Program-made: the position numbers and the translations under genes
Shown: positions 1 through 64,000 of the stretch, piece after piece
Layout of the letters: every line of letters starts with the position of its first letter
Position numbering within the stretch: position 1 is the stretch's first letter
Assembly: GCA_003990705.1 (NCBI GenBank)
Contig: AP018318.1
Coordinates: 2,855,501 to 2,919,500 of the forward strand
Origin: Nostoc sp. HK-01
GTDB taxonomy: Bacteria > Cyanobacteriota > Cyanobacteriia > Cyanobacteriales > Nostocaceae
Length of the DNA stretch: 64,000 bases
Reading direction: 5' to 3'
The notes under the pieces: model-generated
What the model saw: the letters and a program-made list of their open reading frames with translations, nothing else
The model's database searches: none
What the model was told of the DNA's origin: nothing

Positions 1-1490
1 ATGGGTGTGCCGCCTTCTTCTGCTACTAATTCAAAGCCATATTTATCTCCGGCTTTGGTCATCACTAAAGGCATTAATCCTGGCACTTCACTAGTTAAAT
101 ATAACTGTCTGCGGTTAAAGGGTTTGACTAACAATCCTTCCCAAACTATCGGTAAAGATTGCAGCCAAACTTTCCAAGCATATTCTGTTTCTCGAATTAC
201 CTGGGCTGGACGTTGAAAACAGTTTTCAATATATCTAATGGCTTCATCTAATTTTGCTTGGGTGGGACGATGCACAAAAATGGCAATTCCCGCGTGAATT
301 GGTACGGCTCCTTCATACAATTGTTCTTGGGCGGCGACCGATTTTTTTAATTTTAGTTGGGCGTTGACATCAATTGTTTTACTTTTTTCTTGTGCCAAAA
401 GTGCTGAGACATTTGATTGTTTCAATACCCTTTGTAATGTTGTTTTGACAATTGCAGGATTAGCGGCTGTTAACTGGCAAAAAATTTCTGTATCCACTAC
501 AGTTTCTCTCGCCAGGAGTTCCCATAAGTACCGCAGTTGCGAAAATTTATTCGGCCAACCACCTGGTTTTTCCAGAAAAGCCATCGCGCCGATATAATGA
601 TTGTTGATGTTCACCCAGCGGCGATCGGCACAAGGGACACTAGATTCCATCAGCAAGGTTGTACTGTGGATGTTCTCAACCAGCAATTTACTACTAGCTA
701 AATCAGAATTAACTTGTTCGTGTAATCCAGTCTCATCTAATGTGAGTAATTGGGGAATTTCTATGGGTGGTGTATCGTTAAATCTCAACCAGACTTCTTC
801 CCAAAGTTCCTCTGCATTTAAGGGTTTAATATCTAACCCCATCTTGTTAGATAATATTTGTTCCCAACGGCAAAAACCTTGTTTATAAGCGTCGGTAATA
901 ACAGTTTCAATCCGTTGATTTTCTATTTCTTCAAGTTCACCTTTAAATTTTAACCACCACGATTCTGCTCTAGCCAATAGTTTTTCAATCCAATCATCGG
1001 CATTGGTAGAATTTGGTTCTACAGTATAAGTTACATATATCCGCAGAAATTTTGGCTTACGAATTCCAGAAGTAGTCAGTTCTCTAATTCTGGCTCGTTC
1101 TGCCATAACTAAATATTTAATATCATTCGATGGAGAACGTTTGATTAAATCTGCTAGTTCTTGTTGTCGGTGTTTATCTGAACTAAAAGACCCTATATGT
1201 AAGGTCATTCTTTCACCTTCAGGTATATCTTTTAGTCCAGATTCAATATTATTAAAAATAGTATTTATTTGTTCAGATCTTAAAGTGGTATGGATGCCTT
1301 TACATTCAAAGCCAAAGACAAAGCAAAATCTATCTCGCTGAGTTCCTTTCGCCAAAATATAAGCGCCAAGATCACGTCCATCTACTCCAATGCGTAGCAT
1401 TGTTGCTAGGTGTAAAGCATCTTCAAATGGCGTTAATCTACTTTCGTTTCCTGGGGTACCGATGCTTTTTTTTCCGATTTTTTGCTTCAT
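1..1490 (-). CDS. VirB4/TraC-like conjugation ATPase, N-terminal part (cut by window start)
   Basis: The minus-strand frame beginning at the ATG at 1490 stays open to position 1, giving about 496 residues without a stop. I translated it directly. It resembles the N-terminal region of TraC/VirB4-type ATPases, which energise type IV secretion and conjugative pilus assembly at the inner membrane. The last visible part (TSEVPGLMPLV ... GFELVAEEGGTP) looks like the stretch just before the Walker A region in that family. The Walker A itself would lie outside the window, so ATPase activity cannot be confirmed here. The start overlaps the upstream gene by about 53 bp. Upstream neighbours resemble VirB3 and VirB2, which supports the call. 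Confidence 0.6.
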   Translation of the reverse strand, partial: MKQKIGKKSIGTPGNESRLTPFEDALHLATMLRIGVDGRDLGAYILAKGTQRDRFCFVFGFECKGIHTTLRSEQINTIFNNIESGLKDIPEGERMTLHIGSFSSDKHRQQELADLIKRSPSNDIKYLVMAERARIRELTTSGIRKPKFLRIYVTYTVEPNSTNADDWIEKLLARAESWWLKFKGELEEIENQRIETVITDAYKQGFCRWEQILSNKMGLDIKPLNAEELWEEVWLRFNDTPPIEIPQLLTLDETGLHEQVNSDLASSKLLVENIHSTTLLMESSVPCADRRWVNINNHYIGAMAFLEKPGGWPNKFSQLRYLWELLARETVVDTEIFCQLTAANPAIVKTTLQRVLKQSNVSALLAQEKSKTIDVNAQLKLKKSVAAQEQLYEGAVPIHAGIAIFVHRPTQAKLDEAIRYIENCFQRPAQVIRETEYAWKVWLQSLPIVWEGLLVKPFNRRQLYLTSEVPGLMPLVMTKAGDKYGFELVAEEGGTP

Positions 1491-1815
1491 GATTAATTTC
1501 CAGCAAGCTTTGATAACGAGCAAAGCCTCTAGTCCAAGTGGGAACTCCGATAAATTTACTTAAAAAACGCCAACTCCTACCACCAGATAATATCCACCAA
1601 GTTGCTATTCCCCAACCTGCTATTAAAAATGTCCACAACCATTTTTGAAATTCATCAGCGAATAAGCCACCAAAAACACCATTGACAATAAAATATGCAG
1701 TTAGGGCAATTACTAACCAAGGAAAAATTTGATCGGCAGGAATTGGCCCTAATGACGGTTGTGCGCCTAAAATTTGATTGACTGGACGAAAATCTTGCTC
1801 CCGTTCTTCAGACAT
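1438..1815 (-). CDS. Small membrane protein, VirB3-like position and architecture
   Basis: A protein of 125 residues from the ATG at 1815. A TTG at 1830 would add five residues, but the ATG lies four bases after the stop of the upstream gene. Two closely spaced hydrophobic segments (about residues 32-50 and 59-77) are followed by a very basic C-terminus (KNRKKKHRYPRKRK), so the tail should be cytoplasmic. VirB3 proteins are short bitopic or polytopic membrane proteins encoded just upstream of VirB4, which matches this gene's size and position. No diagnostic motif is visible. The assignment rests on context and topology, and an unrelated membrane protein is possible. Confidence 0.5.
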   Translation of the reverse strand: MSEEREQDFRPVNQILGAQPSLGPIPADQIFPWLVIALTAYFIVNGVFGGLFADEFQKWLWTFLIAGWGIATWWILSGGRSWRFLSKFIGVPTWTRGFARYQSLLEINHEAKNRKKKHRYPRKRK

Positions 1816-1819
1816 AGAA

Positions 1820-2431
1820 TTAGCTACCAATTATGAAGCCTGTCATAACATCGGCAATTGTGACAGCTAAGACAACTAATAAAGGGGTTCTGGCAATACT
1901 TTGCCAATCTTCGTCTTTCCGCACTGCGTTAATTACCCCAATCAACGAAACTGCAATATAAAGCAAGTAAATGCCTCGCAAGACGTTAAATATTAAACTA
2001 ACTGCTGTTTCTGTACCGCCACTATTAGTAGTTGAGCCTTGTACTAAATTAGTTTTGAAAAACTTTTCGGCTTTGCCAAAAAATTGTGCTTGTGCTGGGG
2101 CGGCTAAGTAATCTAACCAAAATAAACTCAAAATTACGACTGGTGCCAATATTTGTAGTGCTATGCGCCAGCGTTGCGGTAAATTGACTTGTTGCCCGAT
2201 TTGTTGTATTGATATAACAATTAAACTGCCAATTAATAAACAAAAAAGTAGGAATGGGCTTTTTAAGCTGATAACGCTCAAAAATACGGTGCAAGCCAGT
2301 AAAAATGGCACTGATTCCAGGAAGGTAATGCGCCAAAATTTTAAGGTAGCCTGAATATTAGGTAATTTTTTCACAGCGCTATTATTTACAAGTTTGCGAA
2401 TGTTGTCTGCTCGATCACCCTGTCTAGACAT
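1820..2431 (-). CDS. Membrane protein with VirB2/pilin-like C-terminal half
   Basis: A protein of 203 residues with an ATG start preceded by AGGA. The N-terminal half has hydrophobic segments around residues 40-77 and 92-110 and ends in an AQAQ signal-peptidase-like site near residue 116. A short linker and two further hydrophobic helices (about 143-168 and 183-201) follow. A long leader with an AQA cleavage site before two transmembrane helices is the usual plan of VirB2-type pilins, although the leader here is unusually long. It lies directly upstream of the VirB3-like and VirB4-like genes, giving the canonical B2-B3-B4 order. Function is inferred from architecture and order. Confidence 0.5.
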   Translation of the reverse strand: MSRQGDRADNIRKLVNNSAVKKLPNIQATLKFWRITFLESVPFLLACTVFLSVISLKSPFLLFCLLIGSLIVISIQQIGQQVNLPQRWRIALQILAPVVILSLFWLDYLAAPAQAQFFGKAEKFFKTNLVQGSTTNSGGTETAVSLIFNVLRGIYLLYIAVSLIGVINAVRKDEDWQSIARTPLLVVLAVTIADVMTGFIIGS

Positions 2432-3493
2432 TTGTGAATTTCCTGAGTTATTTATTAAATAATTTTAGTTGTTGCTTACTGAAAACCATGTTAATTTATC
2501 ACAAATAATGGCTCATATAATAGAAATTATGTACTAACAGTATGATAAGTATTCATGTTCTTATTAATTATTAAGAACAAGTTAACCAATTCTTAATATC
2601 GGGTAAAATACCGAACTTTTTATGTTCTTTTCAATATTTTGTTTTTCCTGACAATTATTTTCTCTAATTTGAACAAGTTCACAATTAATTGCTTCAATCA
2701 CAACTTTTATCTCCTCTAAAAGTTACTAATCATAAAATTTGTAGCATTAAATATGCTTTTTTTGCCTGGATAAATGCTAGACAGTTAAAAAATTTGTGAT
2801 TAATACTTTAGTCATTGCACCTGTATAACTCCAGATGTGTACTGAAATAGAAAGCTAGTGTAATTGTGCAACAGTTGTCAATGAGGATGGTAGATGCTGT
2901 TTGCTGAAGTAATGGCTAATTTTTACACAGCGATCGCCTCGGCTTTGATTGCCAATGGCAGATAACCACTGTCGAGTTAATCTGTTATTATGCTTAGATA
3001 TGAGACTCAACTTTAGAACTTTTTCATCAACGAGCGATCGCCTGTGATACTGGGTGTAATTATCAGTAAAAGAGCTTTGCTCTACGTGATTACCCGCAAT
3101 TTTATTGAGGTTGATGTGGAGCATTGGCACGTTTTTGTTCAAGAACTCTAATTTGTCAGTAATTTTGTCAAGTCTAGCACAATCGGGACTGTATTTTTTA
3201 CACAAAAAGAATAAACGATTTGCTTTTTTATTTAACTAACCCGCCAATTAGCAACATTCGGCAACTTAAGCCTACACTGATGCCTAGCACAGTTGTAATC
3301 GGGAAATTTACGGTGAATGGCTAACAGAGAATTTTAATTTCATCTAGTAAACTACTGAATTAATTGCAATTTTTCCGCAAATAACAGCAGCTTCAGTTCG
3401 GTATTTATGAAAATTATCAAAAAATATAGATGAGAGTTTTCTTTGTGTCAGAGATAACTCATAATATCTTCACATTCTAGCTGATAATTCTCG
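2432..3493. other. AT-rich intergenic region, 1.06 kb
   Basis: This stretch separates the conjugation-like genes from the nucleotidyltransferase gene. It holds an inverted repeat with 8-bp arms (TGTTCTTA at 2556-2563 and TAAGAACA at 2572-2579) about 125 bp upstream of the VirB2-like gene, possibly an operator or hairpin. HIP1 octamers occur near 2930 and 3035. A 116-codon minus-strand open frame at 2855-3205 has no ribosome-binding site or recognisable family and I do not call it a gene. No tRNA or att-like direct repeat was seen. Confidence 0.5.
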
Positions 3494-4030
3494 ATGAATC
3501 CGAATACTCATTTACAGATAATTTTAACTGACACACCTATCGGTACTGTATTACCTGCGATCGCTCAAACTAACCTACCTGACTGGTGGTTAGCTGGGGG
3601 TGCAGTCCGCAACAGCGTTTGGCGGGCAATATTTGGCGAAGACTGTGCGTTAGTCATCAATGACTTTGATATCGCCTTCTTTGATGAAGCTGGTAGCCGT
3701 TCCCAGGAACTATCTGCACAAACCAGCCTCACGGCAAAATTCCCTAACTATAAGTTTGATGTCAAAAATCAAGCGAGTTTTGCTCGGTGGCGTTCAGGCA
3801 AGCGTCCCTATACTAGTACAAAAGATGGTGTGCAAGATTGGTTACACACGGCAACTGCTGTCGGTGTCAGGTTAAATACCCAAGGAGAATGGGAATTTTT
3901 TACACCTTACGGATTAGATGATTTATTTGCTGGCATTATTCGACCAACACCCGCACATATTCATAACCCAGATGCTCATAACAAAGCATCAACATTTCTC
4001 GCCAAGTGTCCCCATCTGAGATTGGCATAA
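3494..4030 (+). CDS. Nucleotidyltransferase-fold family protein (NTP_transf_6 type)
   Basis: A protein of 178 residues. It carries the polymerase-beta-like nucleotidyltransferase signature GGAVRN (residues 35-40) followed by NDFDIAFFD (56-64), whose aspartates D57/D59 would bind the catalytic metal ions. These features and the length match the bacterial nucleotidyltransferase family known as NTP_transf_6 (DUF925/YiiK-like), whose substrate is unknown. A conserved RWRSGKRPYTSTKDGVQDW stretch lies mid-protein, and a TPYGLDDLFAGIIRPTPAH segment near the C-terminus is also typical of the family. The gene is isolated between AT-rich spacers, so context gives no substrate hint. Confidence 0.75.
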   Translation: MNPNTHLQIILTDTPIGTVLPAIAQTNLPDWWLAGGAVRNSVWRAIFGEDCALVINDFDIAFFDEAGSRSQELSAQTSLTAKFPNYKFDVKNQASFARWRSGKRPYTSTKDGVQDWLHTATAVGVRLNTQGEWEFFTPYGLDDLFAGIIRPTPAHIHNPDAHNKASTFLAKCPHLRLA

Positions 4031-4397
4031 TTATAGTTCACCAAGAGCAAATTATGATTCCCATGAAAGGTCATGGTGTATGCACTATCTCACCAAATAA
4101 AGTAAATCAATTATTTATAGCAATTGATAAATTCTGACAGATTGTTGAGAAAACGACTATGCGCTAAATAAGTAATTCATTTTTATGATTTGTTACCTAT
4201 ATATTAACTTTGACACATTTGTTAATTAAAGGAATCATGTTTTGTTGAGCTATTAATTAGTGATCAGTATTAACTCTTAATGCAAGTTTCCTAATAGTTT
4301 TGATAAAGAATTGTATTGTTAATCAAACAGATACTTATCGGTATTCATATACTGGATCTTAATTTCTACAGAGTGCTACTTGCACTAGGAGGTTCCA
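4031..4397. other. AT-rich intergenic region
   Basis: No gene or RNA was recognised. The only useful signal is the ribosome-binding site AGGAGG at its right end (4387-4392), which serves the small gene that follows. Confidence 0.5.
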
Positions 4398-4598
4398 ATG
4401 GTTCACACTTTTGAAGTGTTGGTTGATATTAAGGAATATACCGATCAAGCCAACAATAGCTATCAATGCGGAACGTCAAGATACGAGATTAGCGCTGAGT
4501 CAAGAGAAAAGGCAGATGGTATGGCACGGGTTCAGGCCAGAAGTGAACATCCAAAAGGCACTGAATATGATGTTAGAGTAACCAGACTACTCAAATAA
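4398..4598 (+). CDS. Small conserved-looking protein of unknown function
   Basis: A protein of 66 residues with an ATG start and a near-perfect Shine-Dalgarno sequence (AGGAGG, six bases upstream), which makes translation likely despite the size. The sequence is soluble and mixed-charge, with a predicted alternation of strand and helix (FEVLVDIKEY ... YEISAESREKADGMARVQA ... YDVRVTRLL). This could be a compact alpha/beta fold. I recognise no family. It is monocistronic, with AT-rich spacers on both sides. Confidence 0.7.
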   Translation: MVHTFEVLVDIKEYTDQANNSYQCGTSRYEISAESREKADGMARVQARSEHPKGTEYDVRVTRLLK

Positions 4599-4809
4599 AT
4601 TACAGTCTGGATTCAACAATAAATTTATTAATTGTTCTCTGTTTCCCAGTATTAATAAATAATTCTTAGTTGTGTAATCTTCCAAACAATAACCTTGATG
4701 TTGATTACAAAAATTTGTTGCCTATGTAAATTTTGATAAAAGTTGCAACAAATTAATCTCTGCATCATTGCGGGAATATTGCATAACTTTTTAAGTAGCA
4801 CTATCACTT

Positions 4810-5481
4810 TCAAGATTTTTGCAGTAAGTAACTAACTAACTGTTCACCTGCGGTATCGATGTGGCGTTTTAGTAACCGCACAGCAGTTTTTGTATCTCGC
4901 TGTTTGCAAGCATCTAAAAGTTGATAGTGTTCTTTTTGAGAACGTTTTTGATAATCCATTTGTGCCATCTGCACACGCACATAGCGATCGCAATTTACAT
5001 GCAGGTTTTTCACCATTGCCAATAGTCGCGGACGTTCAGCGCTGGCGTAAAGTGTGGCGTGAAATTCCCAGTTAAGTTGCGCCAATAAACTTACATCGGT
5101 GGTTTGATCTGTTGTTTCGAGAATTACTGCTGCTTTTTCTAAATCTGCTGTGCTTAATTTCGGGATTGCCAATTGTAGTGCTTTCACTTCCAAAGCACTA
5201 CGAATCTCACAAATTTCTTGCGCTTCATTTGCTGTGAGCATCGATACCATTGCACCACGATTGAGATGCAGTATCACTAAACCTTCCGCTTCTAATTGAC
5301 GCAAAGCTTCCCGCACAGGAATGCGACTCACGCCAAATTGTGTGGCGATTTCATCTTGTCTAAGAGATTGTCCTTCTTGAAAAATGCCACGTAAAATCGC
5401 TTCCCGCAAGGCATCGGCAATTAAATCAGGGGTGCTGCGTTGTTGTTGCAGCACATTGGCTGCTAAATCATTTAAGTTCAT
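4810..5481 (-). CDS. GntR-family transcriptional regulator, FadR/FCD subfamily
   Basis: A protein of 223 residues. Residues 15-80 form the winged helix-turn-helix (LRQDEIATQFGVSRIPVREALRQLEAEGLV), with the SRxPVREALRxLExEGLV recognition signature of GntR proteins. Residues from about 85 to 215 are helical and fit the FCD ligand-binding domain, which usually senses small carboxylates and often binds a metal through an Asp/His set. The gene is divergent from leuA, and two TTGTATACAA palindromes lie between them. It probably represses itself and may control leuA. The ligand is unknown; a branched-chain pathway intermediate is a guess from context. Confidence 0.88.
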   Translation of the reverse strand: MNLNDLAANVLQQQRSTPDLIADALREAILRGIFQEGQSLRQDEIATQFGVSRIPVREALRQLEAEGLVILHLNRGAMVSMLTANEAQEICEIRSALEVKALQLAIPKLSTADLEKAAVILETTDQTTDVSLLAQLNWEFHATLYASAERPRLLAMVKNLHVNCDRYVRVQMAQMDYQKRSQKEHYQLLDACKQRDTKTAVRLLKRHIDTAGEQLVSYLLQKS

Positions 5482-5488
5482 ATTTTAT

Positions 5489-5523
5489 ATTGTATACAAT
5501 TTTAGAAATATTGTATACAATAT
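5489..5523. promoter_or_regulatory. Two palindromic GntR-type operators between gntR and leuA
   Basis: ATTGTATACAAT (5489-5500) and the perfect 16-bp palindrome ATATTGTATACAATAT (5508-5523) share the core TTGTATACAA. Their centres are 21 bp apart, two helical turns, so both lie on the same DNA face. The core fits the T-x-GT-xxx-AC-x-A pattern typical of FCD-type GntR operators. The first site begins eight bases upstream of the gntR start codon and the second ends 43 bases before leuA. That the GntR protein binds here is inferred. Confidence 0.75.
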
Positions 5524-5566
5524 CCAAAGTTACAAATAATTCCCTTAACCAAACGGGAGACTAGTT

Positions 5567-7174
5567 ATGAGCATTGCATCTCAAGCAACAGACCGAGTTA
5601 TCATCTTCGACACCACCTTGCGAGATGGCGAACAATCTCCAGGTGCAACCCTAAATGTAGAAGAGAAACTAGCGATCGCTCATCAACTAGCTCTCCTAGG
5701 TGTGGATGTAATCGAAGCGGGTTTTGCTGTTGCTAGTCCGGGAGATTTTCAAGCCGTCAAAACCATTGCTGAACAAGTAGGAAAAGTAGACGGGCCAATT
5801 ATTTGCAGTTTAGCCAGAGCCACCCGTAAAGATATTCAAGCCGCGGCTGAGGCTTTAAAACCTGCTGCACATCCGCGTATCCACACGATGATTTCCACAT
5901 CTGATATTCACTTGCAATATCAGTTGAAAAAGTCCCGCAGTGAAGTATTAGCGATCGCCCAAGAAATGGTTGCATTCGCTAAATCTTTTGTAGACGATGT
6001 CGAATTTTCACCGATGGATGCTAGTCGGACAGAACCAGAATTTTTGTATCAGGTATTGGAGGTAGCGATCGCCGCAGGTGCAACTACAATTAATATTCCT
6101 GATACCGTCGGTTACTGTACACCCAAAGAAATAGGAATTTTAATTCAGGGTATTCGGAAAAATGTGCCGAATATTAACCAAGTGATTCTTTCCATTCACA
6201 CCCAAAATGACTTGGGTTTGGCAACAGCCAATGTCTTAGCGGCCATAGAACATGGCGTGCGTCAAGTAGAATGTACCATTAATGGCATTGGCGAACGTGC
6301 TGGAAATGCCGCACTAGAAGAAATTGTTATGGCCTTGCAAGTGCGGAAACATTACTTCAATCCGTACTTTGGCCGTCCTGTTGATGCTGATGCACCACTC
6401 ACCAAGGTTAAAACTCAGGAGATTTACAAAACTTCTTCCTTGGTTTCCCAATTAACCGGAATGTTGATTCAGCCGAATAAAGCAATTGTAGGAGCAAATG
6501 CCTTCGCCCATGAATCTGGTATTCATCAAGATGGCATCATCAAGCATCGCCAAACCTACGAAATCATGGAAGCTGCATCCATTGGGTTGCCAGAAAATCG
6601 TATCGTTTTAGGTAAACACTCAGGACGAAATGCTTTTCGTACAAGGTTGAAAGAATTAGGCTTGGAACTGAATGAAGCCGACTTGAACAAAGCCTTCAAC
6701 CGCTTTAAAGAAGTTGCAGACAAGAAAAAAGAGATATCTGATTGGGATTTAGAAGCGATCGTGCGGGATGAAACCCAAAATCAAGCCGAAAGCGGCTTTC
6801 AACTCGAACACGTTCAAGTAATTTGCGGTGACTGCACTTGTCCCACAGCAACCATTACAATTGTCACTCCCGAAGGCAAAATTCTCACAGATGCCAGCGT
6901 CGGTACAGGGCCAGTGGATGCAGTTTATCAAGTAATCAACCGCTTAGTACAGATTCCCAATCAATTAATTGAATTTTCTGTGCAATCTGTAACTGGCGGA
7001 ATTGATGCTTTAGGAACAGTCACAATTCGCTTGAGATACCAAGATAGGATATTTTCTGGACAAGCATCTGATACAGATATTGTCGTAGCCGCAGCTTACG
7101 CCCATCTCAATGCTGTAAATCGCCTTTATCGTTACTTGCAAACTCAGAAAATTCCGGCTCAAGTGAGCGAGTAG
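5567..7174 (+). CDS. leuA: 2-isopropylmalate synthase
   Basis: A protein of 535 residues, the usual cyanobacterial/bacterial LeuA length. It condenses acetyl-CoA with 2-oxoisovalerate to give 2-isopropylmalate, the first committed step of leucine synthesis. The TIM-barrel signature [12 protein letters not shown] is at residues 15-26, metal-binding [12 protein letters not shown] begins at H211, and the linker contains HESGIHQDG and GKHSGRNAF. From about residue 400 the allosteric domain follows, expected to give leucine feedback inhibition. The ATG start has a GGGAGA ribosome-binding site. The GntR operators upstream suggest transcriptional control as well. A terminator hairpin follows at 7196. 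Confidence 0.96.
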
Positions 7175-7195
7175 AAATATTATCTATCTAATAAA

Positions 7196-7220
7196 AAAGG
7201 GATGATTCAATCATCCCTTT
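7196..7220. terminator. Terminator hairpin between leuA and the convergent DUF4870 gene
   Basis: AAAGGGATGATT and AATCATCCCTTT form a stem of up to ten pairs with a very short loop. An A-tract on the left gives a T-tract for the minus strand, and CTTTCT follows on the plus strand, so it probably works in both directions. Confidence 0.7.
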
Positions 7221-7251
7221 CTCATACCAATTTTATCTACACCCATGACAA

Positions 7252-7626
7252 TTAGAACACTCGGAAAATAAACGGATAACGGAACGGTTCATCAGGATTG
7301 CTAAAACAGTGCAGCAGCGCCACAATTGTCAGCCCCCAGTGTAATAAAAAGCCAAAAGCCACAAGGGGAAAGAACAGAATTCCCCCAATACCAAAGGTTA
7401 GCCAAGATAAAACTGCAATTGGTACTCCAATTATGGTTGCCCAAAACCAAACATTGAAGTGGAAATTAATTGATTCTTTAGCGCTACTTTTAACAACAGG
7501 GTCATCCGAAATAATATTAATGACAATCGGTACACCAATTGAAAACAACGTTGTACTAAAGAAAATTGCCCCATGACACAGAGATGATAACAATTTGCGC
7601 TTATCAGAATCGAAAGAAGTTTGCAT
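7252..7626 (-). CDS. DUF4870 family integral membrane protein
   Basis: A protein of 124 residues with three to four hydrophobic helices and the family hallmark AKESINFHFN (about residues 48-57). DUF4870 proteins are small membrane proteins of unknown function, widespread in bacteria. The N-terminal SDKRKLLSSLCHG segment before the first helix is also typical. It is convergent with leuA and shares the terminator hairpin with it. No operon partner is seen. Confidence 0.82.
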   Translation of the reverse strand: MQTSFDSDKRKLLSSLCHGAIFFSTTLFSIGVPIVINIISDDPVVKSSAKESINFHFNVWFWATIIGVPIAVLSWLTFGIGGILFFPLVAFGFLLHWGLTIVALLHCFSNPDEPFRYPFIFRVF

Positions 7627-8035
7627 CCTGGTGGCTCCTCAAGTTACTTGTTATCTTTTATTGTAAAGGGTAGTTTTTCAAGCTTATATGGCAGTTTACC
7701 GTACTTCGTAAATTCTCGAATATTTCTTAACCATTGATTAGCTTTGCCAACTACTCATCAGAGATAAATGATGGTGTTTCCCGTACCTACGCGTTGGAAA
7801 AATATGATTTTTCAGCAATCAGGTTTGAATTCTGAACTACATTTAGGCTAGGCTTTTTTAACAAAACTCTCAATCAAACAAATATTTAATAGTTAATGCC
7901 CACCTTACAGATATATATTGTTTTCCATAAATTAAATATAAATACTACTTTAAAAGTAATACTCATCAATTCCCCATCCCTTGGTGTTGAATCTGATTTA
8001 GACTGATGAATGTCAAATAAATCATTAATTCATCA
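7627..8035. other. Intergenic region between divergent genes
   Basis: AT-rich sequence between the DUF4870 gene (minus) and the Ap4A phosphorylase gene (plus). I recognised no RNA or repeat. It must contain both promoters, but no unambiguous -35/-10 pair stands out. Confidence 0.4.
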
Positions 8036-8962
8036 ATGGCACAGGGAGAAATCTTGCTCAACCCTGGCACTTTATGGACAAGTGTCAAAGAATGTACTGA
8101 ATATGCTTTAAAATGCGGAGCATTGCTGTCTATACCCACAAAGTTTGAATTTGTTGAGCAAGACGGCGTTAACTTTTTAGTCCGAATTTTATCTAACCTT
8201 GTTCGCAAAGATGCAGCGAAGAAACAGCAAGACAAACAAACTTCTGCTGGTAAGGAGTTCAACCCTTTCCTTCCCTACGAAAAGAATTTATTTGTGGCGG
8301 ATATTTCCGATACTCATGTCTGTATCTTGAATAAATTCAACGTTGTTGACTATCACCTACTCATCATCACCCGTGCATTTGAAGAACAAGAAAGCCTACT
8401 TACCCCAGAAGATTTTGCGGCTTTATTAGCATGTTTAGCCGAATTTGATGGTTTAGCTTTTTACAACAGTGGCAAAACCGCAGGCGCTAGTCAACGACAC
8501 AAGCACTTACAAATAGTACCTTTACCACTGGTTACTTCAGGAGTGCAGACACCTATTGAACCACTACTGACATCAGCACAATTTGAAGATGGTGTAGGAA
8601 GCATAACGCAATTACCTTTTGTCAACGCTTTTGCAACTTTAGATCCCAATTGGGTACAATCTCCGTTAACTTATGCTGAGTATATCTTGAAGGTATATCA
8701 AAATTTATTAAGTGCTGTTGGGATAGAAGCAGTTAACAGTCATCAACCATCTGGTGCTTACAATCTGCTTGTAACTAGAGAATGGATGTTCATCGTACCG
8801 CGATCGCAAGAAAATTTCCACTCCATTTCTGTCAATTCATTAGGATTCGCTGGTGCGTTACTGGTACGTAATGAACAAGAAATGCAACTCCTCAAAAACA
8901 CAGGCCCAATGACCATCCTGAAAGAAGTTGCTGTACAAAATTCCCAAGTCAATAGTCAATAG
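8036..8962 (+). CDS. ATP adenylyltransferase (Ap4A phosphorylase)
   Basis: A protein of 308 residues, HIT superfamily. It phosphorolytically cleaves diadenosine tetraphosphate to ATP and ADP, controlling nucleotide alarmone levels. The active-site segment QRHKHLQIVPLPL (about residues 151-163) contains the HxHxQ signature of the ATP_transf branch. Upstream features NPFLPYEKNLFV and LNKFNVVDYHLLIITR are also typical, as is the C-terminal PSGAYNLLVTREWMFIVPR. The ATG at 8036 gives a product of normal length. It is convergent with the DUF99 gene, with only 23 bp between the stops. Confidence 0.88.
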   Translation: MAQGEILLNPGTLWTSVKECTEYALKCGALLSIPTKFEFVEQDGVNFLVRILSNLVRKDAAKKQQDKQTSAGKEFNPFLPYEKNLFVADISDTHVCILNKFNVVDYHLLIITRAFEEQESLLTPEDFAALLACLAEFDGLAFYNSGKTAGASQRHKHLQIVPLPLVTSGVQTPIEPLLTSAQFEDGVGSITQLPFVNAFATLDPNWVQSPLTYAEYILKVYQNLLSAVGIEAVNSHQPSGAYNLLVTREWMFIVPRSQENFHSISVNSLGFAGALLVRNEQEMQLLKNTGPMTILKEVAVQNSQVNSQ

Positions 8963-8985
8963 TTATTTATATCTCCTTCACTCCT

Positions 8986-9570
8986 TTAAGCCTGTCGCCC
9001 ACTCTCCCCTTTCACAACCGCAGAGGTTATCAGATGCGCTAAACGCAAAGCCTCTGGTACATGACCACAGTCTGTTAGCCGCTGAAGCACTTGAGCCGTA
9101 ACATCAGGTTCTGCACCATAAACTTGAAAGTAAAACGGTGGATATTCATAGACAGTGCCAGCATGAAGTATGGTTTCTAGCCGTTTTTCTGGATGAGGCA
9201 ATCTTTGCATTGCGTAAATCATAGCGTTGAGCTTAGGTTGCTTTCGCATCACGGCAATACAAGGGCGCTCTAATCTTTCGGCTAACAATGGCAAATCAAC
9301 TATATTAAAGCCACCTAAAGAAATTCCATCTAACAGCACTATATGGAGATGTGGTAAAAATTTGCCCCCAATTAGCAACTGACAAAGTTTTTCGGTTGCA
9401 TCCCAACCATCAGGTTGTATCTCTCCCCAAACCATACCTTCAAAGCGAGTGTCTGCACAGATAACACCTGCAACCCCTACAGGTTTATTGGCGTTCCGCA
9501 TAAAAGGAGCATCGTCAAAACCTACAGCACGAATTGTCCGGTGATTTTTGAGCAGAGCTTTTAGTTCCAT
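8986..9570 (-). CDS. DUF99 family protein (UPF0215)
   Basis: A protein of 194 residues matching the DUF99 family: an N-terminal IRAVGFDDAPF motif, central HIVLLDGISLGGFNIVDL, and a later RPCIAVMRKQP segment. Structural work on relatives points to an RNase H/endonuclease V-like fold, but the biological function is not settled. The acidic residues in GFDD and LLDG sit where such folds keep metal ligands. It lies downstream of psbA on the same strand but is separated from it by a strong terminator, so it is likely transcribed separately. Confidence 0.8.
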   Translation of the reverse strand: MELKALLKNHRTIRAVGFDDAPFMRNANKPVGVAGVICADTRFEGMVWGEIQPDGWDATEKLCQLLIGGKFLPHLHIVLLDGISLGGFNIVDLPLLAERLERPCIAVMRKQPKLNAMIYAMQRLPHPEKRLETILHAGTVYEYPPFYFQVYGAEPDVTAQVLQRLTDCGHVPEALRLAHLITSAVVKGESGRQA

Positions 9571-9644
9571 GAATATCTTTGTATAACGCTGAAATTCTCA
9601 GAGCTTCTCCAAGACAACGATTATATTAAAGCTTTTACCCATAA

Positions 9645-9676
9645 TAAAAAACGCCCTCCATTGGAGGGCGTTTTTT
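9645..9676 (-). terminator. Strong intrinsic terminator of psbA
   Basis: CGCCCTCCA and TGGAGGGCG form a nine-pair GC-rich stem with almost no loop, flanked by A6 on the left and T6 on the right. It lies 47 bp beyond the psbA stop on the minus strand. The symmetry means it would also stop plus-strand transcription. Confidence 0.9.
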
Positions 9677-9722
9677 ATCACTTTTCTACTGAAAGAGATG
9701 TTAGCGTTACCGTCTCAGAAAA

Positions 9723-10835
<1,113 letters not shown>

Positions 10836-10836
10836 T

Positions 10837-10891
10837 CAGGTGTTTTCACCTGTTGTTACACATCTTAAAGGTAATTATTGCTTTTTGTAAA
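10837..10891 (-). promoter_or_regulatory. psbA promoter and 5'-UTR hairpin
   Basis: Read on the minus strand, TTTACA (10886-10891) is followed 18 bases later by TAAGAT (10862-10867), a plausible -35/-10 pair. Just downstream, CAGGTG-TTTT-CACCTG (10837-10852) forms a six-pair hairpin close to the expected 5' end of the transcript. This could stabilise the mRNA. The start codon has only a weak ribosome-binding site. Confidence 0.6.
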
Positions 10892-11002
10892 GCATTCTGA
10901 GAAAAAATTTTTAACTTACCCTGTAGAAAGCTCTGATACCTAGTTACAGTCAGGATTTTGCGGTAAATTGATACGTTTACAATTCTTTAAGAAATCTATT
11001 TT

Positions 11003-11965
11003 ATGACGGATGCTAATTCTGCCATTGTTACCTATAGCCCTGCTTATACAATCGTTCCAACTTACGAGTGCTTCAATCGCTGTACTTACTGCAACTTTCG
11101 TACCAACCCCGGCGAGAGTTCTTGGCTGACGCTATCAGCAGCAGAGGAAATCTTAAAACAACTTAAAAATGAGAAAGTCTGTGAAATTCTGATCCTTAGT
11201 GGTGAGGTACACCCTAATTCACCACAGCGTCAGGCCTGGTTTCAGCGAATTTATGATTTATGTGCATTAGCATTGACGATGGGTTTTTTACCACACACCA
11301 ACGCCGGGCCTCTGAGTTTTGCAGAAATGCAACAGTTAAAAAATGTCAATGTCTCAATGGGTTTGATGTTGGAACAGTTAACACCAGAACTGTTGAAGAC
11401 TGTACATCGCTACGCACCCAGTAAAGTCCCAGAACTGAGACTGCAACAATTAAAATGGGCGGGAGAATTGCAAATTCCCTTCACCACAGGTTTGCTTTTA
11501 GGAATTGGCGAAACCGCAGATGATTGGTGGACAACCTTAGAAGCTATATCTAAAATTCATCAACGCTACCATCACATTCAAGAAGTGATTTTGCAACCTC
11601 ACAGTCCGGGAAATCAGCAAACATTTGACGCACTAGGTTTTGTCCCCCATCAGTTACCCGCAGTGATTACCAAAGCCCGTCAAATTTTACCGCCAGAAAT
11701 TACAATTCAAATTCCGCCAAATCTAGTTAAAGATGAGCAATGGTTACTCGCTTGTATTAAAGCGGGTGCTAGAGATTTAGGCGGAATAAGTCCAAAAGAT
11801 GAAGTGAATCCCGACTATCCTCATATTCAAGAACAAGAATTGAGAGACATTTTACAACCAGCGGGGTGGGAATTAGTGCCGCGTTTACCTGTGTATCCGC
11901 AATTTAATAGCTGGTTGTCAGCAGAATTGCAAACAGCAGTGAGTCTCTGGCGGAATAGCTCCTGA
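11003..11965 (+). CDS. cofG: 7,8-didemethyl-8-hydroxy-5-deazariboflavin synthase subunit CofG
   Basis: A protein of 320 residues, radical SAM family. C23-x3-C27-x2-C30 (ECFNRCTYC) binds the 4Fe-4S cluster that cleaves S-adenosylmethionine. The length and segments such as HPNSPQRQAWFQRIYDLC, TGLLLGIGE and LQPHSPGNQ match CofG, which with CofH makes the deazaflavin F0. In cyanobacteria F0 serves as a photolyase antenna. No cofH is adjacent. The gene is divergent from psbA, and hflX follows on the same strand after about 110 bp. Confidence 0.9.
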   Translation: MTDANSAIVTYSPAYTIVPTYECFNRCTYCNFRTNPGESSWLTLSAAEEILKQLKNEKVCEILILSGEVHPNSPQRQAWFQRIYDLCALALTMGFLPHTNAGPLSFAEMQQLKNVNVSMGLMLEQLTPELLKTVHRYAPSKVPELRLQQLKWAGELQIPFTTGLLLGIGETADDWWTTLEAISKIHQRYHHIQEVILQPHSPGNQQTFDALGFVPHQLPAVITKARQILPPEITIQIPPNLVKDEQWLLACIKAGARDLGGISPKDEVNPDYPHIQEQELRDILQPAGWELVPRLPVYPQFNSWLSAELQTAVSLWRNSS

Positions 11966-12044
11966 AAGCTGACTGCATATCGCACCCCCCAAAAGACAGA
12001 GCTTGTACCCTAACAACTGTTGTAAAATAGACAATAGAAGGATT

Positions 12045-12078
12045 CGGAGGGCCAGTTAACTGGTCATAAACGCCTATA
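12045..12078 (+). promoter_or_regulatory. Ribosome-binding site, hairpin and putative ATA start of hflX
   Basis: CGGAGG (12045-12050) is the only good Shine-Dalgarno sequence upstream of hflX. It is followed by GGCCAG-TTAA-CTGGTC (12050-12065), a six-pair stem with a tetraloop and one G-U pair, then by an ATA codon at 12076 in the hflX frame. If the hairpin folds, the effective spacing between GGAG and ATA is about ten bases. Use of this start is inferred. Confidence 0.5.
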
Positions 12079-13812
12079 GAGACTATCTTCGGAAACCTCC
12101 AAGGTTTAAAGTCCAGCCAGCTGAAACACCTACAGCGGCTGTACCACCAGCGTATACCAGGCGATCGCATCACAACGCCTGAGTTTTCCCAGCGTCTAGC
12201 AGCCATTAGCACAGAAATCAATCAACCCGTGTGTGCCTATCTCAACCGTCGCGGTCAAGTGATTCGTGTTGGGGTAGGCACACCGCGTCAGACGCAAATC
12301 CCACCGCTAGAACTGCCTCGTTATGGTGCAGAACGTCTTAGCGGTATTCGCTGTATTGCCACCCATCTCAAATCAGAACCACCGAATGAGGTAGCCCTGA
12401 CAGCTATGGCAATGCAACGTTTAGACGCGTTGGTGCTGCTGAATATTACTGGAACAGGATTTACTCGGCGTGGTGGTGGTGCGACAGGTTATGTCAAAGA
12501 AGCTTATTTAGCTCATTTAGTCTCAGATACTAAACAATTAGTAACAGTCCAAAACTCAGCACCTGGTACGCAAAACTCAGCAATTTACTCTAGCATTTCC
12601 CCACCGATGAGCTTGGATATGTTGGCAGAACAAGATTTCATCGACTTAGTGGAAGGTCTAGAAGAGGAATTCCGCCGAGAATTTGTTGCCCAGGAAGTAG
12701 ATGCTGACCATGACCGCGTGTTAATTGTGGGAGTGATGACAGATGAATTAACTCCGCAACAATTTCACGACACCATAGCGGAATTAGGGCGACTAGTAGA
12801 TACGGCTGGCGGTGATGTAATACAGACATTACAACAAAAGCGATCGCGCATTCATCCTCAAACAGTCATCGGTGAAGGTAAGGTGCAAGAAGTCGCCTTA
12901 ACAGCCCAAACCCTAGGATGTAATCTTGTTGTCTTCGACCGCGACCTCTCACCCGCCCAAGTCCGTAACTTAGAAGCACAAATTGGTATTCGGGTAGTTG
13001 ACCGCACAGAAGTCATTCTGCATATCTTTGCCCAACGCGCCCAATCCCGTGCAGGTAAATTGCAAGTAGAACTAGCACAGCTAGGATATATGCTGCCGCG
13101 ACTGACTGGTAGAGGACAAGCAATGTCGCGGTTAGGTGGTGGTATCGGTACTCGCGGCCCTGGTGAAACCAAACTAGAAACAGAACGCCGGGCAATTCAG
13201 CGGCGAATTTCTCGACTGCAACAAGAAGTCGACCAGTTGCAAGCCCATCGTTCGCGGTTACGGCAACGACGGCAACATCGGGAAGTTCCTTCAGTCGCCT
13301 TGGTTGGTTATACCAACGCTGGTAAATCGACCTCACTCAATGCCCTGACTAACGCTGAAGTCTATACGGCTGACCAGCTATTTGCTACTCTTGACCCGAC
13401 CACACGTCGTTTGGTAATTCCCCATGCTGACACAAATGAACCCCAAGAAATTCTCATTACAGATACAGTAGGGTTCATTCACGAATTACCTGCATCCTTA
13501 ATGGATGCTTTCCGTGCCACCTTGGAAGAAGTCACAGAAGCTGATGCTTTATTACATTTAGTGGATTTGTCTCATCCTGCTTGGTTAAGTCACATTCGCT
13601 CAGTACGAGAAATTCTCGCCGCCATGCCTGTGACTCCTGGCCCAGCGTTGGTTGCCTTTAACAAAATTGATCAAGTAGACAGCGAAACGTTAGCTATAGC
13701 ACGGGAAGAATTTCCTTTAGCTGTGTTCATTTCGGCCAGTGAACGTTTAGGCTTAGAAACCTTGCGTTTACGTCTTAGCCAATTGATTGCATACGCTGTT
13801 GAACCTCGGTAA
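12076..13812 (+). CDS. hflX: GTPase HflX, ribosome-associated; probable non-ATG start
   Basis: A GTPase that binds the 50S subunit and rescues or splits stalled ribosomes. G1 GYTNAGKST, G3 DTVGFIHELP and G4 NKID are clear. The glycine-rich region RLGGGIGTRGPGETKLETERR and the coiled linker before G1 are HflX hallmarks. There is no ATG between 11966 and 12387. The first conventional start is GTG at 12229 (527 residues). However, the frame is open from 12070, and the 51 codons before that GTG read like genuine protein (ETIFGNLQGLKSSQLKQLQR), so I place the start at ATA 12076 (578 residues). A conservative annotation would begin at 12229. A terminator follows. Confidence 0.85.
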   Translation: METIFGNLQGLKSSQLKHLQRLYHQRIPGDRITTPEFSQRLAAISTEINQPVCAYLNRRGQVIRVGVGTPRQTQIPPLELPRYGAERLSGIRCIATHLKSEPPNEVALTAMAMQRLDALVLLNITGTGFTRRGGGATGYVKEAYLAHLVSDTKQLVTVQNSAPGTQNSAIYSSISPPMSLDMLAEQDFIDLVEGLEEEFRREFVAQEVDADHDRVLIVGVMTDELTPQQFHDTIAELGRLVDTAGGDVIQTLQQKRSRIHPQTVIGEGKVQEVALTAQTLGCNLVVFDRDLSPAQVRNLEAQIGIRVVDRTEVILHIFAQRAQSRAGKLQVELAQLGYMLPRLTGRGQAMSRLGGGIGTRGPGETKLETERRAIQRRISRLQQEVDQLQAHRSRLRQRRQHREVPSVALVGYTNAGKSTSLNALTNAEVYTADQLFATLDPTTRRLVIPHADTNEPQEILITDTVGFIHELPASLMDAFRATLEEVTEADALLHLVDLSHPAWLSHIRSVREILAAMPVTPGPALVAFNKIDQVDSETLAIAREEFPLAVFISASERLGLETLRLRLSQLIAYAVEPR

Positions 13813-13848
13813 ATACCGAAAATAAATTTTGAATATTTAATGCACAAT

Positions 13849-13882
13849 GCCGTAGTTCGTATAACTACGGCTTTCATTTTTT
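13849..13882 (+). terminator. Intrinsic terminator of hflX
   Basis: GCCGTAGTT and AACTACGGC make a nine-pair stem with a five-base loop, followed by TTTCATTTTTT. It begins 37 bases after the hflX stop. The further 288 bases to the next gene show no other recognisable feature. Confidence 0.88.
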
Positions 13883-14170
13883 CATCTTGAATTACTGTGG
13901 TATTTCCTGAATGACAGGATGAGCGAAAATGTGCTAGAACCAATAGCTATCAGTATAAAAAGTACAAAGTAAAGAATCCAGATACCCCAGATTTTTCAGC
14001 ATTTTTGATAGTCTGCTAATTTTGACAAAGTTGTACTAGATATTTTTATTGTTCTGTAATTCAGAAAGTAAGTCGAGTTTTCGCCCAGATTTGACGAAAC
14101 CTAGACATTACTTTCCTACTTTGATTTTTGCCCACTTTCCGGCGATCGCTATCCTAAGCATTAATAATTT

Positions 14171-15052
14171 ATGTCAACAAATTCTCAACAAATAGAAAAC
14201 AAGAAAGTCAAAGTTCAACTTCTGTTAGCAGGAGGACATCAGTACACAGTTTATTTGAATCCAGATGACCCTGTACTGCATAGCCTGTTAACAACTATTG
14301 TGGCTCGTGCTTATAAACAAGAATCTGCAAGTCACTGTTTATTTCAAATTCCCATCTATGAGGGACATTCAGCCTTATCTTTTGCTAGTGAAAATCTTGT
14401 TGGTTTAGTAACCGAACCACCTCTTTGGATACAGCAAACTGAAAATATCCAACCTGTAGCCAATGATATTTTGAATTCTAGTTATGTACAAATAGATAAT
14501 TTTCTCTCGCCTAATGAGCATGAGCGCCTGATCAAATATGTACTAGCTAACAAATCAAATTTTGTCTCTACTAGTACTTCTACTAATGATCAAAATTATC
14601 GTCGGTCAATGGTGCTGTACTCATTCCCTGATTTTGCTGAACTAATTGTCAACAAAATCCAGAACATTATGCCTGATATCATAAGTAAATTGGGAATGTC
14701 ACCATTTCCGATATCTCAAATTGAAAGCCAACTGACATCACATAATGATGGAAATTTTTACAAAATTCATAACGATAATGGTAGTTCAGACACTGCCACA
14801 AGAGAACTAACTTATGTTTATTACTTCAATAGAGAACCCAAGCGGTTTTCGGGAGGAGAATTATTAATATACGACAGTAAAGTGGAAAATAACTTTTATG
14901 TCAAAGCAGAATCTTTTAAAACTGTCGAACCGCGCAATAACAGTGTTGTCTTTTTCCTCAGCCGATATATGCACGAGGTTCTCCCGGTAAAGTGTCCATC
15001 TAAAGCCTTTGCAGATAGCCGTTTTACTATCAATGGTTGGGTACGCCGATAA
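14171..15052 (+). CDS. 2-oxoglutarate/Fe(II)-dependent oxygenase, prolyl 4-hydroxylase-like
   Basis: A protein of 293 residues. The C-terminal half (from about residue 105) is a P4Hc-type double-stranded beta-helix. H200-x-D202 (FYKIHNDNG) and H268 (RYMHEV) would bind Fe(II), and R284 (SRFTINGW) the 2-oxoglutarate. RELTYVYYFN and FSGGELLIY are typical strands of the fold. The first hundred residues form a separate, unrecognised domain (KVKVQLLLAGGHQYTVYLNPDD). The substrate cannot be deduced; relatives hydroxylate proline or other side chains in proteins or peptides. It is monocistronic and a terminator follows the stop. Confidence 0.82.
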   Translation: MSTNSQQIENKKVKVQLLLAGGHQYTVYLNPDDPVLHSLLTTIVARAYKQESASHCLFQIPIYEGHSALSFASENLVGLVTEPPLWIQQTENIQPVANDILNSSYVQIDNFLSPNEHERLIKYVLANKSNFVSTSTSTNDQNYRRSMVLYSFPDFAELIVNKIQNIMPDIISKLGMSPFPISQIESQLTSHNDGNFYKIHNDNGSSDTATRELTYVYYFNREPKRFSGGELLIYDSKVENNFYVKAESFKTVEPRNNSVVFFLSRYMHEVLPVKCPSKAFADSRFTINGWVRR

Positions 15053-15092
15053 GCATCTTAGGTTAGATGCCTATTTACTTTGAATCATCTTC

Positions 15093-15118
15093 AAGTGAGG
15101 TGATATCCTCACTTTTTT
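15093..15118 (+). terminator. Intrinsic terminator after the oxygenase gene
   Basis: AAGTGAGG and CCTCACTT form an eight-pair stem around TGATAT, followed by a T-run. Confidence 0.85.
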
Positions 15119-15515
15119 ATTTATAAAGAAGATTTAAAGATTAAATTTATTGTGCTAGTAAATACTTAAATAAGTTTTTCCAATGTAAACATATAACCTC
15201 TATATAAATACATAAAAACTCTTGTTTTCCACCTTTAGATTAAAGTTCTTATAAAAATCTAGATAAACTATAGACTACTGATAATCTACTGTGGCAAATT
15301 ATATTTATTAATCACTGAGAAAATAAAAGTTTCAGAGATTCCTATCAAGTGCATCCCACATTGAATTCCCTCCTAGAAAATAGAAAGTTTCGTTATACAA
15401 ACTAACTGATATAGCAAAGGCTTAAATAATAAATTGCCTAAAAAATAGCTACTAACAAGCAATTTGTAGACTCAGTTTGTCATAAATTAAACTCTCTATT
15501 TTGAAGGGATATTTT
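15119..15515. other. AT-rich intergenic region upstream of the PEP-CTERM gene
   Basis: No gene, RNA or repeat was recognised in these roughly 400 bases. It should contain the promoter for the downstream leader frame and PEP-CTERM gene. Confidence 0.4.
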
Positions 15516-15566
15516 ATGCTGCAATGCGATTTCATGAAGCTTTTTACAAGCAAAAAGGAGTTTTAA
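15516..15566 (+). CDS. Possible 16-codon leader ORF
   Basis: MLQCDFMKLFTSKKEF, starting at ATG 15516 with a good ribosome-binding site (GAAGGGA, about seven bases upstream). Its stop codon is four bases before the GTG of the next gene, and its last codons contain the AAGGAG that serves as that gene's ribosome-binding site. Translation of the leader would therefore pass over the downstream initiation signal. It is too short for any homology argument. Confidence 0.35.
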   Translation: MLQCDFMKLFTSKKEF

Positions 15567-15570
15567 ACAA

Positions 15571-17358
15571 GTGGTTCAAATGAATTTACAAAGACGAATA
15601 GGTTATATAACTTGTGGTTTATCGTCATTAGCTATAGTTATGGCTGGGCAGATGTCTCAAGCAGATGCAGCTTCCATGAGTTTTACTGCTACTAACTTTA
15701 CAGGCGATCCATTAAAAGTTAGATATACGCTGGATGACACAATAGCAGGTGCAGGAAAAGTTCAAGTCAAAGTCGAATTTGTGACTGACTCAACCTATAA
15801 AAATATCGGCGATATACGCGGAGTTTTCTTCGATATTAAAGATAACTCACTTCTATCTGGTCTCAAAGTCACCGGTTTAAATGGTACGCCCATAACTACA
15901 ACTGCATATAGCACCACTGGACAGCTTCAAAGCGTCGGTTCAGCTAATCTAAATGGTGATGGAAATACCCATACATTTGAATTTGGTGCAGAGATTGGTG
16001 AAAACGGTTTAAAAGGAGGGAAAGATGACTTTCAGATAGCCAACTTTGTTCTATCTCACAGTACAGCAGCCTTAACTCTCGATCAGTTTTTCAATCAAGA
16101 GTTCGGTTTGCGTGCAACGAGCGTGGGGCTTCCTGACTCTAGTCGTAATGGAAGTAGCAAACTCGCAGGTATTTCCACACCAGCACCAGCGCCCGCACCC
16201 GCACCCGCACCGACACCAGCGCCCGCACCAGCGCCCGCACCAGCGCCCGCACCAGCGCCCGCACCAGCGCCCGCACCAGCGCCCGCACCAGCGCCCGCAC
16301 CAGCGCCCGCACCAGCGCCCGCACCAGCGCCCGCACCAGCGCCAGCGCCCGCACCGACACCAGCACCCGCACCAGCACCAGCACCCGCACCGACACCAGC
16401 ACCCTCATCTACAGTACGCTTTGGATTTCAAAATATCACGGGTAATAGTGCCGTTAATGCCGCAACAGGTGAAAGTCAACTATTTTTAGATGTTTCTAAG
16501 GGCAGTAAGTCAGATCAGGTTTTATTTACGTTCAACAACTTTGGGCAACAAGCTTCTTCTATCACCCAAATTTATTTTGATGAAACTACAAGCCTGTTAA
16601 AAAATATTGCATCAATCACTGATAGCGGTAGTGGTGTAGATTTCGTAATACCTAATAAAATAGGCACTTTACCAGGAAGCAACAATGCTCCTGGAGGTCG
16701 GTTTAGCTCAGATTTTTCCGTTGAGGCTAATCAACCAGTATCACAAATGGGTGTAAACCCTGGTGAATTTGTTAGTGTACTTTTTAATTTAGACTGCGAC
16801 ATCACATTTGATGACATCATTAAAAGCCTAAAAAACAGTGCCTTGCGTGTTGGGTTCCACGTTCAAGCTTTTGGTGATGGCGGAAGTGAAGCTTTTGTAA
16901 ATAAATCAGTAGCAATAACACCAGCACCAGCACCAGCACCAGCGCCCGCACCAGCACCAGCGCCCGCACCAGCACCAGCGCCCGCACCAGCACCAGCGCC
17001 CGCACCAGCACCATCACCCGCACCAGCACCAGCGCCCGCACCAGCACCATCACCAGCACCATCACCAGCACCATCACCAGCACCAGCGCCCGCACCAGCG
17101 CCAGCGCCAGCGCCAGCACCCGCGCCAGCACCAGCACCCGCGCCAGCACCCGCGCCAGCGCCCGCACCCGCACCTTCACCAGCACCCGCACCAGCACCCG
17201 CACCAGCGCCATCTCCTACAACTTACTATCAACCATCTAGTTCCCTGCCTAAACCGAAGAAAGTCCCTGAACCTAGCACACTTGTAGCTTTAAGCTTATT
17301 TGGGCTGAGTACTATAAGACTGAAGAGAAAAAATCAACAAGATAACTTGCCAGCCTAA
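15571..17358 (+). CDS. Secreted Pro-Ala-rich protein with PEP-CTERM sorting signal
   Basis: A protein of 595 residues. I prefer the GTG at 15571 because AAGGAG lies ten bases before it; an ATG follows at 15580. Residues 1-34 form a signal peptide ending near QADA. Two related beta-rich domains follow (about 35-203 and 283-448), each with an FDxxxSLL-like element (GVFFDIKDNSLLSGL, QIYFDETTSLLKNI). Each is followed by a long (AP)n linker (about 204-279 and 451-549). The C-terminus has VPEPST, a hydrophobic helix and a basic tail (RLKRKN), which is the PEP-CTERM exosortase signal. It is probably exported and anchored or released at the cell surface, perhaps in the sheath. Function unknown. Confidence 0.85.
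   Translation: MVQMNLQRRIGYITCGLSSLAIVMAGQMSQADAASMSFTATNFTGDPLKVRYTLDDTIAGAGKVQVKVEFVTDSTYKNIGDIRGVFFDIKDNSLLSGLKVTGLNGTPITTTAYSTTGQLQSVGSANLNGDGNTHTFEFGAEIGENGLKGGKDDFQIANFVLSHSTAALTLDQFFNQEFGLRATSVGLPDSSRNGSSKLAGISTPAPAPAPAPAPTPAPAPAPAPAPAPAPAPAPAPAPAPAPAPAPAPAPAPAPAPAPAPAPTPAPAPAPAPAPTPAPSSTVRFGFQNITGNSAVNAATGESQLFLDVSKGSKSDQVLFTFNNFGQQASSITQIYFDETTSLLKNIASITDSGSGVDFVIPNKIGTLPGSNNAPGGRFSSDFSVEANQPVSQMGVNPGEFVSVLFNLDCDITFDDIIKSLKNSALRVGFHVQAFGDGGSEAFVNKSVAITPAPAPAPAPAPAPAPAPAPAPAPAPAPAPAPSPAPAPAPAPAPSPAPSPAPSPAPAPAPAPAPAPAPAPAPAPAPAPAPAPAPAPSPAPAPAPAPAPSPTTYYQPSSSLPKPKKVPEPSTLVALSLFGLSTIRLKRKNQQDNLPA
16183..16403 (+). repeat. First Pro-Ala coding minisatellite
   Basis: Tandem Ala-Pro codons. 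At 16225-16332 nine exact copies of GCACCAGCGCCC lie in tandem, flanked by variants with ACACCAGC or GCACCAGCACCC. Exact copies suggest recent slippage or recombination. The unit is 12 bp, so changes in copy number keep the frame. Confidence 0.93.
16919..17215 (+). repeat. Second Pro-Ala coding minisatellite
   Basis: About 300 bp of Ala-Pro codons, with Ser codons (CCATCA, CCTTCA) interspersed, in the same reading frame and gene as the first. Units are more diverged than in the first array and mix GCACCAGCGCCC, GCACCATCACCA and GCACCCGCGCCA types. Confidence 0.9.
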
Positions 17359-17392
17359 ATAGGACTTTTGAGTTCTCATATTAATTAGATAT

Positions 17393-17432
17393 GGGTTGAG
17401 AAGTAGATAAACACTTCTTGCCCAATTTTTTT
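17393..17432 (+). terminator. Intrinsic terminator of the PEP-CTERM gene
   Basis: GGG...AGAAGT pairs with ACTTCT...CCC (outer and inner stems separated by two or three bases), followed by AATTTTTTT. Confidence 0.75.
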
Positions 17433-17565
17433 GAGCAATAATTCCTTGATGTACAAGCCCTAAAATTTATGCAGATTGATTTTTGGGCGACAAACAAGCT
17501 TAAAGCAACTAGAACGGATAACGAGGTTTTAGAATTGAGGAGTATAAAACCAAATAGAGGACATT

Positions 17566-17838
17566 ATGGCTGCTAACGTAGAAATTTACACTTGGAGGAC
17601 TTGCCCATTTTGCATCCGTGCCAAAAGTTTGCTGACCAGTAAGGGCGTTGAATTTACAGAATACAGCATTGATGGTGACGAAGACGCACGGCATAAAATG
17701 GCTCAAAGAGCTAATGGCAAACGTTCTGTACCCCAAATTTTTATTAACGATCGCCATATTGGTGGTTGTGATGATATTCACGCCTTAGACCGTCAAGGCA
17801 AGCTAGATGAGCTACTAGCTGCTGACAGTAATATATAA
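17566..17838 (+). CDS. grxC: Glutaredoxin 3-type, dithiol
   Basis: A protein of 90 residues, a classic small glutaredoxin. The redox-active C13-P-F-C16 (RTCPFCIRAK) is followed by the cis-proline segment SVPQIFIN and the glutathione-binding GGCDDIHAL. It reduces disulfides and glutathione mixed disulfides in the cytoplasm using GSH. The CPFC rather than CPYC centre is common in cyanobacteria. gshB, for glutathione synthesis, follows 119 bp downstream on the same strand, so the two may be co-expressed. Confidence 0.95.
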   Translation: MAANVEIYTWRTCPFCIRAKSLLTSKGVEFTEYSIDGDEDARHKMAQRANGKRSVPQIFINDRHIGGCDDIHALDRQGKLDELLAADSNI

Positions 17839-17957
17839 AATGAGCAAGTATTAGCATTAAGCTGTTTTCTGCTGCCAATGTTTGTGAGTTAGTTAAATCA
17901 TCAGGAGTTAATCTAAATTGAAGAACTTAGAATTTCCTGGCGATTGAGGCAAACAGC

Positions 17958-18932
17958 GTGAAACTGGCTTTTATTATTGATCCCATCCATCAGCTTGACC
18001 CGTGTCATGATACCAGTGTTGCTTTGATGGAAGCAGCACAAACTTTAGGTCATGAAATCTGGATAACTCAGGCAAACTGGCTGAGTGTGGTAGAAGGTAA
18101 AGCATGGGCTATTCTGCAACAGGTAGAACTAGTACCAATACAGTTAGTAGAGGGACGTTGGGTAGCGGCAAATCCTTGGTATACGTTAAGCCAACGTTCC
18201 TTAATGAATCTGGAAACAATGGATGCCGTATTTATGCGGACAGATCCACCCGTTAATGATTCTTACCTATTTGCTACCTACATTCTCGATTATGTTGACC
18301 AAAACAAAACTTTGGTGATTAACAATCCCGATGGTATCAGGAGGGCAAACGAAAAAATGTATGCCCTCCAATTTAGTGAAGTAATTCCCGAAACTATTGT
18401 CAGTGCTGATAAGCAGTTTATCCGACAATTTGTTGAAGCTAAAGGAGCGACGGTTCTCAAACCACTGGGTAACAAAGCTGGGGAAGGGATTTTATTTTTA
18501 CAAGCAGGCGATCGCAACTTTAACTCTATTGTGGAACTTAGCACCTATCAGGGAAAATTACCTGTGATGGTGCAAACCTATTTACCAGAGGCTAAAGACG
18601 GAGATAAGCGCATCATCTTGCTTCATGGCGAGCCAATTGGTGCTTTAAATCGTCTTTCTAGTGGCAGTGATTTCCGCAACAATATGGCCGCTGGTGGTAC
18701 AGTGGCGGAAACTGAAATTACTCCTAGAGAACATGAAATATGTACTCGCCTAGCTGAGAAATTACGCCAAGATGGCTTAATTTTTGTCGGGATTGATGTG
18801 ATTGGTGGTTACCTAACAGAAGTCAACGTTACCAGTCCTACAGGAATTCGGGAAATCGATAGACTCAATGGTACTCGTTTAGGTCATCAGGTAATTCAAT
18901 GGGTGGAACAGAGACTACAAGCTAAAAAATAA
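17958..18932 (+). CDS. gshB: Glutathione synthetase
   Basis: A protein of 324 residues with a GTG start preceded by GAGG eight bases upstream. An ATP-grasp ligase, it joins gamma-glutamylcysteine and glycine. Typical GshB elements are present: an N-terminal IDPIHQLDPCHDTS segment, FMRTDPPVNDSYL, VLKPLGNKAGEGI in the ATP-binding domain, GDKRIIL and C-terminal INVTSPTGIREI-like sequence (EVNVTSPTGIREI). Length is normal. Together with grxC it forms a short glutathione cluster that faces ftsZ tail-to-tail. Confidence 0.96.
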   Translation: MKLAFIIDPIHQLDPCHDTSVALMEAAQTLGHEIWITQANWLSVVEGKAWAILQQVELVPIQLVEGRWVAANPWYTLSQRSLMNLETMDAVFMRTDPPVNDSYLFATYILDYVDQNKTLVINNPDGIRRANEKMYALQFSEVIPETIVSADKQFIRQFVEAKGATVLKPLGNKAGEGILFLQAGDRNFNSIVELSTYQGKLPVMVQTYLPEAKDGDKRIILLHGEPIGALNRLSSGSDFRNNMAAGGTVAETEITPREHEICTRLAEKLRQDGLIFVGIDVIGGYLTEVNVTSPTGIREIDRLNGTRLGHQVIQWVEQRLQAKK

Positions 18933-19320
18933 AATAATTGCGATTATTTTGAATATTTCACGGTCAGCCTTGGTGATGTACTGTCAAGTAACTCTAGAAC
19001 CAAGGGCATAATTTGAGCGATCGCACCTGTCAGGTAAGGCTTCTCGCTTTTGAGACAGGTGCTAATACAGAAATCAATCGTGACTCCGCTCAACATTTTT
19101 TCTAAATACAAAATTAGGACATAGGAGTCAGCAGACTCTTGCCCAAATAAATTTAGCCTGTAAGTAGTTTGGAGGAGTTTTTCACCAATTAGCAAAATCA
19201 AAAATGGCAACAGAATTTTTGCTTCTGTCCCTCGTGAACTTAGGAATTAGCAAATTTTATACAGCGCTCAGTCTGAACTGAAACTGCAAATTTCATTTAA
19301 AATCTCAAATTCACAATTAA
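18933..19320. other. Convergent intergenic region between gshB and ftsZ
   Basis: It contains a perfect nine-base inverted repeat, GCACCTGTC (19023-19031) and GACAGGTGC (19054-19062), with a 22-base loop and no T-run. This is a possible hairpin at the 3' ends of both transcripts. An 88-codon minus-strand frame (18944-19210) lacks a ribosome-binding site and family resemblance. Confidence 0.5.
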
Positions 19321-20607
19321 TCATTTGCCTGGTGGAGTACGCCGTCTTTGGAGAAATTCAGGAATGTCTAAACCTGATTTTTCTTTAGGTTCTGCTACTG
19401 GTGTAGATGGATTCGCTGTTGGTGATTGAGATGCTGGTTTTTTTTGTGCAGGTGCTACACGAGGATTGCTGGCATTTTGTGGTGGTGCTGTTGGGCCTTC
19501 ACCTGTGAAACCAGTTGCAATCACGGTAATTCTGACTTCGCCTTGTAGTCTGTCATCAATTACTGCACCAAAAATAATATTGGCGTTGGGATCAACTACC
19601 TCATAAATTGTTTCTGCGGCTGCATTCACTTCATGCAAGGTTAAGTCACTACCGCCAGTAATGTTGAAGACTACTCCTCTAGCTCCTTCGATCGAAGATT
19701 CTAGCAAAGGTGAAGAAATGGCTGCGATCGCCGCTTCCCTAGCTCGTGATTTTCCTGAGCTAATCCCAATCCCCATCAGTGCCGATCCCGCATCTGCCAT
19801 CACGGCTCGCACATCTGCAAAGTCAACGTTGACTAAACCAGGGATGGTGATGATGTCAGAAATACCTTGAACCCCTTGACGCAGCACATCATCTGCATAA
19901 CGAAAAGCTTCCTGTACAGGTGTCTGTTCGGGAATCACTTCTAATAATTTGTTGTTGGGGATGATAATCAGTGTATCTACCCGACTTTTCAGTCCTTCAA
20001 TGCCTTGTTCTGCTTGGCTGGTACGGCGACGACCCTCAAATACAAAGGGACGTGTTACCACACCAACTGTCAGAGCGCCCATTTCTTTAGCTACTTCTGC
20101 AACTATTGGCGCAGCACCTGTTCCAGTTCCACCCCCCATCCCCGCAGTGATGAATACTAAATCAGCACCCTCTAAAGCTGTGGCAATTTCATCGCGTGAT
20201 TCTTCAGCGGCCTTTTGCCCAATCGCCGGATTGCCCCCTGCGCCTAAACCACGGGTTAACTTTTGTCCAATTTGCAGCCGACTTGGCGCTCCAGCTAAAG
20301 TTAAAGCTTGAGCATCAGTATTAATTGACCAAAACTCCACGCCACTCACATCAGACTCGATCATCCGGTTCACGGCATTACCACCACCACCACCAACACC
20401 AATTACTTTGATGTTGGCGACTCTACCTGGAACAATCTCGCCAATGCGGCTATTTTCTACTGATATTTTTTTACTGTCTTGGCCTTGAGCAAAGTTCAGC
20501 CCAGAATGATTAAAGGGATTATTTGAGTTCACTGCCAGCGAAAATCCTGATTGTCCCACAGATTGGGAGTTTTTATAGGTAAGCCCTTGGTTATTATCAA
20601 GCGTCAT
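19321..20607 (-). CDS. ftsZ: Cell division protein FtsZ
   Basis: A protein of 428 residues. This tubulin-like GTPase forms the Z-ring. The nucleotide-binding [11 protein letters not shown] (about 72-82) and the tubulin signature GGGTGTG (158-164) are intact, as is the T7-loop region [11 protein letters not shown]. An N-terminal extension of about 60 residues precedes the GTPase core, a known trait of filamentous cyanobacterial FtsZ. A Pro/Ser-rich linker follows, and the C-terminus [12 protein letters not shown] is the conserved peptide that binds membrane tethers such as ZipN/Ftn2 and SepF. ftsQ lies upstream on the same strand but nearly 900 bp away. Confidence 0.98.
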
Positions 20608-21502
20608 TGGATTTGTGAAAGGTAGATAAACGACTTTTCCGGGTGTTATTCACCTCAGAATCAACTATAGTTTGACACTGCCAAAATCTATAGGTACTGC
20701 TCTTGATTGTGAACATGACTGACAACTTTAACAAAATTGTCAATCCGAAAGTTTGCTATGGAAGCAGCTGTTAAAGCAGGCGATCGCATAGCTAATTCTA
20801 GAGAAGTATACCTACATTTACCTAAAGTTGATCTGTCTAACTTTAATAAGCTATTGATAGCTTTACTACTATGTTGCCGATTTTGCATAGTATAAATTTG
20901 GCATACTGAATGCCCTCCTATGATTTTGGTTAATGATTTAAGTTGGTCATTAATTTTACAACTACCTGTGATAGTTTTTTGTGTGCTAACTTTCGCTTTT
21001 CTGGAGTTTAATGAGTAAATTTTATTATTTCTTAATATTAAATAATACTCAAAATTAGGGTTACTTTTACTTTTATCATCTGTAGTATTGACTTGTTTTC
21101 CTTTGTAAAATCTAAACTCCATGAGCTTACAAAGCACACTAAGCTTATATAATTGAGCAGATAACATAACTGATAAAGATGCAAGGTGTCGCGTCTTATC
21201 TGCTTTAATAATATAGTTGATAGATTTAACCATTGGCGATAATTGCAACCTAAAAACTAAAATTTATCTTCTACATACATATCACTAGATTTTAGAGATA
21301 AAGAAAAATTTGGGTTGATAGCCACAAAGGAGACTTGGTAATTAAGCCTCCTGTTATCTCTTATTAAAAGTTCACGCTAATTTTTGGAGTGTATTGTCAA
21401 AAAAGTGAAAATTATCAATAAACTTATATATTTCTCTATTAGCATCAAATTTCTTAATTTACTGATAATATTTGATACATATAAATTAATATAAACTGTT
21501 TC
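20608..21502. other. Long ftsZ upstream region
   Basis: Nearly 900 bp between ftsQ and ftsZ, both on the minus strand. A 186-codon minus-strand open frame (20688-21248) occupies much of it, but it has atypical composition, no clear ribosome-binding site and no family that I recognise. I treat the region as a regulatory spacer. In related Anabaena strains ftsZ is read from its own promoters, which fits. A hexamer match to HIP1 is at about 20780. Confidence 0.45.
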
Positions 21503-22348
21503 TTAGGGTATTTGCGAGTCAACCTTTGGGCTTTTTTGGATCATATGTACTATGGGGGAGTCAGGATTTTTGAGATCAATATACTCTATTTGACTAGGAT
21601 TAATTTTGGCAGGTAAATTTCGTAGTTGTGTTAGTACCTTGATTTGTTCTGCTAATAGTGAACTGGGAGTACCAAAATGTACATTGCCGATTTCGGTTTT
21701 CAGGATTAAATTCGTTAAATCTTGAAAATTAACTTCCATAATTTTCACAGAACTTTGACTTAGTGAGGGATACAGTTGACTCCAATATTTCTGATATTGT
21801 TCTGGTGTGCCAACAACTTTCAGACTTGGTAATTTCAACTTTGGATTCACTAATGTATATTTTTCTAACGGTATCCAAACACCATTGGCATCTAGCAAAC
21901 CAGTAGAAGACTGTTTATTTTTAGCTGGAGTATTGGCTTCTGCAAACCTTTGAGCCATTGCTACAGGTACACGTTCTTGGATTTCGATAATTAACCCAGG
22001 CGGAAACAAGCGCCGATTAACAATTGCTTGAGCGATTGTCGGTTGTTTTTTCAAAGAGTCAGCGATCGCCGCAGGTTCAACCTTCCATAAAGATTGAGGA
22101 TAAGATAGCTTCAGCATCGACTTAATTGCTGTTTCTGGCAGGATTTCATTCCCTGACTTGATCACAATTTGTTTGGGATCATTGAGTACCCATACAGGTT
22201 GAAGTGCTACCCAAAGCGACCCCCCAGCTAAACCGCTAATGGCCACAGTTCGCCAAATAGCTTGAATAATTTTCATTTGCCTCTGCCTACGTAATTTTTT
22301 GCGGCGCTGGGCTAAATCTGTCTGAGAAACGGAGACAATACCTGCCAT
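21503..22348 (-). CDS. ftsQ: Cell division protein FtsQ (POTRA domain)
   Basis: A protein of 281 residues from the ATG at 22348, which has AGAGG just upstream. A GTG at 22354 overlaps that ribosome-binding site and is less likely. A basic cytoplasmic tail (RRKKLRRQRQMK) precedes one transmembrane helix (about 32-50). A POTRA domain follows (IKSMLKLSYPQSLWKVEPAAI ... RLFPPGLIIEIQERVPVAM). FtsQ is a divisome scaffold that links early and late division proteins across the plasma membrane. The ftsQ-ftsZ order is usual for cyanobacteria. Confidence 0.9.
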   Translation of the reverse strand: MAGIVSVSQTDLAQRRKKLRRQRQMKIIQAIWRTVAISGLAGGSLWVALQPVWVLNDPKQIVIKSGNEILPETAIKSMLKLSYPQSLWKVEPAAIADSLKKQPTIAQAIVNRRLFPPGLIIEIQERVPVAMAQRFAEANTPAKNKQSSTGLLDANGVWIPLEKYTLVNPKLKLPSLKVVGTPEQYQKYWSQLYPSLSQSSVKIMEVNFQDLTNLILKTEIGNVHFGTPSSLLAEQIKVLTQLRNLPAKINPSQIEYIDLKNPDSPIVHMIQKSPKVDSQIP

Positions 22349-23286
22349 TCTCACCTCTTGTTGATTACAATCTAAATTTTTAATTTGGCTGATAAATTTG
22401 GTTAAGTGCAGAATTCTCTATGGTTTTCAGTATCACCTTACAGCAACAACAGCAAAATTTAGGTATGAGAAACTTTACCTATTTTATTTTGCAGTGTTGA
22501 GTTGCCATTAAGTTAATTCTGGTGAACTTCAGTTACCGCGATCGCCTACGAACCTGGCAAACGAATTAGCGTTGACAAAAATACTATTCTATGCACTTGC
22601 AATAGGTAACTTCTTTACAGTAATTATGCCTTTCTGCGACGCATATCGCATTAATTGTCAAAAAATATAGCTAATTTCGAGACACAGATGTTTTGTCGCA
22701 AAAGCAATCTTGTGTTCCACATTTAACTCAAATGACAAAACATAATCTTGAGCTTGACATTATAGCAATCCTATTTGATTTGTAAACATCGTGCGGGGAA
22801 GAAGAGTATTGGCCATAAATATGCTTCTCAGTTCTTGTGAATGATTGAGAATGGCAAAAGTTGATTCTGCCTTAATCTAAGAAGTAAAAATTTTACCAAC
22901 ATTTATATCTGAGATAAACTCTAAATCAATCTAAGAGTAAATACTTAAATTGCTAATTAAATAAATACATATCAAAATTTTACTGTCTGCTAATTCTCTT
23001 GACGACATTAACAACTGCATATAAGTTTGTATTCAGTCAAGTAAAAGCTTAAAGATTGTCAAAAGCTCAACAAAATAAGGCTAAAAGACAGATATACTGG
23101 ACTTATCAGGGACAATTACATCTCTAGTATTGTCTAATAGTCACTGGTAACAAAAGCTTACCTAGTGAAACTCACCTGAAATTCAAAACACAAAGGTGAG
23201 TTCATCTAATGGCTATAACTTAACTAGAGATGCTTCGTATATAAATAGACAAACAACACAGTATCTACAACTGCATCTACATCTCA
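22349..23286. other. Intergenic region between ftsQ and the first ATPase module
   Basis: About 930 bp of AT-rich sequence between divergent genes. A perfect nine-base inverted repeat (AACTCACCT at 23169-23177, AGGTGAGTT at 23194-23202) lies 84 bp upstream of the ATPase start, a candidate operator or leader hairpin. No gene was recognised. Confidence 0.5.
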
Positions 23287-24618
23287 ATGATTAATACAGA
23301 GTATTTGTCACGCTTTTATAAAGCATGTAACCCTAGCTACGCGCTGAACATGAGCGATCGGCTTGATCAGCAGTACTATATAGATTTCGCCAATGTACGT
23401 GGCTGCAAAATTGTCGAAGAATTGCAACGTACAATCAGCCGTATTTCTCCCGATGAACCTACCTGTCAGTTATTTACAGGTCATATTGGTTGTGGTAAAT
23501 CTACAGAATTACAACGCCTCAAAGCAGAACTAGAAGCTGTAGGATTTCATGTAGTTTACTTTGAATCTAGTCAAGACTTGGATATGGCGGATATCGATGT
23601 CAGCGATATTTTACTGAGTGTAGCTCGTCAAGTCAGCGCTAGTTTAGAAGCAATTAAGATCCAAGTTCAACCACATTACTTTATCAATCTCTTCAAAGAA
23701 ATTGGAGATTTTTTGCAAAGCCCTATAGAACTTTCTGGACAAGCAGAGTTGTCCTTGGGAATTGCGAAAATTACAGCCAAAACCAAAGATAGCGCCCAGG
23801 TACGAAATCAACTCAGGCAATATCTAGAACCACGCACTAATAGTATTTTGCAAGCAATTAACGAAGAGGTTCTAGAAAAAGCTGTTGAACAACTTAAACT
23901 CAGAGGTCAAAAAGGTTTAGTTGTTATTGTTGATAATTTAGATCGAGTAGATATGCGTCCTTTAGCATCTGGGCGGACACAACCAGAATATCTGTTCATA
24001 GACCGAGGTGAACAATTACGCCGCCTCAAATGTCATGTAGTCTACACTATTCCCCTAGCGTTAATTTTTTCTAATGAGTATGAAACACTCAAAAACCGCT
24101 TGGGTGGAGGTATTGCGCCTAAAGTATTACCAATGGTAAGAGTTAGGCAAAGAGATGGTAGTGACTATGAACCAGGGATGTTACTACTGCGCCAGTTAGT
24201 TTTAGCCAGAGCTTTTCCAGAAGTTTCCTACAACGAAAGGCTGTCGTTAATCACAGAATTATTTGAGTATCCTGAAACCCTCGACCGTTTATGTCGTGTG
24301 AGTGGCGGCCACATCCGTAACTTATTAGGATTGCTATATAGCTGTCTGCAACGGCAAGATCCTCCTTTTTCTGGGGACTGTTTAGAAGCAGTAATTAAAG
24401 ACTATCGAGATGACTTGCTATTAGCTATTGATGAATATCAGTGGGAACTACTATTTGAGGTTGTACAACAGCAGAGCGTAAAAGGAGAATCTGAGTATCA
24501 AAGCTTGCTGCGAAGTATGTATTTATTTGAATACCGCGATCCTGTTGGTCGTTGGTTTGGGATTAGTCCAGCATTAGCAGAGACAGAAAAAGTTATTGCT
24601 TGGCAGCAAAAAATATAA
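23287..24618 (+). CDS. P-loop ATPase of a two-gene ATPase/STAND-WD40 module
   Basis: A protein of 443 residues. Walker A GHIGCGKST is at 65-73 and Walker B LVVIVDNLDR at 211-220. VVYTIPLALIF may hold a sensor element. The N-terminus (YKACNPSYALNMSDRLDQQYYIDFANVRG) precedes the P-loop as in AAA-type STAND-like ATPases. Its closest relative in this window is the ATPase at 42942: they share TGHxGCGKST, an [VI]-R-x(5)-Q-x(4,5) helix, the VI[VI]D[ND]LD Walker B, YTIP, SGG followed by L, and a C-terminal LFEYRD/LEYRN element. The partner gene follows after 116 bp. The function is unknown; sensing or switch activity coupled to the partner is an inference. Confidence 0.75.
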   Translation: MINTEYLSRFYKACNPSYALNMSDRLDQQYYIDFANVRGCKIVEELQRTISRISPDEPTCQLFTGHIGCGKSTELQRLKAELEAVGFHVVYFESSQDLDMADIDVSDILLSVARQVSASLEAIKIQVQPHYFINLFKEIGDFLQSPIELSGQAELSLGIAKITAKTKDSAQVRNQLRQYLEPRTNSILQAINEEVLEKAVEQLKLRGQKGLVVIVDNLDRVDMRPLASGRTQPEYLFIDRGEQLRRLKCHVVYTIPLALIFSNEYETLKNRLGGGIAPKVLPMVRVRQRDGSDYEPGMLLLRQLVLARAFPEVSYNERLSLITELFEYPETLDRLCRVSGGHIRNLLGLLYSCLQRQDPPFSGDCLEAVIKDYRDDLLLAIDEYQWELLFEVVQQQSVKGESEYQSLLRSMYLFEYRDPVGRWFGISPALAETEKVIAWQQKI

Positions 24619-24734
24619 TCGTACTGAGTGAGCTAATAGTTATTAGCATCAGTCATTAGTCCATCTTCATTTGACTAGTGACTAATTTATAATGAGCAAT
24701 TTTTCCTGTTGAGGCTGTATTCCGGTTTTGAGAT

Positions 24735-27700
24735 ATGACAAAATCCCCGTTCACAGTAGAGAGTGTTAATCATAATAAGAATTCTCTGCAAAGGTTAGTG
24801 CGCTCAATCAAGCTTTCTAAAGGCCAATTTGCTCTTATTCTTGTGCGATGTAACTATCAGCAATTAAGAGAGCAAATGCTAGAAAATATTCGCTCTCTGA
24901 CAAAAGATATAAACTTACAAGAAATCTATCTCCAACCAGCAACTAAAGCTTTACATACAACAATCATTACAAAATTAAGTCTAGATCATCCTGCCGTAAT
25001 TACAGATTCTCTACCATCAGCAGTCATGGTTTTTGGTTTAGAGTCAATTCTGGCACTGGAAGACTTATTAACGAGTCTTAATCAAGCTAGAGATATCTAT
25101 ACAGCAACTTTTCCTTTTCCTGTGGTGTTGTGGCTACAAGATGAAGTAGCAACAATGCTGACCAAACTAGCACCAGATTTCAAAAGTTGGGCTGCCACTA
25201 CTATTAAGTTTGAATTGTCAAAAGAAGATTTAATTGCCTTAATACGTCAAGAGACAGAATCACTGTTTGCTAAATTTTTAGAAGCAGGTGCGGAAAAATT
25301 TTTATCTAACGCTGCTCTTGATTTAGCACCTAAATCACAACATCGTCACGAAATTGAGTCTGCCAGAAATGATTTACTACGTCTGTATAGTGTTCAACTA
25401 GAGCCAGGGTTAGAAGCTAGTTTAGAATTTGTTTTAGGACGAGATAAATACGCTAGTGACCAAATTAATAGTGCATTAGCTCATTATCAAAGAAGCTTAA
25501 GTTTATGGCAGAGAGAGGCTAAACGAGAAAATGAAATAGTTCAAAAAATAGAAGTATTAGATGAAAAATTAGAACATAATTATGCTTACAGAATTCGACA
25601 GGCAATAGTCTTATTCCATGTGGGTCTATGTTATCGCCGTATGGCTGACTTACATCAAATTACTAATAGTAACTATTGTCAACATGCTCTTTCATGGTTT
25701 CAGAGGTGTTTAGATTTATTAGAACAATTACAAAGACAAGATTTAGTAGCAAAATTTATTTTGCCTGCTTGTGAAATGCTGCAACGTTTAAAATATTTGG
25801 ATGAGCTAGAAGTATTAGCACAAAAGTCTTTACATCTACATGAAAGGTATGGAAATACTGCTAAAGTAGCACAAGATTATGGTTTTTTAGCAGATGTAGC
25901 AGCATCACGCAATAATTGGGTATTGGCGCATGAATTAGCTAATACCGCACTTTCTATTGCCGAATTAGCAACAGAAGTTTCTCGACAGCAGGAAAGTTGG
26001 TATCTTTTATTGTTGGCTCGGACTCAGAAACATTTAGGGCAATGGGAAGAAGCAATTAGTAATTTAGAATGGGCCAGGGTAGTTTGTGAACTACAGTATG
26101 AACCATCGCTATATTTAGAAATTTTAGAAGAATTGCGATCGCTCTACTTCTTTGAGCGCCATGATTATGCAGAAGCATTCAATCTCAAGCAAGAAAAAGT
26201 TCAAATAGAACACCAATATGGTTTTCGTGTATTTATTGGAGCCAGTCAATTACAGCCAAAACGCTACAGAATTAACCCTGTTTTAGAAACCCAAAAAATA
26301 TCATTTATCCCAGAAGATATCGCTCAAGAAATAGCTGCTTCTGGACGGCTGCAAGATGTTAACCGTTTAATTGAAAGAATTACCCGCGCTGATCATAAAT
26401 TAACTATCATACATGGACAATCAGGAGTTGGTAAAAGTTCAACTATTAAAGCTGGTTTAGTACCTGCTTTAAAGGGAAGAGTTATTGGTGAAAGGATTCC
26501 TTTACCGATTGTTTTATCAGGATATACAGATTGGGTAACAGCTTTGGGACGTAGTATCAACCAAACTTTAGCACAGTCAGAATTAGCAATTGCTGTAGAA
26601 TTTACACCTACTATCCTCATAGAAAAGCTACGTTTAGCAACTGAATGTAATCATATAATAGTTATTATATTTGACCAGTTTGAAGAATTTTTCTTTACCA
26701 GTAACTCCAGCCAAAGATTAGAATTTTATAAATTCTTCATTGCCTGTTTGAATATTCCTTATGTAAAAACAATTATTTCTTTAAGAGAAGATTATTTACA
26801 TTATTTGTTAGAATTTGAACGTTTTAGTAAAGAAAATAATGATTATTTATATGATTTAGGTGTAATTAATAAAAACATTCTCGATAAAGATATTCGTTAT
26901 TTTTTAGGTAAATTTTCTATAGAGGATACAAGAGGAATTATTTACAGTTTTACAAAACGCTCCCACTATGAAATGAGTGATGAATTAATTCATCAGCTAG
27001 TCCAGGATTTAGCTGGAGAATCAGGAGAAGTAAATCCAATCGAATTACAAATAGTTGGAGTGCAGTTACAAGCAGAAAATATCACGACACTCGAACAATA
27101 TAAAATTTGTGGTAGTTCAGCAAAGCTGGTCGAGCGCTGGCTTGAGGAAGTGATCAAGGATTGTGGCAAAGAAAATGAAGATTTAAGTTGGCAATTATTA
27201 TTTGAGCTAACTGATGAAAAAGGCTTTCGTCCCCTCAAGACTAAATCTGATTTAGCCATTGCTTTAGGAAAGAATATCCATACAACATCTGGCACAAAAT
27301 CAGACTGTGAGCTAATTCTCGAAATTTTAGTAGGTTCAGGTTTGATATTGCGGTTACGTGAAGAATTAGGCGATCGCTATCAATTAGTTCATGATTATTT
27401 GGTAGAGCCAATTCGTCAGAGAAATAGTTATGGCATAGTTGCTGAACTCGAAAAAGTCAAATCTGAAAAAAAACGCGCTGAAGTCGCACAAAAGCTTTCT
27501 CAAGAACATCTCAATTTAATTTTGCAAAGGCGGTTGCGAGAAGCACGCATAGCAGGTGTTGTGTTGGCAATTATGGGTGGAACTATTGCCGCTTTATGGT
27601 GGCAAGCCGACTTGCAAAAAAGAGCCGCAATTCGTCAAACAATTCGCGCCGAACGTAGTGAAACTAATTTGAAAATTAGTGCGATCGCCGCAACTAGTGA

Positions 27701-29741
27701 AGCTTTATTTGCTTCCAACAAAGAGTTTGATGCTCTTTTAGAAGGTTTACGCGCCTGGAGAAAGTTGAAACAAGCAGACGAAGTGTTACCAGAAACTCGA
27801 ATGCGTGTAGTAACTGCCTTACAACAGGCAGTTTATGGGGTGTCGGAGTTAAATCGTTTGGAAGGACACACTGATATTGTTTGGGGTGTTGCTTTTAGTC
27901 CCGATGGCAAGTTATTGGCTTCTGGTAGCCGCGATCAAACAGTAAAACTTTGGCGACCTGATGGAACTTTGCTACAAACCCTGAAAGGTCATACTGAGTC
28001 AGTCACCAGCGTGAGTTTTAGCCCCGATGGGCAAAGTCTCGCATCTTCCAGTCTCGACAAAACTGTACAAATCTGGCAGAAAAACCCAATTACGGGCGAA
28101 TTTGATTTACAACCAGCCAAAACCCTAGTAGACCGAGGCTGGGTTTATTGTGTGAGTTACAGTCCCGATGGAGAGTTGCTGGCGACAGGTAATAAAGATG
28201 CCACAGTCAAACTTTGGCGTAAGGACGGTACTTTAGTCAAAGTTCTGAAAGGACATCAAGGGTGGGTAAATTGGGTCAGTTTCAGCCCTGATGGTCAATT
28301 AATTGCTTCAGCTAGTGACGATCGCACTGTAAAAATTTGGCGACGCGATGGCACACTAGTCAAAACACTTTCTGGACATCAAAATGGTGTAACTGTTGTG
28401 ACTTTTAGTCCTGATGGGCAAATGATTGCTTCAGCAGGTAGAGATAAAATTATCAAATTGTGGCAGCGACAGCCAAATAGTGATGATAACTTTGACTTTC
28501 AAGCTTATAAAAATTTAGAGCAGCATACTAGTACAATTTGGAGCCTGAATTTCAGCATTGATGGGCAAAGGTTAGCGTCAGGAAGTGATGACAATACTGT
28601 TAACCTCTGGAGTAGCACCGGCACATTACTCAAAACCTTTAAAGGCCATAGTGATGCGGTGGCTAGTGTGGCTTTTAGCCCAGATAACAAAATATTGGCA
28701 TCAGGAAGTTATGACAAAAGTGTCAAAATTTGGAGTTTGGATGCACCAACATTACCAATTTTGCGGGGGCATCAAGATAGAGTTTTGAGTGTTGCATGGA
28801 GTCCTGATGGGCAGATGTTGGCTTCTGGTAGCCGCGATCGCACCGTGAAACTTTGGCAAAGAGAAACAATTCGTGGCGAAGCCACAACCCGACTTTACAA
28901 AACTTTAGTAGGGCATACAGATAAAGTTCCGAGTGTGAGTTTTGACCCCTTCGGTGAACTGCTGGCATCAGGTAGTTATGACAAAACAGTAAAAATCTGG
29001 CGGCGGGATGGCACTTTACTCAAGACCTTGCAAGGACATACTGATAGTGTTATGAGTGTCAGTTTTAGTCCTGATGGCCAGCTATTAGCATCAGCCAGTA
29101 AAGACAAAACAATCAAACTGTGGAGCCGTGACGGTCAATTACTCACAACCTTGGTAGGACACCAAGGTTGGGTGAACAGCGTTAATTTTAGTCCTGATAG
29201 CCAGCTGCTTGCCTCTGCTAGTGATGATCAAACAGTCAAACTGTGGCGACGGGATGGTACTTTGGTCAAAACGTTTTCACCCCATGACAGTTGGGTATTG
29301 GGTGTTAGCTTCAGCCCTACTGACCAATTAATCGCTTCTGCTAGTTGGGATAACACTGTGAGATTATGGCGACGCGATGGTACTTTGTTAAAAACATTGT
29401 TAAAGGGCTACAGCGATAGTGTTAATTCCGTGACTTTCAGCCCTAATGGTGAATTACTGGCGGCTGCTAGTTGGGATAGCACAGTCAAACTGTGGAGTCG
29501 TGATGGCAAGTTAATTAAAACCCTGAATGGACATCGCGCCCCAGTCTTGAGTGTGAGTTTTAGCCCTGATGGTCATACATTAGCATCCGCAAGTGATGAT
29601 AACACAATCATTTTGTGGAATTTGCATTTGGAAGACTTACTGTTGCGTGGTTGTAACTGGGCAGACAATTACCTTAGTCACAACCATAATGTTGAAGAAC
29701 GCGATCGCTTTTTGTGTGATGGCATTAGTCCTGGCCAGTAA
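24735..29741 (+). CDS. Giant multidomain protein: degenerate N-terminal domain, TPR-like helices, nSTAND1-type NTPase, TM segment, 14 WD40 repeats
   Basis: A protein of 1668 residues. Residues 1-165 form a domain with FPFPVVLW and APDFKSW (126-152), shared with the protein at 44224. Residues about 225-490 are helical, TPR-like. An NTPase follows, with Walker A GQSGVGKSS from about 561 and Walker B IIFDQFEEFF around 645, as in novel STAND NTPase 1. A hydrophobic stretch (about 941-957) suggests membrane anchoring. Residues about 1041-1635 hold 14 WD40 repeats, enough for two seven-bladed propellers. STAND proteins with propellers usually act as signal-gated assembly switches. It is encoded 116 bp after its ATPase partner. 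No toxin or nuclease domain is recognised, so the output is unknown. Confidence 0.85.
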   Translation: MTKSPFTVESVNHNKNSLQRLVRSIKLSKGQFALILVRCNYQQLREQMLENIRSLTKDINLQEIYLQPATKALHTTIITKLSLDHPAVITDSLPSAVMVFGLESILALEDLLTSLNQARDIYTATFPFPVVLWLQDEVATMLTKLAPDFKSWAATTIKFELSKEDLIALIRQETESLFAKFLEAGAEKFLSNAALDLAPKSQHRHEIESARNDLLRLYSVQLEPGLEASLEFVLGRDKYASDQINSALAHYQRSLSLWQREAKRENEIVQKIEVLDEKLEHNYAYRIRQAIVLFHVGLCYRRMADLHQITNSNYCQHALSWFQRCLDLLEQLQRQDLVAKFILPACEMLQRLKYLDELEVLAQKSLHLHERYGNTAKVAQDYGFLADVAASRNNWVLAHELANTALSIAELATEVSRQQESWYLLLLARTQKHLGQWEEAISNLEWARVVCELQYEPSLYLEILEELRSLYFFERHDYAEAFNLKQEKVQIEHQYGFRVFIGASQLQPKRYRINPVLETQKISFIPEDIAQEIAASGRLQDVNRLIERITRADHKLTIIHGQSGVGKSSTIKAGLVPALKGRVIGERIPLPIVLSGYTDWVTALGRSINQTLAQSELAIAVEFTPTILIEKLRLATECNHIIVIIFDQFEEFFFTSNSSQRLEFYKFFIACLNIPYVKTIISLREDYLHYLLEFERFSKENNDYLYDLGVINKNILDKDIRYFLGKFSIEDTRGIIYSFTKRSHYEMSDELIHQLVQDLAGESGEVNPIELQIVGVQLQAENITTLEQYKICGSSAKLVERWLEEVIKDCGKENEDLSWQLLFELTDEKGFRPLKTKSDLAIALGKNIHTTSGTKSDCELILEILVGSGLILRLREELGDRYQLVHDYLVEPIRQRNSYGIVAELEKVKSEKKRAEVAQKLSQEHLNLILQRRLREARIAGVVLAIMGGTIAALWWQADLQKRAAIRQTIRAERSETNLKISAIAATSEALFASNKEFDALLEGLRAWRKLKQADEVLPETRMRVVTALQQAVYGVSELNRLEGHTDIVWGVAFSPDGKLLASGSRDQTVKLWRPDGTLLQTLKGHTESVTSVSFSPDGQSLASSSLDKTVQIWQKNPITGEFDLQPAKTLVDRGWVYCVSYSPDGELLATGNKDATVKLWRKDGTLVKVLKGHQGWVNWVSFSPDGQLIASASDDRTVKIWRRDGTLVKTLSGHQNGVTVVTFSPDGQMIASAGRDKIIKLWQRQPNSDDNFDFQAYKNLEQHTSTIWSLNFSIDGQRLASGSDDNTVNLWSSTGTLLKTFKGHSDAVASVAFSPDNKILASGSYDKSVKIWSLDAPTLPILRGHQDRVLSVAWSPDGQMLASGSRDRTVKLWQRETIRGEATTRLYKTLVGHTDKVPSVSFDPFGELLASGSYDKTVKIWRRDGTLLKTLQGHTDSVMSVSFSPDGQLLASASKDKTIKLWSRDGQLLTTLVGHQGWVNSVNFSPDSQLLASASDDQTVKLWRRDGTLVKTFSPHDSWVLGVSFSPTDQLIASASWDNTVRLWRRDGTLLKTLLKGYSDSVNSVTFSPNGELLAAASWDSTVKLWSRDGKLIKTLNGHRAPVLSVSFSPDGHTLASASDDNTIILWNLHLEDLLLRGCNWADNYLSHNHNVEERDRFLCDGISPGQ

Positions 29742-29785
29742 AGATTTCAGTTGATCAAACCAAGAGCGATCGCTTTGCAAATTTT

Positions 29786-30100
29786 TTAATCGCTGTTTTC
29801 TTTCATCACCTCTGGTAGCAAATTTTCTAGAAAAGCTTTGAGTCTCATCCTCTCAATGTAAGGCCAGCCACCCTCAGACTCAATATCTTTCAGTAGTGAG
29901 TAAAGTTGCTGGCGATTATCGGGCAGACTCTCCTGAAAAACACCATCCCGAATTGCTCGATGTAAATACTCCAACTGCCGCAGCAAGTTTAAAAGAGCGA
30001 GTGGATCTCCTTGGCAATCCCTCGCTACATCATTCACTGCTGAGGCAATTTTTTCCAATTCCTCAGAAAAATCTGTCGATTCAAAACTTTTGTTGCTCAT
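29786..30100 (-). CDS. Small conserved-type protein, function unknown
   Basis: A protein of 104 residues from the ATG at 30100, which follows AGAGAGAG. A TTG at 30133 would add 11 residues but has no ribosome-binding site. The protein is helical and acidic: SEELEKIASAVNDVA, PLALLNLLRQLEYLHRAIRDGVF and YIERMRLKAFLENLLPEV look like three or four amphipathic helices. No family was identified. It is convergent with the WD40 gene, with 44 bp between the stops. Confidence 0.65.
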   Translation of the reverse strand: MSNKSFESTDFSEELEKIASAVNDVARDCQGDPLALLNLLRQLEYLHRAIRDGVFQESLPDNRQQLYSLLKDIESEGGWPYIERMRLKAFLENLLPEVMKENSD

Positions 30101-30746
30101 GCAACTCTCTCTGTCAAAATTAGGTCTACTCAAATTTACCGAAGATTGTCGGTTTTGACGCGCGATCGCCAGTGGTTAATACATAATCCTTACATTCAAA
30201 AATATCAGGCTTCTCTAAGCTTCTAGGAGTTGCTCATGGCTGATTTTGAAGTATTTGCTACTACTATTCGTTTTCACTGTCTCAAAGGAACTTAGTCAGT
30301 CTACTTCAAAATCTCCTCTTTGCCAGATTAGTCTCCCCAATAATTTTTTGAACTCAGTCCAAATCAAAAACAATAGCAATCTCTCGCAAAAGAGAGTGGT
30401 GGCTTTGATTACAGCCTCCTAGGAAGCTAGATAGGATCAAAGACTTCCTACTTTAAACTAGAGTGCTTTGATTTTGAGTTAAAAAAAATCGTATGATCTG
30501 GCTGATTTCCCTATAAAGCAATGGGCTGTATGTAGTGGCAATACATACATAATACAGAAAGGCTTCTAAAACCCTGCAAATGCCTACGGTAGTTGCACGG
30601 TGTGAAGCCCGACGTTAAAAGCATCACCGACAGCAAGCCTACCCTTCGGGAAAAACTGGCTATCGGTGAGGACAGCTTTTCGTCAGAGATCAAAACTTCG
30701 TGCAGTTTTACAACTTAGATATTAATTTTTGACATTGAGGTTGACC
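30101..30746. other. psbO upstream region, 0.65 kb
   Basis: The left part has a CTCTC-GCAAAA-GAGAG hairpin near 30382-30397. The right part (about 30540-30680) is GC-richer than its surroundings and strongly structured, described separately. A 60-codon minus-strand frame here looks accidental. Confidence 0.5.
30598..30668 (+). promoter_or_regulatory. Candidate structured leader with competing hairpins upstream of psbO
   Basis: CACCGA (30625-30630) can pair with TCGGTG (30663-30668), enclosing AGCC/GGCT and a small CCC-TTC-GGG hairpin. Its first five bases can instead pair with an identical CGGTG at 30598-30602. The two structures exclude each other, as in attenuators or riboswitches. It ends 78 bases before psbO. 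I cannot match it to a known RNA family, and whether it lies within the psbO transcript is unknown. Confidence 0.4.
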
Positions 30747-31580
30747 ATGAGGTATCGCGCTTTAATTGTTGCATTCTTGGCTTTATGCTTGGGGCTATTA
30801 ACTGCTTGTAGTGATGCTCCAGAGTCTAGTGGTAGAGATGTACTAACCTACGAACAAATTCGTGGGACTGGCTTGGCTAACAAATGCCCTCAATTGGCAG
30901 AAACAAGCCGTGGCTCCATTCCCATTGATGGTAGCCAGTCATACAGCATCAAAGAACTTTGCTTGGAACCAACTAACTTCTTTGTCAAAGAAGAACCAGC
31001 TAATAAACGGCAAACAGCCGAATTTGTACCTGGAAAACTGTTAACTAGATACACTTCCACCATTGACCAAGTACAAGGGCCGCTCAAGTTCAACTCAGAT
31101 GGTAGCTTGACTTTTGTTGAAGAAGATGGTTTAGACTTCCAAGCTATAACAGTTCAACTTCCTGGTGGTGAGCGAGTACCTTTCCTCTTCACCATTAAAG
31201 ACTTAGTTGCTCAAACACAATCTGGTTTAACCAGTATCAATACTTCTACTGACTTTGAAGGTCAATTTAAAGTGCCTTCTTATCGTGGCGCAGCCTTCTT
31301 AGATCCCAAAGGTCGCGGTATCGTTAGTGGTTATGACAATGCTGTTGCTCTTCCTGCTCAAGCAGATGATGAAGAACTCACCCGTGCTAATGTCAAGCGT
31401 GCCGAAATTCTGAAAGGTAAGATTTCTCTGCAAGTAGCCAAAATAGATAGCTCTAGTGGTGAAATTGCTGGCACATTTGAGAGTGAACAACCATCTGATA
31501 CTGACTTGGGAGCCGGTGAACCCAAGGAAGTGAAGATTCGCGGTTTGTTTTACGCCAGAGTTGAGCCAACTCGTTCTTAA
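30747..31580 (+). CDS. psbO: Photosystem II manganese-stabilising protein PsbO
   Basis: A protein of 277 residues. The ATG at 30747 is chosen because GAGG precedes it; a TTG at 30729 is in frame but unlikely. It binds on the lumenal face of photosystem II and stabilises the Mn4Ca cluster. LTYEQIRGTGLANKCPQL, AVALPAQAD-type and EVKIRGLFYARVEP segments are diagnostic. The signal region MRYRALIVAFLALCLGLLTAC ends in LTAC, a lipobox, and the protein continues SDAPESS before the mature PsbO core. It could therefore be lipid-anchored, unlike the AxA-processed PsbO of unicellular strains. A terminator follows. Confidence 0.97.
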   Translation: MRYRALIVAFLALCLGLLTACSDAPESSGRDVLTYEQIRGTGLANKCPQLAETSRGSIPIDGSQSYSIKELCLEPTNFFVKEEPANKRQTAEFVPGKLLTRYTSTIDQVQGPLKFNSDGSLTFVEEDGLDFQAITVQLPGGERVPFLFTIKDLVAQTQSGLTSINTSTDFEGQFKVPSYRGAAFLDPKGRGIVSGYDNAVALPAQADDEELTRANVKRAEILKGKISLQVAKIDSSSGEIAGTFESEQPSDTDLGAGEPKEVKIRGLFYARVEPTRS

Positions 31581-31716
31581 ACTCAGCACATTGCTGGCAT
31601 TTAAGATCACAATTTTGAGCCATTAGGCTTCATCACAAAATTTCATATCAGTCTTTAGGGAATGGATAGGTGAATTTTGAACTAAATTGACCTAAATGGC
31701 AACATATTTCACTATA

Positions 31717-31739
31717 AAAGGGCGACCAGCCCTTTTTTT
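31717..31739 (+). terminator. Intrinsic terminator of psbO
   Basis: AAAGGGC and GCCCTTT form a seven-pair stem with loop GACCA, followed by a T-run. Confidence 0.85.
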
Positions 31740-32226
31740 ATTGTCTTAGCAAAAAAGTAAACTTTTCCTCGGTTTCATTAACTACTATAAATTCTTCAAT
31801 TGTGCATAATCTGTGTTTACGCTTAGTTACTGAACAATTTTAAAAATCATATTAATTATTTGCCCTAAATACAGTATGTTCACTGATAATAAAATTTTTA
31901 TTCATGCAGCCAAATCATAAGAGAACCACTTCATAATCGATTAAATAAATTAAGTACAATTTCGGTTTTAAATCAAGTAAATTATTTCATATTTTGTTTA
32001 TATGTAGTTTTAATCAGCTACAGCTAATACCAAATCACAATAACTAAAAAACAATTTCGCTTATTTAAATATTGCTCGATTATTCAAATTTTCATAGTGA
32101 TAGCAATGCTGTATGACAGAGGATATCTCTGGTTAATATAGCAGGCTGTGTGCTGTGAAATTTTGTAATCTTAGCTTGTTTAAAAGTGCCTAATTAACTG
32201 TTTATTTGCTAAATAAACGCGGTGCT
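31740..32226. other. AT-rich region upstream of the sigma factor gene
   Basis: About 490 bases with no recognised gene, RNA or repeat. It probably holds the promoter of the sigma factor gene, but no clear consensus was found. Confidence 0.4.
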
Positions 32227-33003
32227 ATGCCTACCACAGCCACCAATGAACTGAAGCATGAAATTTGGCAGTTGTTGCGAGAATATAAAGAATCTCGCTC
32301 GGAAAACATCCGCAATCAACTGGTAAAACTCAATTTTGGACTGGTAAGAAAAGAAGCTCACTACTGGATTAACCAATGTCGTGAAAGCTATGATGATTTG
32401 CTCCAAGTTGGTTGTTTAGGTCTAATTCGAGCTATTGAAAGATTTGAAATTTCTAAAGGACACGCTTTCAGTTCCTTTGCTATTCCCTATATTCGTGGTG
32501 AAATTCAACACTACCTGCGGGATAAAGGTGTAACTGTCAGAATTCCTAGACGCTATTTGGCACTACAACAGCAAGCCATTGGAGTTTCTCGTTCTTTACG
32601 AGAAAAATATAACCGCCAACCTACAGACTCTGAATTAGCAGCAGCCTTGGATATTACTCTGAGTGAGTGGCAAGAAATCAAATTAGCATGGATTAATCGC
32701 GCTCCTCTGAGCCTAGATGTGCCAATTCAAGACTCAGAAGAAGGAGCTACCAGTTTAGGAGAATTAGTCCCCGATCCTCACTACCGTAGCTTTCAACTAG
32801 CTCAAGAAGACCAACTGCGTTTACAACAAGCATTGTTTCAGCTAGAAAAGTGTACTCGTGAAGTTTTAGAATGTGTGTTTTTGCAAGATTTGACACAAAA
32901 ACAAGTAGCTGAACACTTGGGTATTAGTGTAGTTACGGTTTCTCGCAGAGTCAAGAAAGGGTTGGATTTATTAAAACATCTCATGTGTGCAACAGATGAT
33001 TAA
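32227..33003 (+). CDS. sigF: RNA polymerase sigma factor, group 3, SigF-like
   Basis: A protein of 258 residues from the ATG at 32227; a TTG at 32206 would add seven residues. It has region 2 (YDDLLQVGCLGLIRAIERFEISKGHAFSSFAIPYIRGEIQHYLRD), region 3 (IPRRYLALQQQA ... RQPTDSELAAALDI) and region 4 (LTQKQVAEHLGISVVTVSRRVKKGLDLL). The short length and lack of region 1 place it in group 3, alongside SigB/SigF of Gram-positives. In cyanobacteria SigF controls type IV pili, surface properties and, in filamentous species, hormogonium genes. The subgroup is judged from overall resemblance. No anti-sigma gene is adjacent. Confidence 0.85.
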   Translation: MPTTATNELKHEIWQLLREYKESRSENIRNQLVKLNFGLVRKEAHYWINQCRESYDDLLQVGCLGLIRAIERFEISKGHAFSSFAIPYIRGEIQHYLRDKGVTVRIPRRYLALQQQAIGVSRSLREKYNRQPTDSELAAALDITLSEWQEIKLAWINRAPLSLDVPIQDSEEGATSLGELVPDPHYRSFQLAQEDQLRLQQALFQLEKCTREVLECVFLQDLTQKQVAEHLGISVVTVSRRVKKGLDLLKHLMCATDD

Positions 33004-33167
33004 ATTTAAGCAAAATAAAACCGTGTTTGTACTGGTTTAATTATGCTAAAAACAACCCTTAAAATCCAATAATTTAGGTTATAAAAGGAAAATACTTTGT
33101 CTGAAATAAAAACAGGCTGTGTAAATTTTCCCAAGCAAATTTTTCCTATAGCTTTTGAGAACGGCTA

Positions 33168-34034
33168 ATGGCCATAAATTCCAAAATTGCAATTGCAACT
33201 ATTTTAACTTTGGCGATCGCTGGATGCGCCTCAGAAAACACACCACAAGCCAGTACTCCTGCGCCGACTCCTGCGGCTCCAGCAGCACCACCAGCCGCAG
33301 CGCCACCCCCAGCAGCGCCAGCGACTCAGGCTCAATCTTTTAATAACCCTGTGGTGTCTACGAAAAAGGCAACTAACGTTGTTTATCTTACTCCTACCTT
33401 AATTCAGCCCACTAATGGCAAAACCCGGATAGATTTAGTGCCTAAAGGGCGGCCTGATCCATTTGCACAAATTGTTAGTCCGATTGGTTCTGAAGTGGGG
33501 CAAAATCCGAATGCCAAGCAGATTCCTCGATTACCTCCCTTACCAACAGCTATTGCCAAAAATCGCAAAATGCCAATCAGCATTGCTGCGGCTATAGCGA
33601 AAAAAACTGCTATTCAATTCGCGCAGGCTCCCAAATCTATTCTGCCTAGAGTTTTGCCACAAGTTGTTCCTAGTAGTCCTTTTGGATCTGTATTACCACC
33701 TGCACCCCAACCAGATTTAGCAAAAGCAGTGGTGGTGACTGGCGTAGTTTTGATTGGTAGAGAACCCCAAGCTATTATTCAAATCCCTAATGAGCCTTCA
33801 AGTCGCTATGTACAAGCGGGACAGAGATTAGCAAACGGTCTGTTGATTAAACGGATTGAAATGAATCAGGGTTCAAATCCGATTGTGATTCTGGAACAAT
33901 ACGGTATTGAAGTTGCCAGAATGGTAGGTGAAGCTCCTGCTAACTCAACGCCATCAGTGACATCTGCTACTGCTGGTAAATCGATTTCATCAACCATACC
34001 AACTCAAAATCTTATTGCTGTCGGAGCATCTTAA
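33168..34034 (+). CDS. Predicted lipoprotein with Pro-Ala-rich N-terminus
   Basis: A protein of 288 residues. The signal peptide ends in the lipobox IAGC (residues 17-20), so C20 would be lipidated. A Pro/Ala-rich flexible linker (about 27-55) follows. The soluble C-terminal half contains a beta-rich segment (VVVTGVVLIGREPQAIIQIPNEPSSRYVQAGQRL) resembling the periplasmic pilus-assembly PilP-type fold, although this is only a resemblance. The gene for an 81-residue protein starts two bases after its stop, so the two form an operon. The link to the preceding sigma factor is unknown. Confidence 0.75.
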   Translation: MAINSKIAIATILTLAIAGCASENTPQASTPAPTPAAPAAPPAAAPPPAAPATQAQSFNNPVVSTKKATNVVYLTPTLIQPTNGKTRIDLVPKGRPDPFAQIVSPIGSEVGQNPNAKQIPRLPPLPTAIAKNRKMPISIAAAIAKKTAIQFAQAPKSILPRVLPQVVPSSPFGSVLPPAPQPDLAKAVVVTGVVLIGREPQAIIQIPNEPSSRYVQAGQRLANGLLIKRIEMNQGSNPIVILEQYGIEVARMVGEAPANSTPSVTSATAGKSISSTIPTQNLIAVGAS

Positions 34035-34036
34035 GG

Positions 34037-34282
34037 ATGGATACTCAAGAAAAATTTGAATTTGCTGGTTTACCTCTAGCTGTCTATCGAGAGATAGCTG
34101 CTCATCTGCGCCAAGTGGAAGGAGTGGAAGCGGGTTTAATTCCTCAGTCATCTCAACAATTTGATTACAATCAAAGCCAAATTAATGGTTTGTGGATATC
34201 TTGGTCTCCTAACTCTCGTCTTGCAAGCCGACAACGGGTGCAGCAAATTTTGGCTTACTACCACAGCCTTTATGGAGTTTGA
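34037..34282 (+). CDS. Small conserved-type protein in operon with the lipoprotein
   Basis: A protein of 81 residues whose ATG lies two bases after the upstream stop; AAGGA provides the ribosome-binding site across that stop. The protein is soluble, with an N-terminal helix (PLAVYREIAAHLRQVEGVEAGLI), a GLWISW strand and a C-terminal helix (SRQRVQQILAYYHSLYG). I have no name for it. Tight coupling suggests it works with the lipoprotein or is merely co-expressed. Confidence 0.75.
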   Translation: MDTQEKFEFAGLPLAVYREIAAHLRQVEGVEAGLIPQSSQQFDYNQSQINGLWISWSPNSRLASRQRVQQILAYYHSLYGV

Positions 34283-34610
34283 CGACTGAAATTTCAGTAA
34301 GTGGCTCAATTACATTAATACTTTTTAGTTTGCTGGGTGAAGTCAATCTATCCAATCGAGTAACTGGTGATTGGGTAATATTTGTCTTGACCCTGTTTAA
34401 TTTTCTGAAAAAATACCCAGGTTCTGGCTCAACATCAGCGTTGTATCCATTTTGGTAGATGCGGTTGATTATGGATTTTGATAAAAAAATGTCAGTGTTT
34501 GACTCAAAACATGATAATAAGTGATGCAATTATAAATTGCTGAGGTAAACTTGCAAGCAAAGTAATGCAAAATATTACTCAGCTGCTCTTCGGTCTGGGC
34601 ATCACTCAAA
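34283..34610. other. Intergenic region before the acidic repeat protein
   Basis: About 330 bases. No RNA, repeat or terminator was recognised. A 106-codon frame on the minus strand that enters this region overlaps the 81-residue gene and looks accidental. Confidence 0.4.
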
Positions 34611-37600
34611 ATGGAACACTGGCAATTTCTCATCCAGAAACAGGGCGATCGCTCTTGGCACACCTTGGAATCGCCAAATATACAAATTTTAGAAGGTCGG
34701 TATAGAGTTTTAGCTCGTTCTGACCTTCCCAATACGGATGTGGAAGTGCGGGTAACTCACTCTTCAACTCAAGAAGTTCCCCCTAAACGGCGAATTCAAA
34801 AGCAATCGCGGCGCACTACCTCAGAAGGTTTAATGGCGGTAATTCCCTTTACGCTCCTCAAGCCGGGAATATGGGAATTACGTTGTTCTGGCGATTTGAT
34901 GTCAGATATTTTTGGTAAATCATGGCAACAGAGTGTCTATCTGCAAGTCTTGTCTACTTTGGCAGATGGCGAAATCGATAAATTAGCGGGTGGTGGCAAT
35001 TTAGAGTCAAATTCTCAGGAATTTTTCATGGTTCCCTTGCCATACACACAAAATTTTGATGAGCTAGACAGTAGTGTTGGTAAACAGCCGATTTCTCTAG
35101 GTTCAGAGTCTCATACACAGAGCAATTTAGTTACTAACGAACTTTCTGCCGAAATTGCATCAATAGCCAGTGATGATACTGTTCTCACAACAGCAGAAGA
35201 ATTCCCTGCTACTGATGCGGTTGTCAGTGAAGAAGCTTTACCTACAAGCGATCGCATTCCCACCACCATAGAAGAATTCCCTGCTACTGATGCGGTTGTC
35301 AGTGAAGAAACTTTACCTACAAGCGATCGCATTCCCACCACCATAGAAGAATTCCCTGCTAGTGACTCGGTTATTAGTGAAGAAGCTTTACTCACAAGCG
35401 ATCACATTCCCACCACCACAGAAGAATTCCCTGCTAGTGACTCAGTTATTAGTGAAGAAACTTTACCTACAAGCGATCGCATTCCCACCACCATAGAAGA
35501 ATTCCCTGCTAGTGACTCGGTTATTAGTGAAGAAGCTTTACTCACAAGCGATCACATTCCCACCACCACAGAAGAATTCCCTGCTAGTGACTCGGTTATT
35601 AGTGAAGAAGCTTTACCTACAAGCGCTCGCATTCCCACCACCACAGAAGAATTCCCTGCTAGTGATGTGGTTATTAGTGAAGAAGCTTTACCTACAAGCG
35701 ATCGCATTCAAACCGCCACAGAGGAAATTACTGATAGCGAACTGTCTGTCGAAGAAACTGTAGTAACGGATGAACACACTCTGTCAGTCGTCAGAGAAGA
35801 AATTCCTGATAGTAGTTTGGTGATTTCTCAACTGTCTGCTGAAAAATATGAAGATGGAATGATCGATCAGCCTGTTAATCCGGTATGGCTGAAAGGTGAA
35901 ACGGCAGAGCAAATATTACAAAGTTTAATAGATCAAGCTTTACCTACCTCATTATTAGAGGATGAACAGCTTGAAGAAGTGGAAACGATACAACCCGTAC
36001 CACCTCTCAGGCTGGCTTTAGAGCAAGAAAACTATATTGCTCGTTGGGGACAAGGACTGAGTATTAATGCTTATGTAGAGTTACAAACACAGCCAAATCT
36101 GGAAGATGAGCCACAGTACTCAACTACTTTTCATGCACTAGAGGTCAAAATTGAGCTACGCTCACCTTTGAGTTCGGGAATTTTAGCTCAGGTACGGCAA
36201 CCTTTAGCAGATAATTTACTGCCTTTTACGATTAACTCTGCTATTAATATTCCGATTGATTGTGAATCTAAGCTGCTTTTGGGCGAACTAAGTTTATATG
36301 GCGCGATTAGTGATTTTGATGATGTCATACTTTTAGCTAGTCACTCTTTTACAATTACGGCGGATGTAACAGAATTACTGGCGATGGCAGCAGTGACTAA
36401 ATCTAGTCAGCAAAACTTTTTAGATAACTCTAGCGCTGTAGGGGTTTCTCCACCAAATCAAGAGCCAGAAACATCGGTAAGTTTGGGTTTGGAACTTTTT
36501 AACCTTGTGAAAACTTCTTTAACACAACCTCAAACTATTTTGCCATCGCCGAACCAGCCTTTACCAGAACAAATTAATCTGTTTTCTCTCAAGAAATCAG
36601 GAGATTTGCGATCGCCACAACTACCGCAATTGCCAAAGTTCCCAGAAAATCAAACTAGTGCGATCGCCATTAACGATGATCTCACAGAGGTGACTGCGGA
36701 AGGGAAGGAGGAAATTGAGTCGCAAGATAATGCTTTACTATCCCAAACTACAATCCCCTTAGCACCCATTAACTTGGAACAGCTATCAATTAGAACTCGT
36801 CCTGGATGGATGCTGGGTAATATCTTCCCTTATCTCAAACGCCTCAAAAGTGTTCCGGTTGAGACAACAGAAGAGACAAATAATTTACTAGATGTATCTG
36901 AACCTGCGATCGTTGAAGATTCTTTAGCAAATGTATCTGAACCTCTAATAGCTGAAGATTCTTTAGCAAATGTGTCTGAACCTCTAATAGCTGAAGATTC
37001 TTTAGCAAATGTATCTGAACTTCTAATAGCTGAAGATTCTCTGTTAGTTGAGCCAGCGATTACAGCGGATGAGAACCTAGATGTAGATGATTCTGTGCTT
37101 GAAACGTCAGTTTCGACCAATTCTGAGTTATTTGCTGTGTCTATGCTACAAATGGCTGTCACACCAAGTTTAGAATTTAGTGATGACTCCATCTCAGAAC
37201 CTGCTGCTCCTTTAAGTTCGGAATTGATAGCAGAGGTTAATCCTTACTCATCACCGTTAATTAGGAAGTGGATGCAGAGCCAAGGATACGTTGTACCTGA
37301 ACTTCCACCTGTACCAGAGCAAAATCATCAAATTGAGGTCGTAGAGCCGGAAATTGCTCCGGTGGAGGAGGAAGCAATAGAGTCTGACTTATTCATCCCA
37401 AGTGTTGATGTTCAATTGTCATCAAATCTAGATACGGATTTAGAAAATCTCGATGGTGAATCAGAGGAAAATATTGAAGAACAGAGCAGTTTGGGTACCT
37501 CTGAACCTCAAGATGACACGGAGACTAGCATAATTACTGAGGAATCTGAGGAGTTAAATATCTCAGCAGAAGTTGAAACAGAAAATATTCCGCAAGAATT

Positions 37601-38156
37601 GTCTACCTATTCATTGCCATTAACCCAGCTACCGCTGACTCAAAAGATTAAAATACCGAGAGCTTGGTTAGGGCAAGAGATTGTTGTTGATGATACTTAT
37701 AGTGACCCCGAAGAGGATTTTGCTGGAGAGCAAAAACAGCAGTCAATCTCGGCTGTATCGAACTCATTACCTTTGGATGGGGAAATGCTTGAGGCTTTAC
37801 CTACTCCTCAACTGTATATACCAGAAGGTGAACTGATTGCGGGCCAGTCTGTGCGTGTGCGTGTAGAACTACCTGAAGTTCCTCCACAGGTGGTGGTGAA
37901 ATTATGGATTGAGGATTGCCAAACTCGTGGGTTATTAGATGGCCCTCATTTATTAAAAGATTTGCTACCGAAAGCTTTGGGTGGTGTAGAGGTGATGACT
38001 CAAATCAATATTCCTTTCGGCTGTGTGGAAATTCGCTTAGAGGCGATCGCATTCCATCCCTCTACTCAGCAGGAAAGTCACAAAGCAACAACTGTGCGGA
38101 CTGTAATTCCCCCAGACTTGCCAAATTATCAGTTAGATGAATTGCTGGGTTTGTGA
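34611..38156 (+). CDS. Large acidic repeat protein of unknown function
   Basis: A protein of 1181 residues. An N-terminal beta-rich domain (about 1-125; MEHWQFLIQKQGDRSWHTLE ... GIWELRCSGDL) and a C-terminal beta domain (about 1065-1165; LYIPEGELIAGQSVRVRVELP ... IRLEAIAFHP) flank a long, very acidic and probably disordered middle. The middle contains seven tandem 25-residue units (196-370) and four 13-residue units (762-813). A further ordered part (about 458-590; LRLALEQENYIARWGQGLSINAYVEL) resembles the N- and C-terminal strands and may be a repeated beta domain. There is no signal peptide or transmembrane helix, so it appears to be cytoplasmic. Start ATG 34611. Function unknown. Confidence 0.8.
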   Translation: MEHWQFLIQKQGDRSWHTLESPNIQILEGRYRVLARSDLPNTDVEVRVTHSSTQEVPPKRRIQKQSRRTTSEGLMAVIPFTLLKPGIWELRCSGDLMSDIFGKSWQQSVYLQVLSTLADGEIDKLAGGGNLESNSQEFFMVPLPYTQNFDELDSSVGKQPISLGSESHTQSNLVTNELSAEIASIASDDTVLTTAEEFPATDAVVSEEALPTSDRIPTTIEEFPATDAVVSEETLPTSDRIPTTIEEFPASDSVISEEALLTSDHIPTTTEEFPASDSVISEETLPTSDRIPTTIEEFPASDSVISEEALLTSDHIPTTTEEFPASDSVISEEALPTSARIPTTTEEFPASDVVISEEALPTSDRIQTATEEITDSELSVEETVVTDEHTLSVVREEIPDSSLVISQLSAEKYEDGMIDQPVNPVWLKGETAEQILQSLIDQALPTSLLEDEQLEEVETIQPVPPLRLALEQENYIARWGQGLSINAYVELQTQPNLEDEPQYSTTFHALEVKIELRSPLSSGILAQVRQPLADNLLPFTINSAINIPIDCESKLLLGELSLYGAISDFDDVILLASHSFTITADVTELLAMAAVTKSSQQNFLDNSSAVGVSPPNQEPETSVSLGLELFNLVKTSLTQPQTILPSPNQPLPEQINLFSLKKSGDLRSPQLPQLPKFPENQTSAIAINDDLTEVTAEGKEEIESQDNALLSQTTIPLAPINLEQLSIRTRPGWMLGNIFPYLKRLKSVPVETTEETNNLLDVSEPAIVEDSLANVSEPLIAEDSLANVSEPLIAEDSLANVSELLIAEDSLLVEPAITADENLDVDDSVLETSVSTNSELFAVSMLQMAVTPSLEFSDDSISEPAAPLSSELIAEVNPYSSPLIRKWMQSQGYVVPELPPVPEQNHQIEVVEPEIAPVEEEAIESDLFIPSVDVQLSSNLDTDLENLDGESEENIEEQSSLGTSEPQDDTETSIITEESEELNISAEVETENIPQELSTYSLPLTQLPLTQKIKIPRAWLGQEIVVDDTYSDPEEDFAGEQKQQSISAVSNSLPLDGEMLEALPTPQLYIPEGELIAGQSVRVRVELPEVPPQVVVKLWIEDCQTRGLLDGPHLLKDLLPKALGGVEVMTQINIPFGCVEIRLEAIAFHPSTQQESHKATTVRTVIPPDLPNYQLDELLGL
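35196..35720 (+). repeat. Seven tandem 75-bp coding repeats
   Basis: Each unit encodes 25 residues of the form EEFPA[TS]Dx[VI][VI]SEE[AT]LPTS, then D[RH]IPTT[IT]. Units 3 and 5 encode identical peptides, and the 3-4 pair resembles 5-6, suggesting a 150-bp duplication. The unit begins at GAAGAATTC. Confidence 0.93.
36894..37049 (+). repeat. Four tandem 39-bp coding repeats
   Basis: Units encode VSEPLIAEDSLAN (13 residues) with small changes; the second and third differ by a single base. They are in the same gene as the 75-bp array but unrelated in sequence to it. Confidence 0.92.
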
Positions 38157-38265
38157 ACACCTATTTTACATAACTGTGTTAAAAATCTTGAGAATTTAAA
38201 AAAGTTGGCTGAATTTGCAGTAAGCTCATCTTGAATTGTAGTGTGATTTAACAGGAAACTTTACC

Positions 38266-38409
38266 ATGTCTACTGAATTTTTGCCTCACATTTTGGCTTA
38301 TTCTGCATCGTACTTGTCTCCTATCTTGGTTCCCATCATTGGTTGGGTTTTACCAATTGCAACATTCTCGTTTCTTTTGGTATACATTGAGCGCGATGAC
38401 GTTGCTTAA
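38266..38409 (+). CDS. psaI: Photosystem I subunit VIII
   Basis: A 47-residue protein, read directly from the sequence. One transmembrane helix (about 18-40; LVPIIGWVLPIATFSFLLVY) is followed by IERDDVA, the typical PsaI C-terminus. PsaI helps hold PsaL and the trimer/tetramer-forming face of photosystem I. A GGAAA sequence precedes the ATG by about ten bases. It is convergent with psbJ and separated from it by a terminator. It is not next to psaL here. Confidence 0.88.
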   Translation: MSTEFLPHILAYSASYLSPILVPIIGWVLPIATFSFLLVYIERDDVA

Positions 38410-38507
38410 TTAGGTATTTAGTAACAAGTAATTGGCTACTGCAATTTTTACCAATTATTTGTTACTAACTGCTAATTCACCAGATTGTAAAGTCAATTAA
38501 TGATGAT

Positions 38508-38543
38508 AAAACCGTCTGACTCCTAGAGCCAGACGGTTTTTTT
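38508..38543. terminator. Terminator between psaI and psbEFLJ
   Basis: ACCGTCTG and CAGACGGT pair with a loop of about 11 bases. A T7 run follows on the plus strand, and a shorter T-run (from AAAA) on the minus strand, so it mainly ends psaI and possibly also psbEFLJ. Confidence 0.85.
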
Positions 38544-38607
38544 GTACTGTTTTCTAAACAAGTGCTAGAAAATTCAGTGAATATATATTATTAAGTTCAA
38601 ATCGCTT

Positions 38608-38730
38608 TTATAGCGAAGAACCGATTCCAGCGTAGGCTCCGTAGAAGAAGATACCTACAACAGTAATGACACCTAAACCTGCGATTGTAGCTACAACCCA
38701 CAGGGGAATTCTTCCAGTTCCAGCAGACAC
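38608..38730 (-). CDS. psbJ: Photosystem II protein PsbJ
   Basis: A 40-residue protein with a GTG start and ribosome-binding site GGAGG seven bases upstream. The sequence begins [18 protein letters not shown] and continues with a single transmembrane helix to [13 protein letters not shown], matching PsbJ. It sits near cytochrome b559 and the plastoquinone channel and influences QA-to-QB transfer and assembly. Last gene of the psbEFLJ operon; the gap to psbL is 73 bp. Confidence 0.95.
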
Positions 38731-38803
38731 AGATTTTCCTCCTCCCTTAATAAAAAATCAACTCAGATTTTAGATAAACAAAGTTTCACAAAAACAGTTC
38801 TAG

Positions 38804-38923
38804 TTAGTTAAAGAAGTAACTAGAAAAGAGAATACCGAGAACAAAAATCAGTAGCAATCCCAGGTATAAAGAAGTACGGTTGAGTTCAACCGGCTGATTA
38901 TTAGTATTGGGCGTTCTTTCCAT
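38804..38923 (-). CDS. psbL: Photosystem II protein PsbL
   Basis: A 39-residue protein, [20 protein letters not shown] followed by one transmembrane helix and ending SSYFFN, the highly conserved PsbL. It lies at the photosystem II dimer interface and helps QA function. The start is nine bases after the psbF stop, with AGGAGC within that gap as ribosome-binding site. Third gene of the psbEFLJ operon. Confidence 0.97.
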
Positions 38924-38932
38924 GATTTGCTC

Positions 38933-39070
38933 CTAGCGTTGAATAAATTGCATTGCGGCGATCGCGCCCAAGAAAAACACGGTTGGCACACCTAAAGTAT
39001 GAACTGCCAGCCATCTAACTGTAAAAATTGGATAGGTAACTGGTTGATTGATGTTATTTCCGCTAGTCAT
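38933..39070 (-). CDS. psbF: Cytochrome b559 beta subunit
   Basis: A 45-residue protein ([20 protein letters not shown], then [20 protein letters not shown] and QFIQR). The single histidine in WLAVHTLG is the haem ligand shared with PsbE. It has one transmembrane helix. The start is nine bases after psbE, and the genes are surely co-transcribed. Cytochrome b559 is needed for photosystem II assembly and photoprotection. Confidence 0.98.
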
Positions 39071-39079
39071 GATCTCAAA

Positions 39080-39328
39080 CTACTTTCCGATAAATTTTTC
39101 AACTTGCTGTTTGGCTTCATAACGATTCTTCACAATTGGCACTTCTTGCCGTGTTTGTGTGTAATATTCGTTAGGGCGAGGTGTGCCAAATACATCATAA
39201 GCCAGCCCAGTGCTAACAAATAGCCAGCCTGCAATAAATAATGCTGGGATGGTGATGCTGTGAATTACCCAATAACGAATGCTGGTAATAATGTCCGAAA
39301 ATGGACGTTCTCCAGTGGTACCTGACAT
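39080..39328 (-). CDS. psbE: Cytochrome b559 alpha subunit
   Basis: An 82-residue protein. The haem-ligand histidine is in [14 protein letters not shown], near the N-terminal end of the only transmembrane helix. The lumenal tail includes [19 protein letters not shown], conserved in PsbE. First gene of psbEFLJ, 120 bp downstream of ycf48 on the same strand, an order widely conserved in cyanobacteria and plastid ancestors. AGGTAGGGA precedes the ATG. Confidence 0.98.
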
Positions 39329-39448
39329 TTAGATCCCTACCTTCACAAAGACTGTTATTGAGTTTATTATCCTACAAAGTTTAGAAAGAGTTACAAGTTG
39401 CAACGCACTTCTCATAAATCAGCGTGAACACCTAAACTTTCGCTAGGT

Positions 39449-40471
39449 CTAAGCGGCTTTTTCGGGAGTAGATTTTTCTGCATTGGCGTTATATTTCAGC
39501 AAGACACCGCGATCGCCAATAATAAATCCTTGTTCTGGCTTGAGAAACACTATCTTATATAGATTAGCGGCTACCTGTTCCACATCTCGATCTTTCTCCC
39601 AGGTTTTACCACCGTCAGTACTCCGCAATAAATTACCGCTACCGCCGCCTATCCATAGTTCTTCCGGTGTGCGATATGCCAAATCCAGTAAACCCCAACT
39701 GGTGGATAACTCTGGATATACAGCTTCTTGCCATTCTTCGACGTTATTGGGTTCGCTAAATTGAATCTGACCACCCCGCGCTAATAACCACAGTTGGCCA
39801 TGATCATTGAAACCCATGTTTTCTACCCGCCGAGAACTAATGCGGTTATGGGGAACCCAAGCATTTTGTCCTGGTTCCCAAGTTGAGTAAAAGCTCCCCT
39901 TGGCGGAAACAGCAACATATTTGCCATCAGCAGAACGTTGCATATTGCGAACTACGCCGACGGCTGCTTCTACCTGGGCTTTCCAATTTTTACCGCCATC
40001 GGTGGTTTTGTAAATTGCGCCTACATCAGTAGCCATTTCCGCTGAGTCAGTTCCCAGCGCATGAACAGTAATTGGATTACCTGGTAACTTTTCGCTCAAA
40101 GGAATCCGTGACCAAGAACGGCCTTCATCGGTGGTATGTAGCAGTAGCGAGGGTTCGCCGACAATCCAGCCTTCTTCCCCAGAAAAACTTACGGAGTCAA
40201 AGCGATACCGAGAATCGTCTAATGCTAAAGACAAGGGTTGCCAATTTTTACCCCCATCTTTGGTTTCTAAAAGCGTGGCGTTGCTTCCTACTAAAAAACC
40301 ATGCTGAGAATCTTGCGTAAAAGCAATATCCAGCAACTTCTCGTTGGTTGGTACAGTGATGATTTCCCAAGGGTTGAAGCTAGTGGAAGGCACTTTGCTA
40401 CAACCTATACACAAAACAACTACTATCAAAAAGGCAATTATGCGTTGCCAGCTTCTCACAATGGGCTGCAT
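39449..40471 (-). CDS. ycf48: Photosystem II assembly factor Ycf48 (HCF136 homologue)
   Basis: A 340-residue protein. It binds newly made D1 and helps form the reaction-centre complex. The signal region ends in VVVLCIGC, lipobox-like with C24, consistent with a lipidated lumenal protein. The rest is a seven-bladed propeller with recurring TxDGGKxW/TDEGRSW motifs. It stands between rubA and psbE in the conserved rubA-ycf48-psbEFLJ cluster, which brings together factors for making photosystem II reaction centres. Confidence 0.95.
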   Translation of the reverse strand: MQPIVRSWQRIIAFLIVVVLCIGCSKVPSTSFNPWEIITVPTNEKLLDIAFTQDSQHGFLVGSNATLLETKDGGKNWQPLSLALDDSRYRFDSVSFSGEEGWIVGEPSLLLHTTDEGRSWSRIPLSEKLPGNPITVHALGTDSAEMATDVGAIYKTTDGGKNWKAQVEAAVGVVRNMQRSADGKYVAVSAKGSFYSTWEPGQNAWVPHNRISSRRVENMGFNDHGQLWLLARGGQIQFSEPNNVEEWQEAVYPELSTSWGLLDLAYRTPEELWIGGGSGNLLRSTDGGKTWEKDRDVEQVAANLYKIVFLKPEQGFIIGDRGVLLKYNANAEKSTPEKAA

Positions 40472-40561
40472 CAGTATTTCTTAGTGTTTTCTAATTTCGT
40501 TTAGGTTTTACCCCAGAGATGCGATCGCTCTCTAGAATTAGGTAAAAAAAGATAGCGGGTC

Positions 40562-40897
40562 TTATTGTAAGCCGTAAAGACTGATAAAGAACAAGAACGC
40601 CAGAGCCAAAGCCCCAAAAATCAAGATATTCTTTTGCCCTGGAGTGAGCTTATTAACACCCAAACCAAAACCGAGATTTTCTTTAAAACCAGATGCTGTA
40701 CCAGATGGGCCAATGTTGGTAAAAGCAGTTTTCTTGGCACTACAAACTGGACAACGCCAATTTACAGGCAGTTCTGTAAACAGTGTCCCTGAAGGGATAT
40801 CATGCTTATCATCTCCCTTCTCAGGTTCATAAACATAACCGCAGGCGCGACACTCATAGCGGTCTAACGCTGGAGTCTCAACAGCTTGTTCGCTCAT
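40562..40897 (-). CDS. rubA: Membrane-anchored rubredoxin RubA
   Basis: A 111-residue protein from the ATG at 40897, which has GGGAG nine bases upstream. An in-frame start at 40972 would add 25 hydrophobic, non-conserved residues with no ribosome-binding site. The iron site is C16-x2-C19 (YECRACGY) and C49-x2-C52 (WRCPVCSA). A C-terminal helix (about 91-109) anchors it in the thylakoid membrane. RubA is required for photosystem II accumulation, probably early in D1/D2 assembly. ycf48 follows 90 bp downstream. Confidence 0.95.
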   Translation of the reverse strand: MSEQAVETPALDRYECRACGYVYEPEKGDDKHDIPSGTLFTELPVNWRCPVCSAKKTAFTNIGPSGTASGFKENLGFGLGVNKLTPGQKNILIFGALALAFLFFISLYGLQ

Positions 40898-41093
40898 GGC
40901 TAAGGTCTCCCAGAGGGGAATTATTAAATATACGTTAAAAATTATGACATAACTGTTAGACTTTTCTATCACTTACACAAACGAATCAAATACCTGAAAT
41001 CCGTCTGTTTCCCAGATTTCAGAAAACTCGAAAAGATATAATGTAAAAGAAATGTAACAGCGTTATTCACACCATAAGCGGTAGAAATTCATT

Positions 41094-41456
41094 GTGTTTG
41101 TCCTCAGCGGTTACGAGTACTTTCTAGGCTTCTTAATTATCTGTAGCCTAGTGCCAGCCCTAGCGCTTTCTGCTTCCAAGCTTCTCAGACCCAGTGGTAA
41201 CAGCCTGGAACGCCTCACAACTTATGAATCTGGGATGGAACCAATTGGGGGAGCCTGGATTCAGTTCAACATCCGCTACTACATGTTTGCGCTGGTCTTC
41301 GTCGTCTTTGACGTAGAAACCGTGTTCCTATATCCTTGGGCGGTGGCTTTTCACCGTTTAGGGCTATTAGCATTCATTGAAGCGCTAATTTTTATTGCAA
41401 TTCTTGTAGTTGCCTTAGTTTACGCATGGCGTAAAGGAGCTTTGGAATGGTCTTGA
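41094..41456 (+). CDS. ndhC: NAD(P)H-quinone oxidoreductase subunit 3 (NDH-1)
   Basis: A 120-residue protein with a GTG start. It has three transmembrane helices and the conserved loop [20 protein letters not shown], which lies near the quinone site. Subunit of the photosynthetic NDH-1 complex, used in respiration and cyclic electron flow. It overlaps ndhK by ten bases. The rubA promoter region lies back to back with this operon (about 200 bp between starts). Confidence 0.97.
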
Positions 41457-42181
41457 ATTCTGATCTAAGCACCCAAGACAAAGAGCGAATCATCAACCCT
41501 ATTGAGCGTCCGACAGTCACTCAAGACCTTTCAGAAAATATTATCTTGACAACGGTTGATGACCTCTACAACTGGGCTAGGCTTTCGAGTCTTTGGCCTT
41601 TACTATTTGGTACAGCTTGCTGCTTTATTGAGTTTGCAGCTTTAATTGGCTCACGGTTTGACTTTGACCGCTTTGGGTTAATTCCCCGTTCTAGCCCCCG
41701 TCAAGCTGATTTGATTATTACTGCCGGCACAATCACCATGAAGATGGCACCCCAGTTAGTGCGTCTTTATGAACAAATGCCTGAGCCAAAGTATGTGATT
41801 GCGATGGGTGCTTGTACAATTACTGGCGGGATGTTCAGCGTGGATTCTCCGACAGCTGTACGCGGAGTTGATAAATTGATTCCGGTGGATGTGTATTTGC
41901 CTGGTTGTCCTCCCCGTCCCGAAGCGATTATTGATGCGATCATTAAGCTGCGGAAGAAAATTGCTAATGATTCCATGCAAGAACGTGATCAATCTAAGCA
42001 AACCCACCGCTTCTATAGTACGACTCATAACTTGAAGCCAGTAGCAGAAATTTTAACTGGTAAGTATATGCAGTCAGAAACTCGCTTCACTCCACCAAAA
42101 GAATTGACAGAAGCAATTGGTCTACCAGTACCACCTGCGCTGCTAACTTCCAAAACCAAGGAGGAACTGAACCGTGGCTGA
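41447..42181 (+). CDS. ndhK: NAD(P)H-quinone oxidoreductase subunit K (NDH-1)
   Basis: A 244-residue protein. C58 and C59 (GTACCFIEF), C123 (GACTITGG) and C154 (PGCPPRPEA) are the ligands of the N2 4Fe-4S cluster that passes electrons to plastoquinone. It overlaps ndhC by ten and ndhJ by eight bases, which suggests translational coupling. The C-terminal extension after about residue 175 ([22 protein letters not shown]) is usual in cyanobacteria. Confidence 0.97.
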
Positions 42182-42701
42182 TGAAGAATCTAAACCAGTA
42201 CCAGCAGGGGAAGATGCTTTAGTTCCATCTGGGCCGATTTCTCAGTGGTTGGCAGAAAATGGCTTTGATCATGAGTCTTTAGCGCCTGATAAAAATGGGG
42301 TAGAGATTATTAAAGTCGGGCCAGAATTTTTGCTCCCCATTGCTACAGCTTTGTATGCTTATGGGTTTAATTATCTCCAGTTTCAATCTGGTATTGACCT
42401 TGGCCCAGGACAGGATTTGGTCAGTGTGTATCACTTAGTCAAAGTTGGTGATAATGCTGATAGACCTGAAGAAGTGCGAGTTAAGGTATTTCTCCCACGG
42501 GAAAATCCTACGGTGCCTTCAGTATATTGGATTTGGAAAACTGCCGACTGGCAAGAACGTGAAAGCTACGATATGTTCGGCATTATCTACGAAGGACACC
42601 CAAATCTGAAGCGGATTTTAATGCCGGAAGATTGGGTGGGTTGGCCTTTGCGGAAGGATTATGTCTCGCCTGATTTTTACGAGTTGCAAGACGCTTATTA
42701 G
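42174..42701 (+). CDS. ndhJ: NAD(P)H-quinone oxidoreductase subunit J (NDH-1)
   Basis: A 175-residue protein with a GTG start inside the end of ndhK. The 30-kDa subunit signature [20 protein letters not shown] followed by [16 protein letters not shown] is intact. It forms part of the hydrophilic arm of NDH-1 with NdhH, NdhI and NdhK. Last gene of ndhCKJ. A hairpin with a distal T-run follows at 42749. Confidence 0.97.
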
Positions 42702-42748
42702 GTAGTGCTGAGTCTCAGTTGGTGAGAATTTTGATGTCTCATTCCTAA

Positions 42749-42784
42749 CCCTTCTCCGGTGACGGAGGAGGGTAATGTTTTTTT
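42749..42784 (+). terminator. Probable terminator of ndhCKJ
   Basis: CCCTTCTCC and GGAGGAGGG form nine pairs (one G-U) with loop GGTGAC. A T7 run begins five bases after the stem, slightly further than usual. Confidence 0.65.
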
Positions 42785-42815
42785 AACGCGGAGGAATGGG
42801 GAGGTTGGCGCAGCG

Positions 42816-42856
42816 AAAAGTTGCGTGCGGGGGTTCCCCCCGTTGAGCAAACTTTT
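42816..42856. repeat. GC-rich palindromic element downstream of ndhJ
   Basis: AAAAGTT...GGGGGTTCCCCC...AACTTTT: outer arms of seven bases and an inner GGGGG/CCCCC stem. It differs sharply in composition from its surroundings. It resembles dispersed palindromic repeats that I recall from Nostoc genomes, but only one copy is in this window. Confidence 0.6.
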
Positions 42857-42941
42857 CAAGACAGAGGTACGCGGAGGGGGATGTTCTACTTTGGCGAGGA
42901 TGCGTGATGATATGAATAGTTAAGTTGTACAGTGATGTCTT

Positions 42942-44234
42942 ATGTCTGATGAATTATTAAAGTCTTTTCAGCAAGCATATAGAAATTTAGAGTTATTACC
43001 ACTCATTGAGACAAAAGATTTAGATAGATTTAGGGTGAATTATGGTGATGAGGTAATTGAGGAATTAGAGCAGTTAGTCGAAGATAGTCCTAATGGTGAT
43101 GGCAAGATTATTTTTACCGGACATCGTGGTTGTGGTAAGTCTACTTTGTTGGCTGAGTTTAGTAGAAGAACACAAAACCGTTATTTTGTAGTTTTATTTT
43201 CAATTTCCGACACAATTGAAATGTCAGATGTTAATCACATCAATATTTTATTTGCGATCGCTGTTAATTTAATGTACGAGGCAGAAGCCCGTAGAGTCGA
43301 AATTCCTAAGTCTGCGAAAGATGCTTTTTATAAGTGGTTTGCTAGTCGCACTAAGACAGAAGAATTTAATATTGAGGCTGAAACTTCACTTGGGTTTGAT
43401 TTGCTCAAGTTGATTAGTAATAAGTTAAAGGCTGATGCGGCTGTTCGCTATGAAATTAAGCAAGAGTTTGAGAGAAAAATTTCTGATTTAATTGCTCGGA
43501 TTAATGAAATAGCTGCCGTTATTCATGTAGCTACTAGAAAAGATGTTTTAGTGATTATTGATGATTTAGATAAATTGGAACTAGAAAGGGTAAATGACAT
43601 ATATAGAGACAATATTAAAACTTTATGTCAACCAAATTTTAGAATTATTTATACACTGCCTATTGCTGTATTAAGAGATAAGTTTCTCAGACGACTGATT
43701 GAGACGGAAACTAATGATCAAGTTGTAGTTATGCCTGTGTTAAAGTTATTTGAACAAGGGCAAAGTCGTCAGGTTGGTGCAAAGCCTCGACCGCAAGCAG
43801 AGAATATTTTGTGTGAGATCTTACAAAAACGAATTGCATCTGAACTTATAGAAAAACAAACGGCAGAAAAGATTGTTTTAAATAGCGGTGGGGTGTTGCG
43901 AGAATTGGTGAGAATTGCGAATGAATGCTGTCGTATTTGTCTGCGATTAATTAGGCGTAAACCTGGACAAGCTGTGGTGATTGATGAGCAAATTTTAGAT
44001 GAAGCGGTTAACAATATTCGTAATGATTTTGCTGTGCCTTTGGGGAAACTGGATTATGGCATCTTGCAAACCACATATAACAACTTTATGCCTGATGATC
44101 CGAGAGATTCTGAGTTTTTAGATTTGCTCCACGGACTTTATATTTTGGAATATCGCAACCGTAAGAACTGGTACGATGTTCATCCAATTGTTGTAGAACT
44201 CTTGAGAGACCGGGGGTTAATCAATGACAGCTAA
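42942..44234 (+). CDS. P-loop ATPase of a two-gene ATPase/TPR module
   Basis: A 430-residue protein. Walker A GHRGCGKST is at 60-68 and Walker B DVLVIIDDLDK at 201-211. It also has IIYTIPIAVL and the C-terminal LLHGLYILEYRNRKNWYDVHP. It is a paralogue of the ATPase at 23287, with the same order of motifs and nearly the same length. A 430-residue core plus a coiled middle (about 160-195) fits AAA-like STAND-type ATPases. It overlaps the next gene by 11 bases, which implies coupled synthesis. Role unknown; regulation or powering of the partner TPR protein is inferred from the repeated pairing in this window. Confidence 0.78.
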   Translation: MSDELLKSFQQAYRNLELLPLIETKDLDRFRVNYGDEVIEELEQLVEDSPNGDGKIIFTGHRGCGKSTLLAEFSRRTQNRYFVVLFSISDTIEMSDVNHINILFAIAVNLMYEAEARRVEIPKSAKDAFYKWFASRTKTEEFNIEAETSLGFDLLKLISNKLKADAAVRYEIKQEFERKISDLIARINEIAAVIHVATRKDVLVIIDDLDKLELERVNDIYRDNIKTLCQPNFRIIYTLPIAVLRDKFLRRLIETETNDQVVVMPVLKLFEQGQSRQVGAKPRPQAENILCEILQKRIASELIEKQTAEKIVLNSGGVLRELVRIANECCRICLRLIRRKPGQAVVIDEQILDEAVNNIRNDFAVPLGKLDYGILQTTYNNFMPDDPRDSEFLDLLHGLYILEYRNRKNWYDVHPIVVELLRDRGLINDS

Positions 44235-46104
44235 TGAACTATTTGAAGATGGAGAAAATCAAGATATTTATGATGATTTAATTGTTTCTATCGAGGCTAA
44301 AGCACATCGATTAAATTTGCTAATTGCTGTTTGTGATGATGCTAGTTTTAGGGATGAGATTATTGCTCAATATGAGGCAGAATTACAGCCGCAAATTCGT
44401 TGCTTTCGGGTGATATTGGCAAGGGGCGAACCAAGTTTGAGGGCTGCTGTTGCTAAACTAGTGGAATCTGAAGAATATTTGCAGCAACATAACCCAGCAG
44501 TAATTAGTGTGACTGGTGCAGAACAGCTTCATTTTTTGAAGTTGGGGGAGGAACGTTCAGAACAAGAGATTTTTTTCGGTTATTTGCAGTGGACTAGAGA
44601 AGGGTTAAGAGAATTTCCTTTTGCAATTGTCTTGTGGGTGACTAATCAAATATTAGTTGAGTTAATTAAAAAAGCGCCTGATTTTTGGAGTTGGCGCAAT
44701 GGTGTTTTTCGGTTTGCGTCTAGAAGGAAAAACACTGTTTCTGCGAGAGAATTAGAGACGATTCGGTTTGCTTTTACAGGTAATGAATTATCTGGCTATG
44801 ACAATGACAATGATTATTTATTACCTATAGAAGATTTGCAAGGGTTTATTCAAAATTTAGAACAGCGCGGTGTTAAAGATACAACTTTAGCGACTTTATA
44901 CTTTAATTTAGGAGATATTTATAGAAAAAGACTCAATCGGAGCGAGTGTCAAGATTATAAAAAAGAGCAAGAATTAGGCATTAAGTATTTAAACAAAGCT
45001 GTAGAATTGCAAAAAGAATTAGGTTTAGAAAAAGACTTAGCCAGCAGCCTCAATAATTTAGCATTACTCTACGAATCCCAAGGCAGATACAGCGAAGCGG
45101 AACCTTTGTACATTCAAGCTTTGTCACTGTATCGCAAACTCCTGGGTGAAGAACATTCCGATATCGCCACTAGCCTCAACAATTTAGCCGCACTCTACGA
45201 ATCCCAAGGCAGATACAGCGAAGCAGAACCCTTGTACATTAAAGCTTTGGCACTGACGCGTAAACTCCTGGGTGAAGAACATCCCGATATCGCCACTAGC
45301 CTCAACAATTTAGCCGCACTCTACGATTCCCAAGGCAGATACAGCGAAGCGGAACCTTTGTACATTCAAGCTTTGGCACTGTGGCGTAAACTCCTGGGTG
45401 AAGAACATCCCGATGTCGCCACCAGTTTCAACAATTTAGCGGGACTCTATCGTTCCCAAGGCAGATACAGCGAAGCGGAACCTTTGTACATTCAAGCTTT
45501 GGCACTGAGGCGTAAACTTCTGGGTGAAGAACATCCCGATGTCGCCACCAGTTTCAACAATTTAGCATTCCTCTACGATTCCCAAGGCAGATACAGCGAA
45601 GCGGAACCTTTGCACATTCAAGCTTTGGCACTGAGGCGTAAACTCCTGGGTGAAGAACATCCCTCTGTTGCCACCAGTTTCAACAATTTAGCTAATCTCT
45701 ACAAATCCCAAGGCAGATACAGCGAAGCGGAACCCTTGTACATTCAAGCTTTGGCACTGAGGCGCAAACTCCTGGGTGAAGAACATCCCTCTGTTGCCAC
45801 CAGCCTCAACAATTTAGCCGCACTCTACAATTCCCAAGGCCAATACAGCGAAGCGGAATCTTTGTACATTCAAGCTTTGGCACTGTATCGCAAAATCCTG
45901 GGTGAAGAACATCCCGATGTCGCCACCAGCCTCAACAATTTAGCAGTACTCTACTATTCCCAAGGCAGATACAGTGAAGCCGAACCTTTGTACATTCAAG
46001 CTTTAGATATTTTTGAGCGACGCTTAGGGGTAGATCATCCAAATACTATAACTGTACATAAAAATTTAGCAGATTTGCGCGATCGCCTATCCTCAGAACA
46101 ATAA
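44224..46104 (+). CDS. TPR protein with N-terminal domain shared with the STAND-WD40 partner
   Basis: A 626-residue protein whose ATG lies inside the end of the ATPase gene. Residues 1-165 contain FPFAIVLWVTNQ (131-142) and APDFWSW (151-157), matching residues 126-152 of the protein at 24735. Residues 221-265 form a helical, TPR-like unit. Residues 271-606 are eight 42-residue kinesin-light-chain-type TPRs, with a partial ninth. The repeats are nearly identical except at a few fixed positions. TPR arrays bind peptides or proteins, so this may be the recognition part of the module. No effector domain is visible in either gene. Confidence 0.82.
   Translation: MTANELFEDGENQDIYDDLIVSIEAKAHRLNLLIAVCDDASFRDEIIAQYEAELQPQIRCFRVILARGEPSLRAAVAKLVESEEYLQQHNPAVISVTGAEQLHFLKLGEERSEQEIFFGYLQWTREGLREFPFAIVLWVTNQILVELIKKAPDFWSWRNGVFRFASRRKNTVSARELETIRFAFTGNELSGYDNDNDYLLPIEDLQGFIQNLEQRGVKDTTLATLYFNLGDIYRKRLNRSECQDYKKEQELGIKYLNKAVELQKELGLEKDLASSLNNLALLYESQGRYSEAEPLYIQALSLYRKLLGEEHSDIATSLNNLAALYESQGRYSEAEPLYIKALALTRKLLGEEHPDIATSLNNLAALYDSQGRYSEAEPLYIQALALWRKLLGEEHPDVATSFNNLAGLYRSQGRYSEAEPLYIQALALRRKLLGEEHPDVATSFNNLAFLYDSQGRYSEAEPLHIQALALRRKLLGEEHPSVATSFNNLANLYKSQGRYSEAEPLYIQALALRRKLLGEEHPSVATSLNNLAALYNSQGQYSEAESLYIQALALYRKILGEEHPDVATSLNNLAVLYYSQGRYSEAEPLYIQALDIFERRLGVDHPNTITVHKNLADLRDRLSSEQ
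45034..46041 (+). repeat. Eight tandem 126-bp TPR-coding repeats
   Basis: Each 42-codon unit reads D[IV]ATS[LF]NNLAxLYxSQGRYS, then EAEPLYIQALALxRKLLGEEHP. Even synonymous sites are largely the same between units, which points to recent expansion or gene conversion. Confidence 0.95.
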
Positions 46105-46139
46105 CAGCGATCGCCTAATCTCGGCTTTTCATGTTTTAA

Positions 46140-46307
46140 GCAAGAATATTCTTGTTTCAAATAAGAACGTTCCTGTTTCAAGTGAGAACATTCTTGTTTC
46201 AAGTGAGAACGTTCTCGTTCTCAGTGAGAATGTTTCTGTTTCAACTGAGAACGTTCTCGTTTCAAACTAAAAGTTTCGTGTTCTGAAGTGGAATGATGAG
46301 GTTCTGA
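46140..46307. repeat. 21-bp tandem repeat array with palindromic core
   Basis: Six clear units of GTGAGAACGTTCTCGTTTCAA type occupy 46140-46265 and two decayed ones continue to about 46307. The core GAGAACGTTCTC is a 12-bp palindrome in some units. One plus-strand frame reads as heptads (SENVLVS), but there is no start codon and no ribosome-binding site. There are no unique spacers, so it is not a CRISPR array. Confidence 0.88.
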
Positions 46308-46412
46308 AGGCGATCGCTTGAGCTTTTTACTTGGAGTTTCATGTTCTGAGGTGGAATGATGACGTTGTGAGTGCGATCGCTATCGTTGAAAAATCCTCTG
46401 TGAAATATTATG

Positions 46413-46808
46413 TCATCTATTCCAGCAAGATATGCGATCGCCAAACTTAGCCGCTAGTTTTTGATCATAAGTTAACACTTGAGTATCAGATTGAATTGCT
46501 GTTGCCACGAATAACGTATCGTAGAATGAATGACTTGCCTCAACTGCAAGTTTTAAAGCAGCATCTCGAATCTGAGAACTAGGAATCATCACATCAACTA
46601 ATGCCTCAGCATCTTGTAGTGTATCTAAACCTAGTTGCAATGGCAGTTGCCTAAATTGTATCCACTGCCAAATTACATTTCCCAACTCGGCAAACAACGA
46701 ATCTGGCACTACAATTTTGTCTACAGTTTCTAAAGCTGCTATTGTCTGTTCATACCTGTCTTCTACGTGTAAGAGTGCATAGGCAAACACCATCGTATCA
46801 ATCACCAT
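46413..46808 (-). CDS. PIN-domain toxin (VapC-like RNase)
   Basis: A 131-residue protein starting at ATG 46808, which overlaps the antitoxin stop as TGATG. Acidic PIN residues are present: D4 (MVIDTMVF), E in LFAELGNVIW, D in SFYDTLFVATA, and D in TYDQKLAAKF. VapC-type toxins are Mg-dependent RNases, often cutting tRNA or rRNA. Its role here is as the toxin of the pair with the upstream antitoxin. Confidence is high for fold and pairing, lower for the target. Confidence 0.88.
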   Translation of the reverse strand: MVIDTMVFAYALLHVEDRYEQTIAALETVDKIVVPDSLFAELGNVIWQWIQFRQLPLQLGLDTLQDAEALVDVMIPSSQIRDAALKLAVEASHSFYDTLFVATAIQSDTQVLTYDQKLAAKFGDRISCWNR

Positions 46809-47215
46809 CAGGATTGTCCTGCTGATTTCCAAGTCTGTACACGGCTTTCTGTTTCTATCGGTAAAGCCTCGACTCGTTGACGAATACGCCCCAGCACTTC
46901 ATCACGTTTTCTATAGCGTTTTGGTAACAATTCGCGGATTTCTTGTTCCAGTTCATTGAAAAAATTTTCTGCTTTTTCTCCTTGTTCTGGCTGCATTTGT
47001 TCCAAAGCAAGTTTAATTTCCTTTAAGGTTGCTACTAATTCAGCAGTATCCAAAAGTTCTTGATAAGATTCCGCATCTTGAACAACCAACTCTGCTTTTC
47101 CGTTGACAGTCAGAACTAAGGGATGTTTTGTTTGTTTAATACGTTGTAAAAACTCAGTAGTATTACGCTTAAACTCGGTGAGAGAATGTATATCTTTTGA
47201 TAAATTTATTAGCAT
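46808..47215 (-). CDS. Antitoxin, Phd/YefM-like N-terminus
   Basis: A 135-residue protein. The first 60 residues (SKDIHSLTEFKRNTTEFLQR ... HPLVLTVNGKAELVVQDAESYQEL) match the Phd/YefM DNA-binding fold. The C-terminal part is helical and acidic and would wrap the toxin. Longer than a typical antitoxin of about 85 residues. Its stop overlaps the toxin start by one base. ATTAGCA repeats around its start codon are candidate autoregulatory operators. Confidence 0.85.
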   Translation of the reverse strand: MLINLSKDIHSLTEFKRNTTEFLQRIKQTKHPLVLTVNGKAELVVQDAESYQELLDTAELVATLKEIKLALEQMQPEQGEKAENFFNELEQEIRELLPKRYRKRDEVLGRIRQRVEALPIETESRVQTWKSAGQS

Positions 47216-47273
47216 ATAAATATTGAATTAGCACTTAATTAGATGCTAATAAGTAGATGTGGAGTTTGTCAAT
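47208..47273 (-). promoter_or_regulatory. Antitoxin promoter/operator region
   Basis: ATTAGCA (47227-47233) and TGCTAAT (47244-47250) form an inverted repeat of seven bases with a ten-base spacer; another ATTAGCA (47208-47214) overlaps the antitoxin start. TTGACA on the minus strand (47268-47273) may be the -35 box, four bases from the left end of the insertion sequence. Phd-type repressors bind such repeated sites. Confidence 0.55.
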
Positions 47274-47342
47274 CTAGGGCGTGTTTTAAAACTCGGTAAA
47301 ATGGTTGAGAATACTAAAAATTAACGAAGTTAACATTTATCT

Positions 47343-47711
47343 ATGATCCTTCCACCGCAAAGTCGGGGCGACTTGACAGAGCGACAATGGAAGCTCCTGA
47401 TGCCGCTGCTTCCCGCTCAAAAACCAAAAACAGGCCGTCCGAGCAAAGACCACCGCACAATGATTAACGGTATGTTGTGGATTTTACGAACCGGAGCGCC
47501 GTGGCGCGACCTCCCAGAACGTTATGGAGAGTGGGAGACAGTCGCAGGTAGATTTTACCGTTGGCGTAGAAGTGGCATCTGGCAAAAGATTCTACAGTCC
47601 TTGCAACAACAAGCTGATGCTTCGGGGCAACTGGATTGGGAAGTACATTATGTAGATGGTAGCGTTATCCGTGCCCACCAACATTCGGCCGGAGCAAAAA
47701 GGGGGAGCTAG
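47343..47711 (+). CDS. IS5-family transposase, upstream frame
   Basis: A 122-residue product with the DUF4096-type N-terminal region (LTERQWKLLMPLLPAQKPKTGRP ... GMLWILRTGAPWRDLPERYG). The first catalytic aspartate is in HYVDGSVIRAHQH. It ends at TAG just after AAAAAGGGGG (47697-47706 region). Full transposase needs a shift to the -1 frame there. The product alone would lack the second Asp and the Glu of the DDE triad. Confidence 0.9.
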   Translation: MILPPQSRGDLTERQWKLLMPLLPAQKPKTGRPSKDHRTMINGMLWILRTGAPWRDLPERYGEWETVAGRFYRWRRSGIWQKILQSLQQQADASGQLDWEVHYVDGSVIRAHQHSAGAKRGS

Positions 47712-47761
47712 ACCCCGAAAGTGAGTTATCTGTAATTGAACAGGTACAACAAAGAGAGGCT

Positions 47762-48202
47762 TTGGGACGTTCTAAAGGTGGTTTTAGCACCAAGATTCAT
47801 CTGCGTTGCGATGGTAATGGCAAACCTATTACATTTTTGCTGACTGTTGGTGAACGTCATGAAGCAGTGGTATTTGAGCAACTAATGGCACAAGGCGCGG
47901 TCAAACGCCCAGGTGTTGGTCGTCCTCGCTTACGCCCAAAGCGATTAGTCGGTGATAAAGGTTACAGCAGTGGTAATATTCGTCGCTATTTGCAGCGACG
48001 TGGCATTCGCTTAACCATTCCACGTAGGTCGAACGAACGCAGACGCGGTAAGTTTGATAAATCTATTTATCGCCAAAGAAATCGGGTCGAGCGATGTTTC
48101 AACCGTTTGAAGCAATTTCGTCGGATTGCTACACGCTATGAGAAGAAAGCTGATAACTATCTTGCAATGTTGACGCTTGCTTCTATCATTCTTTGGCTAT
48201 AG
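47762..48202 (+). CDS. IS5-family transposase, downstream frame
   Basis: The frame is -1 relative to the upstream one and is open from the AAAAAGGGGG tract (LDPESELSVIEQVQQREALGR), so it is probably translated as a fusion by frameshifting rather than from the TTG at 47762. The second Asp is in LVGDKGYSSGNIR and the Glu in RNRVERCFNRLK, completing the DDE triad. KGGFSTKIHLRCDGNG is typical of IS5/IS427-group transposases. Confidence 0.88.
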   Translation: MGRSKGGFSTKIHLRCDGNGKPITFLLTVGERHEAVVFEQLMAQGAVKRPGVGRPRLRPKRLVGDKGYSSGNIRRYLQRRGIRLTIPRRSNERRRGKFDKSIYRQRNRVERCFNRLKQFRRIATRYEKKADNYLAMLTLASIILWL

Positions 48203-48414
48203 TTTTAGTTTTAAAACACACCCTAATTCTGGAATGTTTGCAGTTTATCGAGGAATGCGATCGCCTGCCTTGATTTTGCGGATTTATACTTAAGTGCTAA
48301 ATGTGTAAAGTTGATACAGCAGATAGCCATCAAGCTTGTATATATGCAAAATAGAAATTTGTAGGAACTGCAATTTAAAACTAAAGTTAGTAAATCAATA
48401 TTTTTTCAGTCAGT

Positions 48415-48648
48415 ATGATGGAGCAAAATGATCATCAACAGCGCCGCGCCGCTAATCAAGAGTTTGAACAATCTCTCAATCAATTGGAAGGTATATTACA
48501 CGACGAAAATCTGGCTGAGAATGAAGCAACTCAGGCTGAGGAAATAACTGATGCCGAATTAGTGGATGAGTTGGGCGATATTGATTTAGCGGCTTTTGAG
48601 GATGCTGTTGCTGATATTGAACAATATTTGCAAGAAAAGACAAAATGA
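48415..48648 (+). CDS. Small acidic protein of unknown function
   Basis: A 77-residue protein; an alternative ATG one codon later is equally possible. Very acidic and helical (ENEATQAEEITDAELVDELG ... AFEDAVADIEQYLQEKTK). The N-terminal half is Gln/Asn-rich. No ribosome-binding site is obvious. The stop lies eight bases from the stop of the convergent methyltransferase gene. No family was recognised. Confidence 0.6.
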   Translation: MMEQNDHQQRRAANQEFEQSLNQLEGILHDENLAENEATQAEEITDAELVDELGDIDLAAFEDAVADIEQYLQEKTK

Positions 48649-48655
48649 TGCTTGT

Positions 48656-49450
48656 CTAGCCAGCTGTTATTTGTCGCCGAGCTTCATACAACATTAAAGC
48701 AGCTGCGATCGCCACATTCAAGGACTCTACTCCCGGACTCAGGGGAATATTCACTTGTTTATCTGCCATCTTTGCCAAGTCTGCCGATAAACCTGCGCCT
48801 TCGTTCCCCAATAAAATTAAACTGGGTTTGCGCCAATCAATTTCCCAATAAGTTAATTTTGCTGTCGGTAAGGTAGCGATGACTTGCATTCCCGCCTGCT
48901 GACTTTGCTGAACTGTGGTTGATAAATCTTCAGTCACTGCCATATTTAAGCGAAACCATTGTCCAGCACTAGCACGCAACACTTTGGGGTTATCTAAATC
49001 TACACTATCGTCACTCAGCCATAATCCTGATGCACCAGCCGCAGCTGCTGTGCGAATAATCGTGCCTAAATTTCCTGGATCTTGGATGGTTTCTAAGGCT
49101 AAAACAATGCCATCCAAGGGGACTTGATTGATAGATTCGCTGCGTCTGGCTGTGGCGACTACTCCATCTGGTTGTATTGTAGTGGCGATCGCTCCTAAAA
49201 CTTCCTCACTGACAATTTCGGCGCGATCGCAACGACTACAAACCTTTTCCCACAATGCGGTATGAATGGCTTGCCAATCTGGTGTACAACACACCGTTTC
49301 TAAGGGATAATTTACCGCACAAGCTTCCTCCAACAAATGCGTGCCTTCCAGCAAAAATAATTCTTGCTTGTGACGCTCTTTAGTAGAGTGCAGCTTGCGA
49401 ATTTGCTTAACGAGAGAATTTTGTAAACTAGTTAACACAATTAAAGGCAA
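48656..49450 (-). CDS. TrmH/SpoU-family RNA 2'-O-methyltransferase
   Basis: A 264-residue protein. Its C-terminal SPOUT knot carries the three SpoU motifs: ETIQDPGNLGTIIRTA (motif 1), LILLGNEGAGL (motif 2) and IPLSPGVESLNVAIAAALMLYE (motif 3). The N-terminal SpoU substrate-binding subdomain begins LTSLQNSLVKQIRKLHSTKER. Overall it resembles RlmB/TsnR-type 23S rRNA methyltransferases; the exact target is unknown. A tRNA-Leu gene lies upstream. Confidence 0.92.
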   Translation of the reverse strand: MPLIVLTSLQNSLVKQIRKLHSTKERHKQELFLLEGTHLLEEACAVNYPLETVCCTPDWQAIHTALWEKVCSRCDRAEIVSEEVLGAIATTIQPDGVVATARRSESINQVPLDGIVLALETIQDPGNLGTIIRTAAAAGASGLWLSDDSVDLDNPKVLRASAGQWFRLNMAVTEDLSTTVQQSQQAGMQVIATLPTAKLTYWEIDWRKPSLILLGNEGAGLSADLAKMADKQVNIPLSPGVESLNVAIAAALMLYEARRQITAG

Positions 49451-49522
49451 AAGTAAAAAATAAAAAGTAAAAAGTAAAAGTTTCTTTCTTTTGCCTTTTA
49501 ACTTTTACCTTTTAACTTTCAA

Positions 49523-49604
49523 TGCGGAACCCGGGACTTGAACCCGGAAGCCTTGCGGCACTAGAACCTGAATCTAGCGCGTCTGCCAATTCCGCCAGTT
49601 CCGC
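49523..49604 (-). tRNA. tRNA-Leu (anticodon CAG)
   Basis: 82 nt, minus strand. Acceptor GCGGAAC/GTTCCGC with discriminator A; the D-arm contains GGCAGACGC; anticodon stem CTAGA/TCTAG with loop TTCAGGT; a class II variable arm (TGCCGCAAGGCT) and TTCAAGTC T-loop. The long variable arm and CAG anticodon identify leucine. CCA is not encoded. Confidence 0.96.
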
Positions 49605-49939
49605 TGGCATCGATTTTATATCGACAGTTTATGATTATTACTCAAATGTTTATTTTTGTCAAGTAATAGCCAAATATTCTGTGTCATAGATATTCCAGAG
49701 CGAAGATTGGGAACTATGATGGGTGGTTAGATTTTGCCCAAACCAAAGTACAGTATCTAGGGAGTATGGCGATCGCTAATGAGCGTAATTTCCCAATTCA
49801 CCTTAGACTAAACTATGGTTATTTCAGCCCTCAATTCACTAGCTAAAAAATATATTGATTAATACAAGATGTAGACAAATTAAATCTTTACTGTAGAATC
49901 AAAACCAACTTCAACCCTTGAAAACTACGTATTATTTTT
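49605..49939. other. Intergenic region before murA
   Basis: About 335 bases with one HIP1 site (near 49769). No gene was recognised. The right end contains the strong ribosome-binding site used to argue for the murA start. Confidence 0.4.
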
Positions 49940-49954
49940 GGAGGTAGGCTTATC
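49940..49954 (+). promoter_or_regulatory. Ribosome-binding site and putative ATC start of murA
   Basis: GGAGG (49940-49944) is followed seven bases later by ATC at 49952, in frame with murA. No ATG, GTG or TTG exists in the open frame between the stop at 49919 and the TTG at 50012. The spacing is ideal for initiation at ATC. Confidence 0.55.
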
Positions 49955-51325
49955 AATCCTTCTACCAGCTTACCAGATGCCAAGCTTGCACCTCAAGCAG
50001 ACTCCTCAGTCTTGCAAATTTGGGGCGGGCATCCTTTGCATGGTCATGTAAAAATTAGCGGAGCAAAAAATTCAGCACTGGTAATCATGGCTGGAGCATT
50101 GCTCTGTTCTGGAGATTGTCACATTCGCAATGTTCCCTTGTTGGCGGATGTGGAAAAAATGGGACAAGTTTTATCAGCCTTGGGTGTACGCGTCTCACAC
50201 CAAGATGACATCTTAGATATTAATGCCAGCAACATTACTACATCTAAAGCTCCGTACGAACTCGTTACTCAACTACGCGCCAGCTTTTTTGCCATTGGTT
50301 CCATACTAGCAAGGCTAGGAGTAGCGCAAATGCCTTTACCTGGGGGCTGTGCTATTGGTGCTAGACCTGTTGATTTGCACGTCCGGGGACTGCAAGCAAT
50401 GGGAGCCGAAGTGCAAATCGAACATGGCATTTGTAACGCTTATGTTCCCGGCGGTGGCAGATTAAAAGGAGCCAAAATTTACCTCGACACTCCCAGTGTG
50501 GGAGCAACAGAAACGTTGATGATGGCTGCTACCCTGGCTGATGGTGAAACCATCATCGAAAATGCTGCCCGTGAGCCAGAAGTTGCTGATTTGGCGAATT
50601 TCTGTAACGCAATGGGAGCCAAAATTCATGGTGCTGGTACTAGCATAATTACAATTGTGGGTGTGCCTCAATTGCATTCTGTTGACTACAGCATTATCCC
50701 CGATCGCATTGAAACCGGAACTTTTTTGGTAGCAGGTGCGATTACGCGTTCCGAAATCTTACTATCCCCAGTCGTACCCGACCATTTAATTCCCGTGATT
50801 GCCAAACTCCGAGAAATCGGCGTACCCATCATTGAGGAAGGCCCAGATTGCTTGCGACTGCTACCTGCGGAAACCCTCAAGGCGACATATATTGAAACCT
50901 TGCCCCATCCTGGTTTCCCCACAGATATGCAAGCACCGTTTATGGCGTTGCTCACTTTAGCTGAAGGTGACAGCATCATTAACGAATCTGTGTTTGAAAA
51001 TCGCTTGCGCCATGCTTCCGAGTTAAATCGCTTGGGAGCAGATATTCGCGTTAAAGGCAATGCGGCCTTTGTCCGGGGAGTCCCGATGTTATCAGGTGCG
51101 CCTGTATTAGGCACAGACTTGCGTGCATCAGCAGCCCTCGTCTTAGCTGGATTAGCAGCGGAAGGTTTAACTACCTTTCAAGGATTGCATCACCTCGATC
51201 GCGGCTACGATCGCCTCGATCTCAAATTGCTGCAACTGGGCGCTAAAATCAAGCGTGTACAGGAAATCTCCACACCAGAATTAACATCTAATGGCAGTAA
51301 CCCGCCAGTAACAATTTCGACTTAG
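49952..51325 (+). CDS. murA: UDP-N-acetylglucosamine 1-carboxyvinyltransferase
   Basis: It transfers enolpyruvyl from PEP to UDP-GlcNAc, the first step of peptidoglycan synthesis, and is the fosfomycin target. The catalytic cysteine is in [14 protein letters not shown], so the enzyme should be fosfomycin-sensitive. The substrate-binding Lys is in ISGAKNSAL, and PTDMQAPFM and ENRFRHA-like [10 protein letters not shown] are also present. I set the start at ATC 49952 (457 residues) because a near-perfect ribosome-binding site points to it. A TTG at 50012 (437 residues) would still encode the complete fold but has no ribosome-binding site. The N-terminal 20 extra residues are [19 protein letters not shown] plus the initiator. 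Confidence 0.93.
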
Positions 51326-51355
51326 TAGTTAGGTGGGCAATGCCCACCCTACTTA
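51325..51355. repeat. Palindromic repeat/hairpin after murA
   Basis: AGGTGGGCA and TGCCCACCCT are immediately adjacent complementary arms, extended by TAGTAGTT/CTACTTAA with imperfections. There is no T-run. Such GGTGGGC-containing hairpins recur in cyanobacterial intergenic regions. It could protect the murA transcript's 3' end. Confidence 0.6.
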
Positions 51356-51470
51356 ATCGTTATAATGAGGAGTGTTTGCTTATTTACTTGCAAAAATATA
51401 CAACTTAGCTTTAATTAGACTGTCTAAAGTTGTTTTTTTTATTCAGTCACTTTAAAAAAGGTAAGAAAAA

Positions 51471-52577
51471 ATGCTTAAGCCCATCAAAATGATGACGGAA
51501 TCATTTGCACCTAATTTAATGCGTGACTTAATTAAACTAATAAAATTTAAAATAACTCAATTAGTTAATAATGCAGTGAGGTTTTATTGGCAAGTTATGG
51601 GGATTTCACCTCACAGTAATTTGCTAGGATTAACTTATGCAAATGATAAATTCACTGATGGTGCTGGAGCGCAAATTCAAAGAATATATAGTATTTATGC
51701 GGCTTCCCGATTGCTTCAGGTGCCATACATTCATTCACCCTTAACTAAATTAAACTATCAAGGTTTGGTTGCTCTTGAGCAAAATACTACAAATCAAGAT
51801 ATTGTTGATGAATATAATCAAATATTTAAAATATCCTCTGATAGAGAATTGCCAGTCGATTATACTACTGAATATATTAAAAATCTAGATTTATTGACTT
51901 TTGAAAAACTGAGAAGAAAGGCACTAAAAAGCAAAAAGTTCATTTTGGCTAAAGTCTTACTTCCCTATAAAATCACAGATACCTATCCAGAAACTTTACA
52001 ATGTGTCAAGGATGTATCCCCTTTCTCTTTGCAGAAATCATCAGTGATTCGTATTGCCATCCATGTGAGAAGAGGAGATTTATTGTTTGTTGCTTCTCAC
52101 AGAATGCTGTCAAATGAATATTATATTTCCGTAGCTCAAAAAATCAGCGCGATTTTGGATCAACTGAAACTTGATTATGTGTTTGAATTACATACTGAAT
52201 TGCCTACACAATCTTTTACGGTGACAGCAAATCAACATAGTATGTTAAAAAGTGATGTGGTTGTTGATTATAAATCAACTCAGTTGGCAGAATTTGATGT
52301 CATACCTAATTTAGAAAAGTTTGTTAATGCTGATCCCATAGAAACGCTTCAAAGAATGTCATCAGCAAACGTACTTGTAATGAGCCACTCTTCATTTAGC
52401 TATTTATCAGCTATTTTGAATGTAAAAGGAGTGATTCTTTACCATAAATTTTGGCATAGTCCCCTGAAAAATTGGTTAATAACTAACAATGTAGGGGATT
52501 TTTCCCAAGAGGAATTTATTCAGCAACTCCAAAAAAATTTAGCAGTGCCTGAACAAATTTCTAGTTTGATAGAATGA
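51471..52577 (+). CDS. Glycosyltransferase, fucosyltransferase-like
   Basis: A 368-residue protein. IAIHVRRGD (195-203) matches the H-x-RRGD GDP-fucose-binding motif of the alpha-1,2/alpha-1,6 fucosyltransferase superfamily (GT11, GT23/NodZ). RMSSANVLVMSHSSFSYLSA near residue 300 resembles the second conserved block, which ends in NSSFSxW in GT11. DGAGAQIQRIYSIYAASRLL near the N-terminus fits the acceptor side. No transmembrane helix. Probable role: adding a sugar to surface polysaccharide or a glycolipid. The gene is AT-richer than murA beside it, which may hint at transfer. Confidence 0.65.
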   Translation: MLKPIKMMTESFAPNLMRDLIKLIKFKITQLVNNAVRFYWQVMGISPHSNLLGLTYANDKFTDGAGAQIQRIYSIYAASRLLQVPYIHSPLTKLNYQGLVALEQNTTNQDIVDEYNQIFKISSDRELPVDYTTEYIKNLDLLTFEKLRRKALKSKKFILAKVLLPYKITDTYPETLQCVKDVSPFSLQKSSVIRIAIHVRRGDLLFVASHRMLSNEYYISVAQKISAILDQLKLDYVFELHTELPTQSFTVTANQHSMLKSDVVVDYKSTQLAEFDVIPNLEKFVNADPIETLQRMSSANVLVMSHSSFSYLSAILNVKGVILYHKFWHSPLKNWLITNNVGDFSQEEFIQQLQKNLAVPEQISSLIE

Positions 52578-52622
52578 CAATAAGTTATTCTGCAACACCT
52601 CATTTTTTTAACTTGCTACATC

Positions 52623-53498
52623 ATGTCATTTATTAAAACCCCGCTGATTGGTTTAAAAGCTGACTCCTTTCGTCATCCCTTAGACCTGGAATCTACCAAA
52701 ACTCTCAAACAGGTACCAGGTATTGATTTGATGGTGCGAAATTGGCTGGGGCCAATGGCGGAGCAAGTTTTTTATGTAGAAAATATTGCCTCTAGTATTT
52801 TAGTTAGTGAAAATCAACTGCCTGATTTACATAAATTATTACTAGAAGCTTGTAAAACTTTAGATATTGAGCGACCACAATTATATGTGCGGCAACATCC
52901 AGCACCTAACGCCTACACTTTTGCAATGCGCGGTAAGCAGCCGTTTGTGGTACTGCATACTTCTTTGATAGATATTCTTACCCCAGAAGAAATTCAAGCG
53001 GTAATTGCCCATGAATTAGGGCATCTTAAATGTGACCACAGCGTCTATTTAACGCCTGTAAATTTATTAATTTTAGCGGCGGCAATTGTGCCAAATGTGG
53101 GGAATTTGCTGGCGCAAGCCATCCAAACACAACTTTTAGAATGGGTACGCTGTGCTGAGTTTACCTGCGATCGCGCTGCTTTGTTAGCCACTCAAAACCC
53201 TAAAGTGGTCATGTCTGTACTCATGAAACTTGCAGGCGGTTCACCCACACTCGCACCCCAACTCAACCTTGATGCCTTTGTTGAGCAAGCTCGTGCTTAC
53301 GATGATATTAGTAAAACAGAATTGGGTGAAATGGTGAAAGCAGCCCGCACAGCCCAATTAAGTCATCCCGTCCCAGTCCTGCGTGCCAGAGAAATTGACC
53401 GTTGGGCTAGTAGTCAAGAATATCAAACTTTACTGCAAAGTCACGGTTTGAAAAATTCTGGTGAAGTGCCAGCAAAAGGTGGTTGGCGTAACTGGTAA
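52623..53498 (+). CDS. M48-family zinc metallopeptidase
   Basis: A 291-residue protein. HELGH (130-134, in AVIAHELGHLKCDHS) binds zinc, and the third ligand is probably the Glu in RCAEFTCDRAALLA. A hydrophobic segment (about 143-170) follows the active site, as in membrane-associated M48/HtpX-type proteases. The N-terminal region (TPLIGLKADSFRHPLDLE) is seen in cyanobacterial members. It likely acts in quality control of membrane proteins. It starts 45 bp after the glycosyltransferase gene. Confidence 0.88.
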   Translation: MSFIKTPLIGLKADSFRHPLDLESTKTLKQVPGIDLMVRNWLGPMAEQVFYVENIASSILVSENQLPDLHKLLLEACKTLDIERPQLYVRQHPAPNAYTFAMRGKQPFVVLHTSLIDILTPEEIQAVIAHELGHLKCDHSVYLTPVNLLILAAAIVPNVGNLLAQAIQTQLLEWVRCAEFTCDRAALLATQNPKVVMSVLMKLAGGSPTLAPQLNLDAFVEQARAYDDISKTELGEMVKAARTAQLSHPVPVLRAREIDRWASSQEYQTLLQSHGLKNSGEVPAKGGWRNW

Positions 53499-53571
53499 AC
53501 CGAGATAATCTGCGGTAAGTCGTAGGCGATCGCCCTCATGTAAGATATGGGTATAGTCCTAAAATCTTTTA

Positions 53572-54468
53572 ATGACCAGGTTTCCCTACGACCAATTTGC
53601 CAAAGATTATCTTCAAGAACTATTACAACCATTGGGAAAAGTAGAAACTAGCCGCAAAGTTTCTGCGTAAATCCGTGAGATTGATGTTTATTTCGCACCG
53701 ACATCTTCAGCAACCACTGATAAAATATAATTAGGTTTATTAGGAAAAATTGCATCTGCACCTGCATTAATTGAACCTTTTAGAAATGCCGCTACAATTG
53801 CGGAAATTCGCAGTTGTATGAACAAGTTATTTGATATATTTGCCGAAATCAAGCGTCAGGCTAAAGTTGATAACAATCGAGTCGCCGAATCAGAATTACC
53901 TCGATTGTGGATTTTATCACCTACGGCTTCTGAGTCCATATTAGAGGGTTTTAGAACCAGCGAAGACCTAGAAAACTGGGAAGTAGGTGTACATTTTCTT
54001 GGGAATTATTTAAGAACAGCGATTGTTGCCATTCATCAACTACCACGTATTGAAGAAACACTATGGCTGAGAATTTTAGGTAAAGGCAGAGTCCAGCAAC
54101 AAGCCATAGATGAACTAGAAGCACTGTCACCAGAAAATCCCTTACGTGCTAAAGCCATTGATTTATTATTGAGTTTGAAGACGACCTTGGAAGTAAATCA
54201 AAATATAGACCAAGAGGATAGGAATTTAATTATGCGCTTATCACCTATTTACGAACAAAAATTAGCCGAAGCTAAACAAGAAGGGCTTCAAGAAGGTATT
54301 CAAACAGAACGCCGTAAGCTGATAGAGAATTTATTGCGATTCCGGTTTGGTTCTTTAGATACTCAATTAACAGGGATTATAGAACCTATATTGGCATTCT
54401 CACCAGACGAATTTACGCCTTTATTACTGCAATTATCGCGCGAAGAATTGTTAGATAGATTTATGTAG
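53572..54468 (+). pseudogene. Rpn/PD-(D/E)XK-type nuclease (DUF4351) gene with two in-frame stops
   Basis: Reading from ATG 53572 in a single frame, the sequence is MTRFPYDQFAKDYLQELLQP..., then TAA after 32 codons, IREIDVYFAPTSS..., TAA again about 20 codons later, and then an open frame to 54468. The pieces match, in order, cyanobacterial Rpn-family proteins: N-terminal nuclease region with an REIDVYF motif, middle, and C-terminal DUF4351-like helices (LLRFRFGSLDTQLTGIIEPI). An internal ATG at 53818 leaves a 216-residue remnant. No frameshifts are seen, only two point nonsense changes, so inactivation looks recent. Confidence 0.82.
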
Positions 54469-54565
54469 AAGATGTGTAAAAAATTTTAGGTAATTAAGAA
54501 AAAGCTTTTTGGTATGCTAACTTGAGCAGACTCAAAAAAGTAATTTTTCAAGCAAAAACGCCTTT

Positions 54566-55672
54566 ATGACAGATGTCTCTCAGCCAATTAACCTCTGGGA
54601 ATACGAACAGTTAGCCAAACAGCATCTCTCACAGATGGCTTTTGATTATTACAGCAGTGGCGCTTGGGATGAAATTACATTACGAGAGAATCGGACGGCT
54701 TTTGAACGGGTGAAATTGCGTCCTCGGATGCTGGTTGATGTGAGCGATCGCAACTTAACCAGTTCTATTTTAGGACAGCCTGTACAACTACCTTTATTAA
54801 TTGCTCCAATGGCTTTCCAATGTCTAGCCCATCCACAAGGAGAACTCGCCACGTCTTTAGCAGCCGCTACCGCAGGTGTAGGCATGGTGTTGAGTACAAT
54901 GGCAACTAAGAGTCTAGAAGAAGTTGCTGCGGTAGGTTACAAACATAATGCCTTGCAATGGTTCCAACTTTATATTCATAAAGACCGAGGCTTGACGCGG
55001 AATTTAGTTGAACGGGCTTATGCTGCTGGTTATCAAGCTCTTTGTTTGACTGTGGATGCGCCGATTTTAGGAAGACGAGAACGCGATTTGCGTAACGAAT
55101 TTACCTTACCATCAGGGCTACATTTGGCAAATATTGTAAATATCTCAGGGTTGAATATTCCCCAAGAATCGGGAGAATCTGGATTATTTACCTATTTTGC
55201 CCAGCAATTAAACCCTGCTGTAACTTGGCGTGATTTGGAATGGTTACAGTCATTATCGCCATTACCTTTGGTACTCAAAGGTATTTTACGCGGTGATGAT
55301 GCTGTGCGTGCTGTGGAGTATGGAGCTAAAGCAATTGTAGTTTCTAATCATGGTGGCAGACAACTCGATGGAGCGATCGCGTCATTCGATGCACTGGCTG
55401 AGATAGTTACATCTGTTGATAATCAAGCCGAAGTACTGGTAGATGGTGGTATCCGTCGCGGTACAGATATCCTTAAAGCCTTGGCTGTTGGTGCAAAAGC
55501 TGTCCTCATCGGCCGCCCTGTACTGTGGGGATTAGCTGTCGCAGGGCAAGTTGGTGTATCGCATATCATCTCGCTGTTAGAAAATGAGTTAAGCGTGGCA
55601 ATGGCTCTGAGTGGTTGTACATCTATAAAAGATATTGACTCTAGTTTAGTGACTGGAAATTACTTGCAATAA
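54566..55672 (+). CDS. FMN-dependent 2-hydroxyacid oxidase (lactate/glycolate oxidase type)
   Basis: A 368-residue protein of the glycolate oxidase family. The catalytic SNHGGRQLDGA (about residue 261-271) holds the proton-abstracting His and substrate Arg. VDGGIRRGTDILKALAVGAKAV and IGRP form the FMN-phosphate site. The N-terminal FDYYSSGAWDEITLREN is typical. It oxidises L-lactate or glycolate with O2 giving H2O2. In N2-fixing Nostoc a related enzyme is known as L-lactate oxidase, which is the likely role, but substrate choice cannot be read from the sequence alone. A tRNA-Leu gene follows. Confidence 0.9.
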   Translation: MTDVSQPINLWEYEQLAKQHLSQMAFDYYSSGAWDEITLRENRTAFERVKLRPRMLVDVSDRNLTSSILGQPVQLPLLIAPMAFQCLAHPQGELATSLAAATAGVGMVLSTMATKSLEEVAAVGYKHNALQWFQLYIHKDRGLTRNLVERAYAAGYQALCLTVDAPILGRRERDLRNEFTLPSGLHLANIVNISGLNIPQESGESGLFTYFAQQLNPAVTWRDLEWLQSLSPLPLVLKGILRGDDAVRAVEYGAKAIVVSNHGGRQLDGAIASFDALAEIVTSVDNQAEVLVDGGIRRGTDILKALAVGAKAVLIGRPVLWGLAVAGQVGVSHIISLLENELSVAMALSGCTSIKDIDSSLVTGNYLQ

Positions 55673-55710
55673 CTTCAAAAGATATGTTATATTAGGAAAG
55701 TTGCACCCAA

Positions 55711-55794
55711 GGGCGGGTGGCGAAACTGGTAGACGCACCACACTCAAAATGTGGCGACCTTGCGGTCATAGGAGTTCGATTCTCCTCCTGCCCA
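55711..55794 (+). tRNA. tRNA-Leu (anticodon CAA)
   Basis: 84 nt. Acceptor GGGCGGG/CCTGCCC (one G-U) with discriminator A; D-arm TGGCGAAACTGGTAGACGCA; anticodon stem CCACA/TGTGG with loop CTCAAAA; long variable arm CGACCTTGCGGTC; T-arm GGAGTTCGATTCTCC. Class II shape and anticodon CAA identify leucine. CCA is not encoded. Confidence 0.96.
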
Positions 55795-56159
55795 TTGTTA
55801 ATAGTTTTTCCAACTTGTCATACTGTACAATGAGAAGTTAAGTGGCGTTGAGACAAATTTGTGTCATCGAATTAAGCCTTACATACTTTAGGCTTAAAGA
55901 TGTTTGTGTTGATATAGCTTGTCAGTCTCTGGTGCTGATACTGGGCTTAACTCTCTTTGAGTACAAGCTTCTTTACACCCTTGATGACATTAATTTGGCA
56001 CAGCGACAAATAAAAAATCACTGTAAAAAATTAGTCAGACCTGTAACGTGGTCATCACGTTGCACAAATATGGAAACAATGGAAAGAGACGCGTTGTGAT
56101 GAAAACTGATTCTGTAGCAATCTGACGAAATTGCTTGAAACGATTGAAATATCGCTTTT
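55795..56159. other. Intergenic region after the tRNA
   Basis: About 365 bases. An 85-codon frame from GTG 55842 has mixed hydrophobic composition and no ribosome-binding site, and I do not call it. No terminator or repeat was recognised. Confidence 0.4.
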
Positions 56160-56864
56160 TTAATCGCCAAGGTCAGATTGCAAGTCTTTTTCTAATTGTA
56201 ATGCTTCATTTAATATTGCATTTGTAAATTTTATACTTTTCAAATAAGTATAGTAAGCTGCCACTGGCACTGTTAATACATCACTCCAGGCTTGTTCTGC
56301 TTGATGAAATTCTTGAATTATTGGATTGTTTGCAGAGCGTAATTTATCATGTTTGCATCCTAATTGCTGGATTTCCTCTATTATTGGCAATTGAGAAATT
56401 AACCCATGATAATAGTCACTAACTGTTAGCAAATAATCATAAATATGATGGGAGATTCGTTTACCAACTGGCTGTAGTAAGTTACAAGCCAGCGCAGGGA
56501 TAATATGCCAAGTTTCTGCCAATAAATCTTGATCTAATCCTGATATTTTGGCAGGAATCAGCAAATCTATATTACTAATGAAATCTATTTCTACTGATAA
56601 CAACATCACATAAACAATTAACCATTGCTCATCTACGTCTTCCGATAATTCAGGTTCTTTGACAATCATTACATAACGTGGTGGTGAGTTGCCTAGTAAA
56701 AAACTTCTTGCTAAGGAAGAGTATAAACTATATTGCTCTTCACTTGCAAAATTTAGAGGACTTTGTATTAAATAATTAACTTTCCAAATTTCTCCAGCTT
56801 TTGGCTTTAAGATATTATACATTTGCTTATTCAGGAAGATAATTTTTTCAAAACTTATAGGCAT
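56160..56864 (-). CDS. Protein of unknown function, paired with the upstream sigma factor
   Basis: A 234-residue protein. Soluble, mixed alpha/beta; the N-terminal KAGEIWKVNYLIQSPLNF and PPRYVMIVKEPE look like beta strands of a small barrel. The C-terminal part is helical (SHHIYDYLLTVSDYYHGLIS ... YYTYLKSIKFTNAILNEALQ). I do not recognise the family with confidence. It lies 150 bp downstream of the sigma factor gene on the same strand and could be its regulator or anti-sigma protein, which is only a positional inference. Confidence 0.7.
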   Translation of the reverse strand: MPISFEKIIFLNKQMYNILKPKAGEIWKVNYLIQSPLNFASEEQYSLYSSLARSFLLGNSPPRYVMIVKEPELSEDVDEQWLIVYVMLLSVEIDFISNIDLLIPAKISGLDQDLLAETWHIIPALACNLLQPVGKRISHHIYDYLLTVSDYYHGLISQLPIIEEIQQLGCKHDKLRSANNPIIQEFHQAEQAWSDVLTVPVAAYYTYLKSIKFTNAILNEALQLEKDLQSDLGD

Positions 56865-57014
56865 ATACTTTTATTTTGATACAAGGTGATTTATGAGCAA
56901 AATTCAACATAGGATTGTCTCCAATCCATGTATTAGGTAAGATTGAAATTTTTCACTACTGATGATTTATTATAATTTTGATAAGCGCAAGCTTTAAAGT
57001 GAAATTTTTCTGGC

Positions 57015-57662
57015 TTACCACTGCTTTGTTGAGCGAATATCTGCTGTCTTTTGCTGGCGAGTTTTTTGTAGTTTCTTCTTTATGTCTTTAATTTCTACTA
57101 ATCCTAAAGACTCAGCAATACGCCCTAAGAGTTCTTGCCATCGCTTGGAAACTTCACCCTGGCTAATTCTTAATTCAGTAGCAATTTGAGTTTGCGTTTT
57201 ACTATCAACTTTTGCTTGCCATAATTTTAGATAATTTCGGTGGGGATAGTATTTATCAAGTTGGTAAATAGACTCTAGTGTTTTCATAATTAAATCTGCA
57301 CGTTCTATAGCATCCAAGGTGCTAAATTCATCAGAAATTGTGTCTAATAGAGACATATCCGTTCCTGGGATATTATCGTCCAAACTCTGGCATTTCCTTA
57401 AACTTTCTTTACGAACAAAATCAATAATTACACACCTAGCTACAGCAACAGCCCAGTGATAAAACTGTTCTACATTCCCTTGCCGAAACTTTCCTGCTTG
57501 AAAAGCTACAAACACTTTTAAATAAGCGATTTGAGAAGCATCTTCCCAAGATAAACCTGTTCCCCTAGTGTATTTACGGGCAATCTTTTCTAATCTCTGA
57601 CGGTAGTCCAATCTGATCAGAGTTTCTTCATAAGAAGACAGTGATTCCTGTTCTAATAGCAT
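57015..57662 (-). CDS. RNA polymerase sigma-70 family factor, ECF-like
   Basis: A 215-residue protein. Region 2 (LSWEDASQIAYLKVFVAFQA ... FYHWAVAVARCVIIDFVRKE) and region 4 (KTQTQIATELRISQGEVSKRWQELLGRI, helix-turn-helix) are clear, with no region 3, so the layout is ECF-like. It should direct RNA polymerase to a small regulon. Its own gene is divergent from the first of the GG-leader peptide genes, 650 bp away, making that cluster a plausible target. An unknown gene follows it on the same strand. Confidence 0.85.
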   Translation of the reverse strand: MLLEQESLSSYEETLIRLDYRQRLEKIARKYTRGTGLSWEDASQIAYLKVFVAFQAGKFRQGNVEQFYHWAVAVARCVIIDFVRKESLRKCQSLDDNIPGTDMSLLDTISDEFSTLDAIERADLIMKTLESIYQLDKYYPHRNYLKLWQAKVDSKTQTQIATELRISQGEVSKRWQELLGRIAESLGLVEIKDIKKKLQKTRQQKTADIRSTKQW

Positions 57663-58168
57663 AAGTTATTAAGCAAAATTAATTTTCTAGCTCAAATGCT
57701 TTTACACTTTAAAACACACTAACTATATGATGAAAAATTTATTTACTCTATGTTAGCTACTATGCTTTCACGTGTAATTAGTTGTGTTTTATGGAAATAC
57801 TCAAGTGGATTTTGAGAACATTTACTTACATTTCTAAAACAAATATTAGGCAAAATCAATAAATTAATGCACTCAAGAAACAAGTAAAATAGACAATAAT
57901 ACACATATTATTGTTCTTATTATTTTGAACAAGACATAAAAAAAAGATAAAAATAAATATTAATTAGAATAGACAATCTTGAAAATTTGGTTACAACCAA
58001 GCTATTCCTTATTTAACAAGGATTTTTTAAAGCTATATTAAGTAGTTATAAGACAATATTTAAAGTATTGAGTCTATAAGAGTTTAACAAATATTTTTTT
58101 ATTAAAAGTGATAGCCGCTTTTATCTCAAATTTGAGATTGAAATGACTACTATTAATCTGTGTTTACA
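57663..58168. other. Very AT-rich region between the sigma gene and the peptide cluster
   Basis: Contains an inverted repeat TTGTTC (57911-57916) and GAACAA (57927-57932). No gene was recognised. It should hold the promoter of the sigma factor gene. Confidence 0.4.
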
Positions 58169-58310
58169 AGACAAAAAATAATTTATGTCCTACAAATATC
58201 TAAAAATACCTGATTTTAGCATGGTATTTCACATATAATATTCTGGGTAAACTGTTCATAAACATAATAAATTAAAAATCAAACCTACTTATTTTGCAGG
58301 AACTAAGCTC

Positions 58311-58577
58311 ATGGCTATAACTAGAATTTTCACCTTACATTCTAATTCCATAGAAGCATTTATCGACAATCTAATTACAGAGCAAACAGAAACTATATTG
58401 GGAGGTCTTTATCCCTATGGATTTCGCATTATGAACATTACGGATAGAACGTATATCAATGCTGTTGATAATAGTGTTAGATTTGACGGTGGAGGTGCAG
58501 GTTCAGTCAATTATCATGATAATAATATTCATACAACAACCAGTTCAAGGTCAATATACAATAGATTTATTTATTAG
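58311..58577 (+). CDS. Double-glycine leader peptide precursor 1
   Basis: An 88-residue protein. Leader of 32 residues ending in TEQTETILGG, matching the GG-type leaders recognised by C39-peptidase transporters. The predicted 56-residue product starts LYPYGFRIMNITDRTYINAV and is rich in Asn, Tyr and Gly, with a GGGAGS stretch and no Cys, so lanthionine or disulfide bridges are impossible. AGGA precedes the ATG. It is a close paralogue of the peptide at 59527. Product type (bacteriocin, signal or matrix peptide) is unknown. Confidence 0.85.
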   Translation: MAITRIFTLHSNSIEAFIDNLITEQTETILGGLYPYGFRIMNITDRTYINAVDNSVRFDGGGAGSVNYHDNNIHTTTSSRSIYNRFIY

Positions 58578-58638
58578 TTCTTGAACTTATATTGTTGCAA
58601 CTGTAGTACCAAAAGTTGTTGATAAAGTTTTTAAGAGT

Positions 58639-58672
58639 AACCCGGATTTCTGAAAAGTAAAAAATCTGGGTT
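58639..58672 (+). terminator. Hairpin after peptide gene 1
   Basis: AACCCGGATTT pairs with AAATCTGGGTT (one G-U), loop about 12 bases. The T-run is weak (TTATATATTT). The position matches the stronger terminator after peptide gene 2. Confidence 0.7.
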
Positions 58673-58749
58673 ATATATTTACTAAAATTTATAATATTTA
58701 TTTTGTCTAATTTCGGCGATCGCAACTGTTTTCAGTCTACTAAAATTTA

Positions 58750-59046
58750 TCAGTATATAATGATAGTATTTCTTTGACCTTTGATAGGAACCCCATTTAT
58801 GTAAATTTTTCTAGAATTATCTATACTGTTAATTTTTTTACCACTATATTCAAAGCTATCTGTACTTTGAGATTTAGTTTTGGGCTTACTCGGATTCTTA
58901 GTAATGTTGATTATATAAGCATAAGGGTAATCTTCATTAGGCTGGCAATAACCTCCCAAGAAAGTTTCTGCCTGGATTGGAGTTATTTCTTGTATAAGTA
59001 ACTCTGCATTATTGTGATGAAATTCTAAATCTATTATTTCAGCCAT
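58750..59046 (-). CDS. Double-glycine leader peptide precursor 2, opposite strand
   Basis: A 98-residue protein with a strong ribosome-binding site (AAGGAG, seven bases before the ATG). The leader ends in TPIQAETFLGG, with the GG at 31-32 exactly as in precursors 1 and 3. The 66-residue product (YCQPNEDYPYAYIINITKNP ... DNSRKIYINGVPIKG) shares YPYxxxIxNIT and YIN patterns with them but is longer, basic and has one Cys. It lies between the two duplicated cassettes in the reverse orientation. Confidence 0.83.
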   Translation of the reverse strand: MAEIIDLEFHHNNAELLIQEITPIQAETFLGGYCQPNEDYPYAYIINITKNPSKPKTKSQSTDSFEYSGKKINSIDNSRKIYINGVPIKGQRNTIIIY

Positions 59047-59384
59047 TATCTTACTCCTTTATCCTGATATTTTATAGATTTATACAAAGTTAATTATGTA
59101 ATTGATAGCAACTAAAAGTATCTCGAACTCGTATTTTTAGTTATAAAAATAATATATAAAAATAAAATTATCCTAAAGTAATAAAAAAATGTTAACCTTT
59201 GGTAGTAGCTATTAGCTTGCTTTTGTTTTAGTTTCTAAAATTTAGCATCATTTCTCTAAAATGATTTATCAATAATATCTCCTATTTTGACATTGTACTT
59301 AAAGTAAACTGTACCAAGTATGGCATTCAACAGCAATATTATTACATTTAAAATTCGGATTACTGTTATTGACATTAATTAACC
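59047..59384. other. AT-rich spacer between peptide genes 2 and 3
   Basis: Should hold the promoter of the minus-strand peptide gene. No other feature was recognised. Confidence 0.4.
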
Positions 59385-59526
59385 AGACAAAAAAGACTTA
59401 TGTCTTATAAATATTACAAAATCTCTGGTGGCAACATAACAATCTACATATAATAGTCAAGGAAAACAGGTTAGTAATACAACAAACTAAAAAATCAGTT
59501 ATACTTAGTTCATAACCAGTAACATT

Positions 59527-59781
59527 ATGAAAAAAATTGTAGTTTCCGCCTTATATCCCTATTCCATAGAAACATTTATCCACAATTTAACTATAGAGCA
59601 AGCAGAAACTATATGGGGAGGTAGTTATCCCTATGGGTTTGAAATAATGAACTCTAGTGATAGGACGTATATTAATGCTTTTGACAAAAGTATGAGATAT
59701 GACGGTGGAGGTGTAGGTTCATTCAATTCTCATGATAATAATATTTATGCTATAACCAGTTCAAGGTCAATATATAATTGA
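59527..59781 (+). CDS. Double-glycine leader peptide precursor 3
   Basis: An 84-residue protein. Leader of 32 residues ending in TIEQAETIWGG. The product, 52 residues, starts SYPYGFEIMNSSDRTYINAF, and its end (SSRSIYN) matches precursor 1, which has four extra residues there. The start codon ATG 59527 lacks a clear ribosome-binding site. Conservation between the two extends through the mature part (YPYGFxIMN, DRTYINA, R-[FY]-DGGGxGS, HDNNI), so the product, and not only the leader, seems to be under selection. Confidence 0.84.
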   Translation: MKKIVVSALYPYSIETFIHNLTIEQAETIWGGSYPYGFEIMNSSDRTYINAFDKSMRYDGGGVGSFNSHDNNIYAITSSRSIYN

Positions 59782-59851
59782 ATGATTTATTAGTTCTTGA
59801 TAATTAGTGCAACTGTAGCGCCAAAAATGGCTGATAAATTTTTTGATATTA

Positions 59852-59885
59852 AGCCGGATTTTCTCAAGTGAGAAATCCGGTTTTT
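59852..59885 (+). terminator. Intrinsic terminator after peptide gene 3
   Basis: GCCGGATTTTCTC and GAGAAATCCGG make a stem of about 11 pairs with loop AAGT, followed by TTTTT. Confidence 0.85.
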
Positions 59886-60231
59886 ACATTTAATAAATTA
59901 ATTTATATATTTGCGTATAAAAGTTTTCTACTGAAGCTGTAAGTATTTAGTGTAGCTTTTACTCTCGAACAAGCATCTCAAGAATTGGTGTATTTTATTA
60001 CTTACTCAATTACGAGAAAATGGCAATTTAGGATACAGGTACGGTAAGCGATCGCTCTGTCAATAAATACTGAAAGTTAATTAAAGACAAATGATAGGTT
60101 CGCTGATCTCATTTTAACTTGGACAAAAATCTAATTTTGGAATATTTTGCATCGAGTATACGTTAAAGGAAATAGGAACAGTTCACTATTAAGCTCATAA
60201 ATAGACAAGAAATTTTGGCTATTAGCAAATA
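59886..60231. other. AT-rich spacer
   Basis: One HIP1 site near 60050. No gene was recognised. Confidence 0.4.
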
Positions 60232-60430
60232 CTTTACTTGGATGTTTACCTTAATATGATCTGTGACGGGAAAAGATGTGTGTACCTTTTCACTACGAAA
60301 AAGTGCCACTTTAACCTTGATCCTGATGCGCTTAATTACACAATATGCTATTGCAAATTATCGATATCGAAAATAACGAACTGTTCAGCGAAATTTCTCC
60401 TCAAGAATCTGCTTACGTTAGTGGAGGTTT
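60232..60430 (+). repeat. Second duplicated unit, copy 1 (5' region and leader)
   Basis: The stretch from GGATGTTTACC to the GGAGGT codons of the leader matches 60840-61035. The 110-base region before the start codon is conserved as well as the leader, including CTGTGAC/TTGTGAC, GAAAAGAT, CTTGA-CCTGATGC and CACAATATGCT. Confidence 0.75.
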
Positions 60431-60554
60431 ACCTGCATCCTATGCCTTCGGTGCAGCTGCACTAACCGCCGGGATTTTTGCTGTGTTAATTGCGCTCGGA
60501 GTTAACTCTATTGGGTCAGAGTTTCGGAAACCAATTTCTGAAAGCCGTTCCTAG
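60345..60554 (+). CDS. Double-glycine leader peptide precursor 4
   Basis: A 69-residue protein. Leader MLLQIIDIENNELFSEISPQ followed by ESAYVSGG (GG at 27-28), a clear bacteriocin-type leader (ELxxISxxE pattern). The 41-residue product begins LPASYAFGAAALTAGIFAVL and is a small-residue-rich hydrophobic helix with a charged tail (EFRKPISESRS), like membrane-active class II bacteriocins. No ribosome-binding site is visible, so the start is supported mainly by its match with precursor 5. Confidence 0.78.
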   Translation: MLLQIIDIENNELFSEISPQESAYVSGGLPASYAFGAAALTAGIFAVLIALGVNSIGSEFRKPISESRS

Positions 60555-60839
60555 GCTAATGTCTAGATTTTGGCTAAAAGTTTTAGTGAGTTTTAAAAAA
60601 TAAAATTTCAAAGCTTGATTAAACTAAAGTTCCAAAATCTTGCTTCGACTATTGTTTTCTGAAATTGGCAAAACAGGATTAACCTTCTCATCTCCTAAGC
60701 TTGTTTCTATAATTTGAGGAAAATAACGCGTCTTTATTAGGTTTCAAGAAATTGAATCTGATGAAATACCCACTACTTATGATTGAGCGAAATAGACGCG
60801 TTATTATATTTTTTATTTTTATAAAAATTCTCCTCAAAC
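60555..60839. other. AT-rich spacer
   Basis: No gene or terminator was recognised in these roughly 285 bases; the gap to the next start codon is about 400. Confidence 0.4.
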
Positions 60840-61035
60840 AATTTATTTAGATATTTACCCTAATGTGATTTGTGACAAGAAAAGATCTGTCTAACTTTTG
60901 GCTATAAAGAAGCGTAACTTTACTCTTGACCCTGATGCTATTAATTCACAATATGCTGCAAATTACCGATCTCGAAAATAATGAACTGTTCACCCAAGCC
61001 TCTTCAGAAGAACTAGCTACTGTATTAGGAGGTAT
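60840..61035 (+). repeat. Second duplicated unit, copy 2 (5' region and leader)
   Basis: Counterpart of 60232-60430; see that entry. The similarity ends soon after the GG codons, so the leaders and control regions are shared while the mature peptides differ. Confidence 0.75.
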
Positions 61036-61216
61036 TACTGGTGTTGATTTGGCTAATATTCAGGATGGTATAGGTAATTATTCAAATAGCGTTAGGCTGT
61101 TTTCTCTGGATGGCAACAAGCTTTTTACAATTGACCTTTCAAGATTAACTATCAATTTGGTAGCGGTCTTACCTTCAGGTTTACCAAAGGTTCTAAGTTG
61201 GACTAACTGGATTTAA
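60953..61216 (+). CDS. Double-glycine leader peptide precursor 5
   Basis: An 87-residue protein from the ATG at 60953, chosen by alignment with precursor 4; in-frame starts at 60926 and 60935 would extend it. Leader MLQITDLENNELFTQASSEE followed by LATVLGG (GG at 26-27). The 60-residue product begins ITGVDLANIQDGIGNYSNSV and ends in a hydrophobic segment (INLVAVLPSGLPKVLSWTNW). Unlike precursor 4 in the mature part. The exporter genes start 72 bp downstream, so it could share their transcript. Confidence 0.8.
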   Translation: MLQITDLENNELFTQASSEELATVLGGITGVDLANIQDGIGNYSNSVRLFSLDGNKLFTIDLSRLTINLVAVLPSGLPKVLSWTNWI

Positions 61217-61288
61217 ACATTAATTCTGCTGGCTTGTTGAAGTGAACTAGATGTACAGGTTGTGCAAACTAACTTGAAAGAGATAATT

Positions 61289-62476
61289 ATGGTATACAAA
61301 CAAAGACAGCCATTAACAAAACCGGTAAGTTGGTATTTGATAATGTTGACAACCGCTATGGCTGTAGTTCCTGGCGCACTTTCTCTCTACAGCTTTTCAC
61401 GATTTCAGTTGAATTCTAAATTAGACTCACCTACTCCTAATATTTATCCTACGATAACTGCTGTTACTGCTTTAGGTTCTTTACAACCTGAAGGAGAAAT
61501 CATTCGTCTATCTGCTTCTAACTCTCAAGGAAGTGTTCGAGTGGCGAAACTTCTGATTAAACAAGGAAGTTGGGTACGTCAAGGACAAGTAGTTGCAGTT
61601 CTTGATAGTTATTATTCCCGTCTTACAGCCTTAGAAAAAGCACAAAAACAAGTTTTAGTAGCCCAAGCGAGTCTTAATCAAGTAAAAGCGGGAGCTAAAT
61701 CGGGAGATATATCTGCACAGCAAGCAACTATTGATCGTCTAGGAGCTGATCTGTCTGGAGCAATATCTGCACAACAAGCAACTATTGTTCGACTAGAAGC
61801 GGAATTAAGTAATGCTGAAAGCGAAAATCAGCGCTATCAGCAGCTATATAAAGTAGGTGCAATTTCTGCTTCTGAATCAGAAGCCAAACGTTTGCAAGTC
61901 GAAATTCTGCAACAGCGCTATAAAGAAGCAAAAGCTTCTAACAGTCGAGTTGTAGAAACTATTCAACAGCAGCTGATGGAGGCCAAAGCCAAGTTCGCAA
62001 GTATTACAGAAGTCCGTGCTACTGATGTGCAAGCAGCACAAGCTAATGTCGAGAGTGCAAAAGCTTCAGTTAAACAAGCTCAGGCTGAGTTGGATTTGAG
62101 TTCTGTGCGAGCGCCGATAGCTGGACAAATTCTGAAAATTAATACTCGTCCTGGCGAAATTATTGGGACGAAAGGAATAGCTGACTTAGGCCGTACACAA
62201 CAGATGTATGCAGTAGCAGAAATTTATGAAACTGATATTAAAAAAGTACGTTTAGGTCAGTCAGTCGTTATTACTAGTGATGCTTTACCAAAGCAATTAC
62301 GAGGAACAGTCACAGATATTGGTCTGCAAGTCGGACAACAAAATATGTTTAATAATTTGCAAGTCGATACAGATAACAAAGTAATTGAGGTAAAAATTCG
62401 GATTAACAACATGAAAGATTATAAACAAATTACCGCTCTTACTAACTTACAGGTGCAGGTACGCATTCGCATCTAA
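61289..62476 (+). CDS. HlyD/DevB-family membrane fusion protein
   Basis: A 395-residue protein from the ATG at 61289 (AAAGAG eight bases upstream); a GTG at 61262 would add nine residues. One N-terminal transmembrane helix (about 17-37), then the DevB-type start TAVTALGSLQPEGEIIRLSA, a lipoyl half-motif, a long coiled coil (about 125-255) with a repeated SAQQATIxRLxA segment, and the second lipoyl half (VRAPIAGQILKINTRPGEII). It connects the inner-membrane ABC complex to an outer-membrane TolC-type channel. In Anabaena DevB works with DevC/DevA in heterocyst glycolipid export; here the neighbours suggest another substrate. Confidence 0.92.
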   Translation: MVYKQRQPLTKPVSWYLIMLTTAMAVVPGALSLYSFSRFQLNSKLDSPTPNIYPTITAVTALGSLQPEGEIIRLSASNSQGSVRVAKLLIKQGSWVRQGQVVAVLDSYYSRLTALEKAQKQVLVAQASLNQVKAGAKSGDISAQQATIDRLGADLSGAISAQQATIVRLEAELSNAESENQRYQQLYKVGAISASESEAKRLQVEILQQRYKEAKASNSRVVETIQQQLMEAKAKFASITEVRATDVQAAQANVESAKASVKQAQAELDLSSVRAPIAGQILKINTRPGEIIGTKGIADLGRTQQMYAVAEIYETDIKKVRLGQSVVITSDALPKQLRGTVTDIGLQVGQQNMFNNLQVDTDNKVIEVKIRINNMKDYKQITALTNLQVQVRIRI

Positions 62477-62554
62477 TTTTATAGAGAAGCCTGGATGAAT
62501 ACACCAACTAATTATTTTTTTGTAATGGGTAGTTTCTAGATATAGGACTATAAA

Positions 62555-63727
62555 ATGATTATTAATATATCTCTAGCTTGGCTACAGTTAGCCCGACAAA
62601 AAGCTCGTTTCCTTGTGGCTGCGACTGGAATTGCTTTTATTGCGGTCATGATGTTTATCCAAGTTGGTTTTCAAGATGCTTTATATACTAGTGCTACACA
62701 GTTACATAATCATCTCAAAGGCGATTTATTCATCATCAGTACTCAATATCAATCATTGACATTTAATCAAAGTTTTCCCCGTTGGTATTTATATCAGATA
62801 CTAGGGTGTGATGGGATAGAATCAGTCAATCCATTGTATATGCAGTTTGCTAAACTAAAAAATTTAAATAATGGGATTAAATTTCCCATATTTGTATTAG
62901 GTTTTGAACCGGATAAATCAATTTTAGATTTACCCATTATTCAGCAGAGTCACAGTTTACTACAATTACCAAACATAGTTTTATTTGACAGTAAATCTCG
63001 ATCACAATTTGGCCCAATCTCTCAAGAATTTGAAGAAGAAAAAACTGTAATTCTTGAAATATTTAACTATACTTCTTCAATTGGCTATAAAGTAAAAGTT
63101 GGTGGATTATTTAGCTTAGGGCCATCCTTTGGAGTTGATGGAAATTTAATTGTTAGTACCTCTACTTTTTTCCAAATATTCCAAGGTCGTTCAGTACAAA
63201 ATGTAGATATAGGCATCATTAATCTCAAACCCGATGCTAACCCTCAACGGGTTTTGGCTAGTTTAACTGCCAAATTACCTAAAGATGTAATAGTAATTAC
63301 ACGCCAGGATTTTATTAATCTGGAAAAAAACTATTGGACTGTCAGAGCGCCAATTGGATTTGTGTTTCAATTGATGGTGACTATGGTATTTATTGTTGGT
63401 GTAGTAGTTGTCTATCAAATTCTTTATAGTAATATCTCTAGTCATTTAGCTGAATATGCAACTCTTAAAGCAATGGGTTTTAAAAATAAATACCTGCTAA
63501 TTGTAGTATTTCAACAATCTTTAATATTAGCTTTTTTTGGATACATACCTGGTTTGGCTATATCTATAGCTTTGTACGATGTAGCTCAAGATTTTACTAA
63601 CTTACCAATTAGTATGAGTTTAGATAAAGCAGCGTTAGTATTATTTTTTATAGTGTTAATGTGCTTGGCTTCTGGGTTTATATCAACCAAAAAATTGCGG
63701 AATGTAGATCCAGCTAACTTTTTTTAA
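62555..63727 (+). CDS. DevC-family ABC exporter permease
   Basis: A 390-residue protein of the MacB/FtsX-like type. N-terminal helix (about 17-37) after SLAWLQLARQKARFLVAATG, a signature of DevC. A large periplasmic domain (about 40-265) follows, then three C-terminal helices (about 268-295, 315-340 and 350-372), with YATLKAMGFKNKYLL between. MacB-like permeases transmit force from the ATPase to periplasmic substrates rather than forming a pore. It follows the DevB-like gene after 78 bp. Confidence 0.92.
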   Translation: MIINISLAWLQLARQKARFLVAATGIAFIAVMMFIQVGFQDALYTSATQLHNHLKGDLFIISTQYQSLTFNQSFPRWYLYQILGCDGIESVNPLYMQFAKLKNLNNGIKFPIFVLGFEPDKSILDLPIIQQSHSLLQLPNIVLFDSKSRSQFGPISQEFEEEKTVILEIFNYTSSIGYKVKVGGLFSLGPSFGVDGNLIVSTSTFFQIFQGRSVQNVDIGIINLKPDANPQRVLASLTAKLPKDVIVITRQDFINLEKNYWTVRAPIGFVFQLMVTMVFIVGVVVVYQILYSNISSHLAEYATLKAMGFKNKYLLIVVFQQSLILAFFGYIPGLAISIALYDVAQDFTNLPISMSLDKAALVLFFIVLMCLASGFISTKKLRNVDPANFF

Positions 63728-63754
63728 TTTTATTTACGTAATTGCTTTGGTAAT

Positions 63755-64000
63755 ATGGTCATGACAGACTTTATTGTTGGCATCACAAATCTTAATCACT
63801 ATTTTGGAAAGCAAACATTAAAAAGTCAGATTTTATTTGACATTAGTTTCAATATTAAGTATGGAGAAATTGTAACTATGACTGGGCCTTCGGGTTCAGG
63901 TAAAACCACTTTATTAACTTTGATTGGTGGGTTACGTTCTGTGCAGCAGGGAAGTTTGAAATTTCTCGATCAAGAGCTTTATGGAGCTAGTAATGACAAA
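63755..64000 (+). CDS. DevA-family ABC transporter ATPase, N-terminal part (cut by window end)
   Basis: Open from ATG 63755 (or ATG 63761, two codons on) to the window end, 82 codons. Walker A GPSGSGKTTLL is intact, preceded by GEIVTMT and followed by LIGGLRSVQQGSLKFLDQEL, as in DevA/MacB/LolD ATPases. It completes the DevB-DevC-DevA order. No C39 peptidase domain precedes the P-loop, so if the GG leaders are processed, another protein must do it. Confidence 0.9.
   Translation, partial: MVMTDFIVGITNLNHYFGKQTLKSQILFDISFNIKYGEIVTMTGPSGSGKTTLLTLIGGLRSVQQGSLKFLDQELYGASNDK

Follow-up and report, generated by a model that had tools for sequence, protein, structure and literature searches.

A widespread, co-evolving pairing of an AAA+-type ATPase with modular repeat proteins in cyanobacteria, examined at two loci of Nostoc sp. 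HK-01

Active and inactive members of the AAA+/STAND ATPases are combined in several described systems. For the nSTAND2 two-gene systems, the passages of PMC8195603 (Kaur et al. 2021) that treat them describe two neighbouring STAND-type genes, of which the first is active, while the NTP-binding motifs of the other are eroded and it is fused to variable modules; a hetero-multimer is predicted. GT4 and HEPN are the effectors most often found on the inactive member. In the iSTAND and iSTAND2 MoxR-vWA ternary systems, concentrated in cyanobacteria among others, the inactive STAND component is regarded as coordinating sensing with its active AAA+ partner, according to the relevant sections of PMC7159879 (Kaur et al. 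2020) and PMC8195603. In BREX, the active AAA+ ATPase BrxC binds BrxB, a small inactive STAND-like protein (parts of PMC13326643 and PMC12839542). The present analysis concerns two ATPase-partner modules, A and B, in 64,000 nucleotides of Nostoc sp. HK-01 (the window), for which an earlier note knew of no named system with the same pairing; none is described in the PMC literature searched (articles without their supplements).

All four reading frames reported before are present, on the + strand. Module A begins with ATPase A (443 aa, 23287..24618), whose match to KAP_NTPase lies above the Pfam cut-off and which is predicted to be an AAA+ protein of ORC/STAND-like type; its Walker A motif is read from the sequence at 23479..23505. 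Partner A (1668 aa, 24735..29741) starts with an N-terminal domain, in the following called docking domain, at residues 14-172 (24774..25250), in which no Walker A motif is found. It is followed by a TPR-like region of approximate bounds (25335..26294), by an nSTAND1 NTPase domain (PF20703, 26343..27404) with 93.6 bits against a cut-off of 27.1 (E = 2.6e-26), by a weak TM-like segment at residues 937-955 (27543..27599; score 1.74, threshold 1.7) and by 14 WD40 stretches, again with approximate bounds (27843..29684). The divergent neighbour of the module is ftsQ (POTRA_1, FtsQ-type; 21503..22354, − strand). In module B, ATPase B (430 aa, 42942..44234; Walker A in the sequence at 43119..43145) is likewise of predicted AAA+ (ORC/STAND-like) type and overlaps by 11 bases with the start of partner B (626 aa, 44224..46104). 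This protein consists of a docking domain without P-loop at residues 12-176 (44257..44751), for which an AAA+ core is predicted, and a tandem TPR array of 7.7 copies of a 126-bp (42-aa) unit (45040..46004). Upstream lie ndhC-ndhK-ndhJ (41094..42701, + strand). No nSTAND1 domain occurs among the Pfam matches listed for partner B, and the Pfam scans showed no effector domain in either module.

With 23% identity between residues 39-432 and 35-419 (E = 1e-22), the two ATPases are homologous along nearly their whole length, as had been claimed. The partners align significantly at the N-terminus only, where they share a domain of about 170 residues with 21% identity (E = 3e-07). Since this domain occurs in six copies in the genome, with 10 columns invariant in all of them, and was recovered by the profile search of 386 genomes described below, its similarity is not due to chance. 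The contrast drawn in the earlier note between the repeats, with a STAND NTPase and 14 WD40 in A and TPR in B, needs one correction, in that partner A also contains a weak TPR_12 match between N-terminal domain and nSTAND1 (28.7 bits, Pfam cut-off 30.1). TPR is therefore probably common to both partners. Similarly, the reported distance of 18 kb applies from ATPase to ATPase, whereas the closeness of the two modules looks incidental: a spacing of ~19 kb is kept in another genome of the genus, and in two further genomes of the family ~1.7 and 2.6 Mb separate the A-type locus from the highest-ranking B-like partner, the latter assigned by length and score only.

Single-protein searches revealed four ATPase-partner pairs in the 7.5-Mb genome, with the ATPases at E = 1e-16 or better; two further ATPase-like matches (E = 0.09 and 0.7) were not counted. 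All four ATPase genes are followed on the same strand by one for a protein with the shared N-terminal domain. In addition to the pairs of the window, contig 1 harbours pair C (4.66 Mb) and pair D (0.44 Mb). Both of their partners belong to the nSTAND1 kind and show WD40 repeats by eye, the WD40 part of C being split across two ORFs. Two genes with the N-terminal domain have no adjacent ATPase and encode a stand-alone domain of 165 aa and a protein of 735 aa with TPR-like repeats, as judged by eye. A CHAT gene lies ~6 kb upstream of the gene for the 735-aa protein.

To describe the pairing across cyanobacteria, 386 genomes drawn evenly across the phylum were searched, at most 9 (domain) or 4 (ATPase) candidates per genome being scored and the best 150 matches listed per profile. 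The domain profile matches 90 genomes and the ATPase profile 89, each in 54 of the 142 genera. Contrary to the refuting case set out in the earlier note, ATPase and domain occur together beyond chance, with both in 83 genomes, the domain only in 7, the ATPase only in 6 and neither in 290 (Fisher p = 4e-68, genomes being treated as independent of kinship). Four of the ATPase-only genomes matched at E ~2e-4 to 5e-4, one at 1e-5 and one at 2e-100. The window's order accounts for 74 of the 90 domain-bearing genomes. From the 150 listed ATPase matches 116 regions were fetched, comprising every one of the 69 that lie outside the family of the window and 47 of the 77 from that family, with the own genome excluded. 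These regions contain 121 ATPase ORFs including some fragments, and for 100 of them a domain ORF of the same orientation lies no more than 2.5 kb downstream (three partners counted twice). Among the 21 ORFs without detected adjacent partner, 5 are no more than 500 bases away from a contig end and 8 belong to an aroE-linked solo clade. An independent search of the genome_contigs collection with ATPase B gave 21 B-type loci, and the partner was present in 21 of 21, in one of them cut by a contig end. Many cyanobacteria carry several such two-gene modules.

The tree distances of ATPase and domain correlate with r = 0.72 over 94 adjacent pairs from 64 genomes. Upon shuffling of the partners within genomes (52 pairs, 22 genomes) the mean correlation was 0.43 and the maximum 0.67, and none of 2000 shuffles reached the observed value, so that paralogous ATPases stay matched to their own partners. 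When ATPases and partners that both stand alone were matched by distance profile, the assignments were ambiguous.

The proposal of a constant ATPase and a constant adaptor domain with swappable ends agrees with the adjacent pairs fetched, in which five C-terminal arrangements were seen. The docking domain is followed by nothing (five partners of 156-163 aa), by TPR only, by TPR-nSTAND1, by TPR-nSTAND1-WD40 or, in one partner, by TPR-nSTAND1-PAS-HisKA-HATPase-receiver. By simple hydropathy, 69 of 86 distinct nSTAND1 partners have a TM-like segment in the 250 residues that follow nSTAND1 and none of the 86 has one before the end of that domain, and the WD40 part may thus lie across or at a membrane. 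Against this placement, the segment of partner A only just exceeds the threshold, and a second, earlier hydrophobic stretch occurs at residue 881 of partner D, which is outside the 86. Of 19 complete B partners, 18 contain 2 to 10 TPR units by a simple pattern and one of 244 aa contains none; over their first 215 residues, the 20 B-type rows nevertheless share 56-89% identity with B. In partner B of the window, seven 42-residue units show an average identity of 83% in protein and 87% in DNA. The repeats turn over, and the constant part is conserved.

No match to the docking domain, scanned alone, was obtained in Pfam even at E = 10, nor up to E = 10 in a profile search of PDB sequences, and in NCBIfam and PADLOC scans of whole partners no family covered it among the matches listed. 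The domain itself is without P-loop; a Walker A motif was found downstream of it in 109 of 110 domain entries (partners >850 aa, duplicates kept). Fold models of ATPase B and docking domain B reached middling confidence with mean pLDDT values of 68.2 and 67.5, and query-normalised Foldseek TM-scores were 0.20-0.36 for the ATPase and 0.33-0.47 for the docking domain. RdrA, CED-4 and TnsC are among the best matches of the ATPase B model and BrxC is among its matches; TnsC is also among the best matches of the docking domain. The docking domain is predicted to be an AAA+ fold that lost its P-loop. Because profile-profile comparison gave no sequence homology to the ATPase or nSTAND1, this assignment derives from the predicted structure; nor does the comparison give support for an origin by ATPase duplication.

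For the ATPases, KAP NTPases (PF07693, gathering cut-off 20) matched with 30.6 bits in A and a borderline 20.3 bits in B. Many KAP NTPases have membrane helices inserted in the P-loop domain. ATPase B also shows a weak Pfam similarity to TniB (E = 0.011), and a profile search of PDB sequences with the ATPase gave nothing better than E = 0.049. As part of the switch reading developed below, and with the same reasonable confidence, the modelled ATPase is taken as an active AAA+ protein of the ORC/Cdc6-STAND type. Its C-terminal part, where the model is poor, looks winged-helix-like by eye. Of the four window proteins none has a whole-protein match to a defence model in PADLOC-DB: the ATPases gave weak partial models only (best E = 3.5e-07 over 65 residues), and strong matches of the partners are confined to the WD40 and TPR parts. 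ATPase A has no match in the phage records.

The surroundings of the modules recur. Of 157 fetched loci, 25 have FtsQ close to the ATPase, in several families and in three cases outside the order, and 13 have ndhC-K-J, including 11 of the 21 B-type loci; in the stretch fetched for the other 10 B-type loci no ndh gene was present. In other genomes, too, FtsQ is linked to A-type and ndhC-ndhK-ndhJ to B-type ATPases. Distances of FtsQ and ATPase correlate with a Mantel r of 0.80 (26 loci with that of the window among them, 0 of 2000 permutations), those of NdhK and ATPase with r = 0.61 (13 loci, 3 of 2000 permutations). In one group (support 0.87), 13 of 17 leaves are ndh-linked ATPases. Those linked to ftsQ account for 15 of 16 and 10 of 11 leaves in two clusters with support, with two more elsewhere on a backbone without resolution, and monophyly of all of them is not supported. 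From these correlations and tree groups, types A and B look largely vertically inherited at fixed sites, which speaks against a mobile defence island but not against a role in cell death or standing immunity.

Relatives of the modules show further outputs and settings. On contig 20 of genome G024 and on plasmid4 of Calothrix sp. NIES-4101, the latter found in a plasmid collection, the gene order is ATPase, ATPase-TIR, partner, and the partner has two tandem docking domains, matching the two ATPases. In a search for further ATPase-TIR fusions among 291 genomes of the order (at most 3 candidates scored per genome), only the query locus was full-length among the matches listed. In genome G167 and on a plasmid of Nostoc sp. 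C057, further domains are fused to the ATPase domain, which adjoins MoxR-like and vWA/SAV_2336-type components; MoxR and vWA genes are present at the related loci L226 and L245. A conjugative Acaryochloris plasmid carries a pair beside CHAT, NB-ARC and TIR genes, and on an acidobacterial plasmid a distant ATPase is followed by a TPR protein that weakly matches part of the docking domain. PADLOC families were also compared between pair neighbours and control genes. From 198 neighbours (one upstream and one downstream per pair), 62 in housekeeping-linked loci were dropped, and the remaining 136 matched 138 families, against 56 for 136 control genes taken from 173 ORFs of 20 other stretches of the same genomes, counted by family and without per-gene totals. 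Most frequent among the neighbours were mad3 (5 genes) and Cas12f/TnpB-like, Csx1 and mad8 (3 each).

Taken together, each module is probably a two-protein, ATP-driven sensing switch. The first gene would supply the active AAA+ ATPase, and the docking domain of the second would dock one ATPase subunit, giving a mixed active/inactive AAA+ assembly. The rest of the partner would act as the sensor, composed of TPR alone in B and of TPR, nSTAND1, a membrane-proximal segment and WD40 propellers in A. A ligand bound to the repeats could change the state of nSTAND1 or TPR, alter the ATPase assembly and so pass the signal on. A design of this kind is familiar from immune switches; here it occurs next to core cell genes as well. 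Visible outputs in relatives are TIR on the ATPase, histidine kinase-receiver on the partner and a MoxR-vWA locus; as no effector domain is seen in the window modules, their output would occur in trans or via the ATPase itself. ATPases without adjacent partner and docking domains without adjacent ATPase count against the switch, as do the middling fold models, the low TM-scores and the lack of sequence homology between docking domain and ATPase or nSTAND1.

The earlier note had spoken of a modular sensing or conflict system. The modular design holds, and TIR fusions, MoxR-vWA loci and plasmids, as leads in relatives, suggest a conflict role, whereas the window modules themselves sit beside ftsQ and ndhCKJ. 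That these modules are anti-phage or programmed-cell-death systems, with repeats that sense an invader, an ATPase/nSTAND1 pair that assembles and a trans effector that kills or arrests the cell, seems to us somewhat unlikely. Besides the leads named, several divergent copies per genome, the neighbourhood of the Acaryochloris pair, RdrA, BrxC and CED-4 as fold neighbours and the DNA identity of the repeat units, which suggests recent amplification, speak for it; the lack of a recognised effector domain, the ATPase-TIR protein matched in full length only at its own locus among the matches listed above, PADLOC matches that are weak, partial or repeat-based, the position beside ftsQ or ndhCKJ and the FtsQ-ATPase correlation speak against. 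The ftsQ position and correlation, together with the ndh linkage, correlation and grouping and the histidine kinase-receiver output of one relative, would fit a housekeeping regulator, in which the same switch, without immunity, serves as a vertically inherited sensor of envelope, division or respiratory state. We consider this unlikely as well, because the ftsQ-linked ATPases are not one clade, 10 of the 21 B-type loci show no ndh gene in the stretch fetched, gene position by itself says little on function, and plasmid copies and TIR fusions exist. A degraded TnsC/TniB-like transposition or DNA-targeting ATPase, with the partner as former target selector, is very improbable. TnsC as a fold match of both domains, the TniB score and an IS4/5-type transposase ~1.2 kb from module B are compatible with it, yet in the loci examined no transposase was seen repeatedly beside the pairs, the positions are fixed and the four pairs are dispersed in the genome.

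Beyond the sensing switch, we tentatively propose, with less than even confidence, a cyanobacteria-centred class of heteromeric AAA+/pseudo-AAA+ receptors, in which each inactive docking domain would count in one dedicated ATPase (a single domain for a single ATPase, two where two ATPases are encoded), one branch would bear a membrane-anchored nSTAND1-WD40 arm, and a conflict or cell-death switch would have come first and then become fixed beside ftsQ and ndhCKJ as a standing part of the cell. If true, unannotated cyanobacterial TPR and WD40 proteins would be sensor arms of one switch, the docking domain would predict which ATPase pairs with which sensor, and the adoption of immune-type switches as core regulators in cyanobacteria would become testable.

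As far as the passages cited at the outset describe the known systems, the window modules resemble nSTAND2 in their adjacent active and inactive genes, adjacency and motif loss being seen and the fold predicted. Unlike there, the inactive member carries TPR, nSTAND1-WD40 or a kinase, no Pfam family matches its docking domain and some types occupy fixed chromosomal sites; neither GT4 nor HEPN is among the Pfam matches listed for window partners or scanned relatives (best 25 in several tables). Similar to iSTAND, two related loci place the ATPase domain in a MoxR-vWA setting, whereas the active partner here is a KAP/ORC-like ATPase; reading the ORFs by eye, no MoxR or vWA gene was recognised beside the window modules. 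With BrxC among the fold matches of ATPase B, the active/inactive partnership parallels BrxC-BrxB, in contrast to which, and to BrxC-BrxB-PglZ, the docking domain is fused to sensors. Around the modules neither PglZ nor other BREX genes were recognised by eye, and the PADLOC scan of the four proteins gave no BREX model. RdrA and the CED-4/Apaf-1-type STAND ATPases are switches with their own sensor or effector and are not known to form an active/inactive AAA+ pair. Likeness to RADAR RdrA and CED-4 lies in the fold matches of the ATPase model, and to Apaf-1, as mentioned in part of PMC7159879, in the STAND domain of partner A followed by WD40. The pairs are a real, widespread and co-evolving two-gene family, a variant of the active-plus-inactive AAA+/STAND theme whose role may lie in conflict or in core regulation.

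ATPases of the same family that adjoin aroE and lack a neighbouring partner gene were found in eight of the fetched loci (L121, L122, L123, L127, L129, L138, L139 and L146). Together with two more leaves they form one clade of the ATPase tree with a support of 1.0. In five of the eight genomes with this arrangement a partner-type gene lies apart from every ATPase among the matches listed, as it does in genome G336, which belongs to the same clade.

In three further loci (L114, L126 and L128) an ftsQ-linked ATPase is followed by the docking domain only (160–163 aa), repeats being absent. Stand-alone genes of this domain, the predicted AAA+ core without P-loop that is common to the partners, occur in L036 (5531–6028), L239 (4191–4685) and L240 (4257–4760); they encode 165–168 aa and no ATPase is adjacent. 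By eye, a similar secreted-hydrolase-like gene adjoins the stand-alone domain in L036 and L239.

For module C, the nSTAND1-kind pair at 4.66 Mb of contig 1 (its WD40 repeats judged by eye), the WD40 part of the partner (L034, 3938–9824, minus strand) is divided between two ORFs of 1487 and 394 aa, and the gene is likely broken or frame-shifted.

Within the window, an array of imperfect 21-bp repeats (46128–46284) lies directly 3' of partner B, the TPR protein of module B. Directly downstream of the module a PIN-domain toxin and Phd/YefM antitoxin pair is encoded on the opposite strand (46413–47215, minus), adjoined by an IS4/5-type transposase made up of two ORFs (47343–48202, plus), the first of which matches DUF4096. 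Other repeat proteins of the window are an acidic protein of 1181 aa (34611–38156, plus) with 7.1 copies of a 75-bp unit at 92% matches and one that, judged by eye, has long Pro-Ala repeat tracts and a PEP-CTERM-like end (15571–17358, plus).
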